From: Corynebacterium mustelae
Lineage (GTDB): Bacteria > Actinomycetota > Actinomycetes > Mycobacteriales > Mycobacteriaceae
DNA length: 64,000 nt
Assembly (NCBI RefSeq): GCF_001020985.1
Contig: NZ_CP011542.1
Span: forward strand, 1,674,001-1,738,000
Direction of reading: 5' to 3'
Positions 1-64,000 of the stretch are shown piece by piece; the stretch's first letter is position 1; each line of letters opens with the position of its first letter. The notes below the pieces were generated by a model that did no database searches, was not told the origin of the DNA, and saw only the letters and a program-made list of their open reading frames with translations. The position numbers were made by a program, and so were the translations under genes.

Positions 1-290
1 TTATTAAGCCTGATCCTGCTGGTTTTTTTACTGTAGATGACGTCAGAATTGTATCGACGGCAGATGCGTTGGGCGAATTTGGATTTGATGTGCGACACCT
101 CAAATCTCTAAAAAACACCGCGAGCCGCCAGGCCTCACTTATCTCCCAAGCCGCTACACCGGTTGCCAGGTCCAGGGGTGAGGGAGCGAAAGAGCGCGCC
201 GAAGAAATGAGCCAACAGATGACCGCTTTGGTTGTTTCCTTGCATGCTTCTTTGGTGAAAAACGAGCTTCATAGTCAGCTGGGTTATTAA
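1..290 (+). CDS. ftsR: FtsR-type MerR-like regulator, C-terminal part
   Basis: The reading frame is open from the left edge (first whole codon at base 3) to a TAA at 288-290, giving about 95 residues of C-terminus; the start lies outside the window. The tail is alpha-helical and rich in Ala, Ser and Gln, and no DNA-binding domain is left in view. Identity is inferred from context: in corynebacteria a MerR-like regulator of ftsZ (FtsR) sits directly before a DUF151 protein and a second MerR regulator, as here. The sequence alone would not name it. Confidence 0.6.
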   Translation, partial: IKPDPAGFFTVDDVRIVSTADALGEFGFDVRHLKSLKNTASRQASLISQAATPVARSRGEGAKERAEEMSQQMTALVVSLHASLVKNELHSQLGY

Positions 291-314
291 AGTCGGTAAT
301 GGAAGTCTAAATTT

Positions 315-902
315 ATGGCGTTTCATGTTGTTGAATACCTTCAAGTCTCGGTTTTCCCGGAGAGTCACAGTTGCTTGGTCTTTCGGTGGAACGAAAAGAA
401 GCGGATTCTTCCGATATGGATTAGCCCGGTGGATGCCATTGCTCAGCAACGCAGAGAAGCGGAGATACCCCCGCGTCGCCCCCGGTTTGAAGATTTGTTC
501 CTATCGGTTAGCTCAATGGGGGAAATAGGGTTCAAAGAGCTTCGCATTACGTCCTTCTATGAAGGAGAATTTATTGCAGCGTTAATTACTGAATCCGATT
601 TTGAAATCGATTGCCGACCAAGTGATGGTATTGCAATCGCGCATTCCCTGGATTTGCCAATTCTGGTTGACGAAGAAGTATTAATGCAGGCTAGCGTCTA
701 TGTTTCGGAAGCGGACATGCGGCAATGGTTTGGATTGGATTTCGGAGAAGATATAACGGAAACCGGATGGGAAGCATCTGCTTCTGGTGACGCTGCCGCC
801 GATGCTGATTTTTCGGCATTGATGGAGAGCATGGGGGTGCGCGAGTCGGATCTTCTTGGAAAAAAGAGTGATACCGACACGGAAAAGGACGGGGGATTGT
901 AA
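315..902 (+). CDS. Bifunctional nuclease family protein (DUF151)
   Basis: The 195-residue protein carries the BFN domain over roughly residues 1-135, with the family signature RPSDGIAIA near residue 102 (family form RPSDAIALA). The C-terminal 60 residues are acidic and low in complexity. Plant relatives have DNase and RNase activity; the role of bacterial members is unsettled and they often sit beside MerR or division genes. It starts 24 bases after the ftsR stop, so co-transcription is likely. Confidence 0.85.
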   Translation: MAFHVVEYLQVSVFPESHSCLVFRWNEKKRILPIWISPVDAIAQQRREAEIPPRRPRFEDLFLSVSSMGEIGFKELRITSFYEGEFIAALITESDFEIDCRPSDGIAIAHSLDLPILVDEEVLMQASVYVSEADMRQWFGLDFGEDITETGWEASASGDAAADADFSALMESMGVRESDLLGKKSDTDTEKDGGL

Positions 903-1025
903 GGCTTTCAGTTTTGAGGCGAGTGATAATTAGAATTATCGATGTGAATGAAGATGACAGCGGTGCGTTTTAAGTTTAAACTTCAAGTTGAGGTTTAAGT
1001 TAACGGCGTGTCGCAAGTTAAATTC

Positions 1026-1053
1026 TTGACGCTTCGCTAACCTTGCCTAAGAA
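1026..1053 (+). promoter_or_regulatory. Possible promoter of the MerR gene
   Basis: TTGACG at 1026-1031 followed by TAAGAA at 1048-1053 resembles a housekeeping -35/-10 pair with a 16-base spacer. It lies 65 bases before the chosen start of the MerR gene. The preceding 50 bases hold a palindrome and several AAGTT repeats that could be operators. Sequence match only. Confidence 0.35.
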
Positions 1054-1117
1054 TAGTAAATAGTACTTGCTTGTAGCATGCTGTTTCGCGATACCAGAGA
1101 ATGCAAGGAGCGCACTC

Positions 1118-1666
1118 ATGAGTGATCGACCAATACAAGAGTCGTTGTTTGACATGGGGCCCGACGAGGAAGTCGGTTACCGTGTGCCCATCGCCTGTCA
1201 GGTGGCTGGAATAACGTACCGCCAGCTGGATTATTGGGCACGTACAAAGCTGGTGGAGCCCAGTATCCGGACCGCTCGTGGTTCTGGTTCCCAGCGGCTT
1301 TATTCTTTTAAAGACATATTAGTATTAAAGATTGTCAAACGACTTCTTGATACCGGGATTTCCTTGCAGAACATACGTCAGGCTGTTGACAAACTTCGAG
1401 ATCGCGGTGTTGATGATCTTGCAAAGATCACCTTAGTCTCGGACGGCTCTACTGTCTACGAATGCCGTAGCGCAGAGGAAGTCATCGATCTGCTTGGTGG
1501 CGGTCAGGGAGTCTTTGGTATCGCGGTGCCGGGAATCATGAAGGAACTGACCGGAACAATCTCTGCGTTCCCGTTCGAAAAGGTTGCCACGAATATAGAA
1601 GAACCTGAAGCGAAAAGCGTAGCTGTTGATGAGCTCGCTGATCGCCGTCGGCGTCGTAGTTCTTAG
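1118..1666 (+). CDS. MerR-family transcriptional regulator
   Basis: The 182-residue protein has a MerR winged helix-turn-helix in its first half (GYRVPIACQVAGITYRQLDY, then a wing ending GSQRLYSF). The C-terminal half continues helically with no Cys metal-sensor loop. The ATG at 1118 is chosen because AAGGAG lies 7 bases upstream; a longer form from 1067 would have no ribosome site. The position two genes after ftsR matches a conserved corynebacterial regulator. A basic tail (RRRRRSS) closes the protein. Its ligand is unknown. Confidence 0.85.
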   Translation: MSDRPIQESLFDMGPDEEVGYRVPIACQVAGITYRQLDYWARTKLVEPSIRTARGSGSQRLYSFKDILVLKIVKRLLDTGISLQNIRQAVDKLRDRGVDDLAKITLVSDGSTVYECRSAEEVIDLLGGGQGVFGIAVPGIMKELTGTISAFPFEKVATNIEEPEAKSVAVDELADRRRRRSS

Positions 1667-1688
1667 CTGCTTTCCTTCAATAGCTTTT

Positions 1689-1735
1689 AAGGCTATCTAC
1701 CATGGTAATCTCTGGGCCATGGCAGATAGCCTTTT
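1689..1735 (+). terminator. Rho-independent terminator after MerR gene
   Basis: Arms 1689-1705 and 1717-1733 pair over 17 bases with one internal mismatch around an 11-base loop, and the right arm runs into TTTT. It lies 22 bases after the MerR stop and before the convergent VWA gene, so it may act in both directions. Confidence 0.8.
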
Positions 1736-1777
1736 ACAATTTGACCCTTTCGGTTGATTGATTTAACGCCAAGACCG

Positions 1778-3229
1778 CTAGATCCCGGAAAGTTTATCGA
1801 GCGTGGCCTGCAAATCAGCGGGAGAAGAAACTGTTTCAGAACGAGTAGCAATCGCAGCAAGTTCCTTATCCACGTTTCCGGAGCCGACATGTATCACACT
1901 CAGTTCAGTGTTAGTTCCTTGCGCATCAGCCATCAAGGCTTGTAATGCGTCAAGATCGCCTTGATCCGCCGTGCCAGTGGTGATTACTACGATACGCACA
2001 GGCTCATGGGCTTCCTTAGCATATTCCACCCCGTAGCGTACGGCAGCTAAAGTTGCAGATCGGGTTTGTGGAACGCCACCGGTTCCGAATGCAATGGCAG
2101 TTTGACCTATCTTAGAAGCAGTTGCCTGATTGCTGAACATGATGTTGGTGCGCCATCCGCGGGTAACTCCTTGATTAAGAGGGGAGGAGTAGTTCCACAA
2201 GGCTAACGACCGGTTCTTCTGTGCAATTTTTTCGGCAGTTTTAGCTATTGCATTGGAGGTAGCCTGGAACCAGGTTGTTGCGTTGCCCGAATCGTAGGAC
2301 ATTTGTTCCGAGGTATCAAATAAGAACAATGTATTTGCGGCGGTAAGGTCATTGTTGGGCTGTGCTGTGATGGATTCTGTAGTTTGTGGTGGCGCGGTGT
2401 GGGAAGCGTCGAACGCATGTAGGGCTTCTACTGCAGCTAAAGCGGAAACAGTTGTTGCTGACTTTGCTGCATCAGCGTTGGTTGCTGCTGCGCCAAAATC
2501 CGCACCGGCGCGAATGACCTCTTCACCAGCGGAATTAGTAGCGTTAAGTGCAACTACTCGGACGGGCTGCCGTAAGTCGGCAATGTCGGTGAAGCTATAT
2601 CCAGTGGGAACAGCTTTTTCATTGGTGGCAATAATCTCTGCACCTGACTCAGCAGCGCTTGCTAGAGTAACGGTCTTGTTTTTCTCCAAAACCTCAGATA
2701 CTTTTTCTTTTGCGTTTTTATTTACCGCCGCAGCAACCAAGGCCGAAGCAACCGAATTGTCAGCAACAGGGTATGAAACATCTACCAGAGAATCTGCCGC
2801 AACTTGTTTAGTACTAGCTACGCCTACCTTAAGGGTCGATGCAGTGGGCCATTCTAACGTAGCTGGCGAGCGACCGTGTTCCGCAAGTTCTGCGGTGATT
2901 GCCCCGTCGGATTGGCTGGAAATAAACACGCCTGCTTCCGCTATGGAAGGTGTAAGCATTGCGCGGACACAGTGGTCGCGCACAATTGGGGAAGCAGCAT
3001 TGTAGTCATCGATAAGCGTCTGGGCAATATCCTGGATTGAACTTTGAGCAGCGACTGGGAGGGTGAGGTTGCCGGCCATACATTTTGCAGTATCTATGGT
3101 TTCAGAATCGTCTTTAATTGCCCGAAACCATAAGGACACGACTATTACCGCAATGAGTAGGCACGCAAGAATTGCGTAGACTCCACCAGAAATTTTGTAA
3201 TTGCTTTGCCCATCAGAATGGCGACCCAT
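1778..3229 (-). CDS. Membrane-anchored substrate-binding / VWA domain protein
   Basis: The 483-residue protein has a short cytoplasmic N-terminus, one membrane segment at about residues 17-36, an extracellular middle of solute-binding type, and a von Willebrand A domain from about residue 300. The metal site reads D305-T-S-E-Q, so the second Ser of the usual DxSxS is replaced by Gln. Conserved VWA features such as VVITTGTADQGD follow near residue 420. It is probably an envelope protein exposing its VWA domain outside the membrane. The ligand is unknown. It converges with the MerR gene. Confidence 0.75.
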   Translation of the reverse strand: MGRHSDGQSNYKISGGVYAILACLLIAVIVVSLWFRAIKDDSETIDTAKCMAGNLTLPVAAQSSIQDIAQTLIDDYNAASPIVRDHCVRAMLTPSIAEAGVFISSQSDGAITAELAEHGRSPATLEWPTASTLKVGVASTKQVAADSLVDVSYPVADNSVASALVAAAVNKNAKEKVSEVLEKNKTVTLASAAESGAEIIATNEKAVPTGYSFTDIADLRQPVRVVALNATNSAGEEVIRAGADFGAAATNADAAKSATTVSALAAVEALHAFDASHTAPPQTTESITAQPNNDLTAANTLFLFDTSEQMSYDSGNATTWFQATSNAIAKTAEKIAQKNRSLALWNYSSPLNQGVTRGWRTNIMFSNQATASKIGQTAIAFGTGGVPQTRSATLAAVRYGVEYAKEAHEPVRIVVITTGTADQGDLDALQALMADAQGTNTELSVIHVGSGNVDKELAAIATRSETVSSPADLQATLDKLSGI

Positions 3230-3297
3230 AGCACTAAGGTCCTCTCGTTCAGTGTTTTGGCATTACATGCGCGGTTAATTGTCGTTTCTTTAAAGTT

Positions 3298-4161
3298 CTA
3301 GTGTAGTGCGAAAACGTGGTCGATGGCCGAGACTAGCCGATCGCGAAGCTTCGTTGCATCATAAGATAACGCGCGTTGCCGTTCCACGTATTCTTGTTTT
3401 CCCGCTGTAGTCTCTATTGCGACAACGCCTAGCCCAAATTCGCGGCAATCATACGGGGATGCTTCCATGTCTAAAATACGAGCGCGTTGCGCAAGCTCAA
3501 ATGTATCTAGCCAGAGGGAACCAGCTATTATAGGCCCTAATTTTGCAGCCCACTTATACAGGTCCATTGTGGCATGGACACAACCGCGCTGCTCCGTTTC
3601 GGGCTGTTTTTCTCGGCTTAACACGGTTAGATTTAAAGGCCGAGCAGAAGGCGTGAAAAATCGGAAGGCGTCAAAGTGCGTGCATCGCAGTGAATTTTCT
3701 TCCACTACTCGCTGGGTATCTATGGCGCCTAATCGAAGTGGAAGTGAGTGGCGAGGAGAGTCTGTTTGATAGACCATCGCCCATTCATGGAGTCCAAAAC
3801 AATCGAATCGAGCCTGATTCTGTTCAGTTTTGCTAAGTAGATCTCGGATGAAGGTGAGCGTCTGCCGACGCGCATCACGGTAATGATCGATATCGATGCA
3901 GGTGTATTGATTCTTGTTGTGATAATATTTCCATCCTGCTTGTTGACTTGCTGTAACAGGGTCGAAAATTGCTACACCTATGCCAGGATGCCAGCGTTCT
4001 AAATGTGCTGCACGAATGGGATAGTATTCGAAAAGGAAATCAAAGACCGGATGTTTTTTGCCTGCTTTTCGACGCTCAAGGTGTGCAGCGGTAAAAGATT
4101 TAGCCCGAGCAATATGCTCAGATTGCAGTGTTGTCCATTCTGCGGTATCGAGATAGATCAT
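3298..4161 (-). CDS. Conserved actinobacterial protein, often labelled 3-methyladenine DNA glycosylase
   Basis: The 287-residue soluble protein has a conserved core containing FGLHEWAMVY near residue 122 and DIDHYRDARR near residue 90. From memory, homologues in Corynebacterium and Mycobacterium carry the label 3-methyladenine DNA glycosylase. I see neither the helix-hairpin-helix-GPD of AlkA/Tag nor an AAG-type active site, so the function should be treated as unknown. Its ATG overlaps the stop of the upstream CorC gene by four bases (ATGA), showing translational coupling to the two membrane proteins. Confidence 0.7.
   Translation of the reverse strand: MIYLDTAEWTTLQSEHIARAKSFTAAHLERRKAGKKHPVFDFLFEYYPIRAAHLERWHPGIGVAIFDPVTASQQAGWKYYHNKNQYTCIDIDHYRDARRQTLTFIRDLLSKTEQNQARFDCFGLHEWAMVYQTDSPRHSLPLRLGAIDTQRVVEENSLRCTHFDAFRFFTPSARPLNLTVLSREKQPETEQRGCVHATMDLYKWAAKLGPIIAGSLWLDTFELAQRARILDMEASPYDCREFGLGVVAIETTAGKQEYVERQRALSYDATKLRDRLVSAIDHVFALH
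4064..4074 (-). repeat. Recurrent word CGTCGAAAAGC, copy 1
   Basis: Exact copy, minus orientation, inside the conserved protein gene at 3298-4161 (reads ERRKAG in its frame). Confidence 0.8.
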
Positions 4162-5231
4162 GATTCTGGTGATTGATTTTGCTGGTGAGTCCAGTCGCTA
4201 AAAGTTCCTACATATTCCTCAATGAGATCTTCAAGAGTGATCACACCAATCAACGTTCCCCGATCACGCACCTGTGCCATGTGCGCCGAACGTTTGTGGA
4301 GTAAATGCAATGCCTCATCAATTGTTCCTGCCGCGTCGACATTGGTCAGAGGCCGGATTTCGGCGCGATGCACAATTGCGTCTGGCGTATTTTCGGCCTT
4401 GCCATCAAACCGATCAAGGACGTCTTTGATATGTACGTATCCGAGATAAGACCCGTTTGTCGCCATAACTGGGAATCGAGAAAAGCCTGTTTCAGCAGCG
4501 GCAGTTTCGAGATCTGAAAGCAATGGGCCGCGTGTACCAAACGATACTGTTCGTACTTTTTCGATGGGAATCATTACTTCGGTGAGACTGCGATCGACTC
4601 GGAGTGCTTTATTTAGCCGTGCGTGTTCTTCTGCATCAAGCAGACCCTCGGATCGCGACTCTGAAATCATTGTCTTCAGTTGGTCTTCATCAACCGTTGA
4701 ATCAAGCTCATCGCGTTGTTCGATGCCAAAAAGCCGAAGCGTCATACGAGCGATCATATTCATAAAGGAAATGAGTGGACGTGTAACCGTAGTAAATCCC
4801 AATAAGGCTGGCGTTAACCACAGAGCCAACGTTTCAGGCCCAGCCAAGGCGATATTTTTTGGAACCATTTCACCGAAAAGAATATGGAGAAACGTTATCA
4901 ACGCTAAGGCGATGATAAATGAAATAGGGTGTAAAAACTGTTCTGGCAATCCGAAATGGAGAAACGGTCCCTCGATGAAATGAGCGATCGCGGGTTCCGC
5001 AACTTTACCCAATATCAGTGAACATATAGTTATGCCGAACTGGCACGCAGCCAACATGATGGAAAGGTGCTCTATCGCATATAGCACACGCTTAGCACCT
5101 GGTCGTCCTTGTAAAATAAGGTTATCTATTCGATCCCGGCGCGATGAAATTAATGCAAATTCAGCGGCTACGAAAAATGCGTTTGCAGCTAGTAGGGCGA
5201 TGATCATCAATACTGTGGTTATGATTCCCAT
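4158..5231 (-). CDS. CNNM/CorC-type CBS-domain membrane protein
   Basis: The 357-residue protein has an N-terminal DUF21 (CNNM) membrane domain with about four segments within residues 1-160 (VAAEFALISSRRDR, then FGEMVPKNIAL), followed by a CBS pair. Relatives include Mg2+/Co2+ efflux proteins and proteins called hemolysin; transport of divalent cations is inferred. It lacks the extra C-terminal CorC_HlyC domain carried by its neighbour. Start and upstream stop overlap by one base (TGATG), so the pair is translated together. Confidence 0.85.
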   Translation of the reverse strand: MGIITTVLMIIALLAANAFFVAAEFALISSRRDRIDNLILQGRPGAKRVLYAIEHLSIMLAACQFGITICSLILGKVAEPAIAHFIEGPFLHFGLPEQFLHPISFIIALALITFLHILFGEMVPKNIALAGPETLALWLTPALLGFTTVTRPLISFMNMIARMTLRLFGIEQRDELDSTVDEDQLKTMISESRSEGLLDAEEHARLNKALRVDRSLTEVMIPIEKVRTVSFGTRGPLLSDLETAAAETGFSRFPVMATNGSYLGYVHIKDVLDRFDGKAENTPDAIVHRAEIRPLTNVDAAGTIDEALHLLHKRSAHMAQVRDRGTLIGVITLEDLIEEYVGTFSDWTHQQNQSPES

Positions 5232-6637
5232 CAGTTGCCCTCAGCTCTCGTAGTTTTAGCGACAATTTCTTTGTATTCTTCTTCGGTTATTGGAGTGATT
5301 ATAACTTTGTCTACGCGTCGGTCTTCCATGGCGGATACCTTGGCCAGCCATCGACCGCTGAAACCAGAGGTAAATTCCGCTAGGGCTGGATGGTCGGATT
5401 CTGGCAATATAACCTCGTCATCCATTGTTGGAATCCTCCCCAACTGGCTCATAACGAGTCCACCTAGGGTTTCGTAAGGCCCATCAGGGGCTATGTAACC
5501 AACTTTTTCCGCCAATTCATCTATCCGAACGAGTCCAGATACAGCCCATGACGTACCGAACGGTTCGAAATCTTTGTCCGCGTCCGCGTTATCATGTTCG
5601 TCATAGACCTCACCAAGGATTTCTTCGATTACATCTTCGATTGTGATGATTCCTGCGGTTCCACCGTATTCGTCAGCGACAAGAATTACTTGGGAGCCTG
5701 CGGATCGTACCGCGTTGAGTACGGCATCGCCGTCTAAGGATTCGGGGACGACCGGGATGCTTCTGGCGATTTCGGATAGCAGGGTAGTACGGCGCTTTTC
5801 TGGCGGTAGCTCAAAAGCATCTTTGTAATGAACCACACCTATGGTTTCGTCCAGGTCTCCTCGGACCACAGGGAAACGTGAGTGTCCGGTTTCAATTGCT
5901 AACGCTATAAGGTCTAGCACTGTGTCGTCGTGAGACAACGTTTCAATCGTTGACCGGGGCGTCATGAGTTCTTCTGCGGTTGTTTCGCCGAAACGAAGTG
6001 ACCGATCTAAGAATCGAGCGGTGGTGGCATCAATATCGCCAGATTCGGCGGAGTTGCGCACAAGGGCAGTGAGCTCTTGGGCGCTACGGGCAGTGGCGAG
6101 TTCATCAGCTGGTTCAATACCTATCTTGCGAACGAGAGCATTTGCGGAGCGATTGAGTAAATTGATGAACCCCCTAAACACGGAATTGAATACGTGCACG
6201 GGGCCTACCACAAATCGTGCGGTGTTCAGTGGGTCAGTGATAGCGATGTTTTTGGGAACAAGTTCTCCAAATACCATGGATAAAAAGGTGGCGATGATCA
6301 GCGCGAGGATCAAGGCGATGGTTGTGGTCCAGGTAGCTGACAACCCAGCGTATTCGAGTATTGGTATCAAGAATTTAGCCAGGATTGGCTCAGCCAGAAA
6401 ACCAGTTGCAAGGGTGGTGATAGTGATGCCTAGTTGTGCGCCGGATAGTACGAACGAAAGATTCTGATAGTCGCGTTTTACTGCGTGAGCAGATTTGTCG
6501 TCTCGCTCAGCCACATCTTGATCGATGGTGGCACGCTCTAATCCGGTTAAGGCAAACTCGACAGCAACGAATAAACCAGTGCTTGCGGTGAGCAAAATGA
6601 AGCCAAGAAGTGAAGCAACTGAGATAACTATGTCCAT
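5231..6637 (-). CDS. CNNM/CorC-type CBS-domain membrane protein with C-terminal CorC_HlyC domain
   Basis: The 468-residue paralogue of the next gene has a DUF21 membrane domain (residues 1-190, FGELVPKNIAI near 130), two CBS motifs (TGHSRFPVV near 250; VADEYGGTAGIITIEDVIEE near 325) and a CorC_HlyC FAD-like domain to the end. The tandem of a long and a short member is common in actinobacteria and suggests a hetero-oligomer. It probably exports divalent metals. It heads a three-gene overlapping operon ending with the gene at 3298. Confidence 0.85.
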   Translation of the reverse strand: MDIVISVASLLGFILLTASTGLFVAVEFALTGLERATIDQDVAERDDKSAHAVKRDYQNLSFVLSGAQLGITITTLATGFLAEPILAKFLIPILEYAGLSATWTTTIALILALIIATFLSMVFGELVPKNIAITDPLNTARFVVGPVHVFNSVFRGFINLLNRSANALVRKIGIEPADELATARSAQELTALVRNSAESGDIDATTARFLDRSLRFGETTAEELMTPRSTIETLSHDDTVLDLIALAIETGHSRFPVVRGDLDETIGVVHYKDAFELPPEKRRTTLLSEIARSIPVVPESLDGDAVLNAVRSAGSQVILVADEYGGTAGIITIEDVIEEILGEVYDEHDNADADKDFEPFGTSWAVSGLVRIDELAEKVGYIAPDGPYETLGGLVMSQLGRIPTMDDEVILPESDHPALAEFTSGFSGRWLAKVSAMEDRRVDKVIITPITEEEYKEIVAKTTRAEGN

Positions 6638-6723
6638 TAGTTGTAACCGACAGCCGAGTGAGCTGCTATTTTAAGCCTTTCCTGCGTTTCTAAAGATTCT
6701 AGCTGATGACTTGGGTATAGGAA

Positions 6724-8076
6724 TCATCGGTTGCGTTTTTTCTGTGCACCATGCCTGGATACTGAGACGGTTCCGCCCCATGGTTTTTTCTTTTTCCGCG
6801 GTTTCGTTTGACGTGGTTGTGCGGCGCTTTTCACTGTATGGGGTTGCGATTTGGAAGTGTTTGTCAACGCGTGGGTCTCGATGGGCTGAAAATCTCCCAG
6901 AGTTTTTCCAGATGGTGTCTTCGCGCCGGTAATTTGCTTCAGTCGCGGGGAAAGTGCATGTATATGTAGTACATCCAACGTGACGCCCGCCTTGGTTAGC
7001 ACTGATTCAACAGCATCCTGTTGATCTGGAAGAAATAGCGTAACGACGCTTCCCGTGCTGCCCGCCCGAGCAGTGCGTCCCGCCCTATGAACGTAGGATT
7101 TAGGTTCGACCGGAGGGTCGATGTGCACGACAAGATCAACCGTGGAGATGTCGATTCCTCGGGCAGCAATATCAGTTGCCACTAATACATTAATTTTTCC
7201 GTTAGAGAAAGCATCAATGACTGCTGTGCGGCTGGTTTGCCCTTTGTTTCCATGTAATCCGGCTGCATGTATGCCAGCCCTACGCAGCTTCCGCACCCAT
7301 TTGTCCACCGCATACTTGGTGCGTGTAAACATTATCGTTTGACCTTTTCTGGCGCCGATGTGAAGTACTACCTGGGTTCGGTCATCTTTATTAGTGACGG
7401 CAAATTGATAGTGCCTCATAGTGTCTACCGCCGCCTCAGGTGTACTCGTTGAGTGGAGAACCGGATCGGTTAAAAACTCGTCGATAAGCGTGGAGACATC
7501 GCCATCAAGTGTCGCTGAAAATAGCAGTCGTTGGCTGGTCGGCGGGGTTTTGCGAAGAATCTTCTGCACCTGTGGCAAAAATCCCATATCCGCCATTTGG
7601 TCAGCCTCATCTATAGCGGTGATGGAAACATCACTTAAATCTAGGTGTTTATTATGTATCAGGTCTAGCGTTCGGCCCGGAGTGGCCACCAAAATATCGA
7701 TTGGTGCCGCAAATTGGCGAACTTGTTTAGAAATGGCGACACCGCCAACGACATCAATAATTCGAAGCCCTTGTGCATGTGCGATGGGGGATAGCCGTTG
7801 TTGAACCTGGGTGGCTAATTCCCGGGTTGGTACAAGAATTAGAGCTCGGGGTCGCCCGGGAATCGAATGTCCGTGTTGTGACAGCCGTGCGACCATTGGG
7901 ATTCCAAAGCACAAGGTTTTTCCGGAACCAGTGGGGGCTCGCCCCAGGATGTCTTTTCCGGAAAGCGCGTCTGGAATGGCAGCAGCTTGAATGGGAAAAG
8001 CTTCGTGCATTCCCTCGCCGTTGAGGCTATAAACAATGGAATGGGGTAAACCGAGTTCGGCGAAAGTAGTCATCAC
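6724..8076 (-). CDS. DEAD-box RNA helicase
   Basis: The 450-residue protein shows the full helicase set: Q-motif region FPIQ near 27, Walker A APTGSGKT at 47-54, PTRELA, DEAD, SAT, and the second RecA domain with HRAGRTARAG near 330. The last 80 residues are basic and Lys/Arg-rich, typical of an RNA-binding tail. A role in RNA unwinding or ribosome assembly is inferred. GTG at 8076 and ATG at 8073 are adjacent and both possible. Confidence 0.93.
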   Translation of the reverse strand: MMTTFAELGLPHSIVYSLNGEGMHEAFPIQAAAIPDALSGKDILGRAPTGSGKTLCFGIPMVARLSQHGHSIPGRPRALILVPTRELATQVQQRLSPIAHAQGLRIIDVVGGVAISKQVRQFAAPIDILVATPGRTLDLIHNKHLDLSDVSITAIDEADQMADMGFLPQVQKILRKTPPTSQRLLFSATLDGDVSTLIDEFLTDPVLHSTSTPEAAVDTMRHYQFAVTNKDDRTQVVLHIGARKGQTIMFTRTKYAVDKWVRKLRRAGIHAAGLHGNKGQTSRTAVIDAFSNGKINVLVATDIAARGIDISTVDLVVHIDPPVEPKSYVHRAGRTARAGSTGSVVTLFLPDQQDAVESVLTKAGVTLDVLHIHALSPRLKQITGAKTPSGKTLGDFQPIETHALTNTSKSQPHTVKSAAQPRQTKPRKKKKPWGGTVSVSRHGAQKKRNR

Positions 8077-8264
8077 GTCTATGCTACACAGCTTGATCCG
8101 TACTGCCCTAGTTGGGACAAGTGATTTAAGGTGGCGGTATATTCACGTACTGGAATGAGGTATCTGTGCGCTAGATCTTAAAAAAACAACAGACGTTATT
8201 TATCGCGTGACATGTATTTTTAGAATAGAACTGCTGTGAGTTAAGTGATATTTGTTGCATATGG

Positions 8265-8317
8265 AAAAAGACAGTGCGCGGGTACAACTGTCGATAGTAG
8301 CGATCCCGTGCACTGTC
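8265..8317 (-). terminator. Rho-independent terminator of gnd
   Basis: Arms 8270-8282 and 8305-8317 pair over 13 bases with one mismatch. On the minus strand the hairpin is followed by TTTTT (complement of 8265-8269). It lies about 50 bases after the gnd stop and isolates gnd from the downstream helicase gene. Nothing else is seen in the 290 bases between the two genes. Confidence 0.85.
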
Positions 8318-8369
8318 AATACACCCGGTTTTCCTCTCAGAAAAGGGAAGTGGGTAACAAGCGATTATT

Positions 8370-9824
8370 TTATATTTCGATTTCGGTGCGATCCCCGGAC
8401 CAGAGGGTGTGGAAGGTGCCCTCCTTATCGACGCGTTGATAAGTGTGAGCACCAAAGTAGTCGCGCTGTCCCTGAATCAAAGCGGCCGGAAGCCGAGGAA
8501 CCCGCAGGCTGTCATAGTATGACAAGGATGAAGCGAATACTGGAATAGGCTGGCCAATATGTGTTGCAATAACGACGATACGGCGCCAGGAATCGATTAG
8601 GTCAGCGAGTTCATTCTTGAAGTATGGATCGAGCAGAAGCGTTGGCAGATCTGGGTTGGCGTCGTAAGCTTCCCGAATCCGGTTGAGGAACTTAGCACGA
8701 ATGATACAGCCACCACGCCAAATGGTCGCCAGATCACGTGGATCAATATTCCAGTTGTATTCCTCAGACCCTGCGTTTATCTCGTCGAAACCCTGGGCGT
8801 ATGCAACAAGCTTAGAAGCGTACAAAGCTTGGCGTACATCCTCTATGAAAGTTTCACGAGAGATCCCGAGCTCCTCAAGGGTCTGTAGTTTACCTGATGG
8901 TAGGTTATCAATGGTTGCGGTGCGTTGAGCGGTGGCGCCAGATAGTGCGCGGGCAAAGACTGCCTCGCCGATGCCGGTAACGGGAATACCTAGATCTAGA
9001 GCAGACTTAACAGTCCAACGACCGGTACCCTTTTGACCCGCAGAATCAACAATCACATCAATAAGCGGTGTTCCAGTTTCTGCGTCAACTTGAGCAAGAA
9101 CTTCGGCCGTAATCCCAATGAGATAGGAGTCTAGGTCACCGGCGTTCCATGTGCGGAATACTTCCGAGATTTCCGCAGGTGTCATGCCTGCGCCGTATCG
9201 CAGCAGTTGATAAGCTTCTCCGATGACCTGCATGTCTGCGTATTCAATGCCATTGTGAACCATTTTGACGAAATGTCCAGCCCCATCGGGGCCAATATGG
9301 GTTACGCAAGGAACATCGTCAACAACTGCAGCGATAGATTCCAAAAGCGGCCCTAAAGCTTTCCATGACTCCGCTGGGCCACCTGGCATAATCGACGGTC
9401 CGTTAAGCGCGCCTTCTTCGCCACCAGAAATCCCAGCACCAACGAAGTTTAGCCCGCGAGCAGAGATTTCTTTCTCGCGACGGATGGTATCAGTGTAGAG
9501 GGCATTACCGCCATCAATGATGATGTCTCCCTCCTCCATGGCATCGGCAAGTTGCGAAATGACAGCGTCGGTTGCCGCTCCAGCTTGAACCATAATTATC
9601 GCGCGGCGGGGTTTCTCCAGGCTTGCGACGAATTCGTCAATGGTTTGTGCAGGAACGAAGTTGCCTTCGTTACCGTGGTGCTTTATTAGGTCTTCGGTTT
9701 TTTCAAAACTACGGTTATATACCGCAACTGTGTGTCCATTACGAGCGAAGTTTCGCGCGAGGTTTGATCCCATTACGGCAAGACCAACGACGCCGATCTG
9801 TGCCAGGTTACCTTGTTCAGTCAT
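8370..9824 (-). CDS. gnd: 6-phosphogluconate dehydrogenase (decarboxylating)
   Basis: This enzyme oxidises and decarboxylates 6-phosphogluconate to ribulose 5-phosphate with NADP reduction, in the oxidative pentose phosphate pathway. The 484 residues match the long form. The N-terminal Rossmann motif is GLAVMGSNLARN near 14, the substrate signature GISGGEEGA lies near 130, and K-G-T-G-R-W-T lies near 260. A GGAAAAC ribosome site precedes the ATG at 9824. It is monocistronic, ending in a terminator, with a divergent thioesterase gene upstream. Confidence 0.97.
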   Translation of the reverse strand: MTEQGNLAQIGVVGLAVMGSNLARNFARNGHTVAVYNRSFEKTEDLIKHHGNEGNFVPAQTIDEFVASLEKPRRAIIMVQAGAATDAVISQLADAMEEGDIIIDGGNALYTDTIRREKEISARGLNFVGAGISGGEEGALNGPSIMPGGPAESWKALGPLLESIAAVVDDVPCVTHIGPDGAGHFVKMVHNGIEYADMQVIGEAYQLLRYGAGMTPAEISEVFRTWNAGDLDSYLIGITAEVLAQVDAETGTPLIDVIVDSAGQKGTGRWTVKSALDLGIPVTGIGEAVFARALSGATAQRTATIDNLPSGKLQTLEELGISRETFIEDVRQALYASKLVAYAQGFDEINAGSEEYNWNIDPRDLATIWRGGCIIRAKFLNRIREAYDANPDLPTLLLDPYFKNELADLIDSWRRIVVIATHIGQPIPVFASSLSYYDSLRVPRLPAALIQGQRDYFGAHTYQRVDKEGTFHTLWSGDRTEIEI

Positions 9825-9968
9825 GTTTTCCTAGTCTACTCACCCCACTCGGAGGGTGGTATTTCTGCCACGAAAAGCCAGCTAGAAACAGGGGTTGAAT
9901 GTTGAATGCTTAATCAAGAAGATGATCGTCTGTTGGTTTGTTTGTTCAAGAGCAGTAGTGTGGGGCTT

Positions 9969-10454
9969 ATGGCTTCTCATACTGAAATTCCCGATACAAC
10001 AAGACCATTATTCGAGCTCCTGGCGGGGATGGGCGAGAACGGGTTGCATATGCGGGAATTGGCACAATTAAACGAACTCAATGGTGGCTTTAGTTCCCGG
10101 CTAGGCATGCGATTCACAGAAGTAAACAAGGATCTTGTAGCCGCAGAGATGCATGTGACACAAGAACACCTCCAAGTTTCTGGAATCGTTAATGGCGGCG
10201 TATTTTGCGCAATTGCGGAATCAGTCGGTTCAGTAATGGGAGTTGTAGCCGCAAAAGGCAAGCTGGTAGTCGGAGTAAACAATGACACTAATTTCATCGC
10301 TTCAGTTGCTGCAGGTGTGATCTCAGCGGAGGCTCGAGTCATCCACGGTGGACGTCGTACCCAATTGATTGAGATTGAAATGTTTCATCGGGATCACTTG
10401 TGCGCCAAGTCTGCCTTGCGGACAATGGTTATTGAGCCGCCACAAGACCGATAA
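9969..10454 (+). CDS. PaaI-like hotdog thioesterase
   Basis: The 161-residue single hotdog domain has the family signature NGGVFCAIAESVGSVMG, where the helix start carries the catalytic region of PaaI-type acyl-CoA thioesterases. The ATG at 9969 is chosen because GTGGGG lies just before it and the fold begins soon after; an in-frame ATG at 9906 would add 21 residues of no recognisable character. It is divergent from gnd, a neighbourhood shared with other corynebacteria. The natural acyl-CoA is unknown. Confidence 0.8.
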   Translation: MASHTEIPDTTRPLFELLAGMGENGLHMRELAQLNELNGGFSSRLGMRFTEVNKDLVAAEMHVTQEHLQVSGIVNGGVFCAIAESVGSVMGVVAAKGKLVVGVNNDTNFIASVAAGVISAEARVIHGGRRTQLIEIEMFHRDHLCAKSALRTMVIEPPQDR

Positions 10455-10474
10455 TATTGCGTGAGTTCTTCCGC

Positions 10475-10528
10475 CAGCTTTTCGATGTTTCAAGTAGTGT
10501 CCTGGAAGATTGCGGCGTCGAAAAGCTG
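10475..10528. terminator. Hairpin between convergent genes, built from an inverted 11-mer
   Basis: CAGCTTTTCGA at 10475-10485 and TCGAAAAGCTG at 10518-10528 form a perfect 11-base inverted repeat with a 32-base loop between the stops of the thioesterase gene (10454) and corA (10535). The right arm is part of the recurrent word CGTCGAAAAGC. It may serve both genes as a terminator, though no long T run follows. Confidence 0.55.
10516..10526 (+). repeat. Recurrent word CGTCGAAAAGC, copy 2
   Basis: Exact copy in the thioesterase/corA intergenic hairpin, paired with an inverted core copy (CAGCTTTTCGA) at 10475. Confidence 0.8.
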
Positions 10529-10534
10529 CTAGGG

Positions 10535-11647
10535 CTATAACCAGTTCCATTTTTTGAAAAACCACCACATGCCAGCGACGATAAGGACCATGATACCCAG
10601 AACAATAAAATACCCATACTGGGTTTGAAGTTCTGGCATGTGTTGAAAATTCATCCCATAAATCCCGGCAATTAACGTCGGAACCGCTGCCATTCCGACA
10701 AATGCTGATATTGCGCGCATATCCTCATTTTGTTGTAGGGTAACTTTCGCAACGGCAGCACTAATCAAATCGGTAAGCCTCTCGTCAAACCCCCGGATGG
10801 TGTCCTTTGCGATGATCTCATGGTCGAGAACATCGCGAAAGTACCGTCGGATGTGCTTGTTCAGTAGCTGGGAATCATTGGAAAGAATCAAACGTAACGC
10901 TGGATCCAGCGGATCAATGGCGTGCCGCATCTCCAGGATTTCTCGCTTTAGTAGGTAAATCTGCTCCACATTAAAGCGCGAGTTTGGTGTGAATACTTCT
11001 TCTTCAAGTGCATCAACATCATCGGATAATTCCGCAGCAATTTTGATGTAATCGTCTACGATCCAGTCGGTTATCGCCCACGCAACTGACATCGGTCCAG
11101 CTTGATTAACCAAGGTGGATTGCCCTGCACGTAGTGCTAACCGGTCCGAAATATCAGGTAGGGTAGTGCCGTGCCGGATGGTTATGATGAAGTTTTTCCC
11201 AACAACCATTTGCACTTCACCAGTTTCGATCACCTGCCGGGATTGCTGAACTGAATTTTGACGGCGATCAAAATCTAAGTAACGCACACTTCGTGCCACC
11301 AGAAACAACTGGTCATCATATTGTTCAACTTTTGGGCGTTGTCGTGCAACAACCGCATCTTCGATGATCAAGGGGTGCACACCAAAAGCTTGTGCAGCGT
11401 CATGCATTTGTTGCACGGAGGGCTCATTTAGGCTTAACCAAACAAAACCCCGCGATGAATCAGACTCATGGCGTGCTTGAAGTTCACCCAATCTGCTGTG
11501 CAATAGGCCCAAAGCGGAGTCAACCTTAATCTCACCTGGAATCCGCACTCCATCAATATACAAGCGACAATGATCCACGAAACCTGAAGCCTGCTCTTTG
11601 GGCGGCTGTGGCTGATTTTCCAAGCGGTCTGTGTTGCTAACTGTCAT
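10535..11647 (-). CDS. corA: CorA-family magnesium/cobalt transporter
   Basis: The 370-residue protein has a large N-terminal cytoplasmic domain and two C-terminal membrane segments. The selectivity motif YGMNF ends the first segment near residue 335, and the protein ends in a basic-aromatic tail (WWFFKKWNWL). It is an inner-membrane Mg2+ channel; Co2+ or Ni2+ transport by family members makes it a possible metal supplier for cobalamin synthesis, but nothing here shows that. ATG at 11647. Confidence 0.92.
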   Translation of the reverse strand: MTVSNTDRLENQPQPPKEQASGFVDHCRLYIDGVRIPGEIKVDSALGLLHSRLGELQARHESDSSRGFVWLSLNEPSVQQMHDAAQAFGVHPLIIEDAVVARQRPKVEQYDDQLFLVARSVRYLDFDRRQNSVQQSRQVIETGEVQMVVGKNFIITIRHGTTLPDISDRLALRAGQSTLVNQAGPMSVAWAITDWIVDDYIKIAAELSDDVDALEEEVFTPNSRFNVEQIYLLKREILEMRHAIDPLDPALRLILSNDSQLLNKHIRRYFRDVLDHEIIAKDTIRGFDERLTDLISAAVAKVTLQQNEDMRAISAFVGMAAVPTLIAGIYGMNFQHMPELQTQYGYFIVLGIMVLIVAGMWWFFKKWNWL

Positions 11648-11697
11648 AGTAAAATACGCAATTTCTAGTTCTGAGTATCTGGTTTAGACTAAAGGAC

Positions 11698-12279
11698 ATG
11701 CCTACGTGGAACGAACTCATCGCTGCCAATCCTGCACACTCTATCAATTACGCAAATCGTTGGCGACGCTTCGAGGAAAATGGTGATGACATCTACGGAG
11801 AAGCGCGTCTCATTGATGCGATCGCTGCGCGCGGATCAGTCATCGTCGACGCAGGATGTGGTCAGGGCCGATTAACCGGCTATTTGGGTAAACAAGGGCA
11901 CCACGTGATCGGGACCGATCTTGACCCAATTTTGATCGATATAGCGCGGGCTGAGAATCCTGATCTCGACTTTCATGTCGGCGACCTGTGTAAAGATCCA
12001 TTACCAGTTTCTGACGCTGACATTGTGTTCAGTGCTGGAAACGTCATGGGTTTTCTCCCAGCTGAGGGCAGAAGGGACGCCCTAAACCATATATTCCGCG
12101 CACTTAAGCCCGGTGGTCGAGCCATTATCGGATACGGTGCTGGGCGCGGCTGGGATTTTGGGGATTTTCTCGACCTTGCAACTGATGTTGGATTGACGTT
12201 AGAACATAAGTTTTCGTCATGGGAACTCGCCCCGTTTGCCGATGAATCAGATTTTTTGGTGGCATTTTTCCGAAAATAA
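11698..12279 (+). CDS. Class I SAM-dependent methyltransferase
   Basis: The 193-residue protein has the SAM-binding motif I VDAGCGQGRLTGYL near residue 50, an acidic motif II (GTDLDPILIDIA) and LKPGGRAIIGYG near 138. The family is a small Rossmann methyltransferase of unassigned substrate. It is divergent from corA with 50 bases between starts; an AAAGGAC ribosome site abuts the ATG, closer than usual. Confidence 0.85.
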   Translation: MPTWNELIAANPAHSINYANRWRRFEENGDDIYGEARLIDAIAARGSVIVDAGCGQGRLTGYLGKQGHHVIGTDLDPILIDIARAENPDLDFHVGDLCKDPLPVSDADIVFSAGNVMGFLPAEGRRDALNHIFRALKPGGRAIIGYGAGRGWDFGDFLDLATDVGLTLEHKFSSWELAPFADESDFLVAFFRK

Positions 12280-12434
12280 TTGGCTTAGTCAATTGCGGGG
12301 ACAAGAAGTGCACATGTTGCCAATTTTTCATCTACCTAAGTGTAGATTGATGCCCCTCGCAGCGGACAAAGCACGTGTGAACAGCGGAAAAATATAACGC
12401 CATGGAGCCGGAAGTAGATATAGATATAGGCAAA

Positions 12435-12484
12435 GCCGTGTGCAATCACCTAGGTTTTTTAAATCCAAGGAGAAAACACACGGC
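12435..12484 (-). terminator. Weak hairpin downstream of ndh
   Basis: GCCGTGTG at 12435-12442 and CACACGGC at 12477-12484 form an 8-base stem with a 34-base loop beyond the ndh stop at 12500. On the minus strand only a short pyrimidine run (CTTTGCC) follows, so terminator function is uncertain. Confidence 0.35.
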
Positions 12485-12499
12485 AGCGACTACAGCCTA

Positions 12500-13915
12500 C
12501 TACTTAGTGGACTTGCCACCGCTAAAACGCTCAGTGTCGAGTAACTCGATTGGTTTTTCTTCATCATGAGTAATCCGATCCGACAGCTTCTCAATCGCTG
12601 TGCGTGCATGTAGTTGTTGGCGAGTAACCGCCAAGTGCCACCGTTTCCGAGAAATTGCGTTGATGCCCCATGAAACGAGTGCCGTGAATCGGTTGCGGAA
12701 ACCTACCAAGAACATGACATGAACTACTAGCCATAATAACCATCCGATAAAGCCGGTGATCTCCACATTTCCCATCTTCACTACAGCGTTAAAGCGGGAA
12801 ATCGTCGCCATGGATCCCTTGTCGTAGTACTCAAAGGGTTCACGCTCGTCTGCAGAGCGGCCAGCAGCTTCAGCAGCGATCTGCTCTGCAACATACTCAC
12901 CACCTTGGATTGCGACCTGTGCAACTCCTGGAAGATTTTGGTAGTTCATCATGTCGCCAATGACAAACAAGTTTTTGTCATCACCTACACTAAGATCAGG
13001 ATTTACGTGAACTCGACCAGCCCGATCAAGTTCCACACCAGTCTGGTCTGCAATGAGCTTGCCAAGCGGGGAAGCAGCGACACCAGCGGACCAAATCTTG
13101 CAGAATGACTCGATGGTGTGTTCCGAATCATCCACGGTGGATTTGTAGGAAACAGAATTTTCAGTCACATCGGTCACGATGGAATTGAGTTTGACCGTGA
13201 CACCAATTTTTTCGAGGGAGCGTTGTGCGTTGCGGCCCAATCGCTTTCCGAAGGGCGGCAATACCTGGGGTGCCCCATCAAGCAGAATAATCTTAGCGTT
13301 AGCTGGATTACATCGGCGGAATGATCCGGCGAGGGTACGGTGCGCCATTTCTGCCACCTGTCCAGCAAGTTCAACACCAGTTGGGCCTGCGCCCACAATA
13401 ACGAATGTTAAGAGTCGTTCACGTTCAATTGGATCATCGCAAAGTTCTGCTCGTTCAAAAGCGCCTAGAATCCGGGCCCGTAGCTCCAGAGCGTCATCGA
13501 TGGTCTTCATGCCAGGCGCATATTTAGCAAAGTGGTCATTGCCGAAATATGACTGTCCGGCACCGGCGGCCACGATTAATGAATCGTAGGAAATAAGTTT
13601 GGTTAAGTGGCCCAATTGAATAGAGACCGTCCGGCCTTTGGTGTCGATATCGACTACCTCGGCCTTCATAACCTCGACATTATCCTGTTGGCTCAAGATT
13701 TGACGGGTGGACGGGGCGATTTCTCCGGAGGCAAGAATGCCGGTGGCCACTTGGTAAAGCAAGGGTTGGAACAAGTGGTGGTTGGTACGGTCGATCAATG
13801 TAATATCAACATCTGCATCTTTTAGGTTGTGGACAGCGAACAGCCCACCGAAACCTGATCCAATAACAACCACGTGGTGCCGACCGCCTTCAGGGCGGAA
13901 TGGGGTTTCAGACAT
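12500..13915 (-). CDS. ndh: Type II NADH dehydrogenase
   Basis: The 471-residue flavoprotein oxidises NADH and reduces menaquinone without pumping protons. The FAD-binding motif VVIGSGFGGL lies near residue 12, the NADH-binding motif VIVGAGPTGVELAGQ near 160, and an FAD contact with VIGDMMN near 315. C-terminal hydrophobic and amphipathic helices attach it to the membrane. The ATG at 13915 is preferred: AGGAG lies 10 bases upstream and MSETPFRPEGG matches corynebacterial Ndh N-termini; an extension to 13954 adds 13 residues without support. Confidence 0.95.
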   Translation of the reverse strand: MSETPFRPEGGRHHVVVIGSGFGGLFAVHNLKDADVDITLIDRTNHHLFQPLLYQVATGILASGEIAPSTRQILSQQDNVEVMKAEVVDIDTKGRTVSIQLGHLTKLISYDSLIVAAGAGQSYFGNDHFAKYAPGMKTIDDALELRARILGAFERAELCDDPIERERLLTFVIVGAGPTGVELAGQVAEMAHRTLAGSFRRCNPANAKIILLDGAPQVLPPFGKRLGRNAQRSLEKIGVTVKLNSIVTDVTENSVSYKSTVDDSEHTIESFCKIWSAGVAASPLGKLIADQTGVELDRAGRVHVNPDLSVGDDKNLFVIGDMMNYQNLPGVAQVAIQGGEYVAEQIAAEAAGRSADEREPFEYYDKGSMATISRFNAVVKMGNVEITGFIGWLLWLVVHVMFLVGFRNRFTALVSWGINAISRKRWHLAVTRQQLHARTAIEKLSDRITHDEEKPIELLDTERFSGGKSTK

Positions 13916-14264
13916 GAATGTGTTTTCTCCTACTGCTTGAGTACCGTCGCTCAAGAACTAAACGATAGCTACCACCCTATCAAGAGTGTGATTTTTAACA
14001 TGGTAGCGCCAAACTGGTGGTAACACATAGTCTTGCAATGTACGAAACCAAAAAACCGGCCGGATGAACCGCATAAAGTATGTGGGAATCAGCTGAGCTA
14101 AAACTTAAAATGTGGGAGTATTCAGCTATTTCCTTCGATTAAAAACTTAACCATGTCGAATCTATGGGGGTAGCTCGGTGTGGCGTCTGAAGCCAGTGTG
14201 AATGCGACCATACACTGTGAGTTGGCAAAAACCAGAGTTTGACGAGAGAAAATAAGGAGTGTTT
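13916..14264. other. Divergent ndh / ufaA intergenic region
   Basis: This 349-base region holds the promoters of ndh (minus) and of the UfaA-like gene (plus). A TTGATA near 13980 on the minus strand is a possible ndh -35 box without a clear -10 partner. I see no coding frame, RNA or strong inverted repeat. Confidence 0.5.
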
Positions 14265-15575
14265 GTGTCGTCACTTGCGCCGCACATACCTGATTACCTC
14301 AGCAGTGTTGACCCACAGCAGTGGCCGGGGGTAGCTACGGTTCCGGGTGGAATGCTGAACGCAGCAAAAGCTCGGCGTGCAGAAGCGGAGTTTGCGGTTG
14401 TTTGTGAAAAAGCTGATATTCGTTTGGCTGGAGATGAACCTGATCTCCGAATCCTTCGGGAGGAGCTTTTTAAACGGATAGCGAAATCTGGTTGGTTGGG
14501 TCTTGCTGAAGGTTACATGGCAGGAGAGTGGGAAAGCGGGCAATTGGTTGAAGTGCTGGCTAAACTGCTGGAGGCTGGCTATTGTCCGCGAACCTCTCGC
14601 ACCCATATTCGTGAGCTGGCGGGGCAGTATAGCGGTCTGGAATTGCCTCAAGATTTGATCCAGCTGTTTAGCGGGAACGGGATGAGTTATCACGGTCCGA
14701 TTTTTTCTTCAGGCGTACCAACCACACAACGAAACCAATATAAAAGTTACGTGCCAGGTGCCGGGAAGGGCAGGGAACCGGCTAGCCATTTTGTGGATGT
14801 AACCGAGCTTGAGGAGCCAACACTTGTGGAACGCGTTGACTTTTCCGACGCGCAGTTACGGGCTGCCGCACAGCTATTAGAATCGGCTCGGGTTTCGGCG
14901 GGTACACACGTTGCTGATTTTCCGAGTTCGGGTCCGCTAGTGCCAATTATCGCGGCACATAACGCGGCAGTAGCTGATGTCTACACGGCTGACGTGGATC
15001 ATGCGAACTGGCTGCAGGAGGTTTTTCAAAAGGCGAAAGTTAATTTGGACATCCATATCAATGTCACCGATGGGGTTTTTCCGGAGCTACGGCGGTTATC
15101 TCGGATGTATGACGCGATTACCAGCGTCGAAAAGCTCGAAACGATGCCATTGGAAACACAACGTCATTATGTGTCGGCGTTAGATAGGATGCTTGTGCCG
15201 TATGGCTTCGTTTCGATGCAGACGGTGGTTAAAACACTTAACTATACTGAGGCAAGTGAGCGTGCGCTTGACGTCCTTCGAGCATACGTGTGGCCTGGAT
15301 TGACCATGTCCTCGCCGGAGGACTTGCACCGGCTTTTCGACGCCAATAGCAATCTACGGATTGTCGCCCAGAAGTGTTTTGGAAAGCATTATAATCATGG
15401 GTTGCAGATGCAGCGCGAGCTGTTCGAAGGGAATATGCGGGAAGCTGCTGCTGATGGCTTCGACGTAACTTTTCGACGGTTATGGGTGTTCCAACTGGCA
15501 TTGCGGGAAGCCTTGTTCCGACTGGAAATGATTGATGCGGTACAGTTAACGATAACGACCCGGCAACGGCGATAA
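14265..15575 (+). CDS. ufaA: UfaA-like protein of the cyclopropane-fatty-acid synthase family, probably inactive
   Basis: The 436 residues align over their length with the CFAS/UfaA1 family that methylates unsaturated acyl chains with SAM. Key positions are altered. The glycine-rich SAM loop (family VLDIGCGWG) reads VADFPSSGPL at 216-225, and the C-terminal AYCEAGF motif holding the catalytic Cys reads ALREALF near 412-418. The rest of the C-terminus (FGKHYN, GFDVTFRRLWVF) is family-like, so the fold is kept. GTG at 14265 follows AAGGAG by five bases. The position beside ndh is conserved in corynebacteria. Confidence 0.75.
   Translation: MSSLAPHIPDYLSSVDPQQWPGVATVPGGMLNAAKARRAEAEFAVVCEKADIRLAGDEPDLRILREELFKRIAKSGWLGLAEGYMAGEWESGQLVEVLAKLLEAGYCPRTSRTHIRELAGQYSGLELPQDLIQLFSGNGMSYHGPIFSSGVPTTQRNQYKSYVPGAGKGREPASHFVDVTELEEPTLVERVDFSDAQLRAAAQLLESARVSAGTHVADFPSSGPLVPIIAAHNAAVADVYTADVDHANWLQEVFQKAKVNLDIHINVTDGVFPELRRLSRMYDAITSVEKLETMPLETQRHYVSALDRMLVPYGFVSMQTVVKTLNYTEASERALDVLRAYVWPGLTMSSPEDLHRLFDANSNLRIVAQKCFGKHYNHGLQMQRELFEGNMREAAADGFDVTFRRLWVFQLALREALFRLEMIDAVQLTITTRQRR
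15125..15135 (+). repeat. Recurrent word CGTCGAAAAGC, copy 3
   Basis: Exact copy in ufaA, reading SVEKL; an inverted copy follows 196 bases later. Confidence 0.8.
15332..15342 (-). repeat. Recurrent word CGTCGAAAAGC, copy 4
   Basis: Exact inverted copy in ufaA, reading LFDA in the gene frame. Confidence 0.8.
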
Positions 15576-15591
15576 TTGTAGTTAGGATGCA

Positions 15592-16020
15592 ATGAAAAAG
15601 CCCGTATTACCGCCTGTAAATAGTCAATTTCTTAAACTTTGTCGAGAGTATGTAGCAATAACGCGGCCTGAAGATGTTGCGGACTATGATTACATCGCGA
15701 ATGTCGATCTCAGTATGGCACCTGACATTGATTGGGACAGGCTTTCTGTTGCGGTTATCGAGCTCAATGAGTCAGGCTTGGTTTATTTTTGGAACGCAGC
15801 GAAATGGTATTACCGTAATCAGCCAATGAAACAAGAAGACATTGCGGATTTTCTTAGCAGTGCAATCGAATCTATTACGTTGACGGCTATCGATCCGGAG
15901 CAATTGGATCGGGAGTTTCTTTTTCAGCTCCGCAATGATTGGTCGGCGGGGGATGTACACGAGCGTTATGATCGAGAAGTTGGAGTCTTAAGTAGGTGGC
16001 TTGGGGAACTAACTCGATAA
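15592..16020 (+). CDS. Hypothetical protein following ufaA
   Basis: A 142-residue acidic, soluble protein with many Trp and Tyr (WDRLSVAVIE, FWNAAKWYY) and no membrane segment or signal peptide. I do not recognise a domain. It starts 16 bases after the ufaA stop with AGGATG just upstream, so it is almost certainly co-expressed with that gene. The reading frame and ribosome site support a real gene. Confidence 0.65.
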   Translation: MKKPVLPPVNSQFLKLCREYVAITRPEDVADYDYIANVDLSMAPDIDWDRLSVAVIELNESGLVYFWNAAKWYYRNQPMKQEDIADFLSSAIESITLTAIDPEQLDREFLFQLRNDWSAGDVHERYDREVGVLSRWLGELTR

Positions 16021-16525
16021 ATCTTACTTGACATAATGTACATTATCGGAGATTTTCTAGCGGGGATTTTTGTGTTATCGGTTGAGATTCTTTTCCGACC
16101 TATGGCTGTTTAAGGTTTTCGTATATCACTTATGGTCGGTTCGTTGGTTGGCTGAATGTGCATTTCAATGCCATAGGTGTTTGAGTCGCAACCATGATGT
16201 TTCACTTGCGCGTGATTCTGTGGCGCTGTGCGATGTGTGGAAACGTAAATCGTGCCTCCGTTCACCCGATTGTGCGGCTACCGGCCGGATGGATCATTCG
16301 ACTTGCGGGTGTGTCGAAAAGTTAAGCATGGCGCTTTGAGTCTGTCTCTGGGTAGGCGATTTGAAATATGTTCTTGGCTAAAATCTTTAACCGAGTGATT
16401 TGTTACATAATTGACCTTCCTAGCCCGCCCAAATCCTCCATCCTCCGGTCGGGATATTTACGTCACTGTGACTAAAATGGTGCGGTCTAATTGCGAATTG
16501 TTTCGCTAATAAAAAGTCGCCAGCT
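16021..16525. other. Non-coding stretch of about 500 bases
   Basis: No convincing gene lies here. An 89-codon Cys/Trp-rich plus frame at 16070-16339 has no ribosome site and no family resemblance. Directly after the preceding stop, TTGACA (16028-16033) overlaps a perfect 14-base palindrome ATAATGTACATTAT (16033-16046), which looks like an operator or promoter element without a clear target gene. A near copy of the recurrent word (GTCGAAAAGT) lies at 16313. The region could hold a decayed gene. Confidence 0.5.
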
Positions 16526-16714
16526 TTAGTTTTGATCCTGCTCTTCGGAAAGTCGATTACGGTACGCCGAGAAGATTTGAAATCCTGTCAGTAGTGCCAA
16601 TCCGATTCCGACAACCGCCAAAATGGTGATTGATTGATAAAACGCAAAAACAGTAAATCCCAGTACGATAACAAGCCGAATCCATAAAAAAGGAAGCATT
16701 CGTTCAGCAAGCAT
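16526..16714 (-). CDS. Small two-segment membrane protein
   Basis: The 62-residue protein has two membrane segments (about 8-26 and 29-47) and an acidic-polar tail. It starts five bases after the YceI stop, so it is the last gene of that operon. Function unknown; conserved small partners of YceI genes occur in corynebacteria. Confidence 0.65.
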   Translation of the reverse strand: MLAERMLPFLWIRLVIVLGFTVFAFYQSITILAVVGIGLALLTGFQIFSAYRNRLSEEQDQN

Positions 16715-16719
16715 GAGTG

Positions 16720-17427
16720 TTAGTCCTTCATCATGGTGATCAGAATATTTAACTCGCCATCTTCGGCAATTTTCGCTGCAACAAATTCCGGAGTTTCAAC
16801 GCCAAAATCAAGACGATTGATCGGGATCGTCGTGCTTAGCGTGAGTTTATTACCATCACGCAATACTTTGTATTGCGAGGTTACAGTATTTGTTTTGCCT
16901 TTGATCGTCAGATCGCCAGTGACTGTGACCTCAGCAACCGTGGCGTCATCCGGTATGTTCGACAAATCAACGTTTTCCGTGACTTCAAAGTTTGCTGATG
17001 GATAGGAATCAGTTTCAAAAATCTTTTGACGCACATTGATGTCCCGTCGCTCCGTGTCTGTGCTCAACGATGTCATATCGACTTCAATGCGACCCGAAGT
17101 TAATGTGGCATCGGATATAGTTGCGTTTCCGCGAATGCCCCGAGTTGAGCCTGACGTGGTTCGCGCATCTGATGGCAGCAATTCTTTAAACGTGAAACCC
17201 ACTGAAGAGATATTGGGAGCATCGCCATAAACCACTTTCCAGGCACCATCAATTTCAGTCGTTGCTGCTGTGGCGTTACGCGGATCAAGCTCACCAGTTT
17301 TGACGCCGGGACCTTGGAAAACCGGAATCAATACGGTCGCAACTGCAAAAGTAGCTAATAAAATCACTGCGGCTACGGTGCCGATAATTAATGGTTTACG
17401 TTTTCTGTCCATTTGAAGCACACTCAC
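16720..17427 (-). CDS. YceI-family protein, membrane-anchored
   Basis: The protein is 235 residues from GTG 17427, or 230 from ATG 17412. It has a basic N-terminus, one membrane segment at about 13-35, then a YceI lipocalin-like barrel (residues 55-235) facing outside. YceI proteins bind polyisoprenoids such as ubiquinone or menaquinone-like lipids; a role with menaquinone is inferred. The GTG overlaps the stop of the upstream zinc-finger gene (GTGA). The ATG has AAGGTGAG about 10 bases ahead and may be the main start. Confidence 0.85.
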   Translation of the reverse strand: MSVLQMDRKRKPLIIGTVAAVILLATFAVATVLIPVFQGPGVKTGELDPRNATAATTEIDGAWKVVYGDAPNISSVGFTFKELLPSDARTTSGSTRGIRGNATISDATLTSGRIEVDMTSLSTDTERRDINVRQKIFETDSYPSANFEVTENVDLSNIPDDATVAEVTVTGDLTIKGKTNTVTSQYKVLRDGNKLTLSTTIPINRLDFGVETPEFVAAKIAEDGELNILITMMKD

Positions 17428-17756
17428 CTTATTCTGAGCTTTTCAATACTACGTGCTAGTTCCACCAGTTCATCGCATAGTGGAGCTAACTCGTCCGCGG
17501 ACGCCCCGTCGGTGAGCGCTGTCCTAATATCTTCAGCTGCACACCGTAATTCAAACAATGAATCTTGGAGGCGATCCACCTTTTCGGGCTGGATTATGAC
17601 AGCAGATGCGGGAATGCCGGTGCCGTGAACCGCATTTCGTTGTTCATAGGCCCGTTGGCGACACGACTGGCTACAAAACTTTCGTGGCCGCCCCCGTCCA
17701 ACATCGCCGAGCTCCGAACCACACCACTGACATGTGGGTTGGCGTTTAACTGTCAT
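17424..17756 (-). CDS. Small zinc-finger protein (CxxC ... CxxxC)
   Basis: The 110-residue protein begins with a zinc-binding segment, CQWCG then FCSQSCRQRAYEQR after a GRGRPRK basic turn. A helical C-terminal half may form a coiled coil. The arrangement resembles DNA- or RNA-binding zinc fingers found widely in actinobacteria as uncharacterised proteins. ATG 17756 is chosen over 17798 because the fold starts there. It leads the operon with the YceI protein and a small membrane protein. Confidence 0.7.
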   Translation of the reverse strand: MTVKRQPTCQWCGSELGDVGRGRPRKFCSQSCRQRAYEQRNAVHGTGIPASAVIIQPEKVDRLQDSLFELRCAAEDIRTALTDGASADELAPLCDELVELARSIEKLRIR

Positions 17757-17905
17757 TGCCACTAGTTTAGTCTTTTTTCGGCCAGACCCAAGTTTCACTT
17801 AAGTCGGATACAATCTTTCAACGGTTTGATTCCCCCTTTTATGGTGGGCATTACCCCAAAAATACTCATTGGTTAGCGGTTGATATACCCATTCCTAATC
17901 CGCTC

Positions 17906-17932
17906 GGGAACCAAAGTCATCGATTATGCGTT
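17906..17932 (+). promoter_or_regulatory. SigH-type (ECF sigma-R-like) promoter ahead of rbpA
   Basis: GGGAAC at 17906-17911, a 17-base spacer and CGTT at 17929-17932 match the oxidative/heat-stress sigma factor consensus of actinobacteria (GGAA-N17-18-GTT). It lies about 100 bases before rbpA. In Streptomyces, rbpA is known to belong to the sigma-R regulon, which fits. Confidence 0.65.
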
Positions 17933-18036
17933 ATAATCAATGTCTTTATGGGAGTTGTGGGCTTGCGCTAACGTGAAAATAGCGTATCTGTGCAACAACT
18001 TTCGGCAACTTAAGCAATGAAAGGAATGGTCAGCAC

Positions 18037-18441
18037 ATGGCAGATCGCGTTCTCCGGGGTTCCCGCATGGGTGCCGTTAGCTACGAAACCGACCGCGACC
18101 ACGATCTCGCACCGCGACAGATGGTGCGATATCGGACTGAAACGGGTGAAATCTATGAGGTTCCATTCGCTGAAGATGCTGAGATTCCTGGTGAATGGCT
18201 ATGTAAAAACGGTCAGATCGGTATCCTGGTGGAAGGCGAAGGCATTGAAACCAAACCGGCGAAGCCACCCCGGACTCACTGGGATATGTTGCGGGAACGT
18301 CGCAGCATTGAAGAGCTAGATATCCTTTTGGAAGAACGTATTGAACAATTGCGCAAACGGCGTCGTAACGCAGCCCGACTTCTGAAGCAGCAACAGGAAG
18401 AAGAGGCGGCAGCCGCAGCTGCTGCCTCTGAAAAAAAGTAA
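18037..18441 (+). CDS. rbpA: RNA polymerase-binding protein RbpA
   Basis: The 134-residue actinobacterial transcription factor stabilises open complexes formed by RNA polymerase with the principal sigma factor. Order seen: N-terminal tail (MADRVLRGSRMGAVSYE), the RbpA core barrel (residues 25-75), a basic linker, and the sigma-interaction helix (ELDILLEERIEQLRKRR near 95-112). The tail ends in a Glu/Ala-rich stretch. AAGGAAT lies upstream of the ATG at 18037. A SigH-type promoter precedes it. Confidence 0.96.
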   Translation: MADRVLRGSRMGAVSYETDRDHDLAPRQMVRYRTETGEIYEVPFAEDAEIPGEWLCKNGQIGILVEGEGIETKPAKPPRTHWDMLRERRSIEELDILLEERIEQLRKRRRNAARLLKQQQEEEAAAAAAASEKK

Positions 18442-18464
18442 ATCAGCTGCAAAAATACGCCATG

Positions 18465-18528
18465 AACGGTTAAGGGAGCTAAGGGTTCTGAATGGAATTC
18501 CTTAGCTCCCTTAATCGTTGATGTTTTT
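18465..18528 (+). terminator. Strong terminator between rbpA and ppm
   Basis: Arms 18465-18484 and 18500-18519 pair over 20 bases with one mismatch around a 15-base loop, followed by TTTTT at 18524-18528. It separates the convergent rbpA and polyprenol-P-mannose synthase genes and probably works in both directions. Confidence 0.85.
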
Positions 18529-18569
18529 CCTAGCTCGGTTGAGAAGAATTCTGCTAGGTTGTTTTAGGA

Positions 18570-19358
18570 TCATAGGTAGTGCTTCTTACGCCATTTTTTG
18601 ATTGCATGTTTTGCCATGCCGCCAAATTCGGTTTTTAGATCCTTGATCTGCATACTTCTATGCTTAATACCCCATTTGGTTACCTCAAGCAATGAATCCT
18701 TAACAAATGATCCGTCGAGCTTCGATTCACCGATTTCACGTTCTGTGAAGGTGATTGGTACTTCCCGCACATCAAAACCGGCCTTTACTACACGAAACGC
18801 CATGTCGACTTGGAATATGTAGCCAGCATTGGAGAGCTCATCTAAATCAATGGCTTCTAAAACTTCGCGTCGAAATGCGCGGTAGCCTGCTGTCATATCA
18901 GATAGTCCGGCGCCCAATGCGAGTGAAATATAAATATTTCCCCCCTTGGACAAAATCCAGCGATTCTTTGGCCAATTGACAACTTTCCCGCCAGGAACGT
19001 AACGCGAACCGATAACTAGGTCGGCTCCCCGTCCGATTTCGTCAAGTAGTAAGTGAAGCTGTTCAGGAGCATGGGAACCATCAGCATCCATTTCGCACAA
19101 GACATCATAGTCCCGGTCCAAGCCCCACCGGAACCCTGCTACATAGGCACCGCAAAGACCACCTTTGCCTTCTCGGTGTAAAACATGAATGTTTGCGTCA
19201 TTTTTCGCTAACTCATCGGCAGCCTTACCCGTTCCATCGGGACTATTATCATCGACGATGAGAATATCGACCTTAGGGGCTGCTGACCGAACCCGACCGG
19301 TTATCAATGGGAGGTTTTCCAGTTCGTTATATGTTGGGATGATGACCAGTGTTTTCAT
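18570..19358 (-). CDS. ppm1: Polyprenol monophosphomannose synthase (GT2)
   Basis: The 262-residue glycosyltransferase moves mannose from GDP-mannose to decaprenyl phosphate, the donor for lipomannan, lipoarabinomannan and protein mannosylation. GT2 motifs: [10 protein letters not shown] near 8, [10 protein letters not shown] near 35, the metal-binding DADGSH near 91, and an acceptor-loop region with [12 protein letters not shown] near 205. There is no C-terminal membrane part. In mycobacteria this domain is fused to Lnt; here, as in C. glutamicum, the two genes are adjacent and separate, 14 bases apart. Confidence 0.95.
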
Positions 19359-19372
19359 AAGGCGATAAACTC

Positions 19373-20968
19373 CTAGCGGTTTTTCTTCTTCGCAGTAGAC
19401 GATGTGGATTGAGAAGGTGATTTCCGGTTTGGCTTCGTCGCCGAAGCCGGTGCGGCAGATGTGTTATTAAACCGCCACAGTGCAAAGATCATTGCCAACC
19501 ACCCAATGATAACCAACGTGTATTCAATTGTAGAACCGTATCGCACTGCAATCGTTGAACTGTTACGCAACGGCAACGTTTCAATCAAAGTTTTAGCTTC
19601 AAAGATCCCGGTATGCTGGGTAACCGTGCCGTCAGGTTGAACAATGGCGGATACCCCCGAAGTCGCTGCAACTACCACTGCCCTATCAACTTCGATCGCG
19701 CGCATACGGCTCATAGCAAGCTGCTGGTACGTCATATCAGAGAAGTTAAAGGTTGCATTGTTTGTGGGGGTAGTCAGGATTTGTGCATCAGCTCTAACTG
19801 CATCGCGTGCGGCCGCGTCGAAGGCCACCTCGTAGCACGTGGCAATCCCGACTGTGACTGCCGTTCCAGATGTTGCGGCTCGCATTCGCACAATTCCTGT
19901 GCCATTTCCTGGTTGGAAATTTCCTGCTAAGTCAACTTTTTCCGAAAATAAACGGAAGAACTTTCGCATCGGCATGTATTCCCCAAATGGCTGGAGAAAC
20001 TTTTTGTGGTGAAACTCCCCTGGTCCGGTTTCCGGGTCAAATACAACCATAGTATTGCGGGGCCCTACTTCGTCATGGGTAATGGTTCCTACCAAAACTG
20101 GGGCGCTAGCGGCAGCTACCGCTTGGCTTATCAATTCCTTTGCCTCTACATCTGAAAACGGATTCACATCTGAGGAGTTCTCGGGCCATATAACTAAATC
20201 AACCGGTTCACGTTCTTTTAGTTTTGAGGTCTCTGCTACATGGTTGGCCAAGACAGCGCGCCGTTGGGCGTTAAATTCCAACCCTAACCGCGGTACGTTA
20301 CCCTGAATCGCCGCTACAGACACCTCGCCGATGCTTTTCGACGACCCCATTGTTACAGTAGTCCAAGCTGTTCCGGCAGCGATAATAAGAAAACAAACCA
20401 CAATGATGGTCATGTGACGTCGAAAAGCAATCGTGTACGACCCGGTGGCTAAAACGACAGTGACGAACGTTACCAATGCTGGCCCACCGATACTTGCCAA
20501 ATTAGCTAAAGGACTGCCCACTTGCCCCCAAGCCAAACGCACCCAGGCGAATCCACCAAAGGGAAAATGTGAACGCAGCCACTCCACCGCCAGGTATAAA
20601 AATGCAAACCACAACCAGGGGTAAGGCACTCGCTGTAATGCTGCCGCACCGACCCCAAGGATAATGCCGTAAAGGGAGAGAAAAACTGCCAACGATATGT
20701 ATGGGAAGTTTCCGACAAACTCACCGATCCACGGCAATAGCAACATATACAGTACGAAACAATGGCTAGCTGCTATGGCTGCGCCTAACCGCAACGAAAC
20801 GTATTGCCCTTTAATCGGTGAAAATCCAGCATATAAGACAGCGACTCCGACTACGCCAGCCACACTGAAACCTTGTGGCTGGTAGGAGGCGTAGACCAAG
20901 ACACCGGATAGCAATGCTAGGCATATTCGTATAAGTGCATGCATATTACGCGCGCGGATACTCAACAT
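19373..20968 (-). CDS. lnt: Apolipoprotein N-acyltransferase
   Basis: The 531-residue membrane enzyme N-acylates the lipoprotein N-terminal cysteine. About six N-terminal membrane segments are followed by an extracellular nitrilase domain with the Glu-Lys-Cys triad visible: WPENSSDVN near 265, [12 protein letters not shown] near 330, and ATCYEVAFD near 378. One last membrane segment precedes a Ser/Lys-rich tail. It is the corynebacterial Ppm2/Lnt partner of Ppm1. Two copies of CGTCGAAAAGC lie 85 bases apart within it in opposite orientation. ATG at 20968 or 20944. Confidence 0.93.
20333..20343 (-). repeat. Recurrent word CGTCGAAAAGC, copy 5
   Basis: Exact copy in lnt, reading SSKS; its inverted partner is 74 bases away. 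Confidence 0.8.
20418..20428 (+). repeat. Recurrent word CGTCGAAAAGC, copy 6
   Basis: Exact copy in lnt, opposite to the gene, reading AFRR. Confidence 0.8.
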
Positions 20969-21004
20969 TAATTACGACACTTCCATCAGCACTGATATTG
21001 CTGG

Positions 21005-21511
21005 CTATTTGGAAAAATCTTCCGGCTTAACGTCTTTTGTCCAATCCCGAATTTCCTGTTCATCTATAACAATCGGATTCGATTGGTTACTACCTGTGCC
21101 AAAACTGCCGTAAGAAGTGCGTTGGCGATAGGTGTTTGTCATCTCAAAACTACGGATGCCTAGGTTCTCAATGCTATGACGCATTTTGCGTGCCAATACT
21201 GTGCGTACAACCGCACGTGTTGGAGGAAAAATAAATAGCAAACCCACAACGCTTGACGCGAAACCAGGCAATGCTAACAACACCGCTCCCGCCGCAACAA
21301 GTCCGAAATTTCCTGCAATCTTAGCCGAATTTGTTGACGTCTTGTTCAATTGGGCAGAGATCCGCCGCATTTCCCACGCGGCAACGATAATGCCGATGAA
21401 AAACACCACAAAGAGACCGACAAGAGCTTTCCCGACGCCTAACCATGAAGCCACAGCATAAAAACTCAGTGCTTCAATAAAAAAATATGGGATAGCAAAG
21501 ATTAACGGCAT
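21005..21511 (-). CDS. fxsA: FxsA-family membrane protein
   Basis: The 168-residue protein has three or four membrane segments in residues 1-110 and a polar C-terminal tail. The pattern PYFFIEALSFYAVASWLG and LLFIFPPTRAVVR is typical of FxsA, named for suppression of phage F exclusion; its normal role is unknown. It starts the fxsA-lnt-ppm1 run, 36 bases before lnt. Confidence 0.85.
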   Translation of the reverse strand: MPLIFAIPYFFIEALSFYAVASWLGVGKALVGLFVVFFIGIIVAAWEMRRISAQLNKTSTNSAKIAGNFGLVAAGAVLLALPGFASSVVGLLFIFPPTRAVVRTVLARKMRHSIENLGIRSFEMTNTYRQRTSYGSFGTGSNQSNPIVIDEQEIRDWTKDVKPEDFSK

Positions 21512-21523
21512 GCCTTAACGATA

Positions 21524-21560
21524 CCGTCCCAGCAGTAAAAAGACATTATCGCTGGGACGG
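21524..21560 (-). terminator. Hairpin after cobN
   Basis: CCGTCCCAGC at 21524-21533 and GCTGGGACGG at 21551-21560 form a perfect 10-base stem with a 17-base loop between the cobN stop (21587) and the fxsA start (21511). No T run follows on the minus strand, so it may be an intrinsic terminator of weak type or an mRNA 3-prime end. Confidence 0.6.
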
Positions 21561-21586
21561 ATGATCGCTCAAGGCGTAAATACTTT

Positions 21587-24500
21587 TTAATTCTCCGAGC
21601 GGCCCTCCACATTCCCTTCCATTTCAAGGAACGTAGAACGCAAAGTTTCTAGCGCCTCTGCGGATGGGTTTTCCCAAAGATTTCGATCGGCAGCTTCCAA
21701 CAGTCGCTCTGAAATATCACGCAACGCCCATGGGTTAGATTGTTCAAAGAACTGACGGTTAACCTCGTCTTTAACGTATGTATCCGTTAGGGTTTCGTAC
21801 ATCCAATCTTCCATGAGCCCTGTCGTGGCGTCATAGCCGAAGAGATAATCAACTGTGGCAGACATTTCGAATGCGCCTTTATAGCCATGATTTCGCATGG
21901 CTTCGATCCAGCGCGGATTCACCACGCGCGCACGGAATACCCGCCTTGATTCTTCATGCAGCGTTCGGGTTTTAACAGTTTCCTGACGGGTGGAATCACC
22001 AATATAAGCTTCGGGGTCTTTACCGGTAAGGGCGCGTACGGTGGCGACCATTCCACCATGGAATTGGAAATAGTCGTCAGAATCTGCGATGTCATGTTCT
22101 TTCGAGTCTACGTTTTTCGCTGCCACCTGGATTCGCCGATATGCGGTGCGCATATCATCGGCCGCTTCAACACCATCAAGGTTGCGTCCGTAGGCATAGC
22201 CACCCCACGTGGTATATACCTCAGCAAGATCTTTGTCGTCTCGCCAATTCCCAGATTCGATCAACTGCAATAAACCAGCCCCATAGGTACCCGGCTTAGA
22301 TCCGAATATGCGGCGCACATGGGACTTGGGGCTTTCGTGCTTGTCGACGCGTGCATGGGCTGCGACATAGTTAAGCTCATCAGGTTCATCGAGATTGGCA
22401 ACAAGCTGTACAGCATCGTCAAGCAATGCGAGTACATGTGGGAAGGCGTCTCGGAAAAATCCAGATATCCGGACGGTAGTATCAATACGAGGTCGTCCCA
22501 GTTCTTCCAACGAGATGATTTCAAGATCTATGACTCGTCGCGAAGCTTCATCCCACACGGGTCGTACGCCAAGCAGAGCAAAAACTTCTGCGATGTCATC
22601 CCCTGAGGTTCGCATGGCAGAGGTTCCCCACACGGACAGCCCCACAGACTTCGGATAGTCACCATGCTCCTCCCGGTACCGGGTGACCAGCGATTCAGCA
22701 AGTAGCTGGCCCGTTTCCCACGCAAGACGCGATGGCAGAGATTTTGGATCGACCGAGTAGAAATTTCTGCCAGTTGGCAGCACGTTGACCAAGCCGCGCA
22801 TCGGGGAACCGGAGGGACCTGCCTCAATGAAACGACCGTCCAATGCGCGCAGGATTTGGTCAATTTCCCGACTGGTTTCCGCCAACCGCGGGATGATTTC
22901 GTTGCAAGCGAATGTAAGAAGCGTGGTCAACTCATCTCTATCTGCATCCGCTGGCAAGTAATCAGCTGCCGCGACAATTTCTAGCACTGCGTTTTGATCC
23001 CAGTCACGGTTTTCCAAGCTGGTTAGAAGCTGTTGTGCTATGCCTTCTATCTGATCAACTCGGTTTCGGGTTTCATCGCCGGACTCAGAAAGACCTAGAG
23101 TTTCCCGCAGGCCCGGTACTGCTGTCTCACCGCCCCAAAGCTGTCGGGCCCGCAGCATCGCCAGAACAAGCTCCACCCGCACATCACCGCTGACAGTTTC
23201 GCCTAAGATGTGAAGCCCACCCCGGATAGCCACGTCTTTGATTTCGCACAGCCAGCCGTCGATTTCCATCATTTTGTCATCAAAGGCATCTTCGTCAGGC
23301 CGTTCGGCCCAGCCAAGATCACGGTCCATTTTTGCGGCTTGAAGCAGCGTCCAAATTTCTTGACGAATGGCAGGTAATTTAGCCGGATCCATCGCAGAGA
23401 TTGTTGCATGCTCGTCAAGAAGCTGCTCAAGACGGGTGATGTCGCCGTAGGATTCGGCACGTGCCATTGGCGGAATCATATGGTCAACAAGCGTGGCATG
23501 AGCGCGTCGTTTCGCCTGGGTCCCCTCACCTGGGTCATTAACAAGGAAAGGATAAACCAGTGGCAGTTCATTGATCGCCTGATCCGGATAGCATTCCGAA
23601 GAAAGCCCAGCATTTTTTCCAGGCAACCATTCCATATTTCCGTGTTTACCCATGTGAACGATAGCGTCAGCACCAAATACTTCCCTGATCCAAAAATATG
23701 TACCCAGGTAATGGTGGTTTGCTGGCAGGTCGGGGTCATGATAAATGCCCACCGGGTTTTCGCCGAAGCCCCGCGGAGGTTGCACCATGACAACGACGTT
23801 TCCGAAGGTCAAACCCGCAATATAAAGTTCATTGGTTTTTGGATTGACGTAATGGGTACCTGGGGCCTTATCCCAGTGTTCCTCCATTTCAGCCTGCATC
23901 CCCTCAGGCAAGGATTGGAAAAACTGTTGGTAAGTAGCGGCAGACAGTTTCAGCGGATTGGAAGATAGCACCTCTTCGGTTAGCCATTCAGGGTCATGCC
24001 CACCTGCAGCGATGACAGCGTGCATTAGGGCATCGCCGTCAAGTTCGCCAGCAAGACTGAAACCTGGAATCTGATCGATATCACCAAGATCGTAACCTGC
24101 GCCATGAAGCGCGCGTAGTACCCGTAACGTTGACAATGGGGTGTCCAAGCCGACTGCGTTTCCGATCCGAGCGTGTTTCGTCGGATAAGCCGAAAGCATA
24201 AGGACGATTTTCTTGTCGGAAGCCGGGATGTGCCGCAGTCTAGCGTGGCGGTAAGCAATACCAGCTAGTCGGCGGCATCGATCGTGGTCTGGGACGTAGC
24301 AGATAAGCCCGTCGGCATCGTATTCTTTGAACGAAAACGGCACGGTGATCAGGCGACCATCAAATTCCGGAACCGCGATCTGTGAAGCTACATCGACTGG
24401 ATTGAGGCCTTCATCTGATTCTTCCCATTCGGCACGGGAATTGGTTAGCGCGAGGCCTTGAATAATAGGGATATCCAGGGCCGCTAATTGAGCAACATCC

Positions 24501-25222
24501 CATGCCTCGTCATCACCACCAGCTTGAGCGGTGGCTGGTTTTGATCCCCCTGCGGCCAAAACTGTAGTGATCAAAACATCACAAGTGCCTAGTTCAGTAA
24601 GCAACTCTGGTGGGGCCTGCCGCAGTGACGCCGCGAAAATGGGTACGGCGGTGGCACCTCGTTTAAAGATTGCATCAGCAAGAGCGTGAATGTAGTGGGT
24701 ATTTCCTGCCAGATGTTGAGCGCGATAGTAAATTATACCAATGCGGGGCGCCTCCGGATCTGCCTGCCATGTTGGATCGACACCGTCGCGCTGCAAATGT
24801 CCCCAGATCGGCATGTGGGCCGGTTCTTCAAAACCTAGGCCGGTGAGAAGAAGGGTGTCGGATAGGAAATTATGGAGATTGACCAGATTATCCCTGCCGC
24901 CCTCAGCTAGGTAAGTATGTGCGGTTGTTACAACTCCAGCTGGCGGTGTAGAAAGTTCGGTGAGTTCGGCATCGACAGCCAATTCACCGGAGACCACGAC
25001 AACATGAGTGCCAGAAGCTAAAAGTGCTTCTATCCCCCACTCCCATGCTCGTTTTCCACCAAGAAGGCGGACGACAAAAATGTCCGTTGTTGAAATGAGT
25101 TTGTTGAGTGAATCTTCATTAAGGAAATTTGGATTTGCGTATTGGTACTGAACATCGGCCATTTCTGCTGCTTTTTGGGCAGAAAGCAAATCAGTGTCTG
25201 AGGTAGACAGCAAAGTTATCAT
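21587..25222 (-). CDS. cobN: Aerobic cobaltochelatase, CobN subunit
   Basis: The 1211-residue large subunit of the ATP-dependent cobalt chelatase inserts Co2+ into hydrogenobyrinic acid a,c-diamide with the CobS/CobT-type AAA partners, which are not in this window. CobN/BchH-family features run the full length, including the conserved core MGKHGNMEWLPGKN near residue 545. The ATG at 25222 is chosen because AAAGGAACC lies 10 bases upstream; the frame extends to 25312, but that part is leader sequence next to the riboswitch. Expression is expected to fall when cobalamin is plentiful. Confidence 0.95.
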   Translation of the reverse strand: MITLLSTSDTDLLSAQKAAEMADVQYQYANPNFLNEDSLNKLISTTDIFVVRLLGGKRAWEWGIEALLASGTHVVVVSGELAVDAELTELSTPPAGVVTTAHTYLAEGGRDNLVNLHNFLSDTLLLTGLGFEEPAHMPIWGHLQRDGVDPTWQADPEAPRIGIIYYRAQHLAGNTHYIHALADAIFKRGATAVPIFAASLRQAPPELLTELGTCDVLITTVLAAGGSKPATAQAGGDDEAWDVAQLAALDIPIIQGLALTNSRAEWEESDEGLNPVDVASQIAVPEFDGRLITVPFSFKEYDADGLICYVPDHDRCRRLAGIAYRHARLRHIPASDKKIVLMLSAYPTKHARIGNAVGLDTPLSTLRVLRALHGAGYDLGDIDQIPGFSLAGELDGDALMHAVIAAGGHDPEWLTEEVLSSNPLKLSAATYQQFFQSLPEGMQAEMEEHWDKAPGTHYVNPKTNELYIAGLTFGNVVVMVQPPRGFGENPVGIYHDPDLPANHHYLGTYFWIREVFGADAIVHMGKHGNMEWLPGKNAGLSSECYPDQAINELPLVYPFLVNDPGEGTQAKRRAHATLVDHMIPPMARAESYGDITRLEQLLDEHATISAMDPAKLPAIRQEIWTLLQAAKMDRDLGWAERPDEDAFDDKMMEIDGWLCEIKDVAIRGGLHILGETVSGDVRVELVLAMLRARQLWGGETAVPGLRETLGLSESGDETRNRVDQIEGIAQQLLTSLENRDWDQNAVLEIVAAADYLPADADRDELTTLLTFACNEIIPRLAETSREIDQILRALDGRFIEAGPSGSPMRGLVNVLPTGRNFYSVDPKSLPSRLAWETGQLLAESLVTRYREEHGDYPKSVGLSVWGTSAMRTSGDDIAEVFALLGVRPVWDEASRRVIDLEIISLEELGRPRIDTTVRISGFFRDAFPHVLALLDDAVQLVANLDEPDELNYVAAHARVDKHESPKSHVRRIFGSKPGTYGAGLLQLIESGNWRDDKDLAEVYTTWGGYAYGRNLDGVEAADDMRTAYRRIQVAAKNVDSKEHDIADSDDYFQFHGGMVATVRALTGKDPEAYIGDSTRQETVKTRTLHEESRRVFRARVVNPRWIEAMRNHGYKGAFEMSATVDYLFGYDATTGLMEDWMYETLTDTYVKDEVNRQFFEQSNPWALRDISERLLEAADRNLWENPSAEALETLRSTFLEMEGNVEGRSEN

Positions 25223-25329
25223 GTATGTTGGTTCCTTTCCAAGCCTAAAGTGACGCGCCTTAGTGCAAGGGCCAAGACAAAAGTGTGTAACTGGCATGCA
25301 GAAAATCCGCACCTGGTGTTGAGTTTTTT

Positions 25330-25440
25330 AGAAGCTGCACCATAAGCAGTGGTCTGACTGTAACAGTGGCGCGACCGCCCGGAATTGCACCGGATTCACC
25401 ATTTACAATGCAATAGACTTACCTTAACTCATACCCTGGG
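25330..25440 (-). promoter_or_regulatory. Cobalamin riboswitch ahead of cobN
   Basis: Read on the minus strand, the leader contains GGTGAATCCGGTGCAATTCC, then the core GCGCCACTGTTACAGTCAG, matching the AdoCbl aptamer signature (GAATCCGGTGNNAATCCGG ... CCACTGT ... AGTCAG). It ends about 110 bases before the cobN ATG, leaving room for an expression platform. The outer boundaries are approximate. Confidence 0.85.
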
Positions 25441-25512
25441 GAAGTTAAGCGTTTAATGCGATTATGTTTTACCCGCCGCTGCGTCACAGGACGGGAACGA
25501 GTGTTTCTGCTT

Positions 25513-25553
25513 GGACTTGGCTTGGAAGCTACAGCTTCTAGTCTCCCAAAGTC
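25513..25553 (+). other. Imperfect hairpin in the cobG leader
   Basis: GGACTTGG (25513-25520) can pair with CCCAAAGTC (25545-25553) around an inner GAAGC/GCTTC stem (25525-25538), within the leader of the plus-strand cobG operon. It lacks the cobalamin-box core found on the opposite strand. Function unknown; it could be a leader structure or chance. Confidence 0.3.
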
Positions 25554-25617
25554 TCATCGGACACACTCTTTTTAGCCAGTTCGGTAGTTGCTGGTACAGC
25601 GATTAGGATGTGATCTT

Positions 25618-26802
25618 ATGACCACCCTTAATGAAAACGCTGACATCAGTGTTTTGATTACATCGCCGGATCGTTCCAGAAATGACATGTGTCCAGGAGC
25701 TATCAGGCTCCATAACGCACAAGATGGAGCGATTGGCCGCGTGCGGTTCCCTGGCGGCAGAGTTCTTGCGCAACAATGGCAAGACATCTCGCGAATCTCA
25801 ACCAACCTCGGCGACGGAACAATCCACATCACCACCCGAGGAAATTTACAATTCCGGGGTGTCTCAGATGATGCGAAATTTCTCGCCGCGGTCGAAGACG
25901 CAGGATTTTTACCGTCCCGCCCCCACGACAAGATCCGCAACATCTTAGCGTCGCCATTGGACCACGACTTGTGGCCGTTAGTAACCGCCCTTGATAACGC
26001 GCTTTTGGCGAATGATACCGTCACAGGACTCTCCGGACGCACACTATTTGGCATTGATGGTGGTTCCGGTGATGTGATGAGCAGGCGCCCAGACTTCGGA
26101 GTTCGTCGCAGCGAAGAAGGCTTTCAATTAATATTGGCGGGCCAATTACAACCCTATATCATCACAGATGACAACCAAGTTGCACCCCTTCTTACGAAAG
26201 CCGCCGCATTATGGCAAACATCAAGGGGCAACCACTGGCGGTTGCGTGAAAATCCTACAATTATTGCATCAATCGTTTCCGCTATCGCAGATGCGCCGGG
26301 CGTCGAAAAGCACGATTCTATTGACATCCAGGAATCACCTCAACGTCAGTTCCGCCCTATCGGTTGGATCGAAACCGGCAACCCCGAAAGCCGGACTGTA
26401 TCACTAGGGGCAGGTTTGCGATTCGGGTTTACATCGGCAAAAGTTGCGAAAATTTTATCGGTTATCGGAGCAACCACCACGATCACGCCATGGGCGTCGC
26501 TGGTAATCCATGACATACCAGAACACGACGCCGACGCAGTGCTTCGCGTACTCGCACCAATGGGTCTGATATTCGACGAGCGTTCGCCATGGCTGCGCAT
26601 AACAGCGTGCACCGGATTGCCGGGGTGCGCAAAATCGCTGTCACACACCCAACAAGATGCCGCTAACCTAGCGCAGTCCGAAAAAATTCCAGCCGGGCTT
26701 ATCCACTTTTCCGGCTGCGAACGTCGTTGTGGTCACCCATTATCATCGCACACAGAATACGTCGCCACCGGTGACGGTGAATACGAGGTCACATTACGAT
26801 GA
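25618..26802 (+). CDS. cobG: Precorrin-3B synthase
   Basis: This 394-residue monooxygenase of the aerobic pathway makes precorrin-3B from precorrin-3A and O2. The sulfite/nitrite-reductase-like fold is visible: ferredoxin-like half with RITTRGNLQF-type sequence (HITTRGNLQFRG near 70), and the C-terminal CTGLPGC ... HFSGCERRC set that binds the [4Fe-4S] cluster. The ATG at 25618 follows AGGATG; an upstream start at 25588 adds ten residues. It shares a four-base ATGA overlap with cobH. Its presence marks the oxygen-dependent route. Confidence 0.9.
   Translation: MTTLNENADISVLITSPDRSRNDMCPGAIRLHNAQDGAIGRVRFPGGRVLAQQWQDISRISTNLGDGTIHITTRGNLQFRGVSDDAKFLAAVEDAGFLPSRPHDKIRNILASPLDHDLWPLVTALDNALLANDTVTGLSGRTLFGIDGGSGDVMSRRPDFGVRRSEEGFQLILAGQLQPYIITDDNQVAPLLTKAAALWQTSRGNHWRLRENPTIIASIVSAIADAPGVEKHDSIDIQESPQRQFRPIGWIETGNPESRTVSLGAGLRFGFTSAKVAKILSVIGATTTITPWASLVIHDIPEHDADAVLRVLAPMGLIFDERSPWLRITACTGLPGCAKSLSHTQQDAANLAQSEKIPAGLIHFSGCERRCGHPLSSHTEYVATGDGEYEVTLR
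26301..26311 (+). repeat. Recurrent word CGTCGAAAAGC, copy 7
   Basis: Exact copy in cobG, reading VEKH. Confidence 0.8.
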
Positions 26803-27476
26803 ATACCTTTGAATCCGATTTTCCGTTCTCCTACATCACCAATGGTGACGAAATTTACAGACGTTCGTTCGCCACGATCCGCGCTGAATCTGACCTATCT
26901 CGCTTCGATGACCAACAAGCACAAGTTGCCGTCCGGATGATACATGCCGCAGGCCAAACCGACCTCGCTAGCGACATTGATTTTTCACCGCAGTTGGTTC
27001 CTGCTGCCCGTGCAGCTTTCGACGCAGGAAAACCAATTCTGACTGATGTACACATGGTGCACTCAGGGATCACCCGTGCCCGCTTGCCTCGTGATAATGA
27101 GGCATTGTGTTTTCTGCGAGACCCCCGTACCCCAGAACTAGCAGCGAAAATGAATACCACCCGCACTGCAGCCGCAGTCGAATTATGGGAACCACAATTA
27201 CAAGGCGCGATCGTTGCAATAGGTAACGCTCCTACAGCACTATTTCACCTATTGAATTGGCTACATGAAGATCCAACGCGACCCCGACCTGCCGCGATTC
27301 TCGGTATTCCAGTCGGCTTTATTGGCGCTGCCGAATCAAAACTAGCATTAGCCAGCACAGCAGAATCATTAGGAACCGAGTTCCTCACCGTTCACGGACG
27401 CCGTGGCGGTTCTGCGATCACCTGTGCCGCACTCAATGCGCTGGCGACACGCCAAGAAATCCTCGAAACCAAATAA
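26799..27476 (+). CDS. cobH: Precorrin-8X methylmutase
   Basis: The 225-residue enzyme migrates the C11 methyl group to C12, turning precorrin-8X into hydrogenobyrinic acid. The conserved block TDVHMVHSGITRARL near 83-97 contains the catalytic His region, and the C-terminal VHGRRGGSAITCAALNAL is typical. Start overlaps the cobG stop (ATGA), indicating translational coupling; cobIJ follows after 37 bases. Confidence 0.95.
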   Translation: MNTFESDFPFSYITNGDEIYRRSFATIRAESDLSRFDDQQAQVAVRMIHAAGQTDLASDIDFSPQLVPAARAAFDAGKPILTDVHMVHSGITRARLPRDNEALCFLRDPRTPELAAKMNTTRTAAAVELWEPQLQGAIVAIGNAPTALFHLLNWLHEDPTRPRPAAILGIPVGFIGAAESKLALASTAESLGTEFLTVHGRRGGSAITCAALNALATRQEILETK

Positions 27477-27513
27477 CACATACGCAGCAGAAGGCTAGTT
27501 TCCCGTTCACACC

Positions 27514-29058
27514 ATGCATAAAACTGAACCCTCTTCACCCGCAGCAACCACAGACAACCGCCCCATTGGAAAACTCATCGGAGTTGGCGTCGGTCCCGGT
27601 GACCCAGAGCTACTGACACTTAAAGCAGTTTCTGCCATTGAAGAAGCCGACGTGGTTGCTTTTCATGCACGCAAAGGCGGCGATTCTACTGCGCGCCAAA
27701 TCGCTCAAGCTCATATCCGTTCTGACCACATTATCGAACTACTCGAATACCCAGTAACCACCGGAATAACTGACCACCCAGGAGGCTACGCTGGAGCCAT
27801 GGCCGAATTCTACTCGGCCGCAGCCAAACGGCTAGGCGCCCACCTAGAATCAGGAAAGACCGTCGCCATACTCGCGCTAGGCGACCCGATGCTCTACAGC
27901 TCATACCAGCATTTACATCGCATGTTGGCCGAGGACTTCCCTGCCGAGATCATTCCAGGTATCCCCTCGATTACCGCCGCAGCCGATGTTTTAGGTATGC
28001 CCCTATGTGAAGATGAAGAAACACTCACGGTCATACCCGGAACCCTTAACGAAGCAACACTGACTGAAAAACTTCGCGACACAGACTGCGCAGTAGTGAT
28101 GAAGCTTGGCCGGACGTTCTCCAAAGTAAAACAGGCAATGATCGCCGCAGGTGTTGCCGATCGTGCCTTTGTTGTTACCCGGGTCGGCATGCCTGGCCAA
28201 ACCCACATGCCACTCTTGGAAGCCGAGCCTTCAGAAATCCCATATTTTGCAGTCGCAGTAATACCATCGGATAAGCAACAAGCTCCATCAATCTCTATGG
28301 GGCATACCTCCGCCATAGGGGAAGTCGTCGTTTTGGGGCTAGGGCCTGGCGCACCACGGTGGACCACCCCAGAAGTGCAAGCAGAACTCAAACGAGCTAC
28401 GGACATTGTCGGCTACTCGACCTATATCAATCGAGTACCGGAACGCGCCGGGCAGCGCCGCCATCCCTCAGATAACAAAGTGGAAGCAGAGCGTGCCGCA
28501 ATGGCCTTAGATATGGCCAAAGCCGGACGGCGTGTTGCCGTAGTTTCCTCAGGTGACCCCGGGGTTTTCGCCATGGCTGCTGCGGTAATAGAGACGGCTG
28601 ACGACGACTTATGGCGTGATATTCCCATTCGGGTGATACCAGGAATGACGGCTGCACAAGCCGTTGCTTCTTGTGTTGGTGCTCCACTAGGTCATGATTT
28701 TGGGATGATTTCGCTATCCGATCGACTCAAACCGTTTGATATCGTCGAAAAGCGAATCCGTGCCCTTGCGGGAGCTGATATGGCTTTTGCTGTTTATAAC
28801 CCTGCATCGAAAGAACGCAGGTGGCAGATCGCTCGGATGCGGGATATCGTTGCGGAGTATCAATCCCCCACCACTGCTGTGATAGTGGCCCGAGCAGTCG
28901 GCAGTGAGCAACAAAAAATCACCGTAACCACCCTTGCGGATTTCGATCCAACGATCGTTGATATGCGAACAATGGTCATCATTGGGGCTTCTACAACCAG
29001 AGTGTATGAAACCACTCGGGGGGAGAAACGAGTTTTTACCTCTCGCCGATATGACTAA
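27514..29058 (+). CDS. cobIJ: Fused CobI-CobJ: precorrin-2 C20- and precorrin-3B C17-methyltransferase
   Basis: The 514 residues hold two uroporphyrin-III methyltransferase-type domains in tandem. CobI spans about 15-255 (GVGVGPGDPELLTLKA near 24; ALGDPMLYSSY near 119). CobJ spans about 265-514 (VVLGLGPGAPRWTTPE near 273; SSGDPGVFAMAA near 345). This fusion is the usual actinobacterial form. It ends the plus-strand cobG-cobH-cobIJ operon. Confidence 0.95.
   Translation: MHKTEPSSPAATTDNRPIGKLIGVGVGPGDPELLTLKAVSAIEEADVVAFHARKGGDSTARQIAQAHIRSDHIIELLEYPVTTGITDHPGGYAGAMAEFYSAAAKRLGAHLESGKTVAILALGDPMLYSSYQHLHRMLAEDFPAEIIPGIPSITAAADVLGMPLCEDEETLTVIPGTLNEATLTEKLRDTDCAVVMKLGRTFSKVKQAMIAAGVADRAFVVTRVGMPGQTHMPLLEAEPSEIPYFAVAVIPSDKQQAPSISMGHTSAIGEVVVLGLGPGAPRWTTPEVQAELKRATDIVGYSTYINRVPERAGQRRHPSDNKVEAERAAMALDMAKAGRRVAVVSSGDPGVFAMAAAVIETADDDLWRDIPIRVIPGMTAAQAVASCVGAPLGHDFGMISLSDRLKPFDIVEKRIRALAGADMAFAVYNPASKERRWQIARMRDIVAEYQSPTTAVIVARAVGSEQQKITVTTLADFDPTIVDMRTMVIIGASTTRVYETTRGEKRVFTSRRYD
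28743..28753 (+). repeat. Recurrent word CGTCGAAAAGC, copy 8
   Basis: Exact copy in cobIJ, reading VEKR. Confidence 0.8.
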
Positions 29059-29127
29059 TGAAACTAAGATGTATTAATCTCAGTTTAATAACAAGACACA
29101 TCGAATTAATTGAGGAAGGCCTCTGTT

Positions 29128-29538
29128 TTGTCTCGCATGACTTTTAAACGCGCACTTGCCACGGTGACGACGACCGCAGTACTTGCAAGTGGCTTGGGTA
29201 TCAACAACATCGCCGCTGCAGAAGAGGCTAGCTCGCAGAGCTCTTCCGACACTACCCAATCCGCCGACATCAATCTCACCGCGAACAGCAATTCTTCAAA
29301 CAATTCTTCTAATTCCAAGAACTCCTCTGATAGCTCCTCAAAGTCAAAGATCTCTTCCGATATGAAGGACCGGGCTTCAAAGGTCAAAGTCAGCGAAGGA
29401 AGCTCTAAGGCGGAACGATGGTTTGATGGACAAAGCCCTGCCGTTCAAGGCATCCTGATTGCGCTGAGTGTATTTGGTGTTATTGGTGTTCTCCTAGGTC
29501 CTCTCCGTGTGGCGATCTTTAATCTTTTCAAAGTCTAA
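29128..29538 (+). CDS. Secreted or membrane-anchored Ser/Asn-rich protein of unknown function
   Basis: About 136 residues: a signal peptide with cleavage expected after NNIAAA, a 50-residue linker built almost only of Ser, Asn, Lys, Asp and Thr (SNSSNNSSNSKNSSDSSSKS), then a C-terminal membrane segment (residues 110-130) and a short basic end. The TTG at 29128 is favoured by GAGGAAGGC eight bases upstream; ATG 29137 is an alternative. No LPxTG motif is present. It lies between two cob operons, behind cobIJ by 70 bases. I do not recognise it; a small envelope protein is all that can be said. Confidence 0.65.
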   Translation: MSRMTFKRALATVTTTAVLASGLGINNIAAAEEASSQSSSDTTQSADINLTANSNSSNNSSNSKNSSDSSSKSKISSDMKDRASKVKVSEGSSKAERWFDGQSPAVQGILIALSVFGVIGVLLGPLRVAIFNLFKV

Positions 29539-29553
29539 ACACGCAAGATCCCC

Positions 29554-29613
29554 CAACACCCAATCAAAAACACACCGCTGGCACTTTCAGTAGATATTTT
29601 TGATTGGGTGTTG
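29554..29613. terminator. Long hairpin between convergent genes
   Basis: Arms 29554-29570 and 29597-29613 pair perfectly over 17 bases (CAACACCCAATC plus an A/T tract) around a 26-base loop. The A run on the left and T run on the right let it terminate either strand. It lies between the secreted protein gene and cobK. Confidence 0.75.
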
Positions 29614-29651
29614 GTGTGGTTTCGGCGATGTTACTGCACTAATGTCACGTA

Positions 29652-30377
29652 TCAGTGCAGCGCCGCTATAACTTCTTCGGGGCTGTGGACAATAGTTGCA
29701 ACCGTGGGCAATGCTGGGCGCTGCACCATGATGACGGGAATCCCCAACTCGCGTGCAGCAATAAGTTTTGCTTCGGTCATTGCCCCACCCGAGTTTTTAG
29801 TGACCAGACAATCAATTTGATTTCCTCGCATCAGCTTCTTTTCGTCCGCGACCGTAAACGGTCCTCGGGATTGGATTATCCGGTGTCGTGCAGGTAACGG
29901 TGTATGTGGTGGTTCAACTGTGCGAATGACATACAAGTTATGCGGATCAGCTGCAAAAGGGGTAAGCTGTTGTCGGCCGATGGTTAAGAAAATATGATGA
30001 AATTCCCTCGCCGCAATCTGTGCGGCCTCTGCCATGGAAGATACTGGAATCCACTTATCCCGCGCCTGCGGTTTCCATTCTGGCCTGTGCAAAGCTAATA
30101 ATGGGATTCCTGTCGCACGAGCCGCCTCTGCAGCCGAAATTGAAATACGTTCGGCAAACGGATGAGTCGCGTCAATAACAACTTCTACCCCATTGTCAAT
30201 TAACCAGGTTGCGAGTCCCGCAGGGCCACCAAAGCCACCAATACGTACCTCTCCCACAGGTAACCGCGGATTATCTACCCGTCCGGCCAAGGAGCTGGTG
30301 ACATGCCAACCGCGTACGACCAATTGTTTGGCTACTTCCCTACCCTCGGCAGTTCCCCCCAAAATTAATGCGCGCAT
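29652..30377 (-). CDS. cobK: Precorrin-6A reductase
   Basis: The 241-residue NADPH-dependent enzyme reduces precorrin-6A to precorrin-6B. The N-terminal nucleotide-binding loop is LILGGTAEGREVA at 4-16, with DATHPFAERIS near 70 and the C-terminal VTKNSGGAMTEAKL near 195, all characteristic of CobK/CbiJ. It overlaps cobM by 13 bases and is the last gene of the minus-strand cob operon. Confidence 0.93.
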   Translation of the reverse strand: MRALILGGTAEGREVAKQLVVRGWHVTSSLAGRVDNPRLPVGEVRIGGFGGPAGLATWLIDNGVEVVIDATHPFAERISISAAEAARATGIPLLALHRPEWKPQARDKWIPVSSMAEAAQIAAREFHHIFLTIGRQQLTPFAADPHNLYVIRTVEPPHTPLPARHRIIQSRGPFTVADEKKLMRGNQIDCLVTKNSGGAMTEAKLIAARELGIPVIMVQRPALPTVATIVHSPEEVIAALH

Positions 30378-31138
30378 GGAATGGTTCTTCCCTCAGCATC
30401 TCGTGGCCGGTCATCTGAATACAAGAAGGAATCCGGAAAACCCTCTGCAGCTAACACTTCACCGACGAGGATGACCGCTGTGCGGGTAATTCCGTGATGA
30501 TGCACTTTCTGAGCTATATCGCGCAGAGTTCCTCGCACAATCACCTGATCTGGCCGGGAAGCGAACGCAACAACTGCAACCGGACAATCCGCGCCGTAAT
30601 TCGGTTCAAGTTCTGATACCACACGAAGAATATCGTGTGCTGCCAAATGAATACACAGCGTTGCTTTGCTAGCCCCCAGCGTTTTTAGATCCTCCCCCGG
30701 CGGCATTGCTGATGCCCGTCCCGAAACGCGCGTGAGAATTACCGTTTGGCCCACTGTTGGAACCGTCAGCTCGTGACCAAGTGCTGCCGCTGCAGCCGAG
30801 AACGAGGCTACGCCGGGTACGATCTCGTAATCAATCCCTAATTCCGTCAATCGACGAGCTTGTTCAGCTACTGCCGAGTAGATCGAAGGATCCCCTGAAT
30901 GTAGCCTAGCAACATCTATTCCCGACTGATGCGCCCGGTTTATCGTCTCGGTTATCGAATCCAGCGGCATTCGTGCGGTATTTATCAGTTCCGCTTGCGG
31001 CGGAACATTGGCTAGTACCTCCTCCGGAACTATAGAACCAGCATATAGGCACATTCCGCAGCTACGAATCAGCCGATCCGCACGTAACGTTAAAAGATCC
31101 GGGGCACCTGGGCCAGCGCCAATAAAGTACACGGTCAT
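30365..31138 (-). CDS. cobM: Precorrin-4 C11-methyltransferase
   Basis: The 257-residue SAM methyltransferase acts on precorrin-4 to give precorrin-5. Motifs: YFIGAGPGAPDLLTLRA at the N-terminus, LHSGDPSIYSAVAEQ near 98 and GVASFSAAAAALG near 125. Its ATG overlaps the cobL stop (ATGA). Confidence 0.95.
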   Translation of the reverse strand: MTVYFIGAGPGAPDLLTLRADRLIRSCGMCLYAGSIVPEEVLANVPPQAELINTARMPLDSITETINRAHQSGIDVARLHSGDPSIYSAVAEQARRLTELGIDYEIVPGVASFSAAAAALGHELTVPTVGQTVILTRVSGRASAMPPGEDLKTLGASKATLCIHLAAHDILRVVSELEPNYGADCPVAVVAFASRPDQVIVRGTLRDIAQKVHHHGITRTAVILVGEVLAAEGFPDSFLYSDDRPRDAEGRTIPCAH

Positions 31139-32427
31139 TCGTTAAATTCTTCCAGATAATCAGAGTCCGCTTTGGTTACGACCCACTGCGTTACGGGCAA
31201 TGCAGGCTTAAAAGTGCTGAAACCGCCAACGGAGTGCTCTTTGGCGATATCAAACCTAGTTAGTAAGCCGCCATGTCGTTTTTTCAACTTCCACAACATT
31301 TGTTCTGATTCGATAGTGACAGCATTCGCAACAAGCCTACCGCCGGGTTTGAGTCGATCCCATGCACCAGTGAACACTCCAGGTGCAGTAATTCCGCCGC
31401 CGATGAATACGACATCAGGATTATCCGGCACGGAGGTGTAGTTATGTGGTGCCTCCCCCTGTACCGCCAAGCGGTGTGCCACACCTAACGTGCGAGCATT
31501 CTTCAAAATCCGCCCCCGGCGAATTTCATCAACTTCAAAACACACAGCGCGAGTGGTGTTCGTAGCACGTAAACACTCAATAGCGACACTGCCCGCTCCA
31601 CCTCCGATATCCCACAGGATTTCCCCCTCGGAAGGAGCAAGCGCAGAAACTGTTAAGGCCCGAATATGCGATTTCGTCAACTGACCATCGTTTTCAAACA
31701 TGGAATCAGGCAAACCCGGAGTTCGCGGATTTCCGCTTTTCGACGGCACAACAGCGATCACATTCAGTGCGCTAACAACCGCGGGTGGGTGAAAAGCATA
31801 TCCAATACAGTGTGCTTCATCCACAGAACCTAGATCACTTAAGACTTCAACCCGCGCATCACCTTGGTGCATATCGACTAGCAATTGACATACTTCAGCG
31901 GGGGTCTTTTCGTCACGTCCCAAGATAAGAAACGGTCGTCCCGATTCAATCGGTAGCACCAACGATTCCACTACCTGGGTAACAAGGGAATAGACCGGCG
32001 TTTTATCAACCGCCCACCCCAGTCGGGCGCAGGCAAGCGAAGCTGAAGAAACATGTGAGTACACCGTCATCCGCATATTCGGGAATTTTCGTCTGAGCGT
32101 CGAGCCAATCCCATGAAACATTGGGTCGCCGCTAGCAAGGACAGCAACCTTTTTCCCGTGCAGTTCAGCAAAGATATCGGGCAAAGCTGGAATCATGGGT
32201 GATGGCCAGGGGCGTCGATCGCCAGAAATATCGTCTGTAAGGAGATTCAATTGCCGCCATGACCCCAAAACCACGTCGGCCTCGTATAGCGCTTTTGTCG
32301 CAGCGGCGCCCAATTCGCTCATGCCAATTGCGGGCAACCCAATAACCGATACCGTTGTTTCCATTGCACGTGCGTCACCAGCGTCGCTAGGAATACTTTG
32401 CGGAAGTGTGGCTTTTGCTTCGGTCAT
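31135..32427 (-). CDS. cobL: Precorrin-6Y C5,15-methyltransferase (decarboxylating)
   Basis: The 430 residues contain a CbiE-like N-terminal methyltransferase domain (VIGLPAIGMSELG near 30, LASGDPMFHGIG near 95) and a CbiT-like C-terminal Rossmann methyltransferase (LWDIGGGAGSVAIE near 268). It methylates C5 and C15 of precorrin-6B and removes the C12 acetate carboxyl group. The two-domain form is normal for the aerobic pathway. It is 23 bases downstream of the SDR gene. Confidence 0.93.
   Translation of the reverse strand: MTEAKATLPQSIPSDAGDARAMETTVSVIGLPAIGMSELGAAATKALYEADVVLGSWRQLNLLTDDISGDRRPWPSPMIPALPDIFAELHGKKVAVLASGDPMFHGIGSTLRRKFPNMRMTVYSHVSSASLACARLGWAVDKTPVYSLVTQVVESLVLPIESGRPFLILGRDEKTPAEVCQLLVDMHQGDARVEVLSDLGSVDEAHCIGYAFHPPAVVSALNVIAVVPSKSGNPRTPGLPDSMFENDGQLTKSHIRALTVSALAPSEGEILWDIGGGAGSVAIECLRATNTTRAVCFEVDEIRRGRILKNARTLGVAHRLAVQGEAPHNYTSVPDNPDVVFIGGGITAPGVFTGAWDRLKPGGRLVANAVTIESEQMLWKLKKRHGGLLTRFDIAKEHSVGGFSTFKPALPVTQWVVTKADSDYLEEFNE
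31735..31745 (-). repeat. Recurrent word CGTCGAAAAGC, copy 9
   Basis: Exact copy in cobL, reading PSKS. Confidence 0.8.
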
Positions 32428-32450
32428 GTCACCTTAGTGTAGTCGGTAAT

Positions 32451-33248
32451 CTAACGAGGCATACGGCGCCAGACTGGGCGTGGCACTAACTTCATAATCC
32501 ACGCAAGTAACCGCAATCTACCCGGAATCCACACGGTGACACCACCGCCGGTTCGCGGGTCTTTTAGAAGAATCTCTGCTAGCGCATCCGCAACGTGATC
32601 TGCGGTTACGGACATTGGTGCAGGTTTCATGCCTGTGGTCATGGAGCCAATAACAAATCCAGGCCGGGCAATGATTATTCGAGTGCTAGTACCATGCAAT
32701 CGATCGGCTAGTCCTTGGCAAAATGCATCTAGCCCGGCTTTGGTTGATCCATAGACATAGTTGGCCTTCCGTGCCCGCCACCCAGCAATGGAGGAAAACG
32801 CAGTTATGGTGGACACCGGCGAGGTAGCCGATTGCTTGAGAAGAACGTCAACGGCAACGCTCAAACTCACTAACTGAGCGGTGTAATCAATAGTTGCAAT
32901 TTCACTGGTGTGCTGCCAGTCTGTTTCCGCGCGGCTTTGATCGCCCAAGATACCAAAACACACGATTATGTGGTTAATATGAAACCTTTCCGCCACAGAT
33001 TTAATGATTTTCTCATGGCGGCCAAGATCGGTAGCATCGAAAAACACTGATTCGACGGAAGACGCCCCCGCTGCGATTAATGCCGAGTGCAACTTGTCCT
33101 CCGTATCACCAGGCCGACGACTTGCCAACACCACGTGGTGGCCGGAAGCAATTCGAAGCGTAAGTTTTGTTCCGATCTCACTGGTTGCGCCTAGCACAAT
33201 AATCGCAGGTGTATTTGCGTATTGGTGGCTGGATGATAGGTGTGTCAT
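32451..33248 (-). CDS. Short-chain dehydrogenase/reductase next to cobL
   Basis: The 265-residue Rossmann oxidoreductase has a cofactor loop LGATSEIGTKLTL near 21 and the catalytic Ser plus YVYGSTKAG (Tyr-xxx-Lys) near 163-172. The same SDR stands beside cobL in mycobacteria, so the link is old. It is not a known cobalamin enzyme; a role in the pathway is not shown. Its ATG overlaps the pepQ stop by four bases. Confidence 0.88.
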   Translation of the reverse strand: MTHLSSSHQYANTPAIIVLGATSEIGTKLTLRIASGHHVVLASRRPGDTEDKLHSALIAAGASSVESVFFDATDLGRHEKIIKSVAERFHINHIIVCFGILGDQSRAETDWQHTSEIATIDYTAQLVSLSVAVDVLLKQSATSPVSTITAFSSIAGWRARKANYVYGSTKAGLDAFCQGLADRLHGTSTRIIIARPGFVIGSMTTGMKPAPMSVTADHVADALAEILLKDPRTGGGVTVWIPGRLRLLAWIMKLVPRPVWRRMPR

Positions 33249-34387
33249 TGCAACTGCCTAGGTTGATTATTAAGCAGTTGACATCCGGATTCAGTTACAA
33301 CAACAATATCCTCAATACGTGCACCAAATTTCCCGGGAAGGTAGATACCTGGCTCGACAGAAAAAGCCATACCTGGTTCTAAAACTAGGTCGTTTCCAGC
33401 CATAATAAACGGCTCTTCGTGGGTGGATAGCCCAATTCCATGACCAGTGCGATGAATGAAAAACTCACCGTAGCCTGCCTCAGAAATAATATCGCGAGCG
33501 ACTTTGTCGATTTCAGCAGCCGTAACAGTAGGGCGAACCGCTGCCACTGCGGCCCGTTGGGCGTCGAAAAGCACATTGTACATGGCTGCCATTTCTTCTG
33601 AGATTTCAGCATCAGCGCCACCAACTATGTAGGTACGTGTGCAATCGGAGTGATATCCGGGGCCGAAAGTTCCACCAATATCCACTACCACCATGTCACC
33701 GGCTTCTAGGCTCCGATCGGAGAAGTCATGATGTGGGTTTGCACCGTTTTCCATGCTGCCGACGATGACAAAGTCAACTGCGGTGTGCTCGCGCAAAATT
33801 AATCTTTCTAGTTCCTGCGCGACTTCACGTTCGGTTTTTCCGGGTTGTAACAATGCTGGTACTTGAGAATGGACCACATCTATTGCGGCGCCAGCGCGGC
33901 GAAGTTCAGCTATTTCCGCATCGTCTTTGCGGGTAAACAACTCCGCCAACACCTCGGTGGCTAGAATCGTCGATGATTGTGCACCCAACAAGGTTTGAAT
34001 CGGCAATAAATGGTCTGCGGTTATAGATGCGCCTATGCCTACATGGTTATTTTCTTCGGTGGGCAACGCCAATGCGTTCACAGCGATTGCGTGTGGATTC
34101 TCGCCATCAACCCAGCCGATAACCGATACATCCAGTTCACCTAGCACTGATCGGTTGATATCTCCGCGATCAACCGCAGGCGCAACAACGCTAGGCTTGC
34201 CAGTTGCCGGGATAACCACAGCTGTAAAACGCTCATGAGTGCTAAGCCACGAGCCGGTTAGGTAAGCAAACTGCGGCCCGGTTCCGACGATTAGGCCAGA
34301 AATTTTACGTTCAACACATAGCCGCTGGGCTTCAGCGAGACGACGCGAATATACTTCAGGAGAAAAGGTTGCAACCATAACAAACAT
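33245..34387 (-). CDS. pepQ: Xaa-Pro dipeptidase (M24 family)
   Basis: The 380-residue cytoplasmic metallopeptidase cleaves X-Pro dipeptides. The pita-bread fold ligands are visible: Asp in VVVDIGGTF and in YHSDCTRT, His in HRTGHGIGLSTHEEP, Glu in VEPGIYLPG, and Glu in GARIEDIV. An N-terminal creatinase-like domain covers the first 140 residues. ATG 34387 follows CTAGG; 34378 is a second ATG in frame. It heads the pepQ-SDR-cobL-cobM-cobK operon. Confidence 0.92.
   Translation of the reverse strand: MFVMVATFSPEVYSRRLAEAQRLCVERKISGLIVGTGPQFAYLTGSWLSTHERFTAVVIPATGKPSVVAPAVDRGDINRSVLGELDVSVIGWVDGENPHAIAVNALALPTEENNHVGIGASITADHLLPIQTLLGAQSSTILATEVLAELFTRKDDAEIAELRRAGAAIDVVHSQVPALLQPGKTEREVAQELERLILREHTAVDFVIVGSMENGANPHHDFSDRSLEAGDMVVVDIGGTFGPGYHSDCTRTYIVGGADAEISEEMAAMYNVLFDAQRAAVAAVRPTVTAAEIDKVARDIISEAGYGEFFIHRTGHGIGLSTHEEPFIMAGNDLVLEPGMAFSVEPGIYLPGKFGARIEDIVVVTESGCQLLNNQPRQLQ
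33562..33572 (+). repeat. Recurrent word CGTCGAAAAGC, copy 10
   Basis: Exact copy in pepQ, opposite to the gene, reading LFDA. Confidence 0.8.
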
Positions 34388-34541
34388 CTTAAACCTAGTT
34401 TTTTACCTCACGGTCTTTCGCTCCCACTAACACCTAACCACAACGGCTTTCCATTGGGGACTGGCATAAGGATAACCAAGACTAAACAAACCTGAAAAAT
34501 ATCTCGTTATTGTTTGATGAGCGACTAGAATTAGGCCCATT

Positions 34542-35144
34542 ATGCCTAATGGATTAGTGAAATTAAGTTCAGGCACTGGATTCTGTTCCGGGGTAAGAAT
34601 CGCCCCCACCATTGTGTTAAGTGCGAAGCATTTTTTGCGCCATACACTGCCACGTGACATTCGTATTTCCGCCCCCTTTGATAACGTCGATTCGTTCTGC
34701 ACAATTTCCGGGTGGATCGGCATACCGCACACAGATATCGCAGTCGTAGCAGCCCCGCTTCCAGATGACCACAGTTTTACCAATGTCGCTACCGTTCCTA
34801 TTAGTTCAACCAGCCTTAGACTGGCAGATCGAACCATTAGCGTCGGGTTGGGTGGTGGTGCATCGGTTATAAAACCCGGCTGGGTAATTGGAACTCTTCC
34901 CTTCGCATGCGGCAAAAACATACACACCAGGGTGCGCCATGCAGCTGTGCTGGCTCAACGAGATCCTGCCGTGCGTGGTGATTCTGGCGGTCCGATACTT
35001 ATCGACGGGAAGGTTTATGCCCTACAATCCATGATCCTTGAACCATTCGGTCACAACATTGGTTGCGCTACTGTTGCTCAAATAGCTCCGGTAGCGAGAA
35101 AAATCTATTCTGCTATGAACCAATTGCAACAACGCCTCGCCTAA
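34542..35144 (+). CDS. Trypsin-like serine protease without signal peptide
   Basis: The 200-residue chymotrypsin-fold protein has a complete triad: His30 in LSAKHFL, Asp65 in HTDIAVV and Ser148 in RGDSGGPIL. No signal peptide or membrane segment precedes the domain, and an in-frame stop at 34518 limits any extension, so it is either cytoplasmic or has lost its export signal. Four or more Cys (15, 53, 123, 175) could form disulfides, which would suit an extracellular past. Its end overlaps the convergent helY end by 32 bases. Confidence 0.75.
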   Translation: MPNGLVKLSSGTGFCSGVRIAPTIVLSAKHFLRHTLPRDIRISAPFDNVDSFCTISGWIGIPHTDIAVVAAPLPDDHSFTNVATVPISSTSLRLADRTISVGLGGGASVIKPGWVIGTLPFACGKNIHTRVRHAAVLAQRDPAVRGDSGGPILIDGKVYALQSMILEPFGHNIGCATVAQIAPVARKIYSAMNQLQQRLA

Positions 35145-37857
35145 TCGCAGAAATGGCTTGGCGAGCCGCATAAGCGGTGTCGTCGTTGTACGCAGTATCA
35201 CGTATCTGTTCTAAAAGGTCAATCACCTGGCGAGCTTGCCGAACAAAATCACCTGGCGTCAACTCAGCGCCTGATTCCGCAGCAGCGGCCATGCAATAGC
35301 CCAATGGTGCTCCTGCGGCCCATTGATGAATCGCCAATGCGAAACCACCTTCGGGATACCGAGTAATAGGTAACCTATGGCGACGTTCATCAAAACTCAA
35401 TTCGTCCCAAATGCGCAGCGTCGCATTCATCGCATCGACCATTGGATCGGTTGCACCTTCAGGTTCGCCGTGCGTCTCCCTGCGGTTTTCAAAAGTACAC
35501 ATACTGACAACTCCAGCCAGCTCCGCAGGATCCAAACCATCCCATATTCCGCGTTTCAAACACTGTGCGACTAGCAGATCACTTTCATTGTGAATTATCG
35601 CAAGTCGTTCACCTTCATCTGTAATCTGCGGGTTGCCATCTACGAATTCGACGTAATCCAATTCAGCCAGTAAATCCAGGATTCGATCGAATTGTTTGCC
35701 CAGCGTGTCCGTAGCAGCACTGACGCGCTGCTTCAACCGCTCAACCTCTTCGCGGGCGCGTATTAATTGCTCACCAACGCGTGCAAGATCTTCTGTATCA
35801 GGCCAGTAATGAGCCGGATGATCCCGCAGTGCTGCCCGCAATGCGTTGATCTCCTTGGTTGGCCGGTTTCGTGGGGTTTCCCGTAGTTTTTTGGGCCTGC
35901 GGTAATGAGCTTTGGCAAATAAATTAACCACCCGCCCGCTGTTTCGATGGGGCTGAGCAATAACACTGCGTGGCAGTTTCATAGTCCCAATGACCATCGG
36001 CGGCACGGCAAAAGATTGAGTATCAACGCGGCCGCACCAGCCGCTTTCCATAACGATTAATGGTCGTGGATCGCGTGGGTCGCTTGCTGGTTGAACAACG
36101 ACCGCTAGCACGGGGTGACGTTTAGTCGGCATGGCAACAACATCGCCGAGTTGGAGCTTTTTGAGGATCGCGGTTACTTCTTTTTCGCGTTCTTCAATGG
36201 CAAATCGCTTCGCACGGCGCTCTTCGTTGCTTAGGTCGCGTCGAAGCTGCATGTATTCAATAAATTCTTCAAGGGGGTTTTCGCTTGGAACACTGCGACT
36301 GGAAAACTCGCCGACAAGCTGTTGCTCCGTTGCCTGAACGTGGCGTTCTGCTTTCTCAATCTCCCGGACTTCGTCGACGACACTGCCATCAGCTTGGAAC
36401 TGCGCAAATGATTTTTCTAAGAGTCGATGTGCAGGGTGAAAGCCTATAGTCTTTAACAAATTCACGCTCATGTTATATCCCGGTGTAAACGTGGAAATAA
36501 GCGGATATGTGCGTGTAGATGCGAGTCCGGCGACCCGAACCGGATCCATGGCTGGAGACCACTGCACCACGGCATTACCGATCACGTCAATACCGCGCCG
36601 CCCAGCCCTACCTGTTAATTGGGTGTATTGACCTGGTGTAAGTTCAACATGTCCCTCACCGTCGAATTTGACCAATTTTTCCAAAACTACCGTGCGCGCT
36701 GGCATGTTGATGCCCAAGGCGAGCGTTTCCGTAGCGAAAACTGCGCGTAGAAGTCCGTTAACAAAAAGCTTTTCGACGACGTGGCGAAACGCGGGCAACA
36801 TACCTGCGTGATGCGCAGCGAATCCCCGCATCAATGCTGCTCGCCACTGACGGAATCCCAAAACCTTCAGATCTTCATCGGGAATACCCGCCACGCCTTC
36901 ATCAATTATTGATGCGATCTCGTTAGACTCCTCTTGTGTAGTCAGCACCAGGCGGGATCGGAGACACTGAGCCACAGCAGCATCGCATCCGGTACGGGAA
37001 AAAATAAAGGTGATAGCAGGCAACATGTCCTGGCTCGCTAGAATGTCGAGTACTTCCGGACGGCCTAGTGGGCGATATTTATCCTGCGGGCGGGGTTTTC
37101 CGCTGCGTGATTCGCCCTTGGCCCGGGAGCGAAACCCCTTTCCTGCTAGATAATCAGCGCGCCCGCGCTCTAGATTGTCGCGGTCGATTTTTTCGATCCG
37201 GGCAACCAGTTCGTGATTAACCTCGCCGGTGGTGCCAGGGGAAAATAAACTGTAGATTCGCCTGCCCACTAACATCCACTGATCTAATGGAACCGGTCTG
37301 TGTTCAGAGACGATTACTTCAGTATCGCCGCGAACGGTACCTAACCACTGGCCGAATTCTTCCGAATTACTAACGGTCGCTGAAAGCCCAATGATGCTTA
37401 CCGAGTCATCGAGACCGAGAATCACTTCTTCCCATACCCCGCCGCGACTTTTATCGGATAGAAAGTGAATCTCGTCCATCACCACGTGGCTAAGTCGGTC
37501 TAGTGTCGCCGATTGCGCGTAAATCATGTTTCGCAGCACTTCGGTGGTCATGACTATCACGTCAGCGTTGTGGTTGATGGATACATCTCCCGTAAGTAAT
37601 CCCACCGTGTCTTCGCCGTGCTCTTTGACCAGGTCGTGGTATTTTTGATTGCTCAGTGCCTTGATAGGGGTTGTGTAGAAGCACTTGGTTCCCCGAGAGA
37701 GCGCAAGACTAACCGCAAATTCACCAACAATAGTTTTCCCTGCTCCTGTTGGTGCACAGACTAAAACCCCTCGATCCTGTTCAACAGCAGTGCATCCGGC
37801 CAATTGAAAATCGTCGAGGGGGAATTTTAGTTTTGCAACAAACTCATCAAGGTGCAT
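35113..37857 (-). CDS. helY: Ski2-like DEAD/DEAH-box RNA helicase HelY
   Basis: The 914-residue superfamily 2 helicase has Walker A CAPTGAGKT at 34-42, a DEIH box (VVMDEIHFLSD near 130), the SAT motif (GLSATVSNSEEF near 157), and the second RecA domain ending TGRAGRRGIDVIG near 415. A DSHCT-like C-terminal domain covers the last 170 residues, as in Mtr4/Ski2 RNA-decay helicases. It is the end of the conserved pafABC-tatAC-helY run. Confidence 0.93.
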   Translation of the reverse strand: MHLDEFVAKLKFPLDDFQLAGCTAVEQDRGVLVCAPTGAGKTIVGEFAVSLALSRGTKCFYTTPIKALSNQKYHDLVKEHGEDTVGLLTGDVSINHNADVIVMTTEVLRNMIYAQSATLDRLSHVVMDEIHFLSDKSRGGVWEEVILGLDDSVSIIGLSATVSNSEEFGQWLGTVRGDTEVIVSEHRPVPLDQWMLVGRRIYSLFSPGTTGEVNHELVARIEKIDRDNLERGRADYLAGKGFRSRAKGESRSGKPRPQDKYRPLGRPEVLDILASQDMLPAITFIFSRTGCDAAVAQCLRSRLVLTTQEESNEIASIIDEGVAGIPDEDLKVLGFRQWRAALMRGFAAHHAGMLPAFRHVVEKLFVNGLLRAVFATETLALGINMPARTVVLEKLVKFDGEGHVELTPGQYTQLTGRAGRRGIDVIGNAVVQWSPAMDPVRVAGLASTRTYPLISTFTPGYNMSVNLLKTIGFHPAHRLLEKSFAQFQADGSVVDEVREIEKAERHVQATEQQLVGEFSSRSVPSENPLEEFIEYMQLRRDLSNEERRAKRFAIEEREKEVTAILKKLQLGDVVAMPTKRHPVLAVVVQPASDPRDPRPLIVMESGWCGRVDTQSFAVPPMVIGTMKLPRSVIAQPHRNSGRVVNLFAKAHYRRPKKLRETPRNRPTKEINALRAALRDHPAHYWPDTEDLARVGEQLIRAREEVERLKQRVSAATDTLGKQFDRILDLLAELDYVEFVDGNPQITDEGERLAIIHNESDLLVAQCLKRGIWDGLDPAELAGVVSMCTFENRRETHGEPEGATDPMVDAMNATLRIWDELSFDERRHRLPITRYPEGGFALAIHQWAAGAPLGYCMAAAAESGAELTPGDFVRQARQVIDLLEQIRDTAYNDDTAYAARQAISAIRRGVVAIGS
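36768..36778 (-). repeat. Recurrent word CGTCGAAAAGC, copy 11
   Basis: Exact copy in helY, reading VEKL. Confidence 0.8.
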
Positions 37858-37869
37858 GCCTTAAGAGTA

Positions 37870-38841
37870 CTAGATGATGTCATCATAGTTTCTGTCTACG
37901 CTTGCTGCATCTTTAATATTTGCAAGCGAGGAGGAAGGGGTTATTGGCGCAGAAGGAGCAATAGGGGTTGCCGTAGTTGCTAGTGGTGAAGCTTGTTCGT
38001 CTTCGGTATCAAGCCAGTCGGGGCGTTCAACTTTTCGGCGTTTGTCATTTAACCGAGTGAACTGAATGGCAATTTCGACAAGCAAGGTTAAAGCCAAGGC
38101 TAGAACCAGCATGGAGAACGGATCTTGTCCCGGAGTCATTACGGCTGCAAAGATAAACAGCAACATGATGATTATGCTGCGTTTATCCTTGATCGCTTCA
38201 TAACTGAGTACCCCAGCAACATTGAGCATGGCGATGATGAGCGGCACTTCGAAGCTGACACCGAATATGGCCAGTAGTGCCAGTAAGAAATCAAAGTACC
38301 TGCCACCAGATAACGCTGTTACTTGGAACTCCGCACCGATTCCTAAGAGGAATTCCAGGCCAAACTCTACAACAAAATATGCAAGAACCGCACCGGAAAC
38401 AAAAAGCAAAACCGCAACAGATACGAACGTAAAAGTCCATTTGCGTTCGTTTTTCATCAGGCCGGGCGTGATGAACGCCCAAATTTGGTACAGCCAAACC
38501 GGAGAGGCGAATACTGCACCTGCTAATGCGCCGACTTTAAGTCGAAGCAGTAGCGCTTCAAAAGGAGCAGTAGCAATGAGCCGACATTCGCCGTCGAGAG
38601 TGAACACTGCGCGTTTTTCTGGCGGAAGTGAACAATAGGGTCCTCTGAGGATGTCACCTAAGGATGAGATGCCGAAGACGCTATGCTGATACCAGATAAA
38701 TCCGACTACGGTGCCTACTGCCAGCGCGATCATGGATATAATCAACCGGCGCCGTAGCTCTTGCAGGTGCTCCACTAAGGACATCTGCCCTTCTGGATTA
38801 GCTTTCTTACGTCGAAGAAGCTTTTTGGGAGATGAACTCAT
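37870..38841 (-). CDS. tatC: Sec-independent protein translocase TatC
   Basis: The 323-residue membrane protein with six segments recognises twin-arginine signal peptides. The N-terminal cytoplasmic motif SLVEHLQELRRRLI near 21-34 is the TatC hallmark, and YQIWAFITPGLMKNERK follows near 125. The C-terminal 65 residues are a low-complexity cytoplasmic tail rich in Ala, Pro, Ser and Thr. It lies nine bases downstream of tatA. Confidence 0.96.
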   Translation of the reverse strand: MSSSPKKLLRRKKANPEGQMSLVEHLQELRRRLIISMIALAVGTVVGFIWYQHSVFGISSLGDILRGPYCSLPPEKRAVFTLDGECRLIATAPFEALLLRLKVGALAGAVFASPVWLYQIWAFITPGLMKNERKWTFTFVSVAVLLFVSGAVLAYFVVEFGLEFLLGIGAEFQVTALSGGRYFDFLLALLAIFGVSFEVPLIIAMLNVAGVLSYEAIKDKRSIIIMLLFIFAAVMTPGQDPFSMLVLALALTLLVEIAIQFTRLNDKRRKVERPDWLDTEDEQASPLATTATPIAPSAPITPSSSLANIKDAASVDRNYDDII

Positions 38842-38850
38842 AACAGATTT

Positions 38851-39102
38851 TTAAGGCTGCTGTTGGGGCTTATATTGCTCGGGCTGCGCGATAGGTTGCG
38901 GCTGGATTGTTTGGGTTTGTTGCGCTTCCAGTGCGCGTTGTTCTTCAAAACGCTTATCGTCATTGCTCATTTCTTTTACTTCGGATTTGAAAATCCGCAT
39001 GGAACGACCCAACGAGCGTGCTGCGTCAGGAAGTTTCTTTGCGCCAAAAAGCAGAATTAATACGACAATAAGAATGCCGATCTCTAAAGGCCCAACGCTC
39101 AT
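38851..39102 (-). CDS. tatA: Twin-arginine translocase pore protein TatA
   Basis: The 83-residue protein has one N-terminal membrane segment (residues 5-19), the [14 protein letters not shown] hinge and amphipathic helix, and a polar Gln/Pro-rich tail. It assembles the Tat pore with TatC. AAAGGAG-type ribosome site (complement of 39110-39120) precedes the ATG. Confidence 0.95.
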
Positions 39103-39134
39103 GAGATTCCTTTCAGGAGGTTATGTGTAAGCAT

Positions 39135-40109
39135 TTAGCTAAGATCATACGCGTTAAGTGCCATTTTAGCCCTTTCACGCACGCTACCAGCGATATCTTC
39201 CGGAGAAAGAACTGCTACCCGATCTGCGTTACTAAGCGCGAATGTCAGTAACCATTCTCGGGATACCAAAGGCACCGTAACAATGACAGAGCCATCCTCT
39301 GCAATAGTGGTAACTTCACAAGGAATAGTGTCCGCCAGCCATGCCGCATCCTGCGTGATTTTAAGTTCCGCATGCTCTGTAGCTTTACTTAGTTTAAACG
39401 GATCTTTCGGATCGAAATCAAGCTTCGATAATTGCGGCTGGGCTGACTCTTCCGTGACGGTCAACGCCCGGATCCGGTCAATACGAAAAATTCGATGCTC
39501 GTGTGTTAAATCGTCGAAAGCGTTGAGATAAGTATGACCTTGGTTGGAAAACAGTCGGGCTGGCGATACCGTCCGGTGTTTGCTGTCCTTTACTCCTTGT
39601 GAATGGTATGCAAAGGATATTTTTTTATTCGACAGCATTGCTTGTCGGAGTTTTTCGACGACTGGCTCGACGTCGGCCTCGGTTTCAGCGTCGGAAATCG
39701 CCTGGGAATCGAAAACCCCATTTGCTTCATCCGCCATCAGGGACCGCAACTTAGTAGCAGCTGAACGAACCGCAGTCTTATCTACAAGGCCTGGGATTAC
39801 ATCCAACGACTCTAGGGCAAGCAGCAACGCACCGGCTTCGGTTCGGGTAAGCCGAAGTGGTTTGTCCATTCCCTGGCTGTCGAGCACTTGGACACTGGTG
39901 AATCCGTGTTCTAAGTCAACTAATTCATCCGGCATGACTCCAGGTCCGCAGCAAAATAGCCGATTGAGATCGTCCATAATGGTGGCGGGCTCTAAACCTA
40001 GGTCCTGGGCGGCCGCCATGATTGAACGCCCTGGATGCCGTTCAAAGTATGGAAGTAGATTGAGCATCCGCACCATATCAGCGATGCGTTCGTTCTTAAT
40101 CGGTGTCAT
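39135..40109 (-). CDS. pafC: WYL-domain transcriptional regulator PafC
   Basis: The 324-residue protein has an N-terminal helix-turn-helix (MLNLLPYFERHPG to ATIMDDLNRLF) and a WYL domain (KKISFAYHSQG near 153, HTYLNAFDDLTHEHRIFRIDRI near 190). With PafB it forms the mycobacterial activator of the LexA-independent DNA damage response; despite the name it is not needed for pupylation. It overlaps pafB by 14 bases. Confidence 0.92.
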   Translation of the reverse strand: MTPIKNERIADMVRMLNLLPYFERHPGRSIMAAAQDLGLEPATIMDDLNRLFCCGPGVMPDELVDLEHGFTSVQVLDSQGMDKPLRLTRTEAGALLLALESLDVIPGLVDKTAVRSAATKLRSLMADEANGVFDSQAISDAETEADVEPVVEKLRQAMLSNKKISFAYHSQGVKDSKHRTVSPARLFSNQGHTYLNAFDDLTHEHRIFRIDRIRALTVTEESAQPQLSKLDFDPKDPFKLSKATEHAELKITQDAAWLADTIPCEVTTIAEDGSVIVTVPLVSREWLLTFALSNADRVAVLSPEDIAGSVRERAKMALNAYDLS

Positions 40110-41109
40110 GTGCTGCCTTTCGCAATAATTTCACCACGCTGTTGACAATTTCCTTCGGTTCAAGCACAAGGACATCAGGTGCAAGGGCTGCCGCTTGCCG
40201 CACCAACCATCCAGCATCAATGTCAACGAGTTTGTATAAGCCGTTATCTGGGTCAATTGCTAAAGCACCAGGTTGAATATCTTCTGCTTGTTCCTTCGTG
40301 GCGCGTATTGTGGCGTCGACAAGCGTTTTGCCGTTTCTCAGCTGCGCCAACACAAGTTCGTGAAGATCCACGGCCGGATCCATACCATGAAAGCTGCCGT
40401 AGACTTCTTCGTCATCGTGTTGAGGCGATAAAAAAGCTATATCGGAAACGCGCGTGATGCGGAAGCATCGTGGCGCCTGACGGTCTAAATCAAAACCGAC
40501 CAGATACAATCGGTCACGATTGGCTACTATCCCCCACGGATCCATCCACCGTTCAACGTAATCACTTGTGGATGTGCGCTGGTAATAAAAACTTAACCGC
40601 TTGCGATGAGTACAGGCTTGCGTGATCAAATCCAAATCTTGCGCCTGAAGCGAGCTCCAATCATTTATCGGCGTAAACGCGACAGCCGGTGCCAGCGAGG
40701 ATTCAACACCGCTAGCGGCAATTTTGGTCCACCCTGAACGGGAAAAGGCAGCGAGCTGGTCGCCAGTTCCCATTTTTCCGGCAAGACCTAAAACTGTGGC
40801 TTCATCAGGGGTAAATTCAACTGCGGGTAACTCGTAATTTTCTGGTTGTAACCGCCACACTATCTGGCTGCCAAGTTTAAAAGACTCCAGCGGCACACCC
40901 GCGCGAATAAGGTTGCGGCAATCACGTTGAAACATGACGTGAGCTGCGTCAATTTTTCGGATGTTCTTTTTATCATCAAACTTATAGCCTGGAACGTTTT
41001 TATAAACGTGATCAAAAGTTACGTACTCAGTTCCCGACTTAGCGGCGGAAAGAAAGCTAAAAGTGAGATTGGTGACACGCTCCAATTGAGCGTCGTTGCG
41101 ATTAGCCAT
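40096..41109 (-). CDS. pafB: WYL-domain transcriptional regulator PafB
   Basis: The 337-residue partner of PafC carries an N-terminal winged helix and a WYL domain (KRLSFYYQR near 167, RDRLYLVGFDLDR near 198, FRITRVSDI). The PafBC complex senses single-stranded DNA-related damage and activates repair genes with RNA polymerase. It starts on the last base of pafA and overlaps pafC, so the three are one transcription unit. Confidence 0.92.
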   Translation of the reverse strand: MANRNDAQLERVTNLTFSFLSAAKSGTEYVTFDHVYKNVPGYKFDDKKNIRKIDAAHVMFQRDCRNLIRAGVPLESFKLGSQIVWRLQPENYELPAVEFTPDEATVLGLAGKMGTGDQLAAFSRSGWTKIAASGVESSLAPAVAFTPINDWSSLQAQDLDLITQACTHRKRLSFYYQRTSTSDYVERWMDPWGIVANRDRLYLVGFDLDRQAPRCFRITRVSDIAFLSPQHDDEEVYGSFHGMDPAVDLHELVLAQLRNGKTLVDATIRATKEQAEDIQPGALAIDPDNGLYKLVDIDAGWLVRQAAALAPDVLVLEPKEIVNSVVKLLRKAAHDTD

Positions 41110-42593
41110 TACCCCTCCTGCTGGGCATAAGTTTCCTGATGTAGGTGCATATAGGAGATCAGATCATCTACCCGAGGATCGTGAGCCGCAAATGGATTAT
41201 TAAGCTCAACAATCTGCGGATCTGGGCGGTTGACTTTCAGCCTCATCCAATCCACCGAAAATGGTGCTGCGACCTTCTCTGCAGCAGCAAGGAACTTTCC
41301 TCGAAGCGCCGCGCGAGTAGTTGTCGGCGGATTATTGACCGCATCATCTACAGCTTTGTTAGTGATCCACCTATTAACCACGCCCCTGGCTTCCAGTTGC
41401 GGGAATATTCCTCTCCCACGACGGATGTCATGGTACATGAGATCCATGTATTGAAGTTTAGGGTGGGAAAAATCGGTCGGCTCTACCCCGAGTTTGTCTT
41501 GGAATTGCCGCATCAATGTTAATTTGATCGCCCAATCTATATCGCGGGAAATGAGCGAATAATCCCCTGTCCGAATAGCTTGAAGCGTACGCTGCCATAA
41601 CTTAACAACACGGCTAAGTTCTGCTGTGGAAGTTCCGGCTGTTGCCGTTTCATTCTCAGTGTAGTTTTCCCGGACGTCCAACCACCGGTGTGCGGCGTCG
41701 CAATACGCTTGTTGAATTTCCAGTGCCGTTGGGTTCGCAGCCATTGAACTTCCCGAATTGGCTAGAGGATCGTCCTCCGATTCTGGCTTAAGTAACGGCA
41801 CTTCGGTGCGACCACTCAAATCAGCCGATATGTCTTTGATCGCAGCGATTTCGTTTGCCAGCTCGAACGTTGGTAGCTCGAAACCTGCTTCGATCATCTC
41901 TAAAACCAGGAGAGTTGCCCCTACTTTCACTGCGGTTGTTGGTTCCGCCAGATTAGAATCGCCGACAATAACATGCAACCTACGGAACCGATGGGAATCT
42001 GCATGTGGTTCATCTCGAGTATTGATGATCGGTCGGGAACGGGTAGTTGCGCTAGAGACTCCCTCCCAAACGTGATCTGCACGCTGGGAAAAATGATATG
42101 CCCCGTCTTTGATCGCCCCCGCACCGCACACGAGTTGGCGGGTTATAAGGAAGGGCAGCAACTTTCTTCCTAGCGACCTAAGCACTACGTCCCGCGCCAC
42201 CAAGTAGTTTTCGTGGCAGCCATACGAGTTTCCCGCCGAGTCCAGGTTATTTTTAAATAGATACACATTCCCGGAAATACCATCGGAAGCCAACTGGGCT
42301 TCCGCTTGCTGAGCAAGTCGATCAACAATGACGTCCCCGGCGCGATCATATGCTATGAGCTGGGATACGCTGTCGCATTCGGCGGTGGCGATTTCGGGGT
42401 GTGATCCGACGTCGAGGTATAGGCGGGATGCGTTGGGGATGAAGATGTTGGAGCTCGCCCATTTTTCTACTACTGGGCGGAACATGAATCTGGCGATTTC
42501 ATCGGCGTTGAGTTTTCGGCTTCCTGTGTTGGTGACGCAGGTGATGCCGTATTCGGTTTCTATGCCCATGATTCGGCGGGTGAAAACTTCCAC
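41109..42593 (-). CDS. pafA: Pup--protein ligase PafA
   Basis: The 494-residue enzyme uses ATP to join the C-terminal glutamate of Pup to substrate lysines. Glutamine-synthetase-like features: GIETEYGIT near 10 with the first metal-binding Glu, NTRDEPHAD near 200, and HVIVGDSNLAEPT near 218. GTG 42593 gives the N-terminus MEVFTRRIMGIETEYG; ATG 42569 is internal. The start lies five bases after the pup stop, where mycobacteria carry prcB and prcA; those are absent here. Confidence 0.95.
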   Translation of the reverse strand: MEVFTRRIMGIETEYGITCVTNTGSRKLNADEIARFMFRPVVEKWASSNIFIPNASRLYLDVGSHPEIATAECDSVSQLIAYDRAGDVIVDRLAQQAEAQLASDGISGNVYLFKNNLDSAGNSYGCHENYLVARDVVLRSLGRKLLPFLITRQLVCGAGAIKDGAYHFSQRADHVWEGVSSATTRSRPIINTRDEPHADSHRFRRLHVIVGDSNLAEPTTAVKVGATLLVLEMIEAGFELPTFELANEIAAIKDISADLSGRTEVPLLKPESEDDPLANSGSSMAANPTALEIQQAYCDAAHRWLDVRENYTENETATAGTSTAELSRVVKLWQRTLQAIRTGDYSLISRDIDWAIKLTLMRQFQDKLGVEPTDFSHPKLQYMDLMYHDIRRGRGIFPQLEARGVVNRWITNKAVDDAVNNPPTTTRAALRGKFLAAAEKVAAPFSVDWMRLKVNRPDPQIVELNNPFAAHDPRVDDLISYMHLHQETYAQQEG

Positions 42594-42598
42594 GGAAG

Positions 42599-42784
42599 TT
42601 ACTGGCCGCCTTTCTGTACGTAGGAGCGGACGAATTCTTCGGCGTTTGTTTCTAATAGGCTGTCTATTTCGTCGAGGAGGTCGTCGACTCCTTGGGTGTT
42701 GAATTGCACTTGGCCTGATGCGGTGGTGTCGGTGTTGTTGTCGTCGTCGGGTTTTCCGCTGCCGGTTGTGAATTTTTGGGGCAT
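42599..42784 (-). CDS. pup: Prokaryotic ubiquitin-like protein Pup
   Basis: The 61-residue disordered modifier ends in GGQ, so Dop must deamidate the terminal Gln to Glu before ligation. The helical ARC-binding segment is VDDLLDEIDSLLETNAEEFV at about 33-52. A Thr/Asp/Asn-rich N-terminus precedes it. Its ATG directly follows the dop stop (TAAATG), which indicates translational coupling. Confidence 0.97.
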   Translation of the reverse strand: MPQKFTTGSGKPDDDNNTDTTASGQVQFNTQGVDDLLDEIDSLLETNAEEFVRSYVQKGGQ

Positions 42785-44263
42785 TTATTCCATGAGTCCT
42801 TTCGCGCGCATGTCGGCTAGAAATTCGGTTATGTTAGGCAGAATACTCAAAGATGTTTCGGTGTGCTGCTTTGTGTGGGTTGTGACTTCTGGCATGAAGA
42901 TTCGTTGGCCGAAGATTGACATTACTTCCCAGCTTGCGGAGTCGATGAGGTGGGATACGCGTTTAATTAATTCACCGCGAAGGTAGGCGCGGGTGTCTGT
43001 TGGTGGGTGCCATGCTGCGTGTTCGATCATGTCTGTGGTTACGAGTGTTTGCATTGCTGAGTTTCGTACTAGTGCATGGTACAAGCTTTTCGACGGGTCG
43101 ATGTCTGCGTATTGTAGGTCGATGAGTTTGAGTTTGGCGTCTGTGATGCCGATGCCTCGGTTGGTGTATGAGGAAATCAGTGCCCATTTGGCGCACCAGT
43201 CTAAGGTGTCTGCGCAGGCGTGTGGTCCGCCGGTGTGGAGTTTTTCTATGGTTTCCGCCCATAGTGGGTGCACGGTTTCGTCGGCTTCGACTCGGTTGTG
43301 GTATTCGCGTAGTAGTTCAAGTGCGGTGAGTTGGCGTCCGTCGACGAGTGTGAGTTTGTGGGTTAGTGATAGGTCTCGGGAGACGTGTTTGAGTTCGGCT
43401 ACGGGGGTTTTTAGGGTGAGGTCGTTGAAGTTGGCGCCTGCTTCGATTGCGTCCATGACTAGTGATGTGGTGCCGAGTTTGAGCAGGGTTGACGTGTGGG
43501 ACATGTTGGCGTCGCCGATGATTATGTGTAGTCTGCCGAAGCGTTTTGCGTCTGCGTGTGGTTCGTCTCGGGTGTTGATGATTCCGCGGTTAAGTGTCGT
43601 TTCTAGGGAGATTTCTTGCTCGATGTAGTCTGCGCGTTGGGAGATTTGGAATCCGGGTTCTTCGCCGAACATGCCTAGGCCTACGCGTCCTGCTCCGGTG
43701 AGTACTTGGCGGGCGACGAGGAATGGGATGAGTCCTTGTGCGAGGTGGTCGAATTCGGTGTCGCGGGAATAGAGGTAGTTTTCGTGGCTGCCGTAGCTTG
43801 CGCCTTTGTTGTCGATGTTGTTTTTGTAGATTTTTAGCGGTGGGCACGGTTGGTGGTGTTCTAAGATTGAGTGGTTGCGTGCGCTGAAGGCCGCTACTCG
43901 TTTGACTGCGGTGTTCATGATGACGTCGCCTGCCAGGTCGTAGATCATCGCTTGCCACGGGGTTGTTGTTTCTGGGGCTGAGTATTCTGGGTGTGCGTGG
44001 TCGACGTAAAAGCGGCCGCCGTTTTCTAGAACGACATTGGCGATTCCGAGTGCGTTGGGGTCTACGACGGGAATGGTTTGGTGGCGTTTGAGGTCGAATC
44101 CGCGGCTATCGCGCAGTGGATGTTCGGAGGAGAAATCCCATCGTGCGCCTTGTCCTTGGCTGAAGGCAACGACGGCGTGTGTTGAGGTTATTATGGGCGA
44201 TAATGTGGGGTCGGTTGGTGTTGCGATTCCGTATTCCGTTTCGGTTCCGATGATGCGTGCCAT
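42785..44263 (-). CDS. dop: Pup deamidase/depupylase Dop
   Basis: The 492-residue homologue of PafA deamidates Pup and can remove it from substrates. GTETEYGIATP at the start, the Dop-specific loop around residues 35-75, GSHENYLYSRD near 165, and NTRDEPHADAKRFGRLH near 230 are seen. ATG 44263 matches the conserved MARIIGTETEYG start; a longer frame to 44338 is Arg/Pro-rich and not conserved. The plus strand is notably G/T-rich here compared with its neighbours, meaning an unusual codon choice. Confidence 0.95.
   Translation of the reverse strand: MARIIGTETEYGIATPTDPTLSPIITSTHAVVAFSQGQGARWDFSSEHPLRDSRGFDLKRHQTIPVVDPNALGIANVVLENGGRFYVDHAHPEYSAPETTTPWQAMIYDLAGDVIMNTAVKRVAAFSARNHSILEHHQPCPPLKIYKNNIDNKGASYGSHENYLYSRDTEFDHLAQGLIPFLVARQVLTGAGRVGLGMFGEEPGFQISQRADYIEQEISLETTLNRGIINTRDEPHADAKRFGRLHIIIGDANMSHTSTLLKLGTTSLVMDAIEAGANFNDLTLKTPVAELKHVSRDLSLTHKLTLVDGRQLTALELLREYHNRVEADETVHPLWAETIEKLHTGGPHACADTLDWCAKWALISSYTNRGIGITDAKLKLIDLQYADIDPSKSLYHALVRNSAMQTLVTTDMIEHAAWHPPTDTRAYLRGELIKRVSHLIDSASWEVMSIFGQRIFMPEVTTHTKQHTETSLSILPNITEFLADMRAKGLME
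43085..43095 (-). repeat. Recurrent word CGTCGAAAAGC, copy 12
   Basis: Exact copy in dop, reading PSKS. Confidence 0.8.
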
Positions 44264-44268
44264 GGTGT

Positions 44269-45819
44269 TTAACTCCGGGTTCCGATAACGCGGGCTACTG
44301 CTACGCGAGCGCCGCTGCGGCCTAGGATTCGGGACCATTCGTCGGGGTTTGCGGTGTTGGGCATGTCTTCGCTTTCGCTGTTTTCGGCGTCGATGGCTGT
44401 AATTAGGTGCTGTGTGGTGATTCCTTGTTGGTCGCCTTGTAGATGTGCTTTGATGGCGTATTTTTTGGCACGGTCGACGACGTTTGCGATCATGGCGCCG
44501 GAGACAAAATCGCGATAGTGGATGATTTCGGTTTCACCGGTGACTAGTCCTAGTTCAACATAGGGTCGGGGTGCAAACATGTGGTCGACTGCGGCGTTGA
44601 TGAGGGTGTTGATGTCTTCGGCTAGTGGGACGCGGTTGGTGAGGTGTCGGCTGAAGATGTCGCGTGCGTTTTCCTTGGTTGGTCTTTCTACCCGAATTTT
44701 TACGTCTAGTCGGCCGGGGCGCAGGAGGGCTGGATCAATGAGTTCTTCTCGGTTAGTTGCACCAATTACGATAACGTTACTTAGGGATTCGACGCCGTCA
44801 AGTTCGGTTAGCAATTGTGGCACAACGGTGGTTTCCATGTCAGAGGAGACTCCTGATCCTCTTGTTCGAAAGATTGACTCCATTTCGTCAAAAAATACAA
44901 TGACGGGACGTCCGTCTTCGGCTAGTTCGCGTGCTCGTTCAAAAATTAGCCGAATGCGTCGTTCCGTCTCTCCTACAAATTTGTTTAGTAGTTCGGGGCC
45001 TTTGACGTTGATGAAGTAGCTGGCCGAACCGTCCCCGATCCTGCTGGATAGGGAATTTGCGACTGCTTTTGCAATTAGTGTCTTTCCGCAGCCGGGTGGC
45101 CCATAAAGTAGTACGCCTTTAGGTGGCTGTAGGTCATAGCTGTGATATAGGTCGGGGTAGGTAAAAGGTAGTTCTACCGCATCTTGGATTTGCTCGATTT
45201 GGCTATCAAGCCCTCCGATGTCTGCGTAGGTGACCTGTGGAATTTCTTCTAAAGCTAGGCGTGATACCTCGGTTTTGGGTATTACTTCAAAAACGTAACC
45301 AGCTTTTGCATCTAGTAATACGGTGTCACCGGCGCGGGGAATTTTTCGCTCACCACTTAGTAGTGGCTCCGCAAGTTTGACGATGCGTTCCTCGCCATTG
45401 TGATCAGATACTAGGGCTCGATCGGCACCGATCATTTCCACCATTATGCCAAGCTCCCCGGTGGTGTTGAAGCCACATGCTTCAACGATATGATTAGCTT
45501 CGCCTAGTCGAACTTGAACACCTGGCACCAGTGATGATGGATCTACTAGAGGGGAGACCAAAAGACGCATGCGTCGGTTAGTGGTAAAAACTTCTGCGCA
45601 TCTGACCTGCTCCCCCGGCGCGTCGGTGCTAGTGGGGTGGGAAAATTCTAGGAAGGTGCCATATGTTGATGGCGGTGCTGCCATTTGCTCCAACTGCTGA
45701 TGTAGGACCTGAAGCTTTGTCCGGGAGGATTGTAGCAGTTCCGCCAGTTTGGCGTTGCGCTCGATCAGTTCCGAATGTGCTTTAGATGGTTGCGCAGTTT
45801 CAGAAGGATGCATGTTCAC
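44269..45819 (-). CDS. arc: AAA ATPase ARC (Mpa homologue)
   Basis: The 516-residue unfoldase has an N-terminal coiled coil (residues 15-48) that binds Pup, two OB folds, and an AAA module with Walker [10 protein letters not shown] near 240, FFDEMES Walker B near 300 and arginine-finger region [16 protein letters not shown]. The mycobacterial C-terminal proteasome-docking motif GQYL is missing; the protein ends VIGTRS. With no prcBA in the locus it is expected to unfold or extract pupylated proteins without 20S degradation. Confidence 0.93.
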
Positions 45820-45899
45820 AACATTACTAATGAACGCCTAAAAAGTGTTCAATTTGCCGGTGGTTCGCCCTGAAACTGCGCCGTGGTGGTTTTTGGCCG

Positions 45900-46736
45900 C
45901 TATTTCCGTGCGCGGCGTTGCGGCCGTGGCGGGGTTACCCCGTCTGCTAGGCGTCTGGTCCATACGAGAAATGCGGTGTGAGCGTTCATGCGATGTTCCG
46001 GTCGGGTCGCTAGTCCCTCGACTCGCCAATCTCGGATTAGGGATTCCCAGGCGCGTGGTTCGGTGAAGCATTTTTGTTCCCGTATGCCCTCCATGACTTT
46101 CATAAGTTGCGGTACGGTAGCTACGTAGGTCATGAAGACTCCGCCGGGCAGCAGGAGGTTTTTTGCGACTTCTAGGCATTCCCAGGGTTCGAGCATGTCA
46201 AGAATGATCCGGTCGACGGGGCCGCCGATATCGTCGAGAGTGACTTCTTTAAGGTCGCCTAGGCGTGGGCTCCAGTTTTCGGGGCGGTGGCCGAAGTATT
46301 CGTCGACGTTGTTCTCGGCGTATTCTAGGTGGTCTTGTCTGATTTCGTAGGAGATGACTTCACCTTTGTCACCGACTGCCCGTAGTAATGCCATGGAGAG
46401 TGCGCCTGAGCCTGCGCCTGCTTCCAAGACGCGCGCGCCGGGAAAAATGTCGCCTTCGACGAGGATCTGGGCGGAGTCTTTCGGGTAGATAACGGCTGCG
46501 CCACGTGGCATGGATAGTACATGGTCGACCATGAGGTGCCGGAAGCAGAGGTATTCAGTGCCTTGTTCGCTTTTGACGACGGTTCCTTCATCGGCGCCAA
46601 TGATGTCGTTATGTTTAATGACGCCTTTGTGGGTGAAAAACTGGCCATCTTCTTCCAAGATGATGGTGGAATGTCGTCGTTTGGGGTCGGTTAATTGTAC
46701 GCGGTCGCCGGGTTGAAAGGGTCCTGAATATGCCAT
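45900..46736 (-). CDS. trmI: tRNA (adenine-58-N1)-methyltransferase TrmI
   Basis: The 278-residue SAM enzyme methylates A58 in the T loop of tRNAs. The N-terminal small domain is followed by VLEAGAGSGALSMALL near 102, and DRIILDMLEPWECL near 180 holds the active-site Asp. It stands directly upstream of arc, as in mycobacteria. The C-terminus is basic (PPRPQRRARK). Confidence 0.93.
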   Translation of the reverse strand: MAYSGPFQPGDRVQLTDPKRRHSTIILEEDGQFFTHKGVIKHNDIIGADEGTVVKSEQGTEYLCFRHLMVDHVLSMPRGAAVIYPKDSAQILVEGDIFPGARVLEAGAGSGALSMALLRAVGDKGEVISYEIRQDHLEYAENNVDEYFGHRPENWSPRLGDLKEVTLDDIGGPVDRIILDMLEPWECLEVAKNLLLPGGVFMTYVATVPQLMKVMEGIREQKCFTEPRAWESLIRDWRVEGLATRPEHRMNAHTAFLVWTRRLADGVTPPRPQRRARK

Positions 46737-46840
46737 GAGCGTTTAACCTACCAGAAAGGTCTTTAGAGACGTGTTTTTGTTGTAATAGGCAGCCAGTGGA
46801 GATGAGTCGTTGGGGAAATGATACTCCTGTGTTGACTCGA

Positions 46841-48106
46841 TCAGATGACAAAGAATGTGGTTAGCGCACTGGTGAATTGTTCGAGGTCAGTTGTGTGGCA
46901 TAGCTCTCGTGCGGAGTGCATGCTTAAGAGAGGGATTCCGACATCGACTGTAGGGATCCCGAGTCTTGTTGCTGTGATTGGTCCGATGGTTGAACCACAT
47001 GGTACTGAGTTGTTGCCGACGAACACTTGTGAGGTTATTCCGGCAGCTGCGCAGGTGGATAACCACCGCTGTTGTGTAGGGGCAGTCGAAGCGTATCGCT
47101 GATTTGCGTTAATTTTTAAAACTGGTCCGTGTCCAAGTATTGGGAAATTCTCGTGATCGTGCTGGGAAGAATAGTTGGGGTGGATGGAATGTGCAGCATC
47201 AGCGGAGACACAGAAGGAGCGCTGTAGCATTTGTTTGTGTTCGTCTGTATTAGCCCCGAGTTGAGTGGCCGTTCTAAGTAGTACATCCTCCAATAGTGGA
47301 CCGCCAGCACCGGTTGCAGACTGGGATCCGACTTCCTCATGATCGAAGCAGGCTAAGACGAGTACATCGTCCCCGCCGCTGCCGTCAATGACAATATCCT
47401 GAGCCGCTTGGATCAAAGCGGTTATTCCCGCGAAAACGGAGCTTAGGTTATCTAATCGGCCAGCCGCGACTAGCTGTGACTTAATGCCAAAGCATTCTCC
47501 GGGTTGTGCGTCTGTGGTGATTAAGTCGTGGCTTAGGATTTGGTTGTGTCCCACTCCTGCTGATTCGGCGACGATGTCCATGAGGTTAACTGTTGGGTCG
47601 ACTCCGAAAATTGGCATGAGGTGGCGTTGTCTATCCGGGCTAAAAGATTCATTAGCACTGCGATCTAGGTGGATGGCCAAATGCGGAATGCGTAGTAGAG
47701 GTGGTGTTGCAACCAGTTTTGTTGTTCCGTCTGCCAAACATACTTGGCCAGCGAGTACCAGTTCCCGGTCAAACCAGCTCGGTATGATTGGGCCGCCATA
47801 TACTTCGACGTTTGCTTGGTTGAAGCCAAAGGCGGTGGAGTTGCCGTTGAATTTCAGTTTGAATCCGGGTGAATCAGTGTGTGCGCCGACAATCCGAAAT
47901 CCTGATTGTGGGCCAGCGGTTTCGGGAACGAACCACGCCATGAGGGCGCCGTCACGGATCAGATAGTGTCCGCCTGGTTCAGCGTTCCATTGCTCAGTTT
48001 CTACCACAGGGCTAAACCCTGCGGCCCTGAGAAGTGTGGCACCTTGGTCGGCAGCGTGGAAGGAGCTGGGGCTTGCTGCGATGTAACTGATGAAATCCCA
48101 AATCAT
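46841..48106 (-). CDS. M18-family aspartyl aminopeptidase
   Basis: The 421-residue zinc peptidase removes N-terminal acidic residues. Metal ligands appear in GAHTDSPGFKLK near 95, in GRLDNLSSVF near 225, in CFDHEEVGSQSATGA near 262, and in the C-terminal HSARELCHTTDL. Bacterial members are named pepC or apeB. It is monocistronic, convergent with nothing and divergent from the RecB-type gene 34 bases away. Confidence 0.92.
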   Translation of the reverse strand: MIWDFISYIAASPSSFHAADQGATLLRAAGFSPVVETEQWNAEPGGHYLIRDGALMAWFVPETAGPQSGFRIVGAHTDSPGFKLKFNGNSTAFGFNQANVEVYGGPIIPSWFDRELVLAGQVCLADGTTKLVATPPLLRIPHLAIHLDRSANESFSPDRQRHLMPIFGVDPTVNLMDIVAESAGVGHNQILSHDLITTDAQPGECFGIKSQLVAAGRLDNLSSVFAGITALIQAAQDIVIDGSGGDDVLVLACFDHEEVGSQSATGAGGPLLEDVLLRTATQLGANTDEHKQMLQRSFCVSADAAHSIHPNYSSQHDHENFPILGHGPVLKINANQRYASTAPTQQRWLSTCAAAGITSQVFVGNNSVPCGSTIGPITATRLGIPTVDVGIPLLSMHSARELCHTTDLEQFTSALTTFFVI

Positions 48107-48140
48107 GATTCATTAGTGTATTCCGATAAGGTGGGTTGAT

Positions 48141-48932
48141 GTGAAACTAGCATTATCCCCATCCCGCGCGAGTGACTATCAACAATGTCCCCTCCTGTAT
48201 CGCTTTCGGGCAATCGATAAATTACCGGAGCCCAAAACAGTTGCTCAGGTAAAAGGAACACTAGTCCATGCTTGTTTAGAGGACATGCATGGGTGGTCAC
48301 GGGAGGATCGCACGTATCCAGCGGCAGTTAAACGATTGAAGCCAAATTGGGCGATGATGTGTGCCAAAGATCCAGAATTAGTTGAGTTAGTTCCGGATGT
48401 GTTGGAGTTTTTGGTTGAATGCCGCTCGTTATTGCGCGGGTATTTTGAAATGGAGAATCCACAGGGTTTCGATGCTCATGCGTGTGAAATGTACATTGAT
48501 ACCATCCTGCCTAATGGTGTGCCGGTACGTGGTTTTATCGATCGGGTTGATATCGCCCCAACAGGGGAAATTAGGGTTGTTGACTATAAAACTGGCAAGA
48601 AACCTTTGCCGCAATATAGTGCGCAGGCGCAGTTTCAAATGAGGTTTTATGCCCTAGCGTGGTGGCGGATTCATGGTGTGATACCGCACCAATTACGACT
48701 CATGTATTTAAAAGTGGCTGATTCGCTTTTTCTTGTTCCCAGTAAAGAGGAACTAGAGTTTTTTGAACGCGATCTAGCCGAATTATGGTCAAAGATCCTC
48801 ATGGATGTTGATAGTGGGTTTTTTCGGACGAAGAAGTCGAAGCTATGTGGTTGGTGTCCGCATCAAAGTCTTTGCCCAGAGTTTGGTGGCACTCCCCCAG
48901 CTTTGCCTTACCTAGCACAGAAACAGGAGTAA
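48141..48932 (+). CDS. RecB-family exonuclease with C-terminal Cys cluster
   Basis: The 263-residue PD-(D/E)XK nuclease has the motif GFIDRVD ... VVDYKTGK near 137-155 and HACLEDMHG near 44. The C-terminal KLCGWCPHQSLCPEF provides Cys residues for an iron-sulfur cluster of AddB/Cas4 type. It corresponds to the actinobacterial single-domain RecB-like protein that neighbours trmI and arc in mycobacteria. Its exact DNA substrate is unknown. GTG/ATG choice: start at 48141 gives the conserved LALSPSRASDYQQCP. Confidence 0.88.
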   Translation: MKLALSPSRASDYQQCPLLYRFRAIDKLPEPKTVAQVKGTLVHACLEDMHGWSREDRTYPAAVKRLKPNWAMMCAKDPELVELVPDVLEFLVECRSLLRGYFEMENPQGFDAHACEMYIDTILPNGVPVRGFIDRVDIAPTGEIRVVDYKTGKKPLPQYSAQAQFQMRFYALAWWRIHGVIPHQLRLMYLKVADSLFLVPSKEELEFFERDLAELWSKILMDVDSGFFRTKKSKLCGWCPHQSLCPEFGGTPPALPYLAQKQE

Positions 48933-48987
48933 AGCCTAACCTTGCTGGTATGACGCAGTTTCTCCACTTACTATAGTCCCTAGGTTT

Positions 48988-49011
48988 AGGTAATTAGAAG
49001 AAGTGTTACCT
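48988..49011 (+). promoter_or_regulatory. Inverted repeat ahead of the HigA-like gene
   Basis: AGGTAA (48988-48993) and TTACCT (49006-49011) form a perfect 6-base inverted repeat with a 12-base spacer, 24 bases before the start codon. The position suits an autoregulatory operator of an antitoxin-type regulator. A TATAGT at 48972-48977 could be the -10 box. Confidence 0.4.
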
Positions 49012-49034
49012 TAGCAAGGGAGGATTTTGTTTTC

Positions 49035-49277
49035 ATGTCAGCTCCGCGCCACCCTGGCATTGTGTTAAAAGAGGATTATCTCGATCCACAGGGCATTTCA
49101 TTCTACGATGCCGCAAAGAAGCTCTATGTCGCGGAAGCCATGTTGGTACAGTTCGTTGCTGGTAAGCAATCAGTTACTTGGAATTTATCCAAAAGGCTAG
49201 CTGCTGTCTTCGATCAAAATCAGAGTTTTTGGTTAGAGGCGCAGCGAAATTGGGATAAATACAACGCGGAGTCTTAA
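49035..49277 (+). CDS. Orphan HigA-like (XRE) antitoxin/regulator
   Basis: The 80-residue protein matches the HigA family layout: HPGIVLKEDYLDPQGIS at the start, helix-turn-helix in the middle (FYDAAKKLYVAEAMLVQFVAGKQSVTW), and QSFWLEAQRNWD at the end. AAGGGAGG lies 10 bases before the ATG. No HigB/RelE-type toxin gene adjoins it on either side, so it is either an orphan antitoxin or a free-standing regulator. The helix-turn-helix is divergent. Confidence 0.8.
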   Translation: MSAPRHPGIVLKEDYLDPQGISFYDAAKKLYVAEAMLVQFVAGKQSVTWNLSKRLAAVFDQNQSFWLEAQRNWDKYNAES

Positions 49278-49354
49278 AAACAACAACTAGGTGTGATAAC
49301 CCGCCGCCATCTCATCCCTGATGGATTGGTGTTTGCTGACTGAGGATTGTTTTT

Positions 49355-49396
49355 CATATGGGGCACCCACCGCCCATATTGATGGTGCCCCATATG
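49355..49396. terminator. Terminator between higA-like gene and fhs
   Basis: CATATGGGGCACC (49355-49367) and GGTGCCCCATATG (49384-49396) form a perfect 13-base stem with a 16-base loop; T runs lie close on both sides (TTTTT before, GGTTTT after). It serves the convergent genes. Confidence 0.8.
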
Positions 49397-49416
49397 AAGG
49401 TTTTAACCACCTAGGC

Positions 49417-51054
49417 CTAAAATAAGCCGACTATTTTTTCATCGCGCACCGCAATGTTTTCGGCGGCTGGTTTCTTTGGCAGTCCGGGCATTGTCATGAC
49501 ATCGCCGGTTAATGCAACAACGAAACCTGCACCGATGCGAGGTAAAAGCTGGCGAACATGGAGGGTATGCCCTGTTGCAGCACCAAGTAGTGTCGGGTCA
49601 TCACTGAAGGAATACTGGGTTTTTGAGATACAGACTGGAAGGGTGTCCCAGCCATTTTCCTGTAAAAATGCCAGATCTTTTCGTGCTTGTTTAGACCATA
49701 CGACGTCGTTGGCACCATAGATTTCCGTGGCTATGGTGCCAATTGATTTTTCAATACCGTCTTCTGGTTCGTACAGTGGATGTGCAGTGCCACCACTTAG
49801 GGAGTTGACCACCGCCGCCGCTAGATCGTTAGCCCCTTCACCACCGTTTTGCCATACGGACACTGGAACCAGTGTCACCCCGAAGTTCTTTGCCCACTGG
49901 GTCATCCAGGCTATATCCGCACTGCTGTCACCGGAAAACTCGTTGAGTGCAACGATTGGTTCGATTCCAAACTTCCGAATATTAGCCACATGGCGTTCAA
50001 GGTTACAGATGCCTTGTTCTAAGAGCTTTTCGTCATCGGTTCTGTCGACGGCGTTGTGTTTAAGGGAACGGATAGTCGCCACGATAACGCAGCTATCTAC
50101 GTTAAGCCCACCAGTGCGGGCTTTGATGTCGAAGAATTTTTCAGCTCCCAAGTCGGAGCCAAATCCAGCTTCCGTCAGCACGACATCAGCAAAAGTCAAT
50201 GCGGTTTCTGTCGCGATTAACGAATTGCATCCATGGGCTATGTTTGCGAACGGGCCGCCGTGCACAAACGCAGGTGTCCCGCCTAAGGTTTGAACCAGAT
50301 TGGGATTGATCGCGTCTTTTAATAACGCAGTTAACGCGCCATGGGCGTTGATGTCACGAGCTGTAATCGGTTTTTTGTCGTAACTTTGTGCCACAACAAT
50401 GTTTCCGATCCGCAATTCCAGATCAGCAAGAGAGGTGGCCAGGCACAAAACGGCCATTATTTCACTGGCGGCAGTGATGGTAAAACCTGTCTCTGTTGGC
50501 ACCCCATGTGCCATACCGCCTAAACCGGTCACGACATGACGCAAACTGCGGTCGTTAACATCTAGACACCGTTGCCAGGTGATCGAGCGGGGATCAATAC
50601 CAAGAGTGTTACCGTGATGAATATGATTGTCAATCATTGCGGCGAGGGTGTTGTTCGCTGCAGTAATCGCATGAAAGTCGCCTGTGAAGTGAAGATTAAT
50701 GTCCTCCATTGGGACTATCTGCGAGTATCCGCCGCCGGCGGCACCTCCTTTGATTCCCATAACCGGGCCTAAAGACGGCTCCCGGATTGCTACTGCTGTT
50801 TTTATTCCGGTGAGTCCAATAGCATCTGCCAGACCAATAAGTACCGTGGATTTTCCCTCCCCTGCTGGTGTCGGCGAGATTCCAGTGACTAACACCAGCT
50901 TTCCGCGAGGTGCGGGTGATGCGGCCGTGATATCCACTTTTGCTTTGGTTGTGCCGTAAGGAATGAGGGCGCTGGTTGGGATCCCGATTTTCTCGGCTAT
51001 GTCACTGATGGGTTGAAGGACATGCGCTTGGGCAATTTCGACGTCGGTGGCCAT
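49417..51054 (-). CDS. fhs: Formate--tetrahydrofolate ligase
   Basis: The 545-residue enzyme makes 10-formyl-THF from formate, ATP and THF. The P-loop-like SPTPAGEGKSTVLIGLAD lies near 65, GIKGGAAGGGYSQIVPMEDINLHFTGD near 100, and the C-terminal MTMPGLPKKPAAE is conserved. ATG 51054 is chosen for the MATDVEIAQ start; the frame extends to 51123 without support. It follows aspA on the same strand after a strong terminator, so it is probably transcribed separately. Confidence 0.95.
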   Translation of the reverse strand: MATDVEIAQAHVLQPISDIAEKIGIPTSALIPYGTTKAKVDITAASPAPRGKLVLVTGISPTPAGEGKSTVLIGLADAIGLTGIKTAVAIREPSLGPVMGIKGGAAGGGYSQIVPMEDINLHFTGDFHAITAANNTLAAMIDNHIHHGNTLGIDPRSITWQRCLDVNDRSLRHVVTGLGGMAHGVPTETGFTITAASEIMAVLCLATSLADLELRIGNIVVAQSYDKKPITARDINAHGALTALLKDAINPNLVQTLGGTPAFVHGGPFANIAHGCNSLIATETALTFADVVLTEAGFGSDLGAEKFFDIKARTGGLNVDSCVIVATIRSLKHNAVDRTDDEKLLEQGICNLERHVANIRKFGIEPIVALNEFSGDSSADIAWMTQWAKNFGVTLVPVSVWQNGGEGANDLAAAVVNSLSGGTAHPLYEPEDGIEKSIGTIATEIYGANDVVWSKQARKDLAFLQENGWDTLPVCISKTQYSFSDDPTLLGAATGHTLHVRQLLPRIGAGFVVALTGDVMTMPGLPKKPAAENIAVRDEKIVGLF

Positions 51055-51130
51055 AAGTGGTGGTGACCTTTCGATAGAGAGTGGATGACAGTTTAAATGT
51101 ACCGCGTCAAAGACTGCATGCATGTGGAAA

Positions 51131-51168
51131 ACCGGCCCAACCAGTTTTATTCACTGATTAGGGCCGGT
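51131..51168 (-). terminator. Rho-independent terminator of aspA
   Basis: ACCGGCCC (51131-51138) pairs with GGGCCGGT (51161-51168), and the stem continues inward with AACCAGT/ACTGATT. On the minus strand TTTTCC follows. It lies 19 bases after the aspA stop. Confidence 0.88.
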
Positions 51169-51186
51169 GTGCGAATGCTATGACTT

Positions 51187-52620
51187 TTAGTCTTCCGCGT
51201 ACAACGTGCCGTGGAAGGTTGGACGCATCAAGTTTTCTGGGGAGAGAACTTCATTGAGCGTTTCCTCGTCCATCAGGCCTTTTTCGAGCACAAGCTCACG
51301 TACTGACTTGCCAGTTTGAGCTGCTTCTTTACCGATGAGATCCCCGTTGTGGTGGCCGATAAATGGGTTGAGATAGGTGATAATGCCAATCGAGTTTTCC
51401 ACATAGCCACGGCAGACCTCTGGATTAGCAGTTATGCCGATGACGCATTTTTCCCGAAGCGTATCGACTGCGGTTCCCAGGATAGTAATCGACTCGAACA
51501 GCGCCTGCCCGATGGCTGGCTCCATGACATTCAGCTGCAGCTGGCCCGCCTCAGCCGCCATTGTAACAGTCACATCGTTTCCGAAAACCTTGAAACATAC
51601 CTGGTTTACAACCTCCGGAATCACGGGATTAACTTTGGCTGGCATAATGGACGAACCCGCCTGCCGCTCTGGAAGATTGATCTCATTAAGTCCTGCCCGC
51701 GGACCAGAGGAAAGCAAACGTAGATCGTTGCAAATCTTAGACAGCTTCATGGCGGCACGCTTCACAGCAGAATGGGTAAGAACGTAGGCACCGGTATCAC
51801 TGGTCGCTTCGATAAGATCTGGAGCCGGTTGAATATCAAGTCCAGTCACCTCAGTCAACGCTTCAATTACTGCATCCCGATAACCTGCAGGAGTGTTAAG
51901 CCCAGTGCCGATTGCTGTTGCACCGAGGTTAACTTCAAGTAACCAACTAGCTGCATTTTCCAGAACCTTGCGCTCCTCCCCTAAGTTAAGAGCGAAAGCC
52001 TTGAATTCACCACCCAAGGTCATTGGTACCGCATCCTGCAGCTGCGTTCGCCCCATTTTGAGAATGTCAGCAAATTCATCAGCCTTTGCCATGAATGCCG
52101 CTTCCAGAGCATCAATTTTATCCATGAGCTGCGTCATGCATTCGTACAGGCCAAGCCTGAAACCTGTGGGATAGGCGTCGTTGGTCGATTGCGACATGTT
52201 GACATCATCGTTGGGGTTGATGACATCATAATCGCCCTTTTCTTTCCCCAAATGCTCAAGAGCCAGGTTTGCGACAACCTCGTTGGTATTCATATTCAAC
52301 GAGGTGCCAGCACCACCCTGGAATACATCAATGGGAAACTGATCCATGCAGCGGCCATCATTCAAGATTTGATCACAAGCCCAAATGATCGCATCACGCT
52401 TCGTTTTAGGCAAAGCCCGCAACTTGTGATTGGCAATCGCAGTTGCCTTTTTGACTTGAACCATTCCGCGGATGAACTCAGGAATGTCGTTGATCGTGGT
52501 TCCTGAGATCGGGAAATTATCAATCGCGCGGAGGGTGTGGATGCCGTAGTAGTGAGAGTTGGCTACTTCCATTTCGCCAAGCAGGTCAACTTCGATACGA
52601 AATTCCGGTGACTGTGACAT
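51187..52620 (-). CDS. aspA: Aspartate ammonia-lyase
   Basis: The 477-residue enzyme reversibly deaminates aspartate to fumarate. The fumarase/aspartase signature [15 protein letters not shown] lies near 320 and holds the catalytic Ser; [11 protein letters not shown] lies near 100. ATG 52620 gives the conserved [16 protein letters not shown] start; the frame runs upstream to 52752 without a site. It follows the dicarboxylate transporter gene, a pairing typical of aspartate/fumarate exchange. Confidence 0.95.
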
Positions 52621-52768
52621 GTGTATGTAGTGTCTTTCTACTTTGGTGGGATGGGGTGTAGGGTGAGCCACACGACCCAAGGATACGTCAGTTTCATCGA
52701 AATGTTTTGCAGCATCAGCAAGGATGCTTAACGACGTATGAAGGCCGTGCAACTAGCAAACATGCTGG

Positions 52769-54076
52769 CTATAATCCGGCGAGCTTGCCAAAAATGAAAC
52801 CAAATATAACCGCAAGGAAAATACACACAGTTCCAGGGATTATGAACGAGTGGTTAAAGACATATTTACCAATCTTTGTTGATCCGGTATCGTCCATCTC
52901 CACCGCAGCAAGCAACGTTGGGTAAGTTGGCAACACAAACAGGGACGACACCGCAGCAAATGCAGCGATTGCGGTTAACGGATTCACACCAACGGCAAGC
53001 GCGGCAGGCATTAATGCTTTGGTCGTTGCAGCTTGCGAGTACAGCAACGCTGCGGCGAAGAAGAGAACAACTGCCAGTAGCCACGGATACTGATTAAGAA
53101 CGTCGCCAGACAACGCCTGAATATCCTCAATGTGCGCATTCACGAGCGTGGTGCCTAGCCAGGCGACGCCCATAACACAGACGCACGCGGACATACCAGA
53201 CTTAAACACCTGGGTGCTTAAGATTTCGTCTGGTGGCAGTTTGCACAAGATTGTGATCACAACCGCAGTGCCCAACATCAGCGACATAATCGCTTCGTTA
53301 CGAGGCAACGTCGGATCGGTAATTAATCCAACTTGCTCGGAAATCAATGTGGCATAGCACATCACCAAAACGATGGCGATGAGGAATAGAACAACTGAAA
53401 GCTTTGCTTGCTTCGTTGGAGTATAAGTAGAGATTTTCGGAGTGGATACCAAACCTTTCTCCACCCGAGAACGGTAAACTGGGTCCTCATCAAGATCTTT
53501 GCCTAGCCGGTTGGTGATAAAAGCAGTTGGGAAGATGGCAAGCAACGTCGACGGTATGACGATGCTCAGTAACTGCAGATAACCCACCCCCATTGGCTCC
53601 AAGATCGAGGCCATAAACACCACCGCAGCTGAAATCGGCGAGGCAGTAATCGCTAACTGGGAGGCAACCACCGCAATTGATAGCGGGCGGGATGGACGCA
53701 CACGCCCTTCCTTCGCAACTTCCGCAATCACCGGAAGTGTTGAGAATGCGGTATGCCCAGTTCCTGCGAAAAGTGTCATGAAATAGGTGACCAGTGGAGC
53801 CAGATACGTGACGTATTTAGGGTTTTTCCGTAATAACCGCTCCGCCAGGTACACCAAGTAATCCATACCACCAGCGCGCTGCATTGCGGCAATAGCCGCA
53901 ATTACAGCCATGATGATTCCGATAACGTCGAAGGGGATGTCGTCTCGGGTTACTGCAACCCCGGTAAGACCAAGTAGCAACACACCTAAACCACCGGCAA
54001 AACCGATGGCTATGGATCCCAAACGTGCACCAAGAACAATAGCAGCTAATACGATGGCAATGTGTAGCACAATCAT
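52769..54076 (-). CDS. Anaerobic C4-dicarboxylate transporter, Dcu family
   Basis: The 435-residue membrane protein has about ten to twelve segments and DcuA/DcuB sequence (ARLGSIAIGFAGGLGVLLLG near 15, TLFAGTGHTAFSTLPVIAE near 100). These carriers exchange aspartate, fumarate, malate and succinate. ATG 54076 is set by GGAGG nine bases upstream. With aspA just downstream it can import aspartate and export succinate or fumarate. DcuA versus DcuB cannot be told from sequence alone. Confidence 0.9.
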   Translation of the reverse strand: MIVLHIAIVLAAIVLGARLGSIAIGFAGGLGVLLLGLTGVAVTRDDIPFDVIGIIMAVIAAIAAMQRAGGMDYLVYLAERLLRKNPKYVTYLAPLVTYFMTLFAGTGHTAFSTLPVIAEVAKEGRVRPSRPLSIAVVASQLAITASPISAAVVFMASILEPMGVGYLQLLSIVIPSTLLAIFPTAFITNRLGKDLDEDPVYRSRVEKGLVSTPKISTYTPTKQAKLSVVLFLIAIVLVMCYATLISEQVGLITDPTLPRNEAIMSLMLGTAVVITILCKLPPDEILSTQVFKSGMSACVCVMGVAWLGTTLVNAHIEDIQALSGDVLNQYPWLLAVVLFFAAALLYSQAATTKALMPAALAVGVNPLTAIAAFAAVSSLFVLPTYPTLLAAVEMDDTGSTKIGKYVFNHSFIIPGTVCIFLAVIFGFIFGKLAGL

Positions 54077-54279
54077 AAGCAGTGTCCTCCACAAAATTTT
54101 GCTGTTACCTGCACCGTAATTTCCACCACGGTTTCTAACGGTCAACAGCGGCAATTTATATTTAGTAGTAACAGCTTTTATGCGATAAATAAATTCACTA
54201 ATTAAATGTATTGTTGGTTGTTAAAATTATTTTTTATTTATCCTAGGTACCAACTACTACTATAACCATAACCCATAAA

Positions 54280-54302
54280 TTTGGCATGTGATTTACGCCA
54301 AA
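54280..54302. promoter_or_regulatory. TTTGGC-N11-GCCAAA inverted repeat
   Basis: A perfect 6-base inverted repeat with an 11-base spacer, containing TGTGATTTAC inside. It lies about 200 bases before the dcu start and may bind a dimeric regulator, perhaps one of the Crp/Fnr type judging by the TGTGA half-site. Confidence 0.35.
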
Positions 54303-54464
54303 TTAGACCACAATCTATATACGACGCCGTCCGGAAAATTTTCTCCTATTTATCACCGATAAACCTGTTTTAAATAAATATTTTTAGGTACACGGGTTTA
54401 TTTCACATCGCCGAATAAAACGGCTTTTAAAACCTTTAAATAAATACCGACGAAACTCCCGGGT

Positions 54465-54475
54465 CGTCGAAAAGC
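54465..54475 (+). repeat. Recurrent word CGTCGAAAAGC, copy 13
   Basis: Exact copy in the intergenic region downstream of hisG. Confidence 0.8.
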
Positions 54476-54534
54476 GAGGGTGCTTTACGCCACCAAATCC
54501 ACCCCGTGGACTACAAGTTACAACGCACTGATGC

Positions 54535-55380
54535 CTAGATCCGGGCAATCCTTATCTCAGAAGCGAGAATAGCTTGCGCACCGATATCCGCCAGTTGATC
54601 CATGATCGAATTGGCGCGCTTTTTCGGCACCATCGCGCGTACCGCGACCCACTTGTCATTAGCTAGCGGAGAAACTGTTGGTCCCGAAATCCCAGGAGTA
54701 ATTGTGGTTGCCTGATCGAGAAGTCGACGCTCAACGTTATAGTCAAGCATGAGGAAATTTTGCGCATGCAAAATTCCTTCTATCCGTCGCAACAACACCT
54801 GCATATCCGGCGAGATCACCGCATCGCGCCGGACGACCACAACTGCTTCGGAATCAACTAGCGGTTCCCCAAAAGGCGCTAATCCTTGTTTACGCAACGT
54901 GCGACCAGTAGAAACGACGTCGGCGATCACATCAGCCACCCCGAGTTTGATGGAAATTTCAACCGCTCCATCAAGACGAATCACCTCAGCGCTAATCCCC
55001 CGCCGAGCTAAGTCACTGCGAACGAGATTAGGATACGAGGTAGCAATGCGCTTGCCTTCAAGCTTATCGACGCTCCAGTCTTCTGTCGCCGGTGCCGCAT
55101 ACCTAAAAGTGGATGATCCAAATCCAAGCGTAAGAACTTCTTGTACTTCGGCTAACGAATCAGCCGCGAGATCCCGACCAGTGATGCCAAGATCCAACTG
55201 TCCGTTGGCAACATATATCGCTATGTCTTTGGGGCGGAGGAAAAAGAACTCAACATTATTGGTCTTATCCTCCACTGTCAGCGCTTTGGAATCACCTCGG
55301 GTGGAATAACCAGCCTCTTTGAGGATCTCAACGGCAGCTTCGGACAGGGACCCTTTATTTGGTACGGCGACCTTGAGCAT
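54535..55380 (-). CDS. hisG: ATP phosphoribosyltransferase, long form
   Basis: The 281-residue enzyme joins ATP and PRPP in the first step of histidine synthesis. The N-terminal catalytic domains read [28 protein letters not shown] lies near 60 and [13 protein letters not shown] near 155 (PRPP loop). Residues 205-281 form the ACT-like domain that gives histidine feedback in the long HisG. ATG 55380 follows AAGGAAG. hisE lies 19 bases upstream. Confidence 0.95.
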
Positions 55381-55399
55381 GGAACTTCCTTGACTAGGA

Positions 55400-55663
55400 C
55401 TAGAGATACTTATAAACATCTTCTGGGCTAATGCCACGTGCAATCATGACCGTCTGGGTCCAATACAACAATTGAGAGATTTCTTCGGCTAACTGTTCAT
55501 CCGTTTGATACTCAGCAGCGATCCACACCTCGCCAGCCTCTTCGATTACTTTCTTCCCTAAGTGGTGCACACCCTTGTCAATGGCAGCAACCGTACCCGA
55601 ACCTTCTGGCCGCTTGGCTACTCGTTGGTGAAGTTCGGAATAGAGGGTATCAAAGTTCTTCAT
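55400..55663 (-). CDS. hisE: Phosphoribosyl-ATP pyrophosphatase
   Basis: The 87-residue MazG-like enzyme hydrolyses phosphoribosyl-ATP to phosphoribosyl-AMP. The metal-binding set [17 protein letters not shown] near 31-47 and EEISQLLYW near 60 are characteristic. It overlaps the upstream HAD gene by four bases (ATGA) and precedes hisG. Confidence 0.95.
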
Positions 55664-56331
55664 TTTGGTAATTCTTCCATAGCTTCAAACCAGTGGCGCA
55701 GTTTGACAGCCGTCACCCCCACAAACGTGGGCGGCGTCATAATCTGAGTGCCAGGCGGCCTGGTCTCAGCAGACCCAGGTGCCGCAACAACCTTACAGCC
55801 CGCTCGATAAGCGGCGGTCATTCCCGTCGTGGAATCTTCAAACACCAAACAACGGGAAGTAGGTACCTTAAGTACCGCCGCCGCAGTTCGGTAGATCAGC
55901 GGATCCGGCTTACCATCAGACACATCGTCTCCGCATACCACCGCAGAAAAGAAACCCGCACCAATCGCTGATATCGCTGGTTCTGCAAGTTCTCGTGGCG
56001 TGTTCGTCACCACTGCCATAGGAATCCCAGCCTCAGATACATCCGCCAACAACTGATGGATACCAGGATTAACCCGGGCCTGAACTAGAAGCTCCGCCAT
56101 CCGATCGAACATCGTGCGTTGCAAACGACCGTAATCAGCTTCAGTCAGGGTCACCCCAGCATGCTCGGCACAAATATCAGCTGTGTTACGGAAAGTACCG
56201 CCCACCGTCAACGCACGCAGCTTAGGACTAAGCCTCCGCCCGAGCGATTCGCTCATTTCATACGTTGCGATTTCCCACAACGGTTCTGAATCGATCAGCG
56301 TTCCATCCATGTCCCATAAAACCGCATCCAT
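55660..56331 (-). CDS. HAD-superfamily phosphatase
   Basis: The 223-residue beta-phosphoglucomutase-like protein has motif [11 protein letters not shown] at 5-14, motif [10 protein letters not shown] near 105, and motif [21 protein letters not shown] near 165. It is probably a small-molecule phosphatase; the substrate is unknown. Its overlap with hisE suggests co-expression with histidine genes, as in other corynebacteria. Confidence 0.88.
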
Positions 56332-56388
56332 AGAACCTAATCATTCAGTGGAAACCATCGCCGGGCAAATTAATGAAAAGCTTATCGA

Positions 56389-56568
56389 TTAAGAGAAGAA
56401 ATGGCTTAACGCCCCGAGCCCCTCAAACGCTCCGGCTTGTTGTCCGCCACCAATGATAACTGCGGCCACAGCAATCGACACGATACGTTTAATCACGCTA
56501 CTGATTACCTTAATGATGACCACCACTGCGATGATTCCCACAACCAATGGCACGAGGTTTTCTGCCAT
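56389..56568 (-). CDS. Small hydrophobic membrane protein
   Basis: A 59-residue protein from ATG 56568 (70 from ATG 56601) with one long membrane segment (LVPLVVGIIAVVVIIKVI), a second hydrophobic stretch after a KRIV turn, and a Gly-rich end. Neither start has a convincing ribosome site; AAAGGAA lies too close to 56601. Function unknown. It may be a real small gene, given its consistent hydrophobic pattern. Confidence 0.5.
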   Translation of the reverse strand: MAENLVPLVVGIIAVVVIIKVISSVIKRIVSIAVAAVIIGGGQQAGAFEGLGALSHFFS

Positions 56569-56675
56569 AAAAAGCTGTTCTAAGCCCACGATTCTTCGCA
56601 TTTCCTTTCAAAAATCCCACTGAAGTTCTCTTCGAAACTATCACAGGGATCTTATACTTTGGCTAAACCACTGAT

Positions 56676-56736
56676 GGGACTTTAGCTCAGTTGGCAGAGC
56701 CACTCCACCAAAGGGGTCTAATTCCCTTAAGTCCCG
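56676..56736 (+). pseudogene. Decayed tRNA lacking the anticodon arm
   Basis: GGGACTT (56676-56682) pairs perfectly with AAGTCCC (56729-56735) as an acceptor stem. A canonical D arm follows (GCTC-AGTTGGCA-GAGC), and AAGGG/CCCTT (56711-56727 region) around GTCTAATT resembles a T arm. Only about ten bases stand where the anticodon arm and variable loop should be, so the length is 60 rather than 73-76. No CCA is encoded. A TATACT at 56653-56658 could still promote transcription. An alternative fold gives an anticodon-like arm but then no T arm. Confidence 0.65.
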
Positions 56737-56999
56737 ATATTTTTGAACCACAAATCTTGGTGCCACCTCGTGAGAGTTTCCTGCGAACAGTACGCTAAGC
56801 AGCTCCCACAATTCTCCCAGCTCGGTCAACGAACAATGCACACATGAAACTATTACTACATCTGTTGACTGTGAGGAACTTGTTGGTTCACAATAAATTC
56901 CTGACTTTCAACTTCTAAATTGTAGACGTAACAGGAACAGTAACGCCCCCGCTAACCGTGAATAATAGCCAGCTGGGGGCGTCGTAAAGCTAATGCCGT
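56737..56999. other. Non-coding stretch between tRNA relic and metH end
   Basis: About 260 bases without a supported gene. A 66-codon minus frame (56641-56841) crosses the tRNA relic and has no ribosome site. The only structure seen is the hairpin at 56943-56982 next to the metH stop. Confidence 0.5.
56943..56982 (-). terminator. Hairpin after metH
   Basis: ACGCCCCC (56943-56950) and GGGGGCGT (56975-56982) form a perfect 8-base GC-rich stem with a 24-base loop, 18 bases beyond the metH stop. The minus strand continues with a mixed T-rich run (TACTGTTCCTG), so termination is probable but not textbook. Confidence 0.6.
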
Positions 57000-59900
57000 T
57001 TAGACATTAAAGTATTTAGCCTCTGGATGATACAGCACGAAAGCATCCGTGGATTGTTCCGGATGTAACTGCAATTCTTCAGAAAGCGTGACACCAATCC
57101 GCTCGGGGTTGAGCAACCGCATCATCCCAATCCGCGACTCCAAATCGGGGCACGAGCCGTAACCAAAAGAATAACGCGCACCCAAATAATCTAAATCAAA
57201 AAACCTCACCGTATCCGCAGCATCAGCATCACCCGCATGGGTACCATCCGACAACGCCAATTCCGAACGCACCCGGGCATGCCAATACTCCGCCAACGCC
57301 TCGGTGAGCTGCACACCAATGCCATGGACTTCCAGATAATCCCGATAATCGTTGGCGGCAAAAAGCTCATTGGCGAAATCCGCAATCGGCTGCCCCATCG
57401 TCACCAATTGAAACGGCATGACATCAACCTGTCCAGTGGCTTCGGCCAACTCGCGGCTTCGGATAAAATCCGAAATACACAAGAACCGGCCACGCTGCTG
57501 CCGTGGAAACCTAAAAGTCTCAACCACATCTGCATCAGGGGTAGGCTGCGCCAAGATCTCTACAACATCGCCATTACTGACTGCCGGGAAATAACCATAG
57601 ACCACAGCTGAATGGTCCAGGATACCTGCGGACTTCAGCCGGTCTAACCACGCCCGCAACCGTGGCCGACCCTCCTGCTCCACCAAAGCCTCATAGTCAG
57701 GCCCATTACCGCGACTGGACTTAAGCCCCCACTGCCCCATGAACAACGCTCGCTCATCAAGCATCGGCAAATACTCCGCCACCGATAGCCCCTTAACAAT
57801 CCGCGTGCCCCAAAACGGCGGTGTAGCTACCGGAACATCCACTGCAACATCGGAGCGCTCTGGAACAACCACCGGCTCCGCCTGAGCTTTACGCTCCGCC
57901 GCGATACGCAACGACCGTTCCCGACGAGCCTTGCGCTCCGCCTTCTTCTCCTTAGCCGCAATAGCCTCAGGGCTTTCAGGATCCGGCCCCTCACCGCGCT
58001 TCGCCGCCATGATCTCATCCATCAACCGCAATCCCTCAAACGCATCCCGCGCATAATGGACATCACCGTTATAAATGTCATCCAAATCATGCTCCACATA
58101 GGTACGTGTCAATGCAGCCCCACCAAGAATTACCGGAATATCGTGTGCCTGTTGGGAATTCATCTCTTCGAGGTTTTCTTTCATCACCACCGTGGACTTC
58201 ACCAACAACCCGGACATTCCAATCACATCCGCACCGTGCTCCCGGGCCGCAGACATAATCGTCGCAATCGGCTGTTTAATCCCGATATTGACCACGTTAT
58301 AGCCGTTATTGCTCAAAATAATATCAACCAAGTTCTTGCCGATATCATGAACATCGCCTTTAACCGTGGCAATAACCATTGTTCCCTTGGAACCGGAATC
58401 ATCCGAAGCCTCCATGAAGCTCTCCAGATACGCAACCGCATGCTTCATGGTTTCCGCAGACTGCAACACAAACGGCAACTGCATCTGCCCCGACCCAAAC
58501 AGTTCACCAACTGTCTTCATTCCGCCCAATAGGTCCTGATTAATGATCTCAATAGGCGATTTTTCGGTCATTGCGGCGTCCAAATCCTGCTCAATACCCT
58601 GCTTCTCGCCATCAATGATCCGCTGGGCTAACCGCTCAAAAAGCGGCAACGCCGCCAAGGCCTCAGCCCGGGCATCCTTCGCATCTGCCGCCGAAACCCC
58701 TTCAAACAACTCCATGAAAACCTGGAGCGGATCGTACCCATCCCGACGCCGATCATAAACCATATCCAAGGCGACTTCGCGCTGCCTATCGTCAATCCGA
58801 TTCATCGGCAGAATCTTGGAACTATGCGCGATCGCCGAATCAAGGCCAGCCGCGATGCACTCATGCAAAAACACCGAATTAAGTACCTGCCGTGCAGCCG
58901 GATTCAATCCAAAGGAGATATTAGACAACCCAAGCGTCGTGTGAATCTCAGGATGCCTGGTTTTTAGTTCCCTAATAGCGTTGATGGTTTCGATGCCGTC
59001 GCGCCGGGTTTCTTCTTGGCCGGTAGAAATAGGGAAGGTCAAAGTATCGACAATGATGTCCTTTTCCGCCAGCCCCCACGTTCCCGTGATGTCCGCGATT
59101 AGCCGTTCGGCAATCTCCACCTTCTTTTCGGCGGTACGCGCTTGGCCTTCTTCGTCAATGGTAAGCGCCACCACGGCAGCTCCATGCTGTTTGACCAGCG
59201 CCATGATTCGCTGGTACCGCGAATCGGGGCCATCGCCGTCCTCAAAATTAACGGAGTTGACCGCACACCGGCCCCCCAAATGTTCCAAACCAACCCGAAT
59301 GACCTCAGGTTCCGTAGAGTCGATCATTATCGGAAGCGTGGAACTGGTGGCCAGCAAGGATGCCAACTGGGCCATGTCTTCCCTACCGTCTCGACCGACG
59401 TAATCGACACATAAATCGAGCATGTGTGCACCATCACGGGTTTGTTGTTTTGCGATATCAATGCAGGTTTCCCAGTCACCTGCCAGCATCGCTTCGCGAA
59501 ACGCTTTAGACCCATTGGCATTAGTGCGTTCACCGATCATGGTTATCCCGGTGTCTTGGGTCAGATTTACGGTGGTGTACAACGACGAAACTGCATCAGA
59601 TGGGGATACAACCCGTTGGGCTGGCACCGCGCCCAACTCATCTTTAGTGCCAATCACTGCATCACGTACGGCTGTGATGTGTTCGGGTGTGGTACCGCAA
59701 CAACCGCCAACCATTGCCAAGTCGTAGTCCTCAACGAAGGTTTTCAAAGCGGTGGCTAAACCGGCAGGTTCCAATGGGTAAACTGCGCCGTCTTTGCCAA
59801 GTACTGGTAGGCCGGCATTGGGCATAACAGATACGGGTATCTCCGAATTCTTTGACAGATATCGTAAGTGTTCGCTCATTTCATCCGGGCCGGTGGCGCA

Positions 59901-60605
59901 ATTCAATCCAATCATGTCGATCCCGAGCGGTTCTAGAGCGGTTAAAGCTGCCGAAATTTCCGATCCCAGCAGCATCGTTCCGGTTTGTTCCACCGTGACG
60001 TGACATACGATGGGAATCCGATAACCGAACTCAGCAAATGCTTCGTAGCAGCCGTGAATGGTGGCTTTTACTTGGAGTAGATCTTGTGCGGTTTCTACCA
60101 AAATGCCATCTGCGTCTGCTGTTAGCATTCCGCGTGCAGCCAGCCGGTAATACTCCTTGAGATCCTTAAATGAGGCGTGACCAAGTGACGGCAGCTTGGT
60201 TCCAGGCCCCAGCGAACCCAGCACGAATCGAGGCATACCCTCACGGCCAGGGCCTAATTCTTCTGCTACAGATTTAGCGATCGCCACGCCTTTATGCGCT
60301 AGTTCCTCGCATCTATCTGCGATGCCGTAGTCCGCTAAGTTGGGCAGATTACAACCAAAGGTGTTTGTCTCCACCAAATCTGCGCCTGCGAGGAAATATG
60401 AACGGTGAATACTTGCAACCACATCTGGCCGGGTTTCATTGAGAATCTCATTGCAGCCCTCAAGCCCGAGGAAATCAGTTTCGACGTCAAGGTCGAATCC
60501 TTGCAGCTGAGTGCCCATGGCGCCGTCCCCAATAAGGACAGTTGACTGTAGGGCGTCAAGGAAAGCGGTGGATTTTAATGGAAGGGTGTCACACTGCGTA
60601 GTCAT
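57000..60605 (-). CDS. metH: Cobalamin-dependent methionine synthase
   Basis: The 1201-residue enzyme transfers the methyl of 5-methyl-THF to homocysteine through cobalamin. Domains in order: homocysteine/zinc domain (Cys in NTFGCNL near 84, GGCCGTTP near 300), pterin domain (ERTNANGSKAF near 358), cap and B12 domain with the cobalt-ligand motif DVHDIGKNL near 750, and activation domain (YFPAVSNGD near 1005, SFGYGSCPDL near 1145). All four modules are present. It depends on cobalamin, whose synthesis genes are 30 kb away. A McbR-like box lies just before the start. Confidence 0.97.
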   Translation of the reverse strand: MTTQCDTLPLKSTAFLDALQSTVLIGDGAMGTQLQGFDLDVETDFLGLEGCNEILNETRPDVVASIHRSYFLAGADLVETNTFGCNLPNLADYGIADRCEELAHKGVAIAKSVAEELGPGREGMPRFVLGSLGPGTKLPSLGHASFKDLKEYYRLAARGMLTADADGILVETAQDLLQVKATIHGCYEAFAEFGYRIPIVCHVTVEQTGTMLLGSEISAALTALEPLGIDMIGLNCATGPDEMSEHLRYLSKNSEIPVSVMPNAGLPVLGKDGAVYPLEPAGLATALKTFVEDYDLAMVGGCCGTTPEHITAVRDAVIGTKDELGAVPAQRVVSPSDAVSSLYTTVNLTQDTGITMIGERTNANGSKAFREAMLAGDWETCIDIAKQQTRDGAHMLDLCVDYVGRDGREDMAQLASLLATSSTLPIMIDSTEPEVIRVGLEHLGGRCAVNSVNFEDGDGPDSRYQRIMALVKQHGAAVVALTIDEEGQARTAEKKVEIAERLIADITGTWGLAEKDIIVDTLTFPISTGQEETRRDGIETINAIRELKTRHPEIHTTLGLSNISFGLNPAARQVLNSVFLHECIAAGLDSAIAHSSKILPMNRIDDRQREVALDMVYDRRRDGYDPLQVFMELFEGVSAADAKDARAEALAALPLFERLAQRIIDGEKQGIEQDLDAAMTEKSPIEIINQDLLGGMKTVGELFGSGQMQLPFVLQSAETMKHAVAYLESFMEASDDSGSKGTMVIATVKGDVHDIGKNLVDIILSNNGYNVVNIGIKQPIATIMSAAREHGADVIGMSGLLVKSTVVMKENLEEMNSQQAHDIPVILGGAALTRTYVEHDLDDIYNGDVHYARDAFEGLRLMDEIMAAKRGEGPDPESPEAIAAKEKKAERKARRERSLRIAAERKAQAEPVVVPERSDVAVDVPVATPPFWGTRIVKGLSVAEYLPMLDERALFMGQWGLKSSRGNGPDYEALVEQEGRPRLRAWLDRLKSAGILDHSAVVYGYFPAVSNGDVVEILAQPTPDADVVETFRFPRQQRGRFLCISDFIRSRELAEATGQVDVMPFQLVTMGQPIADFANELFAANDYRDYLEVHGIGVQLTEALAEYWHARVRSELALSDGTHAGDADAADTVRFFDLDYLGARYSFGYGSCPDLESRIGMMRLLNPERIGVTLSEELQLHPEQSTDAFVLYHPEAKYFNV

Positions 60606-60609
60606 CGGG

Positions 60610-60625
60610 TAGACAGCTTAGTCCG
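60610..60625 (-). promoter_or_regulatory. McbR-like operator next to the metH start
   Basis: TAGAC-AGCTTA-GTCCG (60610-60625) matches eight of ten positions of the McbR operator TAGAC-N6-GTCTA known from C. glutamicum sulfur and methionine genes. It ends five bases before the metH start codon, where a bound repressor could block transcription or translation. Confidence 0.45.
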
Positions 60626-60677
60626 GAAACTGGAGTTTTAAGCAATTAAGCTTCGGTTACTGCCAGGTGTTAGCCCT

Positions 60678-60688
60678 GCTTTTCGACG
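60678..60688 (-). repeat. Recurrent word CGTCGAAAAGC, copy 14
   Basis: Exact copy in the metH/cutinase intergenic region. Confidence 0.8.
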
Positions 60689-60754
60689 CTTAAAGGCGCC
60701 GAAATCAAAGGTCAAACACCACTCGCCTTGCACTGTTCGGATATGGAATAATAT

Positions 60755-61696
60755 TCACCTTTGAGAGGTAATCAATTTCGCAAGCTCATCCGCAGCTAAA
60801 TCCTCTTCCGGTGTTTTGGTTTCTTCTTGGAAGTAGCTGTTGTGGATACCGCCGCGGCTGCGTGCAGAGGCCGACAATGAATGGACGGTGGTATCGCAAG
60901 CGAAATCACCACGCTGGCAGACGTTTATTCGTGGAACATCGGCGTAATCAACGTCTTTGGCAAAACTTAATTCGCCTCGGATGCGCTCGCCGACGACTCC
61001 TAATAGTCCGGTGCCGGATTCTGGGCCACCAATCACCAAGCCGTGGTGGTGATTCTTTTCTAATAGCGGATTTCCGATATACACCACGCCTGCTAGTCGA
61101 CCTGTTGCGGCGAAGAACTTTTCTAAATTTGATAACAGCAATGCGCCTTGGCTAAAACCAACCAAGATATATGACGGGCGGCAATTGGTGTGCTGTTCGT
61201 AGTCGGAAATATAGCGCGGAACAGCCGTTTTTGCGTGTTTCATGCCTTCGACCAGGCCGGTGACCGCAGTGTGGATAATGCGGTCTGGTGACTGCTTGCT
61301 CACAATGCCGATCAGGCGCTTTGCAGCTTCGGCAAAACTAACCTCTTCCCCTTTTTCTGCAATCGCAGGTAAATAGAGTTCCGCTGGGTAAATATCATCG
61401 TTGAGGTCAATCACGTCTACGTTTTTCAATAACGACACCATGGGGTGTGCCTGGGAATACCGCGATTCGGCATGTTGCAGCAATCCTCGAATATTTGGTC
61501 CTTCAAAACCGGTGGAAGAAAACTCTTGGGGCGCAGCTTCGGAATAGGTTGTCGGCTGGATTTCTTCGTTTTGTTCGCTCCCCCGAGCAGCAACAATTGC
61601 CACCTTTGGACACGCCGGAGTGGCTTCGTGAGCGTGAACCACCGGGACTGGAAGTAACGTCAATAACACCGCTGCAGCGGTAGTCTTTCCGAACAT
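60755..61696 (-). CDS. Secreted cutinase-family serine esterase
   Basis: The 313-residue protein begins with a signal peptide (FGKTTAAAVLLTLLPVPVVHA, cleavage after HA) and continues as a cutinase-like alpha/beta hydrolase: VAIVAARGSEQ near 32, nucleophile elbow VGFSQGALL near 180, Asp in CQRGDFACDT near 262 and His in GGIHNSYF near 283. Such corynebacterial enzymes may act on mycolate esters or lipids of the envelope. The start is ATG 61696 or GTG 61702, both close behind AAGGTG. Confidence 0.88.
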   Translation of the reverse strand: MFGKTTAAAVLLTLLPVPVVHAHEATPACPKVAIVAARGSEQNEEIQPTTYSEAAPQEFSSTGFEGPNIRGLLQHAESRYSQAHPMVSLLKNVDVIDLNDDIYPAELYLPAIAEKGEEVSFAEAAKRLIGIVSKQSPDRIIHTAVTGLVEGMKHAKTAVPRYISDYEQHTNCRPSYILVGFSQGALLLSNLEKFFAATGRLAGVVYIGNPLLEKNHHHGLVIGGPESGTGLLGVVGERIRGELSFAKDVDYADVPRINVCQRGDFACDTTVHSLSASARSRGGIHNSYFQEETKTPEEDLAADELAKLITSQR

Positions 61697-61721
61697 ACCC
61701 ACCTTAACACCTCGCTAAAAA

Positions 61722-61743
61722 TAACTTAACGAAGTATAAGTTA
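61722..61743. promoter_or_regulatory. TAACTTA-N8-TAAGTTA inverted repeat
   Basis: A perfect 7-base inverted repeat with an 8-base spacer directly after the stop of the upstream gene (61744) and 25 bases before the cutinase start. It may be an operator for the cutinase gene or a weak hairpin. Confidence 0.35.
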
Positions 61744-62166
61744 CTACAAAATGTTTACCGGGTCGTTGTCGTCGTCGAAAAGGTGCGGTATGGATTCCAA
61801 CATTGCCGGAATTACACCGTAATGTCGCCAAATGCATCGCAGAATATCGTTGATTTCCGCGTCTTCTTCGGGTTCTATGACTGCGTATGCATGGGTGGCA
61901 TTGAAAGCCGAAATTCGATGATATAGCTCCCGGATTGATGTCAAGACAGTCTGGGCACCGGCCTCGTCGGTATTTAATGAACTAGCGATCGTCGGAACTT
62001 CCGAAAGGTAGTTGCGGAAGATCTCGTCGAGCTCGTTTAATACGTCTGGATTATACGGTTGGTCCCAGAACTCACGATCCTCATCGCGCAGGTAATCGCC
62101 ACTGGCAAACGTTCGCAACGTGGCTATGAAATCATCCACCATTGCGGTGAAGTTCTCCGGAATCAT
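61744..62166 (-). CDS. Hypothetical protein following mshC
   Basis: A 140-residue acidic all-helical protein (pattern of Leu/Ile repeats; WRHYGVIPAMLESIPHLFDDD at the end) with no signal peptide or membrane part. It begins two bases after the mshC stop and is therefore co-expressed with mycothiol synthesis. I do not recognise a domain. The tight spacing and good reading frame make it a real gene. Confidence 0.7.
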   Translation of the reverse strand: MIPENFTAMVDDFIATLRTFASGDYLRDEDREFWDQPYNPDVLNELDEIFRNYLSEVPTIASSLNTDEAGAQTVLTSIRELYHRISAFNATHAYAVIEPEEDAEINDILRCIWRHYGVIPAMLESIPHLFDDDNDPVNIL

Positions 62167-62168
62167 GG

Positions 62169-63422
62169 TTAAATCCTCACGCCGAGTAACCCGTCAACCA
62201 AGTTCGTCACTATAATCCCAGCATCGTTATTACCGTGGCGCGTACCTTGTTTGCGTACCGTTCGCGCCCAGGTATCTATCGCCGCCAACGCGGCTGGGGT
62301 ATCAAGGTCATTCGCTAAGTGCGCACGCACCGTAGCCACCAATTCTGCGGCCGCAGGAACTGGGCTCTCGATCGCTACTGCGTCTCGCCACAACTGTAGC
62401 CGGGCGTTGGCATCAGCTAATACCTGCTCAGACCAATCGCGATCACTGCGGTAATGCCCCGAATAAACACCCAACCGAATTCCAGAGGGCTCATGGCCTG
62501 CTTCACGCAACTTTGACACGAAAACCAGGTTTCCCAGCGATTTACTCATCTTGACGCCATCCAATCCGATCATCCCGGTATGGACATAATGTTGTGCCAT
62601 CCGACTGCAACCGGTGACTGCTTCGGAGTGCGCGGCAGAAAATTCGTGGTGTGGGAAGATCAGATCCTTGCCACCCCCCTGAATGGCGAAGGTATTGCCT
62701 AACCGATTGCGTGCAATGGCGGAGCACTCCACGTGCCAACCTGGACGACCAGCACCAAACGGCGCCTCCCAGGCTGGTTCTCCGGGACGCTCAGCCCGCC
62801 AAACTAAAGCATCTAGTGGGTCACGTTTCCCGACGCGATCGGGATCGCCGCCACGTTCGGCAAAGTACTCCAACATCTGTGGTCGGTCGTAATTCGACTC
62901 ATAACCGAACTGTTCAGTAGCGGAAATCGATGCATAGATATCGGGGAATTCACTGTCTGCAACAATATACGCCGCACCGGTATCTAAAAGGTGTTGCACC
63001 ATGTCGATGACTTCCGGAACAGATTCCATAGCGCCCACATAATGCTTGGGTGGAAACACCGACAAAGCCGTCATATCCGAACGAAACAAATCTATCTGGC
63101 TGGTGCCCAACTCTCGCCAATCAACGCCATCGCGTTCAGCGCGTTCGAATAGTGGGTCATCAACGTCAGTCACATTTTGCACGTAGGTGACCGCAATACC
63201 AGCGTCGACAAGCATTCGGTACACCAAATCAAACGTCAGATACGTTGCTGCATGCCCTAAGTGTGTGGAGTCATAAGGAGTGATTCCACACACGTACATA
63301 CCAACATGATTGTCCGCCACCGATACGGGTTTGATTACCTCGTCGGCGGTATCGAAAAGCTTTAACGTGGCAGGAGTGCCGCCAATTACTGGCGGGGTCG
63401 AAGGTTGTGGCCATGCATGCAT
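62169..63422 (-). CDS. mshC: Cysteine:glucosaminyl-inositol ligase MshC
   Basis: The 417-residue enzyme joins cysteine to GlcN-Ins in mycothiol synthesis. It is a cysteinyl-tRNA-synthetase relative with [19 protein letters not shown] near 43-61 (HIGH-type HLGH and zinc Cys), a zinc-site Cys in [10 protein letters not shown], and the KMSKSLGN loop near 290. It lacks the anticodon-binding domain of CysS, which separates it from that enzyme. ATG 63422 gives the conserved MHAWPQP start, ten bases after the uppP stop. Confidence 0.95.
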
Positions 63423-63432
63423 GGCTTCCAGC

Positions 63433-64000
63433 TTAAGGCGTGAGGATTCCTGCCGCCAAAAGTGCCATAACGAACAGACCAACTGGGATGCGATAGGCGG
63501 CGAACCAGCTGAACGAATGGTGCGAAACGAACTTCAATAGCCAGGCGATGGAGGCATAACCGAGCGCAAAAGCGATCACAGTACCGACCAGAAGCTGCAC
63601 ACCGCTAGCTGCTAGTCCGGCTTGAGGCGCAAAGGCGTCAGGCAAACTGAACAACCCAGAGGCCAGCACTGCAGGGATTGCAAGTAAAAAGCTAAATCGC
63701 GCCGCGACCTCGCGGTTTAAGCCAACGAATAAGCCGGCAGAGATCGTGCCGCCGGAGCGAGACACACCAGGGATAAGCGCCAAGCATTGCGCAAGTCCCA
63801 TTACGATCGCGTCTTTCATGGTCAACTGATCGTAGTCGCGCTCCTTCTTCCCCCACTTTTCCGCTGCGATAAACACGAAAGAGAAAAGGACCAAAACTGT
63901 TGCGGTGATCCACATATTCCGCAGAACTTCACGGATATAATCCTTGGCCAAGAAACCAATAATGGCCACCGGAAGTGTGCCGACGATCACCATCCAGCCC
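63433..64000 (-). CDS. uppP: Undecaprenyl-diphosphatase, C-terminal part
   Basis: The frame runs off the right edge; the visible 188 residues start with a Trp-Met-Val-Ile membrane segment and show several more segments. The motif [13 protein letters not shown] (family PG-SRSG) binds the diphosphate of undecaprenyl-PP. The enzyme recycles the lipid carrier for peptidoglycan and arabinogalactan synthesis. uppP directly upstream of mshC is a conserved actinobacterial arrangement. Confidence 0.93.

Follow-up and report, generated by a model that had tools for sequence, protein, structure and literature searches.

With 1,204 copies in the 3.47-Mb genome of Corynebacterium mustelae, the word CGTCGA[A/C/T]AAGC makes up the core, 11 bp long, of a site that is one-sided and spans ~30 bp; it is probably a DNA uptake signal sequence that would let cells favour the DNA of their own species. 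Because its pattern is that of the Neisseria and Haemophilus uptake sequences, the word likely belongs to a Tad-pilus transformation system.

Core, flanks and paired copies of the word

The window analysed is a stretch of 64,000 nucleotides of this genome (contig NZ_CP011542.1, positions 1,674,001 to 1,738,000). Its top 11-mer is CGTCGAAAAGC, observed 14 times against 0.12 expected under an order-4 Markov model; with one mismatch allowed the window contains 25 matches, compared with a mean of 1.5 and a maximum of 5 in 100 dinucleotide shuffles. Genome-wide, the exact word occurs 335 + 341 = 676 times by strand, versus 12 + 11 = 23 for the reversed-word control. Position 7 may also be C or T, and these C- and T-forms number 345 and 183 genome-wide (3 and 4 for their reversed controls), so that a site comes roughly every 2.9 kb overall. 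Within a sample of 864 kb of the genome, the enriched forms are the word itself, the variants at positions 6 and 7 and, weakly, a form with T as its last base, while the remaining one-mismatch forms are near or under expectation.

Flanking bias, calculated from 292 copies, is almost unbroken from −15 to +14, being G-rich on the 5′ side and A-rich on the 3′ side, with isolated biased positions farther out at −32, −23, +29 and +34. The word therefore resembles DUS and USS in combining a strict core with a weaker flanking consensus. Core and flanks are asymmetric, which excludes a palindromic word of the HIP1 type. HIP1 of cyanobacteria is a palindrome over-represented genome-wide in and outside genes; the Corynebacterium word is likewise over-represented in genic and intergenic DNA, but it is non-palindromic, with a one-sided footprint and dialects.

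Since position 7 tolerates A, C or T, the window holds 19 family copies, five beyond the exact ones. Exact copies on the strand of the surrounding open reading frame (ORF) are found at 4064–4074 (−; ORF 3298–4161, −), 15125–15135 (+; ORF 14259–15575, +), 20333–20343 (−; ORF 19373–20968, −, apolipoprotein N-acyltransferase family), 26301–26311 (+; ORF 25588–26802, +), 28743–28753 (+; ORF 27514–29058, +), 31735–31745 (−; ORF 31135–32427, −), 36768–36778 (−; helicase-like ORF 35113–37857, −, with family matches under curated cut-offs) and 43085–43095 (−; ORF 42785–44338, −). Three others are antisense, at 15332–15342 (−) and 20418–20428 (+) in the second and third of these ORFs and at 33562–33572 (+) in ORF 33245–34387 (−). 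Two fall between ORFs: 54465–54475 (+) between 52769–54154 (−) and 54535–55443 (−), considering ORFs of at least 100 aa, and 60678–60688 (−) between the metH ORF 57000–60605 (−) and ORF 60755–61702 (−). The T-form CGTCGATAAGC, over-represented genome-wide, lies at 7479–7489 (+) and, by sequence match, at 55062–55072 (−). The C-form CGTCGACAAGC, also over-represented genome-wide, lies at 22339–22349 (−) in the cobN-type ORF 21587–25312 (−) and, by sequence match, at 40314–40324 (+) and 63203–63213 (+).

The last exact copy, at 10516–10526 (+), forms an inverted pair (10477–10526) with the one-mismatch copy CATCGAAAAGC at 10477–10487 (−). The pair sits between the convergent ORFs 9906–10454 (+) and 10535–11647 (−), a terminator-like place, and makes a hairpin with a fold of −25.6 kcal/mol on the plus strand. 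Among the 14 exact copies, the nearest opposite-strand pairs are 85 bp (20333/20418) and 207 bp (15125/15332) apart. Neighbour pairs at most 60 bp apart are inverted in nine of ten cases, and five of the inverted pairs are intergenic hairpins, each with an identical form on both arms. Gaps below 200 bp number 17, versus 20.2 expected from random spacing, so there is no excess of close pairs; the skew of close pairs is confined to orientation and does not extend to frequency.

An initial sequence-only reading of the window had reported an 11-base word in 14 exact copies, far above chance and partly in inverted pairs. All 14 copies are present at the positions and on the strands reported, and their excess over chance is borne out both in the window and genome-wide. 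If anything, the reading understated the word. CGTCGAAAAGC is the commonest form, but the word is not limited to it, given its tolerance at position 7; the close inverted pair of the window joins the copy at 10516 to a one-mismatch rather than an exact partner.

Species dialects and transformation genes

CGTCGA[ACT]AAGC is carried by 54 of 73 Corynebacterium genomes. Other members of the genus carry sister words: CATCGGCAAGC in G006 and G052 (340 and 478 copies), GGTGGCGTCGA in G015 and G010 (215 and 124 copies, on a higher background) and CGTCGGAAAT in G047 (120 copies). The sister words of related species share one frame, as expected of DUS or USS dialects. G peaks at −13, −10 and −4 to −1 appear beside the words of G006, G052 and G062, and more weakly in G009. 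These species dialects are the strongest evidence for the reading of the word as an uptake signal. No word was assigned in 14 of the 73 genomes; none was found in 218 kb of G029 or in 42 kb of G014, which is nested in the CATCGGC clade. A separate word is possible in G038.

Genes for transformation are nearly universal in these genomes. All 73 genomes contain comEC, dprA and a comEA-like helix-hairpin-helix match near comEC, this proximity being judged by eye from two match lists, and the comEA ORF looks intact in all 23 loci inspected. A T2SSE/TadA match (Tad-type ATPase) exceeds the cut-off in 71 of 73 genomes, and the C. mustelae genome encodes a tad cluster. Genomes with no word found, such as G029, still have the same machinery genes, and possession of the genes therefore does not predict the word. 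Because all of these genes are nearly universal, the presence or absence of comEC, comEA, TadA or dprA was rejected as the cause of the word's presence or absence.

Some word-rich genomes have apparently damaged machinery, and the damaged frames slightly lower the odds of an uptake function. G021, an 80-contig draft, has no TadA match over the cut-off; the comEC gene of G001 is broken across two frames, and G013 and G042 have short comEA open frames (94 aa and 55 aa), with assembly error possible in these cases. No clear receptor candidate emerged when the tad clusters of 16 genomes were compared. In that comparison TadE was unrecognised by BLAST in G053, G010, G032, G038 and G027, a loss that may merely reflect distance, these genomes being remote. 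The same five genomes have no CGTCGA or CATCGGC words.

Chromosomal distribution and alternative explanations

Instead, the word could be bound by an abundant protein, nucleoid-associated or condensin-loading, that organises the chromosome, spaces it evenly and has drifted in specificity between species. We consider this unlikely, but several observations agree with it, most of which agree with an uptake signal as well. Copies occur in both orientations and at 3.25–3.5 per 10 kb across four origin-distance bins of the 864-kb sample, with no origin-terminus gradient by these bins. In a relative ~18% diverged from C. mustelae (81.6% nucleotide identity), six of seven aligned words are intact at matching places, versus 15.1% of all 11-mers. 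The word is also present where uptake genes look damaged, and it is absent from the mobile DNA sampled: no copies were found in 60 kb of conjugative plasmid, phage-contig and prophage stretches (~20 expected), a sample of only three stretches in which the prophage was chosen for having none and may be one element with the phage contig; the plasmid and phage contigs by themselves gave none in 40 kb (~13.5 expected). Neither contig C2 nor contig C3, searched by its first 20 kb, closely matched any entry of the plasmid collection. A chromosome-binding protein, too, could drift in specificity, leave mobile DNA unmarked and have even sites. Against such a protein, intergenic inverted-pair hairpins are not expected of its sites, and a specificity that splits within one genus is at odds with nucleoid-type proteins, which are usually conserved and often bind loose AT-rich DNA. 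The flat density lacks any terminus or origin bias and rules out linked sites of the MatS or Noc kind.

Absence from the plasmid, phage and prophage stretches, together with presence on the chromosome, would also suit a self-marker of a restriction, modification or defence system with no role in uptake. This is very improbable, as a word found in 54 of 73 genomes, with three bases allowed inside a core whose 30-bp flank is graded, is unlike a methylase site.

Slimmer still is the chance of a Chi-like recombination hotspot for RecBCD or an AdnAB-type nuclease. Hundreds of non-palindromic copies and their absence from the phage DNA sampled would fit such a hotspot, but the leading:lagging ratio in the 864-kb sample is 147:147. 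The octamers G[ATC]GGGGGA and [TC]GGGGGAG, architecture-imparting words of actinobacteria, have been plotted in C. ulcerans (PMC3164646). Like these octamers, the word is a short sequence over-represented across Corynebacterium chromosomes; unlike it, they are strongly polar, and as a positive control on the same DNA they gave 73:18 and 64:6. With this control working, the even ratio leads us to reject Chi, FtsK-type and other polar signals, and the lack of leading-strand bias tells against FtsK-orienting or architecture-imparting words. The ~30 bp footprint with weak flanks, as well as the dialects within one genus, also differ from Chi, known words for which are shorter.

That the usage of codons, codon pairs or oligonucleotides merely throws up the word has a negligible probability: 139 of 265 coding copies of a wider pattern do favour a single antisense frame (of the xLFDx type), but coding sequence called in the 864-kb sample contains 106 exact copies versus a mean of 3.35 and a maximum of 6 in 40 synonymous shuffles (codon pairs not preserved), a ~30-fold excess, while coding copies use all six frames, 91 of 294 family copies and 103 of 373 wider-pattern copies are intergenic, and sister species have other words. 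Chance and synonymous-codon usage are likewise rejected on the shuffles and the reversed-word control.

Much of the sequence-only reading withstood these comparisons. Its view that protein sequence does not explain the word agrees with the codon shuffle, and its argument that the word is non-polar, contrary to a Chi or FtsK-type signal, agrees with the absence of strand and replichore bias. The genome-wide count it proposed lies far over the reversed-word control, and the proposed comparison with related species recovered the word together with species-specific variants. Its placing of the DNA among the corynebacteria also stands, as the nearest named relatives belong to Corynebacterium. It had offered an uptake sequence or a site for a nucleoid or repair protein as possible functions; this pair of readings is supported, and the uptake sequence is favoured of the two because of the dialects, the absence from the mobile-element stretches sampled, the inverted-pair hairpins and the widely shared comEA, comEC, Tad and dprA set.

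A putative uptake code in Corynebacterium

Were the word an uptake signal, a surface receptor of the natural-transformation machine would bind it and thereby favour same-species DNA. This receptor, on the Tad/Flp pilus or next to ComEA, would catch incoming DNA, which would pass through ComEC and on to DprA/RecA and then be recombined. ComEA and the small pilins resembling TadE and TadF are no more than candidates for the receptor. The word would accumulate through uptake-biased recombination, since fragments bearing it would enter more often, and receptor drift would split it into dialects.

Similar properties are described for the DUS of Neisseriaceae, which exist in dialects (PMC3630211), have ComP as their receptor (PMC3868556) and show an atypical distribution in mobile elements (PMC7371117). 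The Corynebacterium word is alike in its short non-palindromic core, many copies on both strands, species dialects and atypical distribution in mobile elements. It differs in having no sequence likeness to DUS, in belonging to a Gram-positive high-GC genus and in its candidate machine, a Tad/Flp pilus; its uptake bias and receptor are putative. The USS of Pasteurellaceae (H. influenzae AAGTGCGGT) is 30 bp long and has more one-mismatch forms than the Corynebacterium word. The two share a strong core, weaker flanks and inverted pairs, but the words are unrelated, the Corynebacterium core has few one-mismatch forms, and the phyla differ. Inverted pairs of USS are reported to form terminator stems (PMC5217627).

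We lean slightly towards the broader proposal that the genus Corynebacterium is naturally transformable and has a hitherto undescribed, dialect-splitting 30-bp uptake code that would operate via the Tad/Flp pilus, would have evolved independently in Gram-positive Actinomycetota and would act as a mating barrier between its species. Among the papers listed in literature searches, none was seen to report transformation or an uptake sequence for Corynebacterium. Of 187 papers matching the letters of the word, the 20 listed seem from their titles to concern primers and similar sequences, two of them in C. glutamicum. Should the uptake reading be false, strongly conserved, genus-wide dialect words would still require a dedicated DNA-binding protein, and none was found named. 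If it is true, a Tad-piliated actinomycete would add a further origin of uptake codes, and competence would be directly testable by placing the word on DNA offered to a laboratory strain. The word would foretell which DNA each species accepts, help account for gene exchange inside species and serve as a marker of newly arrived mobile DNA. Corynebacterium, which includes pathogens and industrial strains, would then have a self-selective route of DNA uptake.

Abundance, core and flanks of the word

All 14 copies of the 11-mer CGTCGAAAAGC that the sequence-only reading had listed in the window, which spans positions 1674001-1738000 of contig C1, were recovered at the same places, and its impression of an overrepresented word holds for the genome: the three contigs of Corynebacterium mustelae (3,474,226 bases) contain 676 copies, 335 forward and 341 reverse, against 23 (12 and 11) for the control, the same word read backwards. 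In an 864-kb sample of this genome, comprising 40 stretches of 20 kb and the window (about one quarter of the total), CGTCGAAAAGC was seen 164 times against 3.5 expected from an order-5 Markov model, and only units of a CRISPR-like repeat ranked higher among 11-mers. The core of that repeat, TTTTCCCCGCGTGAGCGGGGATGTTCC, occurs approximately 85–92 times in the sample (L031-L070), and a related repeat was observed in another Corynebacterium genome, G052 (L141-L150).

Within the same sample, position 7 also accommodates C (84 seen, 1.6 expected) and T (46 seen, 2.0 expected), which defines a family, CGTCGA[A/C/T]AAGC, with CGTCGAAAAGC as its A form. Enrichment is weak for G at position 7 (9 seen), T or C at position 6 (15 and 7) and T at position 11 (13), and the remaining one-base changes are near or under expectation. 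Across the whole genome, 345 C forms and 183 T forms bring the family to 1,204 copies, or one per 2.9 kb. Alignment of 292 family copies (core = positions 1 to 11) revealed near-continuous base bias from −15 to +14, with isolated biased positions beyond; the left flank is G/C-rich, with G strongest at 0, −1, −3, −4, and −10, and the right flank is A-rich. Given this core and its asymmetric flanks, the putative target of recognition is a one-sided site spanning roughly 30 bp, 11 bp of which form the core.

Genomic placement and mobile DNA

A crude gene caller assigned 80% of the sample to coding sequence. The wider pattern CGTCG[ACT]NAAGC yielded 373 copies (171 antisense, 94 sense, 103 intergenic, and 5 at edges), and those in genes use all six frames, with one antisense frame preferred (139). 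Exact copies within called genes number 106, compared with a mean of 3.35 and a maximum of 6 over 40 synonymous-codon shuffles, a null in which codon pairs are not kept. Both results agree with the earlier view, based on the several frames used in the window, that protein sequence is not the reason for the word. The absence of strand polarity proposed at the same time was likewise confirmed, as leading:lagging ratios are 148:146 by copy and 147:147 by stretch, versus 73:18 and 64:6 in the same stretches for two polar octamers described for actinobacteria in PMC3164646, which served as positive controls. Grouped into four bins by origin distance, the sample has 3.25, 3.5, 3.5, and 3.37 copies per 10 kb. 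With a variance of 6.4 around a mean of 6.8 copies per 20 kb, and a coefficient of variation of 0.87 for 254 inter-copy gaps, any regularity beyond that of random placement is slight at best.

The copies show no surplus of short distances, as 17 of the 254 gaps are <200 bp against 20.2 expected. Among ten pairs of neighbouring family copies at most 60 bp apart, nine are oppositely oriented: five of these inverted pairs lie between genes and fold into hairpins whose two arms carry identical forms, and the other four comprise two with matching forms and two without. One inverted pair in the window, at 10477/10516, lies between convergent ORFs. PMC5217627 describes terminators of H. influenzae that consist of uptake sequences in inverted arrangement.

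Three stretches of mobile DNA contain no copies in 60 kb, where about 20 are expected. These are the first 20 kb of contig C2, a conjugative plasmid encoding a TrwC relaxase and TraG; the first 20 kb of contig C3, a phage with tape measure and capsid genes; and the chromosomal 912-932 kb stretch, largely prophage (portal, capsid, VapE-like). The prophage was examined because it alone among the sampled 20-kb stretches of the chromosome lacked the word, and its result is therefore not independent. C2 and C3, fetched ahead of counting, by themselves give 0 copies in 40 kb (~13.5 expected). Capsid proteins from the 42.8-kb C3 (L103:16478-17518) and from the prophage near 912-932 kb (L056:14316-15356) are equal in length and Pfam score, which suggests one phage present both as an episome and as a prophage, or else a pair of close copies.

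Dialects and conservation across the genus

The family extends well beyond C. mustelae. With A, C, and T forms added by hand, 54 of 73 Corynebacterium genomes carry at least 52 copies and 19 carry 23 or fewer, and the mix of forms varies between species. T forms predominate in G070 (679 T, 120 C, 127 A), C forms are nearly absent from G062 and G063, which have T and A, and G047 has mostly C. CGTCGGAAAT occurs 120 times in G047, where the control gives 0, and is less strongly enriched in G013 (54), G031 (54), and G071 (39).

Four of the 19 low-copy genomes (G006, G015, G029, and G052) were sampled at 214-218 kb. In place of the CGTCGA word, G006 and G052 have CATCGGCAAGC, the CATCGGC type (35 copies in the sample of G006 against 1.3 expected), with whole-genome counts of 340 and 478, respectively, and at most 33 in every other genome, the borderline case being G072 with 33. 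The word of G015 is GGTGGCGTCGA, with an A-rich tail after it; counts are 215 in G015, 124 in G010, and 2 to 105 in the other 71 genomes, a background raised because GGTGGCGTCGA overlaps the CGTCGA core and also counts family words after GGTGG. No comparable word was found in 218 kb of G029. Thirteen low-copy genomes, whose sequence was read partly or not at all, have no assigned word (G003, G014, G017, G024, G027, G032, G038, G039, G040, G053, G061, G065, and G072). In 56 kb of G038 (L116, L192, L198), AGCGGATCG was seen 14 times against 1.3 expected, and may be a further species word that does not resemble the others.

A helicase tree of 21 rows, with good support for 5 of its 18 inner branches, places the CATCGGC species in one supported clade (98/97) that includes G014, and joins G015 to G010 with weak support (84/68). 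Outside the genus, the A form reaches at most 24 copies in 48 genomes of the order (control in that top genome, 21), and the T form at most 11 in 293 family and order genomes, those 48 included. Four additional Corynebacterium genomes divide evenly: two have the T form (173 and 100 copies) and two do not (3 and 4).

The helicase gene adjoining the C. mustelae tad genes has its closest named match in a metagenome-assembled Corynebacterium sp. (88% protein identity), followed by C. silvaticum (68%) and C. phoceense (66%), in a scan that returned nine loci, five from Corynebacterium. In single loci of 16-22 kb (within L201-L206), the CGTCGA type was seen in C. silvaticum and C. glucuronolyticum; single 22-kb loci contain four copies of CATCGGCAAGC in C. 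phoceense and no word in Corynebacterium MAG S11A_Sa_001. One pair of loci, the C. mustelae tad region (L181) and that of a named relative (L201), aligned over 15.7 kb at 81.6% nucleotide identity. Six of seven aligned L181 words are intact, versus 15.1% identity among all aligned 11-mers; the seventh differs by one base in L201, the single aligned word present only in L201 differs by one base in L181, and one word per locus lies outside the alignment.

Uptake genes and interpretation

Genes for DNA uptake are common in the genus. All 73 genomes encode comEC and dprA, and a helix-hairpin-helix match lies near comEC in all 73 (two listings compared by eye); a comEA ORF adjoins comEC in 23 of 23 inspected loci. 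A Tad-type ATPase scores above the family cut-off in 71 of 73 genomes, with none in G024 and a weak match in G021. In C. mustelae, comEA (262 aa) and comEC (571 aa) adjoin the DNA polymerase III delta gene, and the tad cluster reads ssd-like, tadA, tadB, tadC, DUF4244 Flp-like pilin, TadE-like, TadF/G-like, where ssd, Flp, and TadE are named by position and likeness. TadE-like pilin genes went unrecognised by BLAST in loci of G053, G010, G032, G038, and G027 (L188, L189, L190, L192, L196), in which TadA, TadB, and TadC relatives are present. For Micrococcus luteus, another actinomycete, PMC6667448 describes tadA and comEA as competence genes.

ComEC length was surveyed in 23 genomes (L072, L081, L083, L085, L100, L101, L104-L120). 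Fifteen have a short protein (416-596 aa); 14 of them carry a CGTCGA- or CATCGGC-type word, and the fifteenth is G014. The protein is long (652-822 aa) in the remaining eight, seven of them no-word or GGTGGCGTCGA genomes; G055 combines a long ComEC with the word.

Among the matches listed in open-licence PubMed Central, no paper described the word, including when its letters were the query, or any Corynebacterium uptake sequence. An uptake reading is weakest at the receptor, which is hypothetical. Three word-bearing genomes would also speak against a simple story, with comEC apparently split over two frames in G001 (G001:C4:524862-525658) and apparently short comEA frames in G013 (94 aa; G013:C1:600160-600342) and G042 (55 aa; G042:C1:1129429-1129590).

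The chief rival explanation is that the word is the site of a chromosome-organising protein. Uptake is favoured over that alternative on account of the species dialects and the inverted hairpin pairs, both of which are described for DNA uptake sequences (DUS/USS). Most tested sequence properties agree with an uptake signal, without proving uptake: copy number, occurrence in both orientations, a core with flanks, dialects within the genus, absence from the examined mobile DNA, inverted hairpin pairs, and uptake genes common among Corynebacterium.
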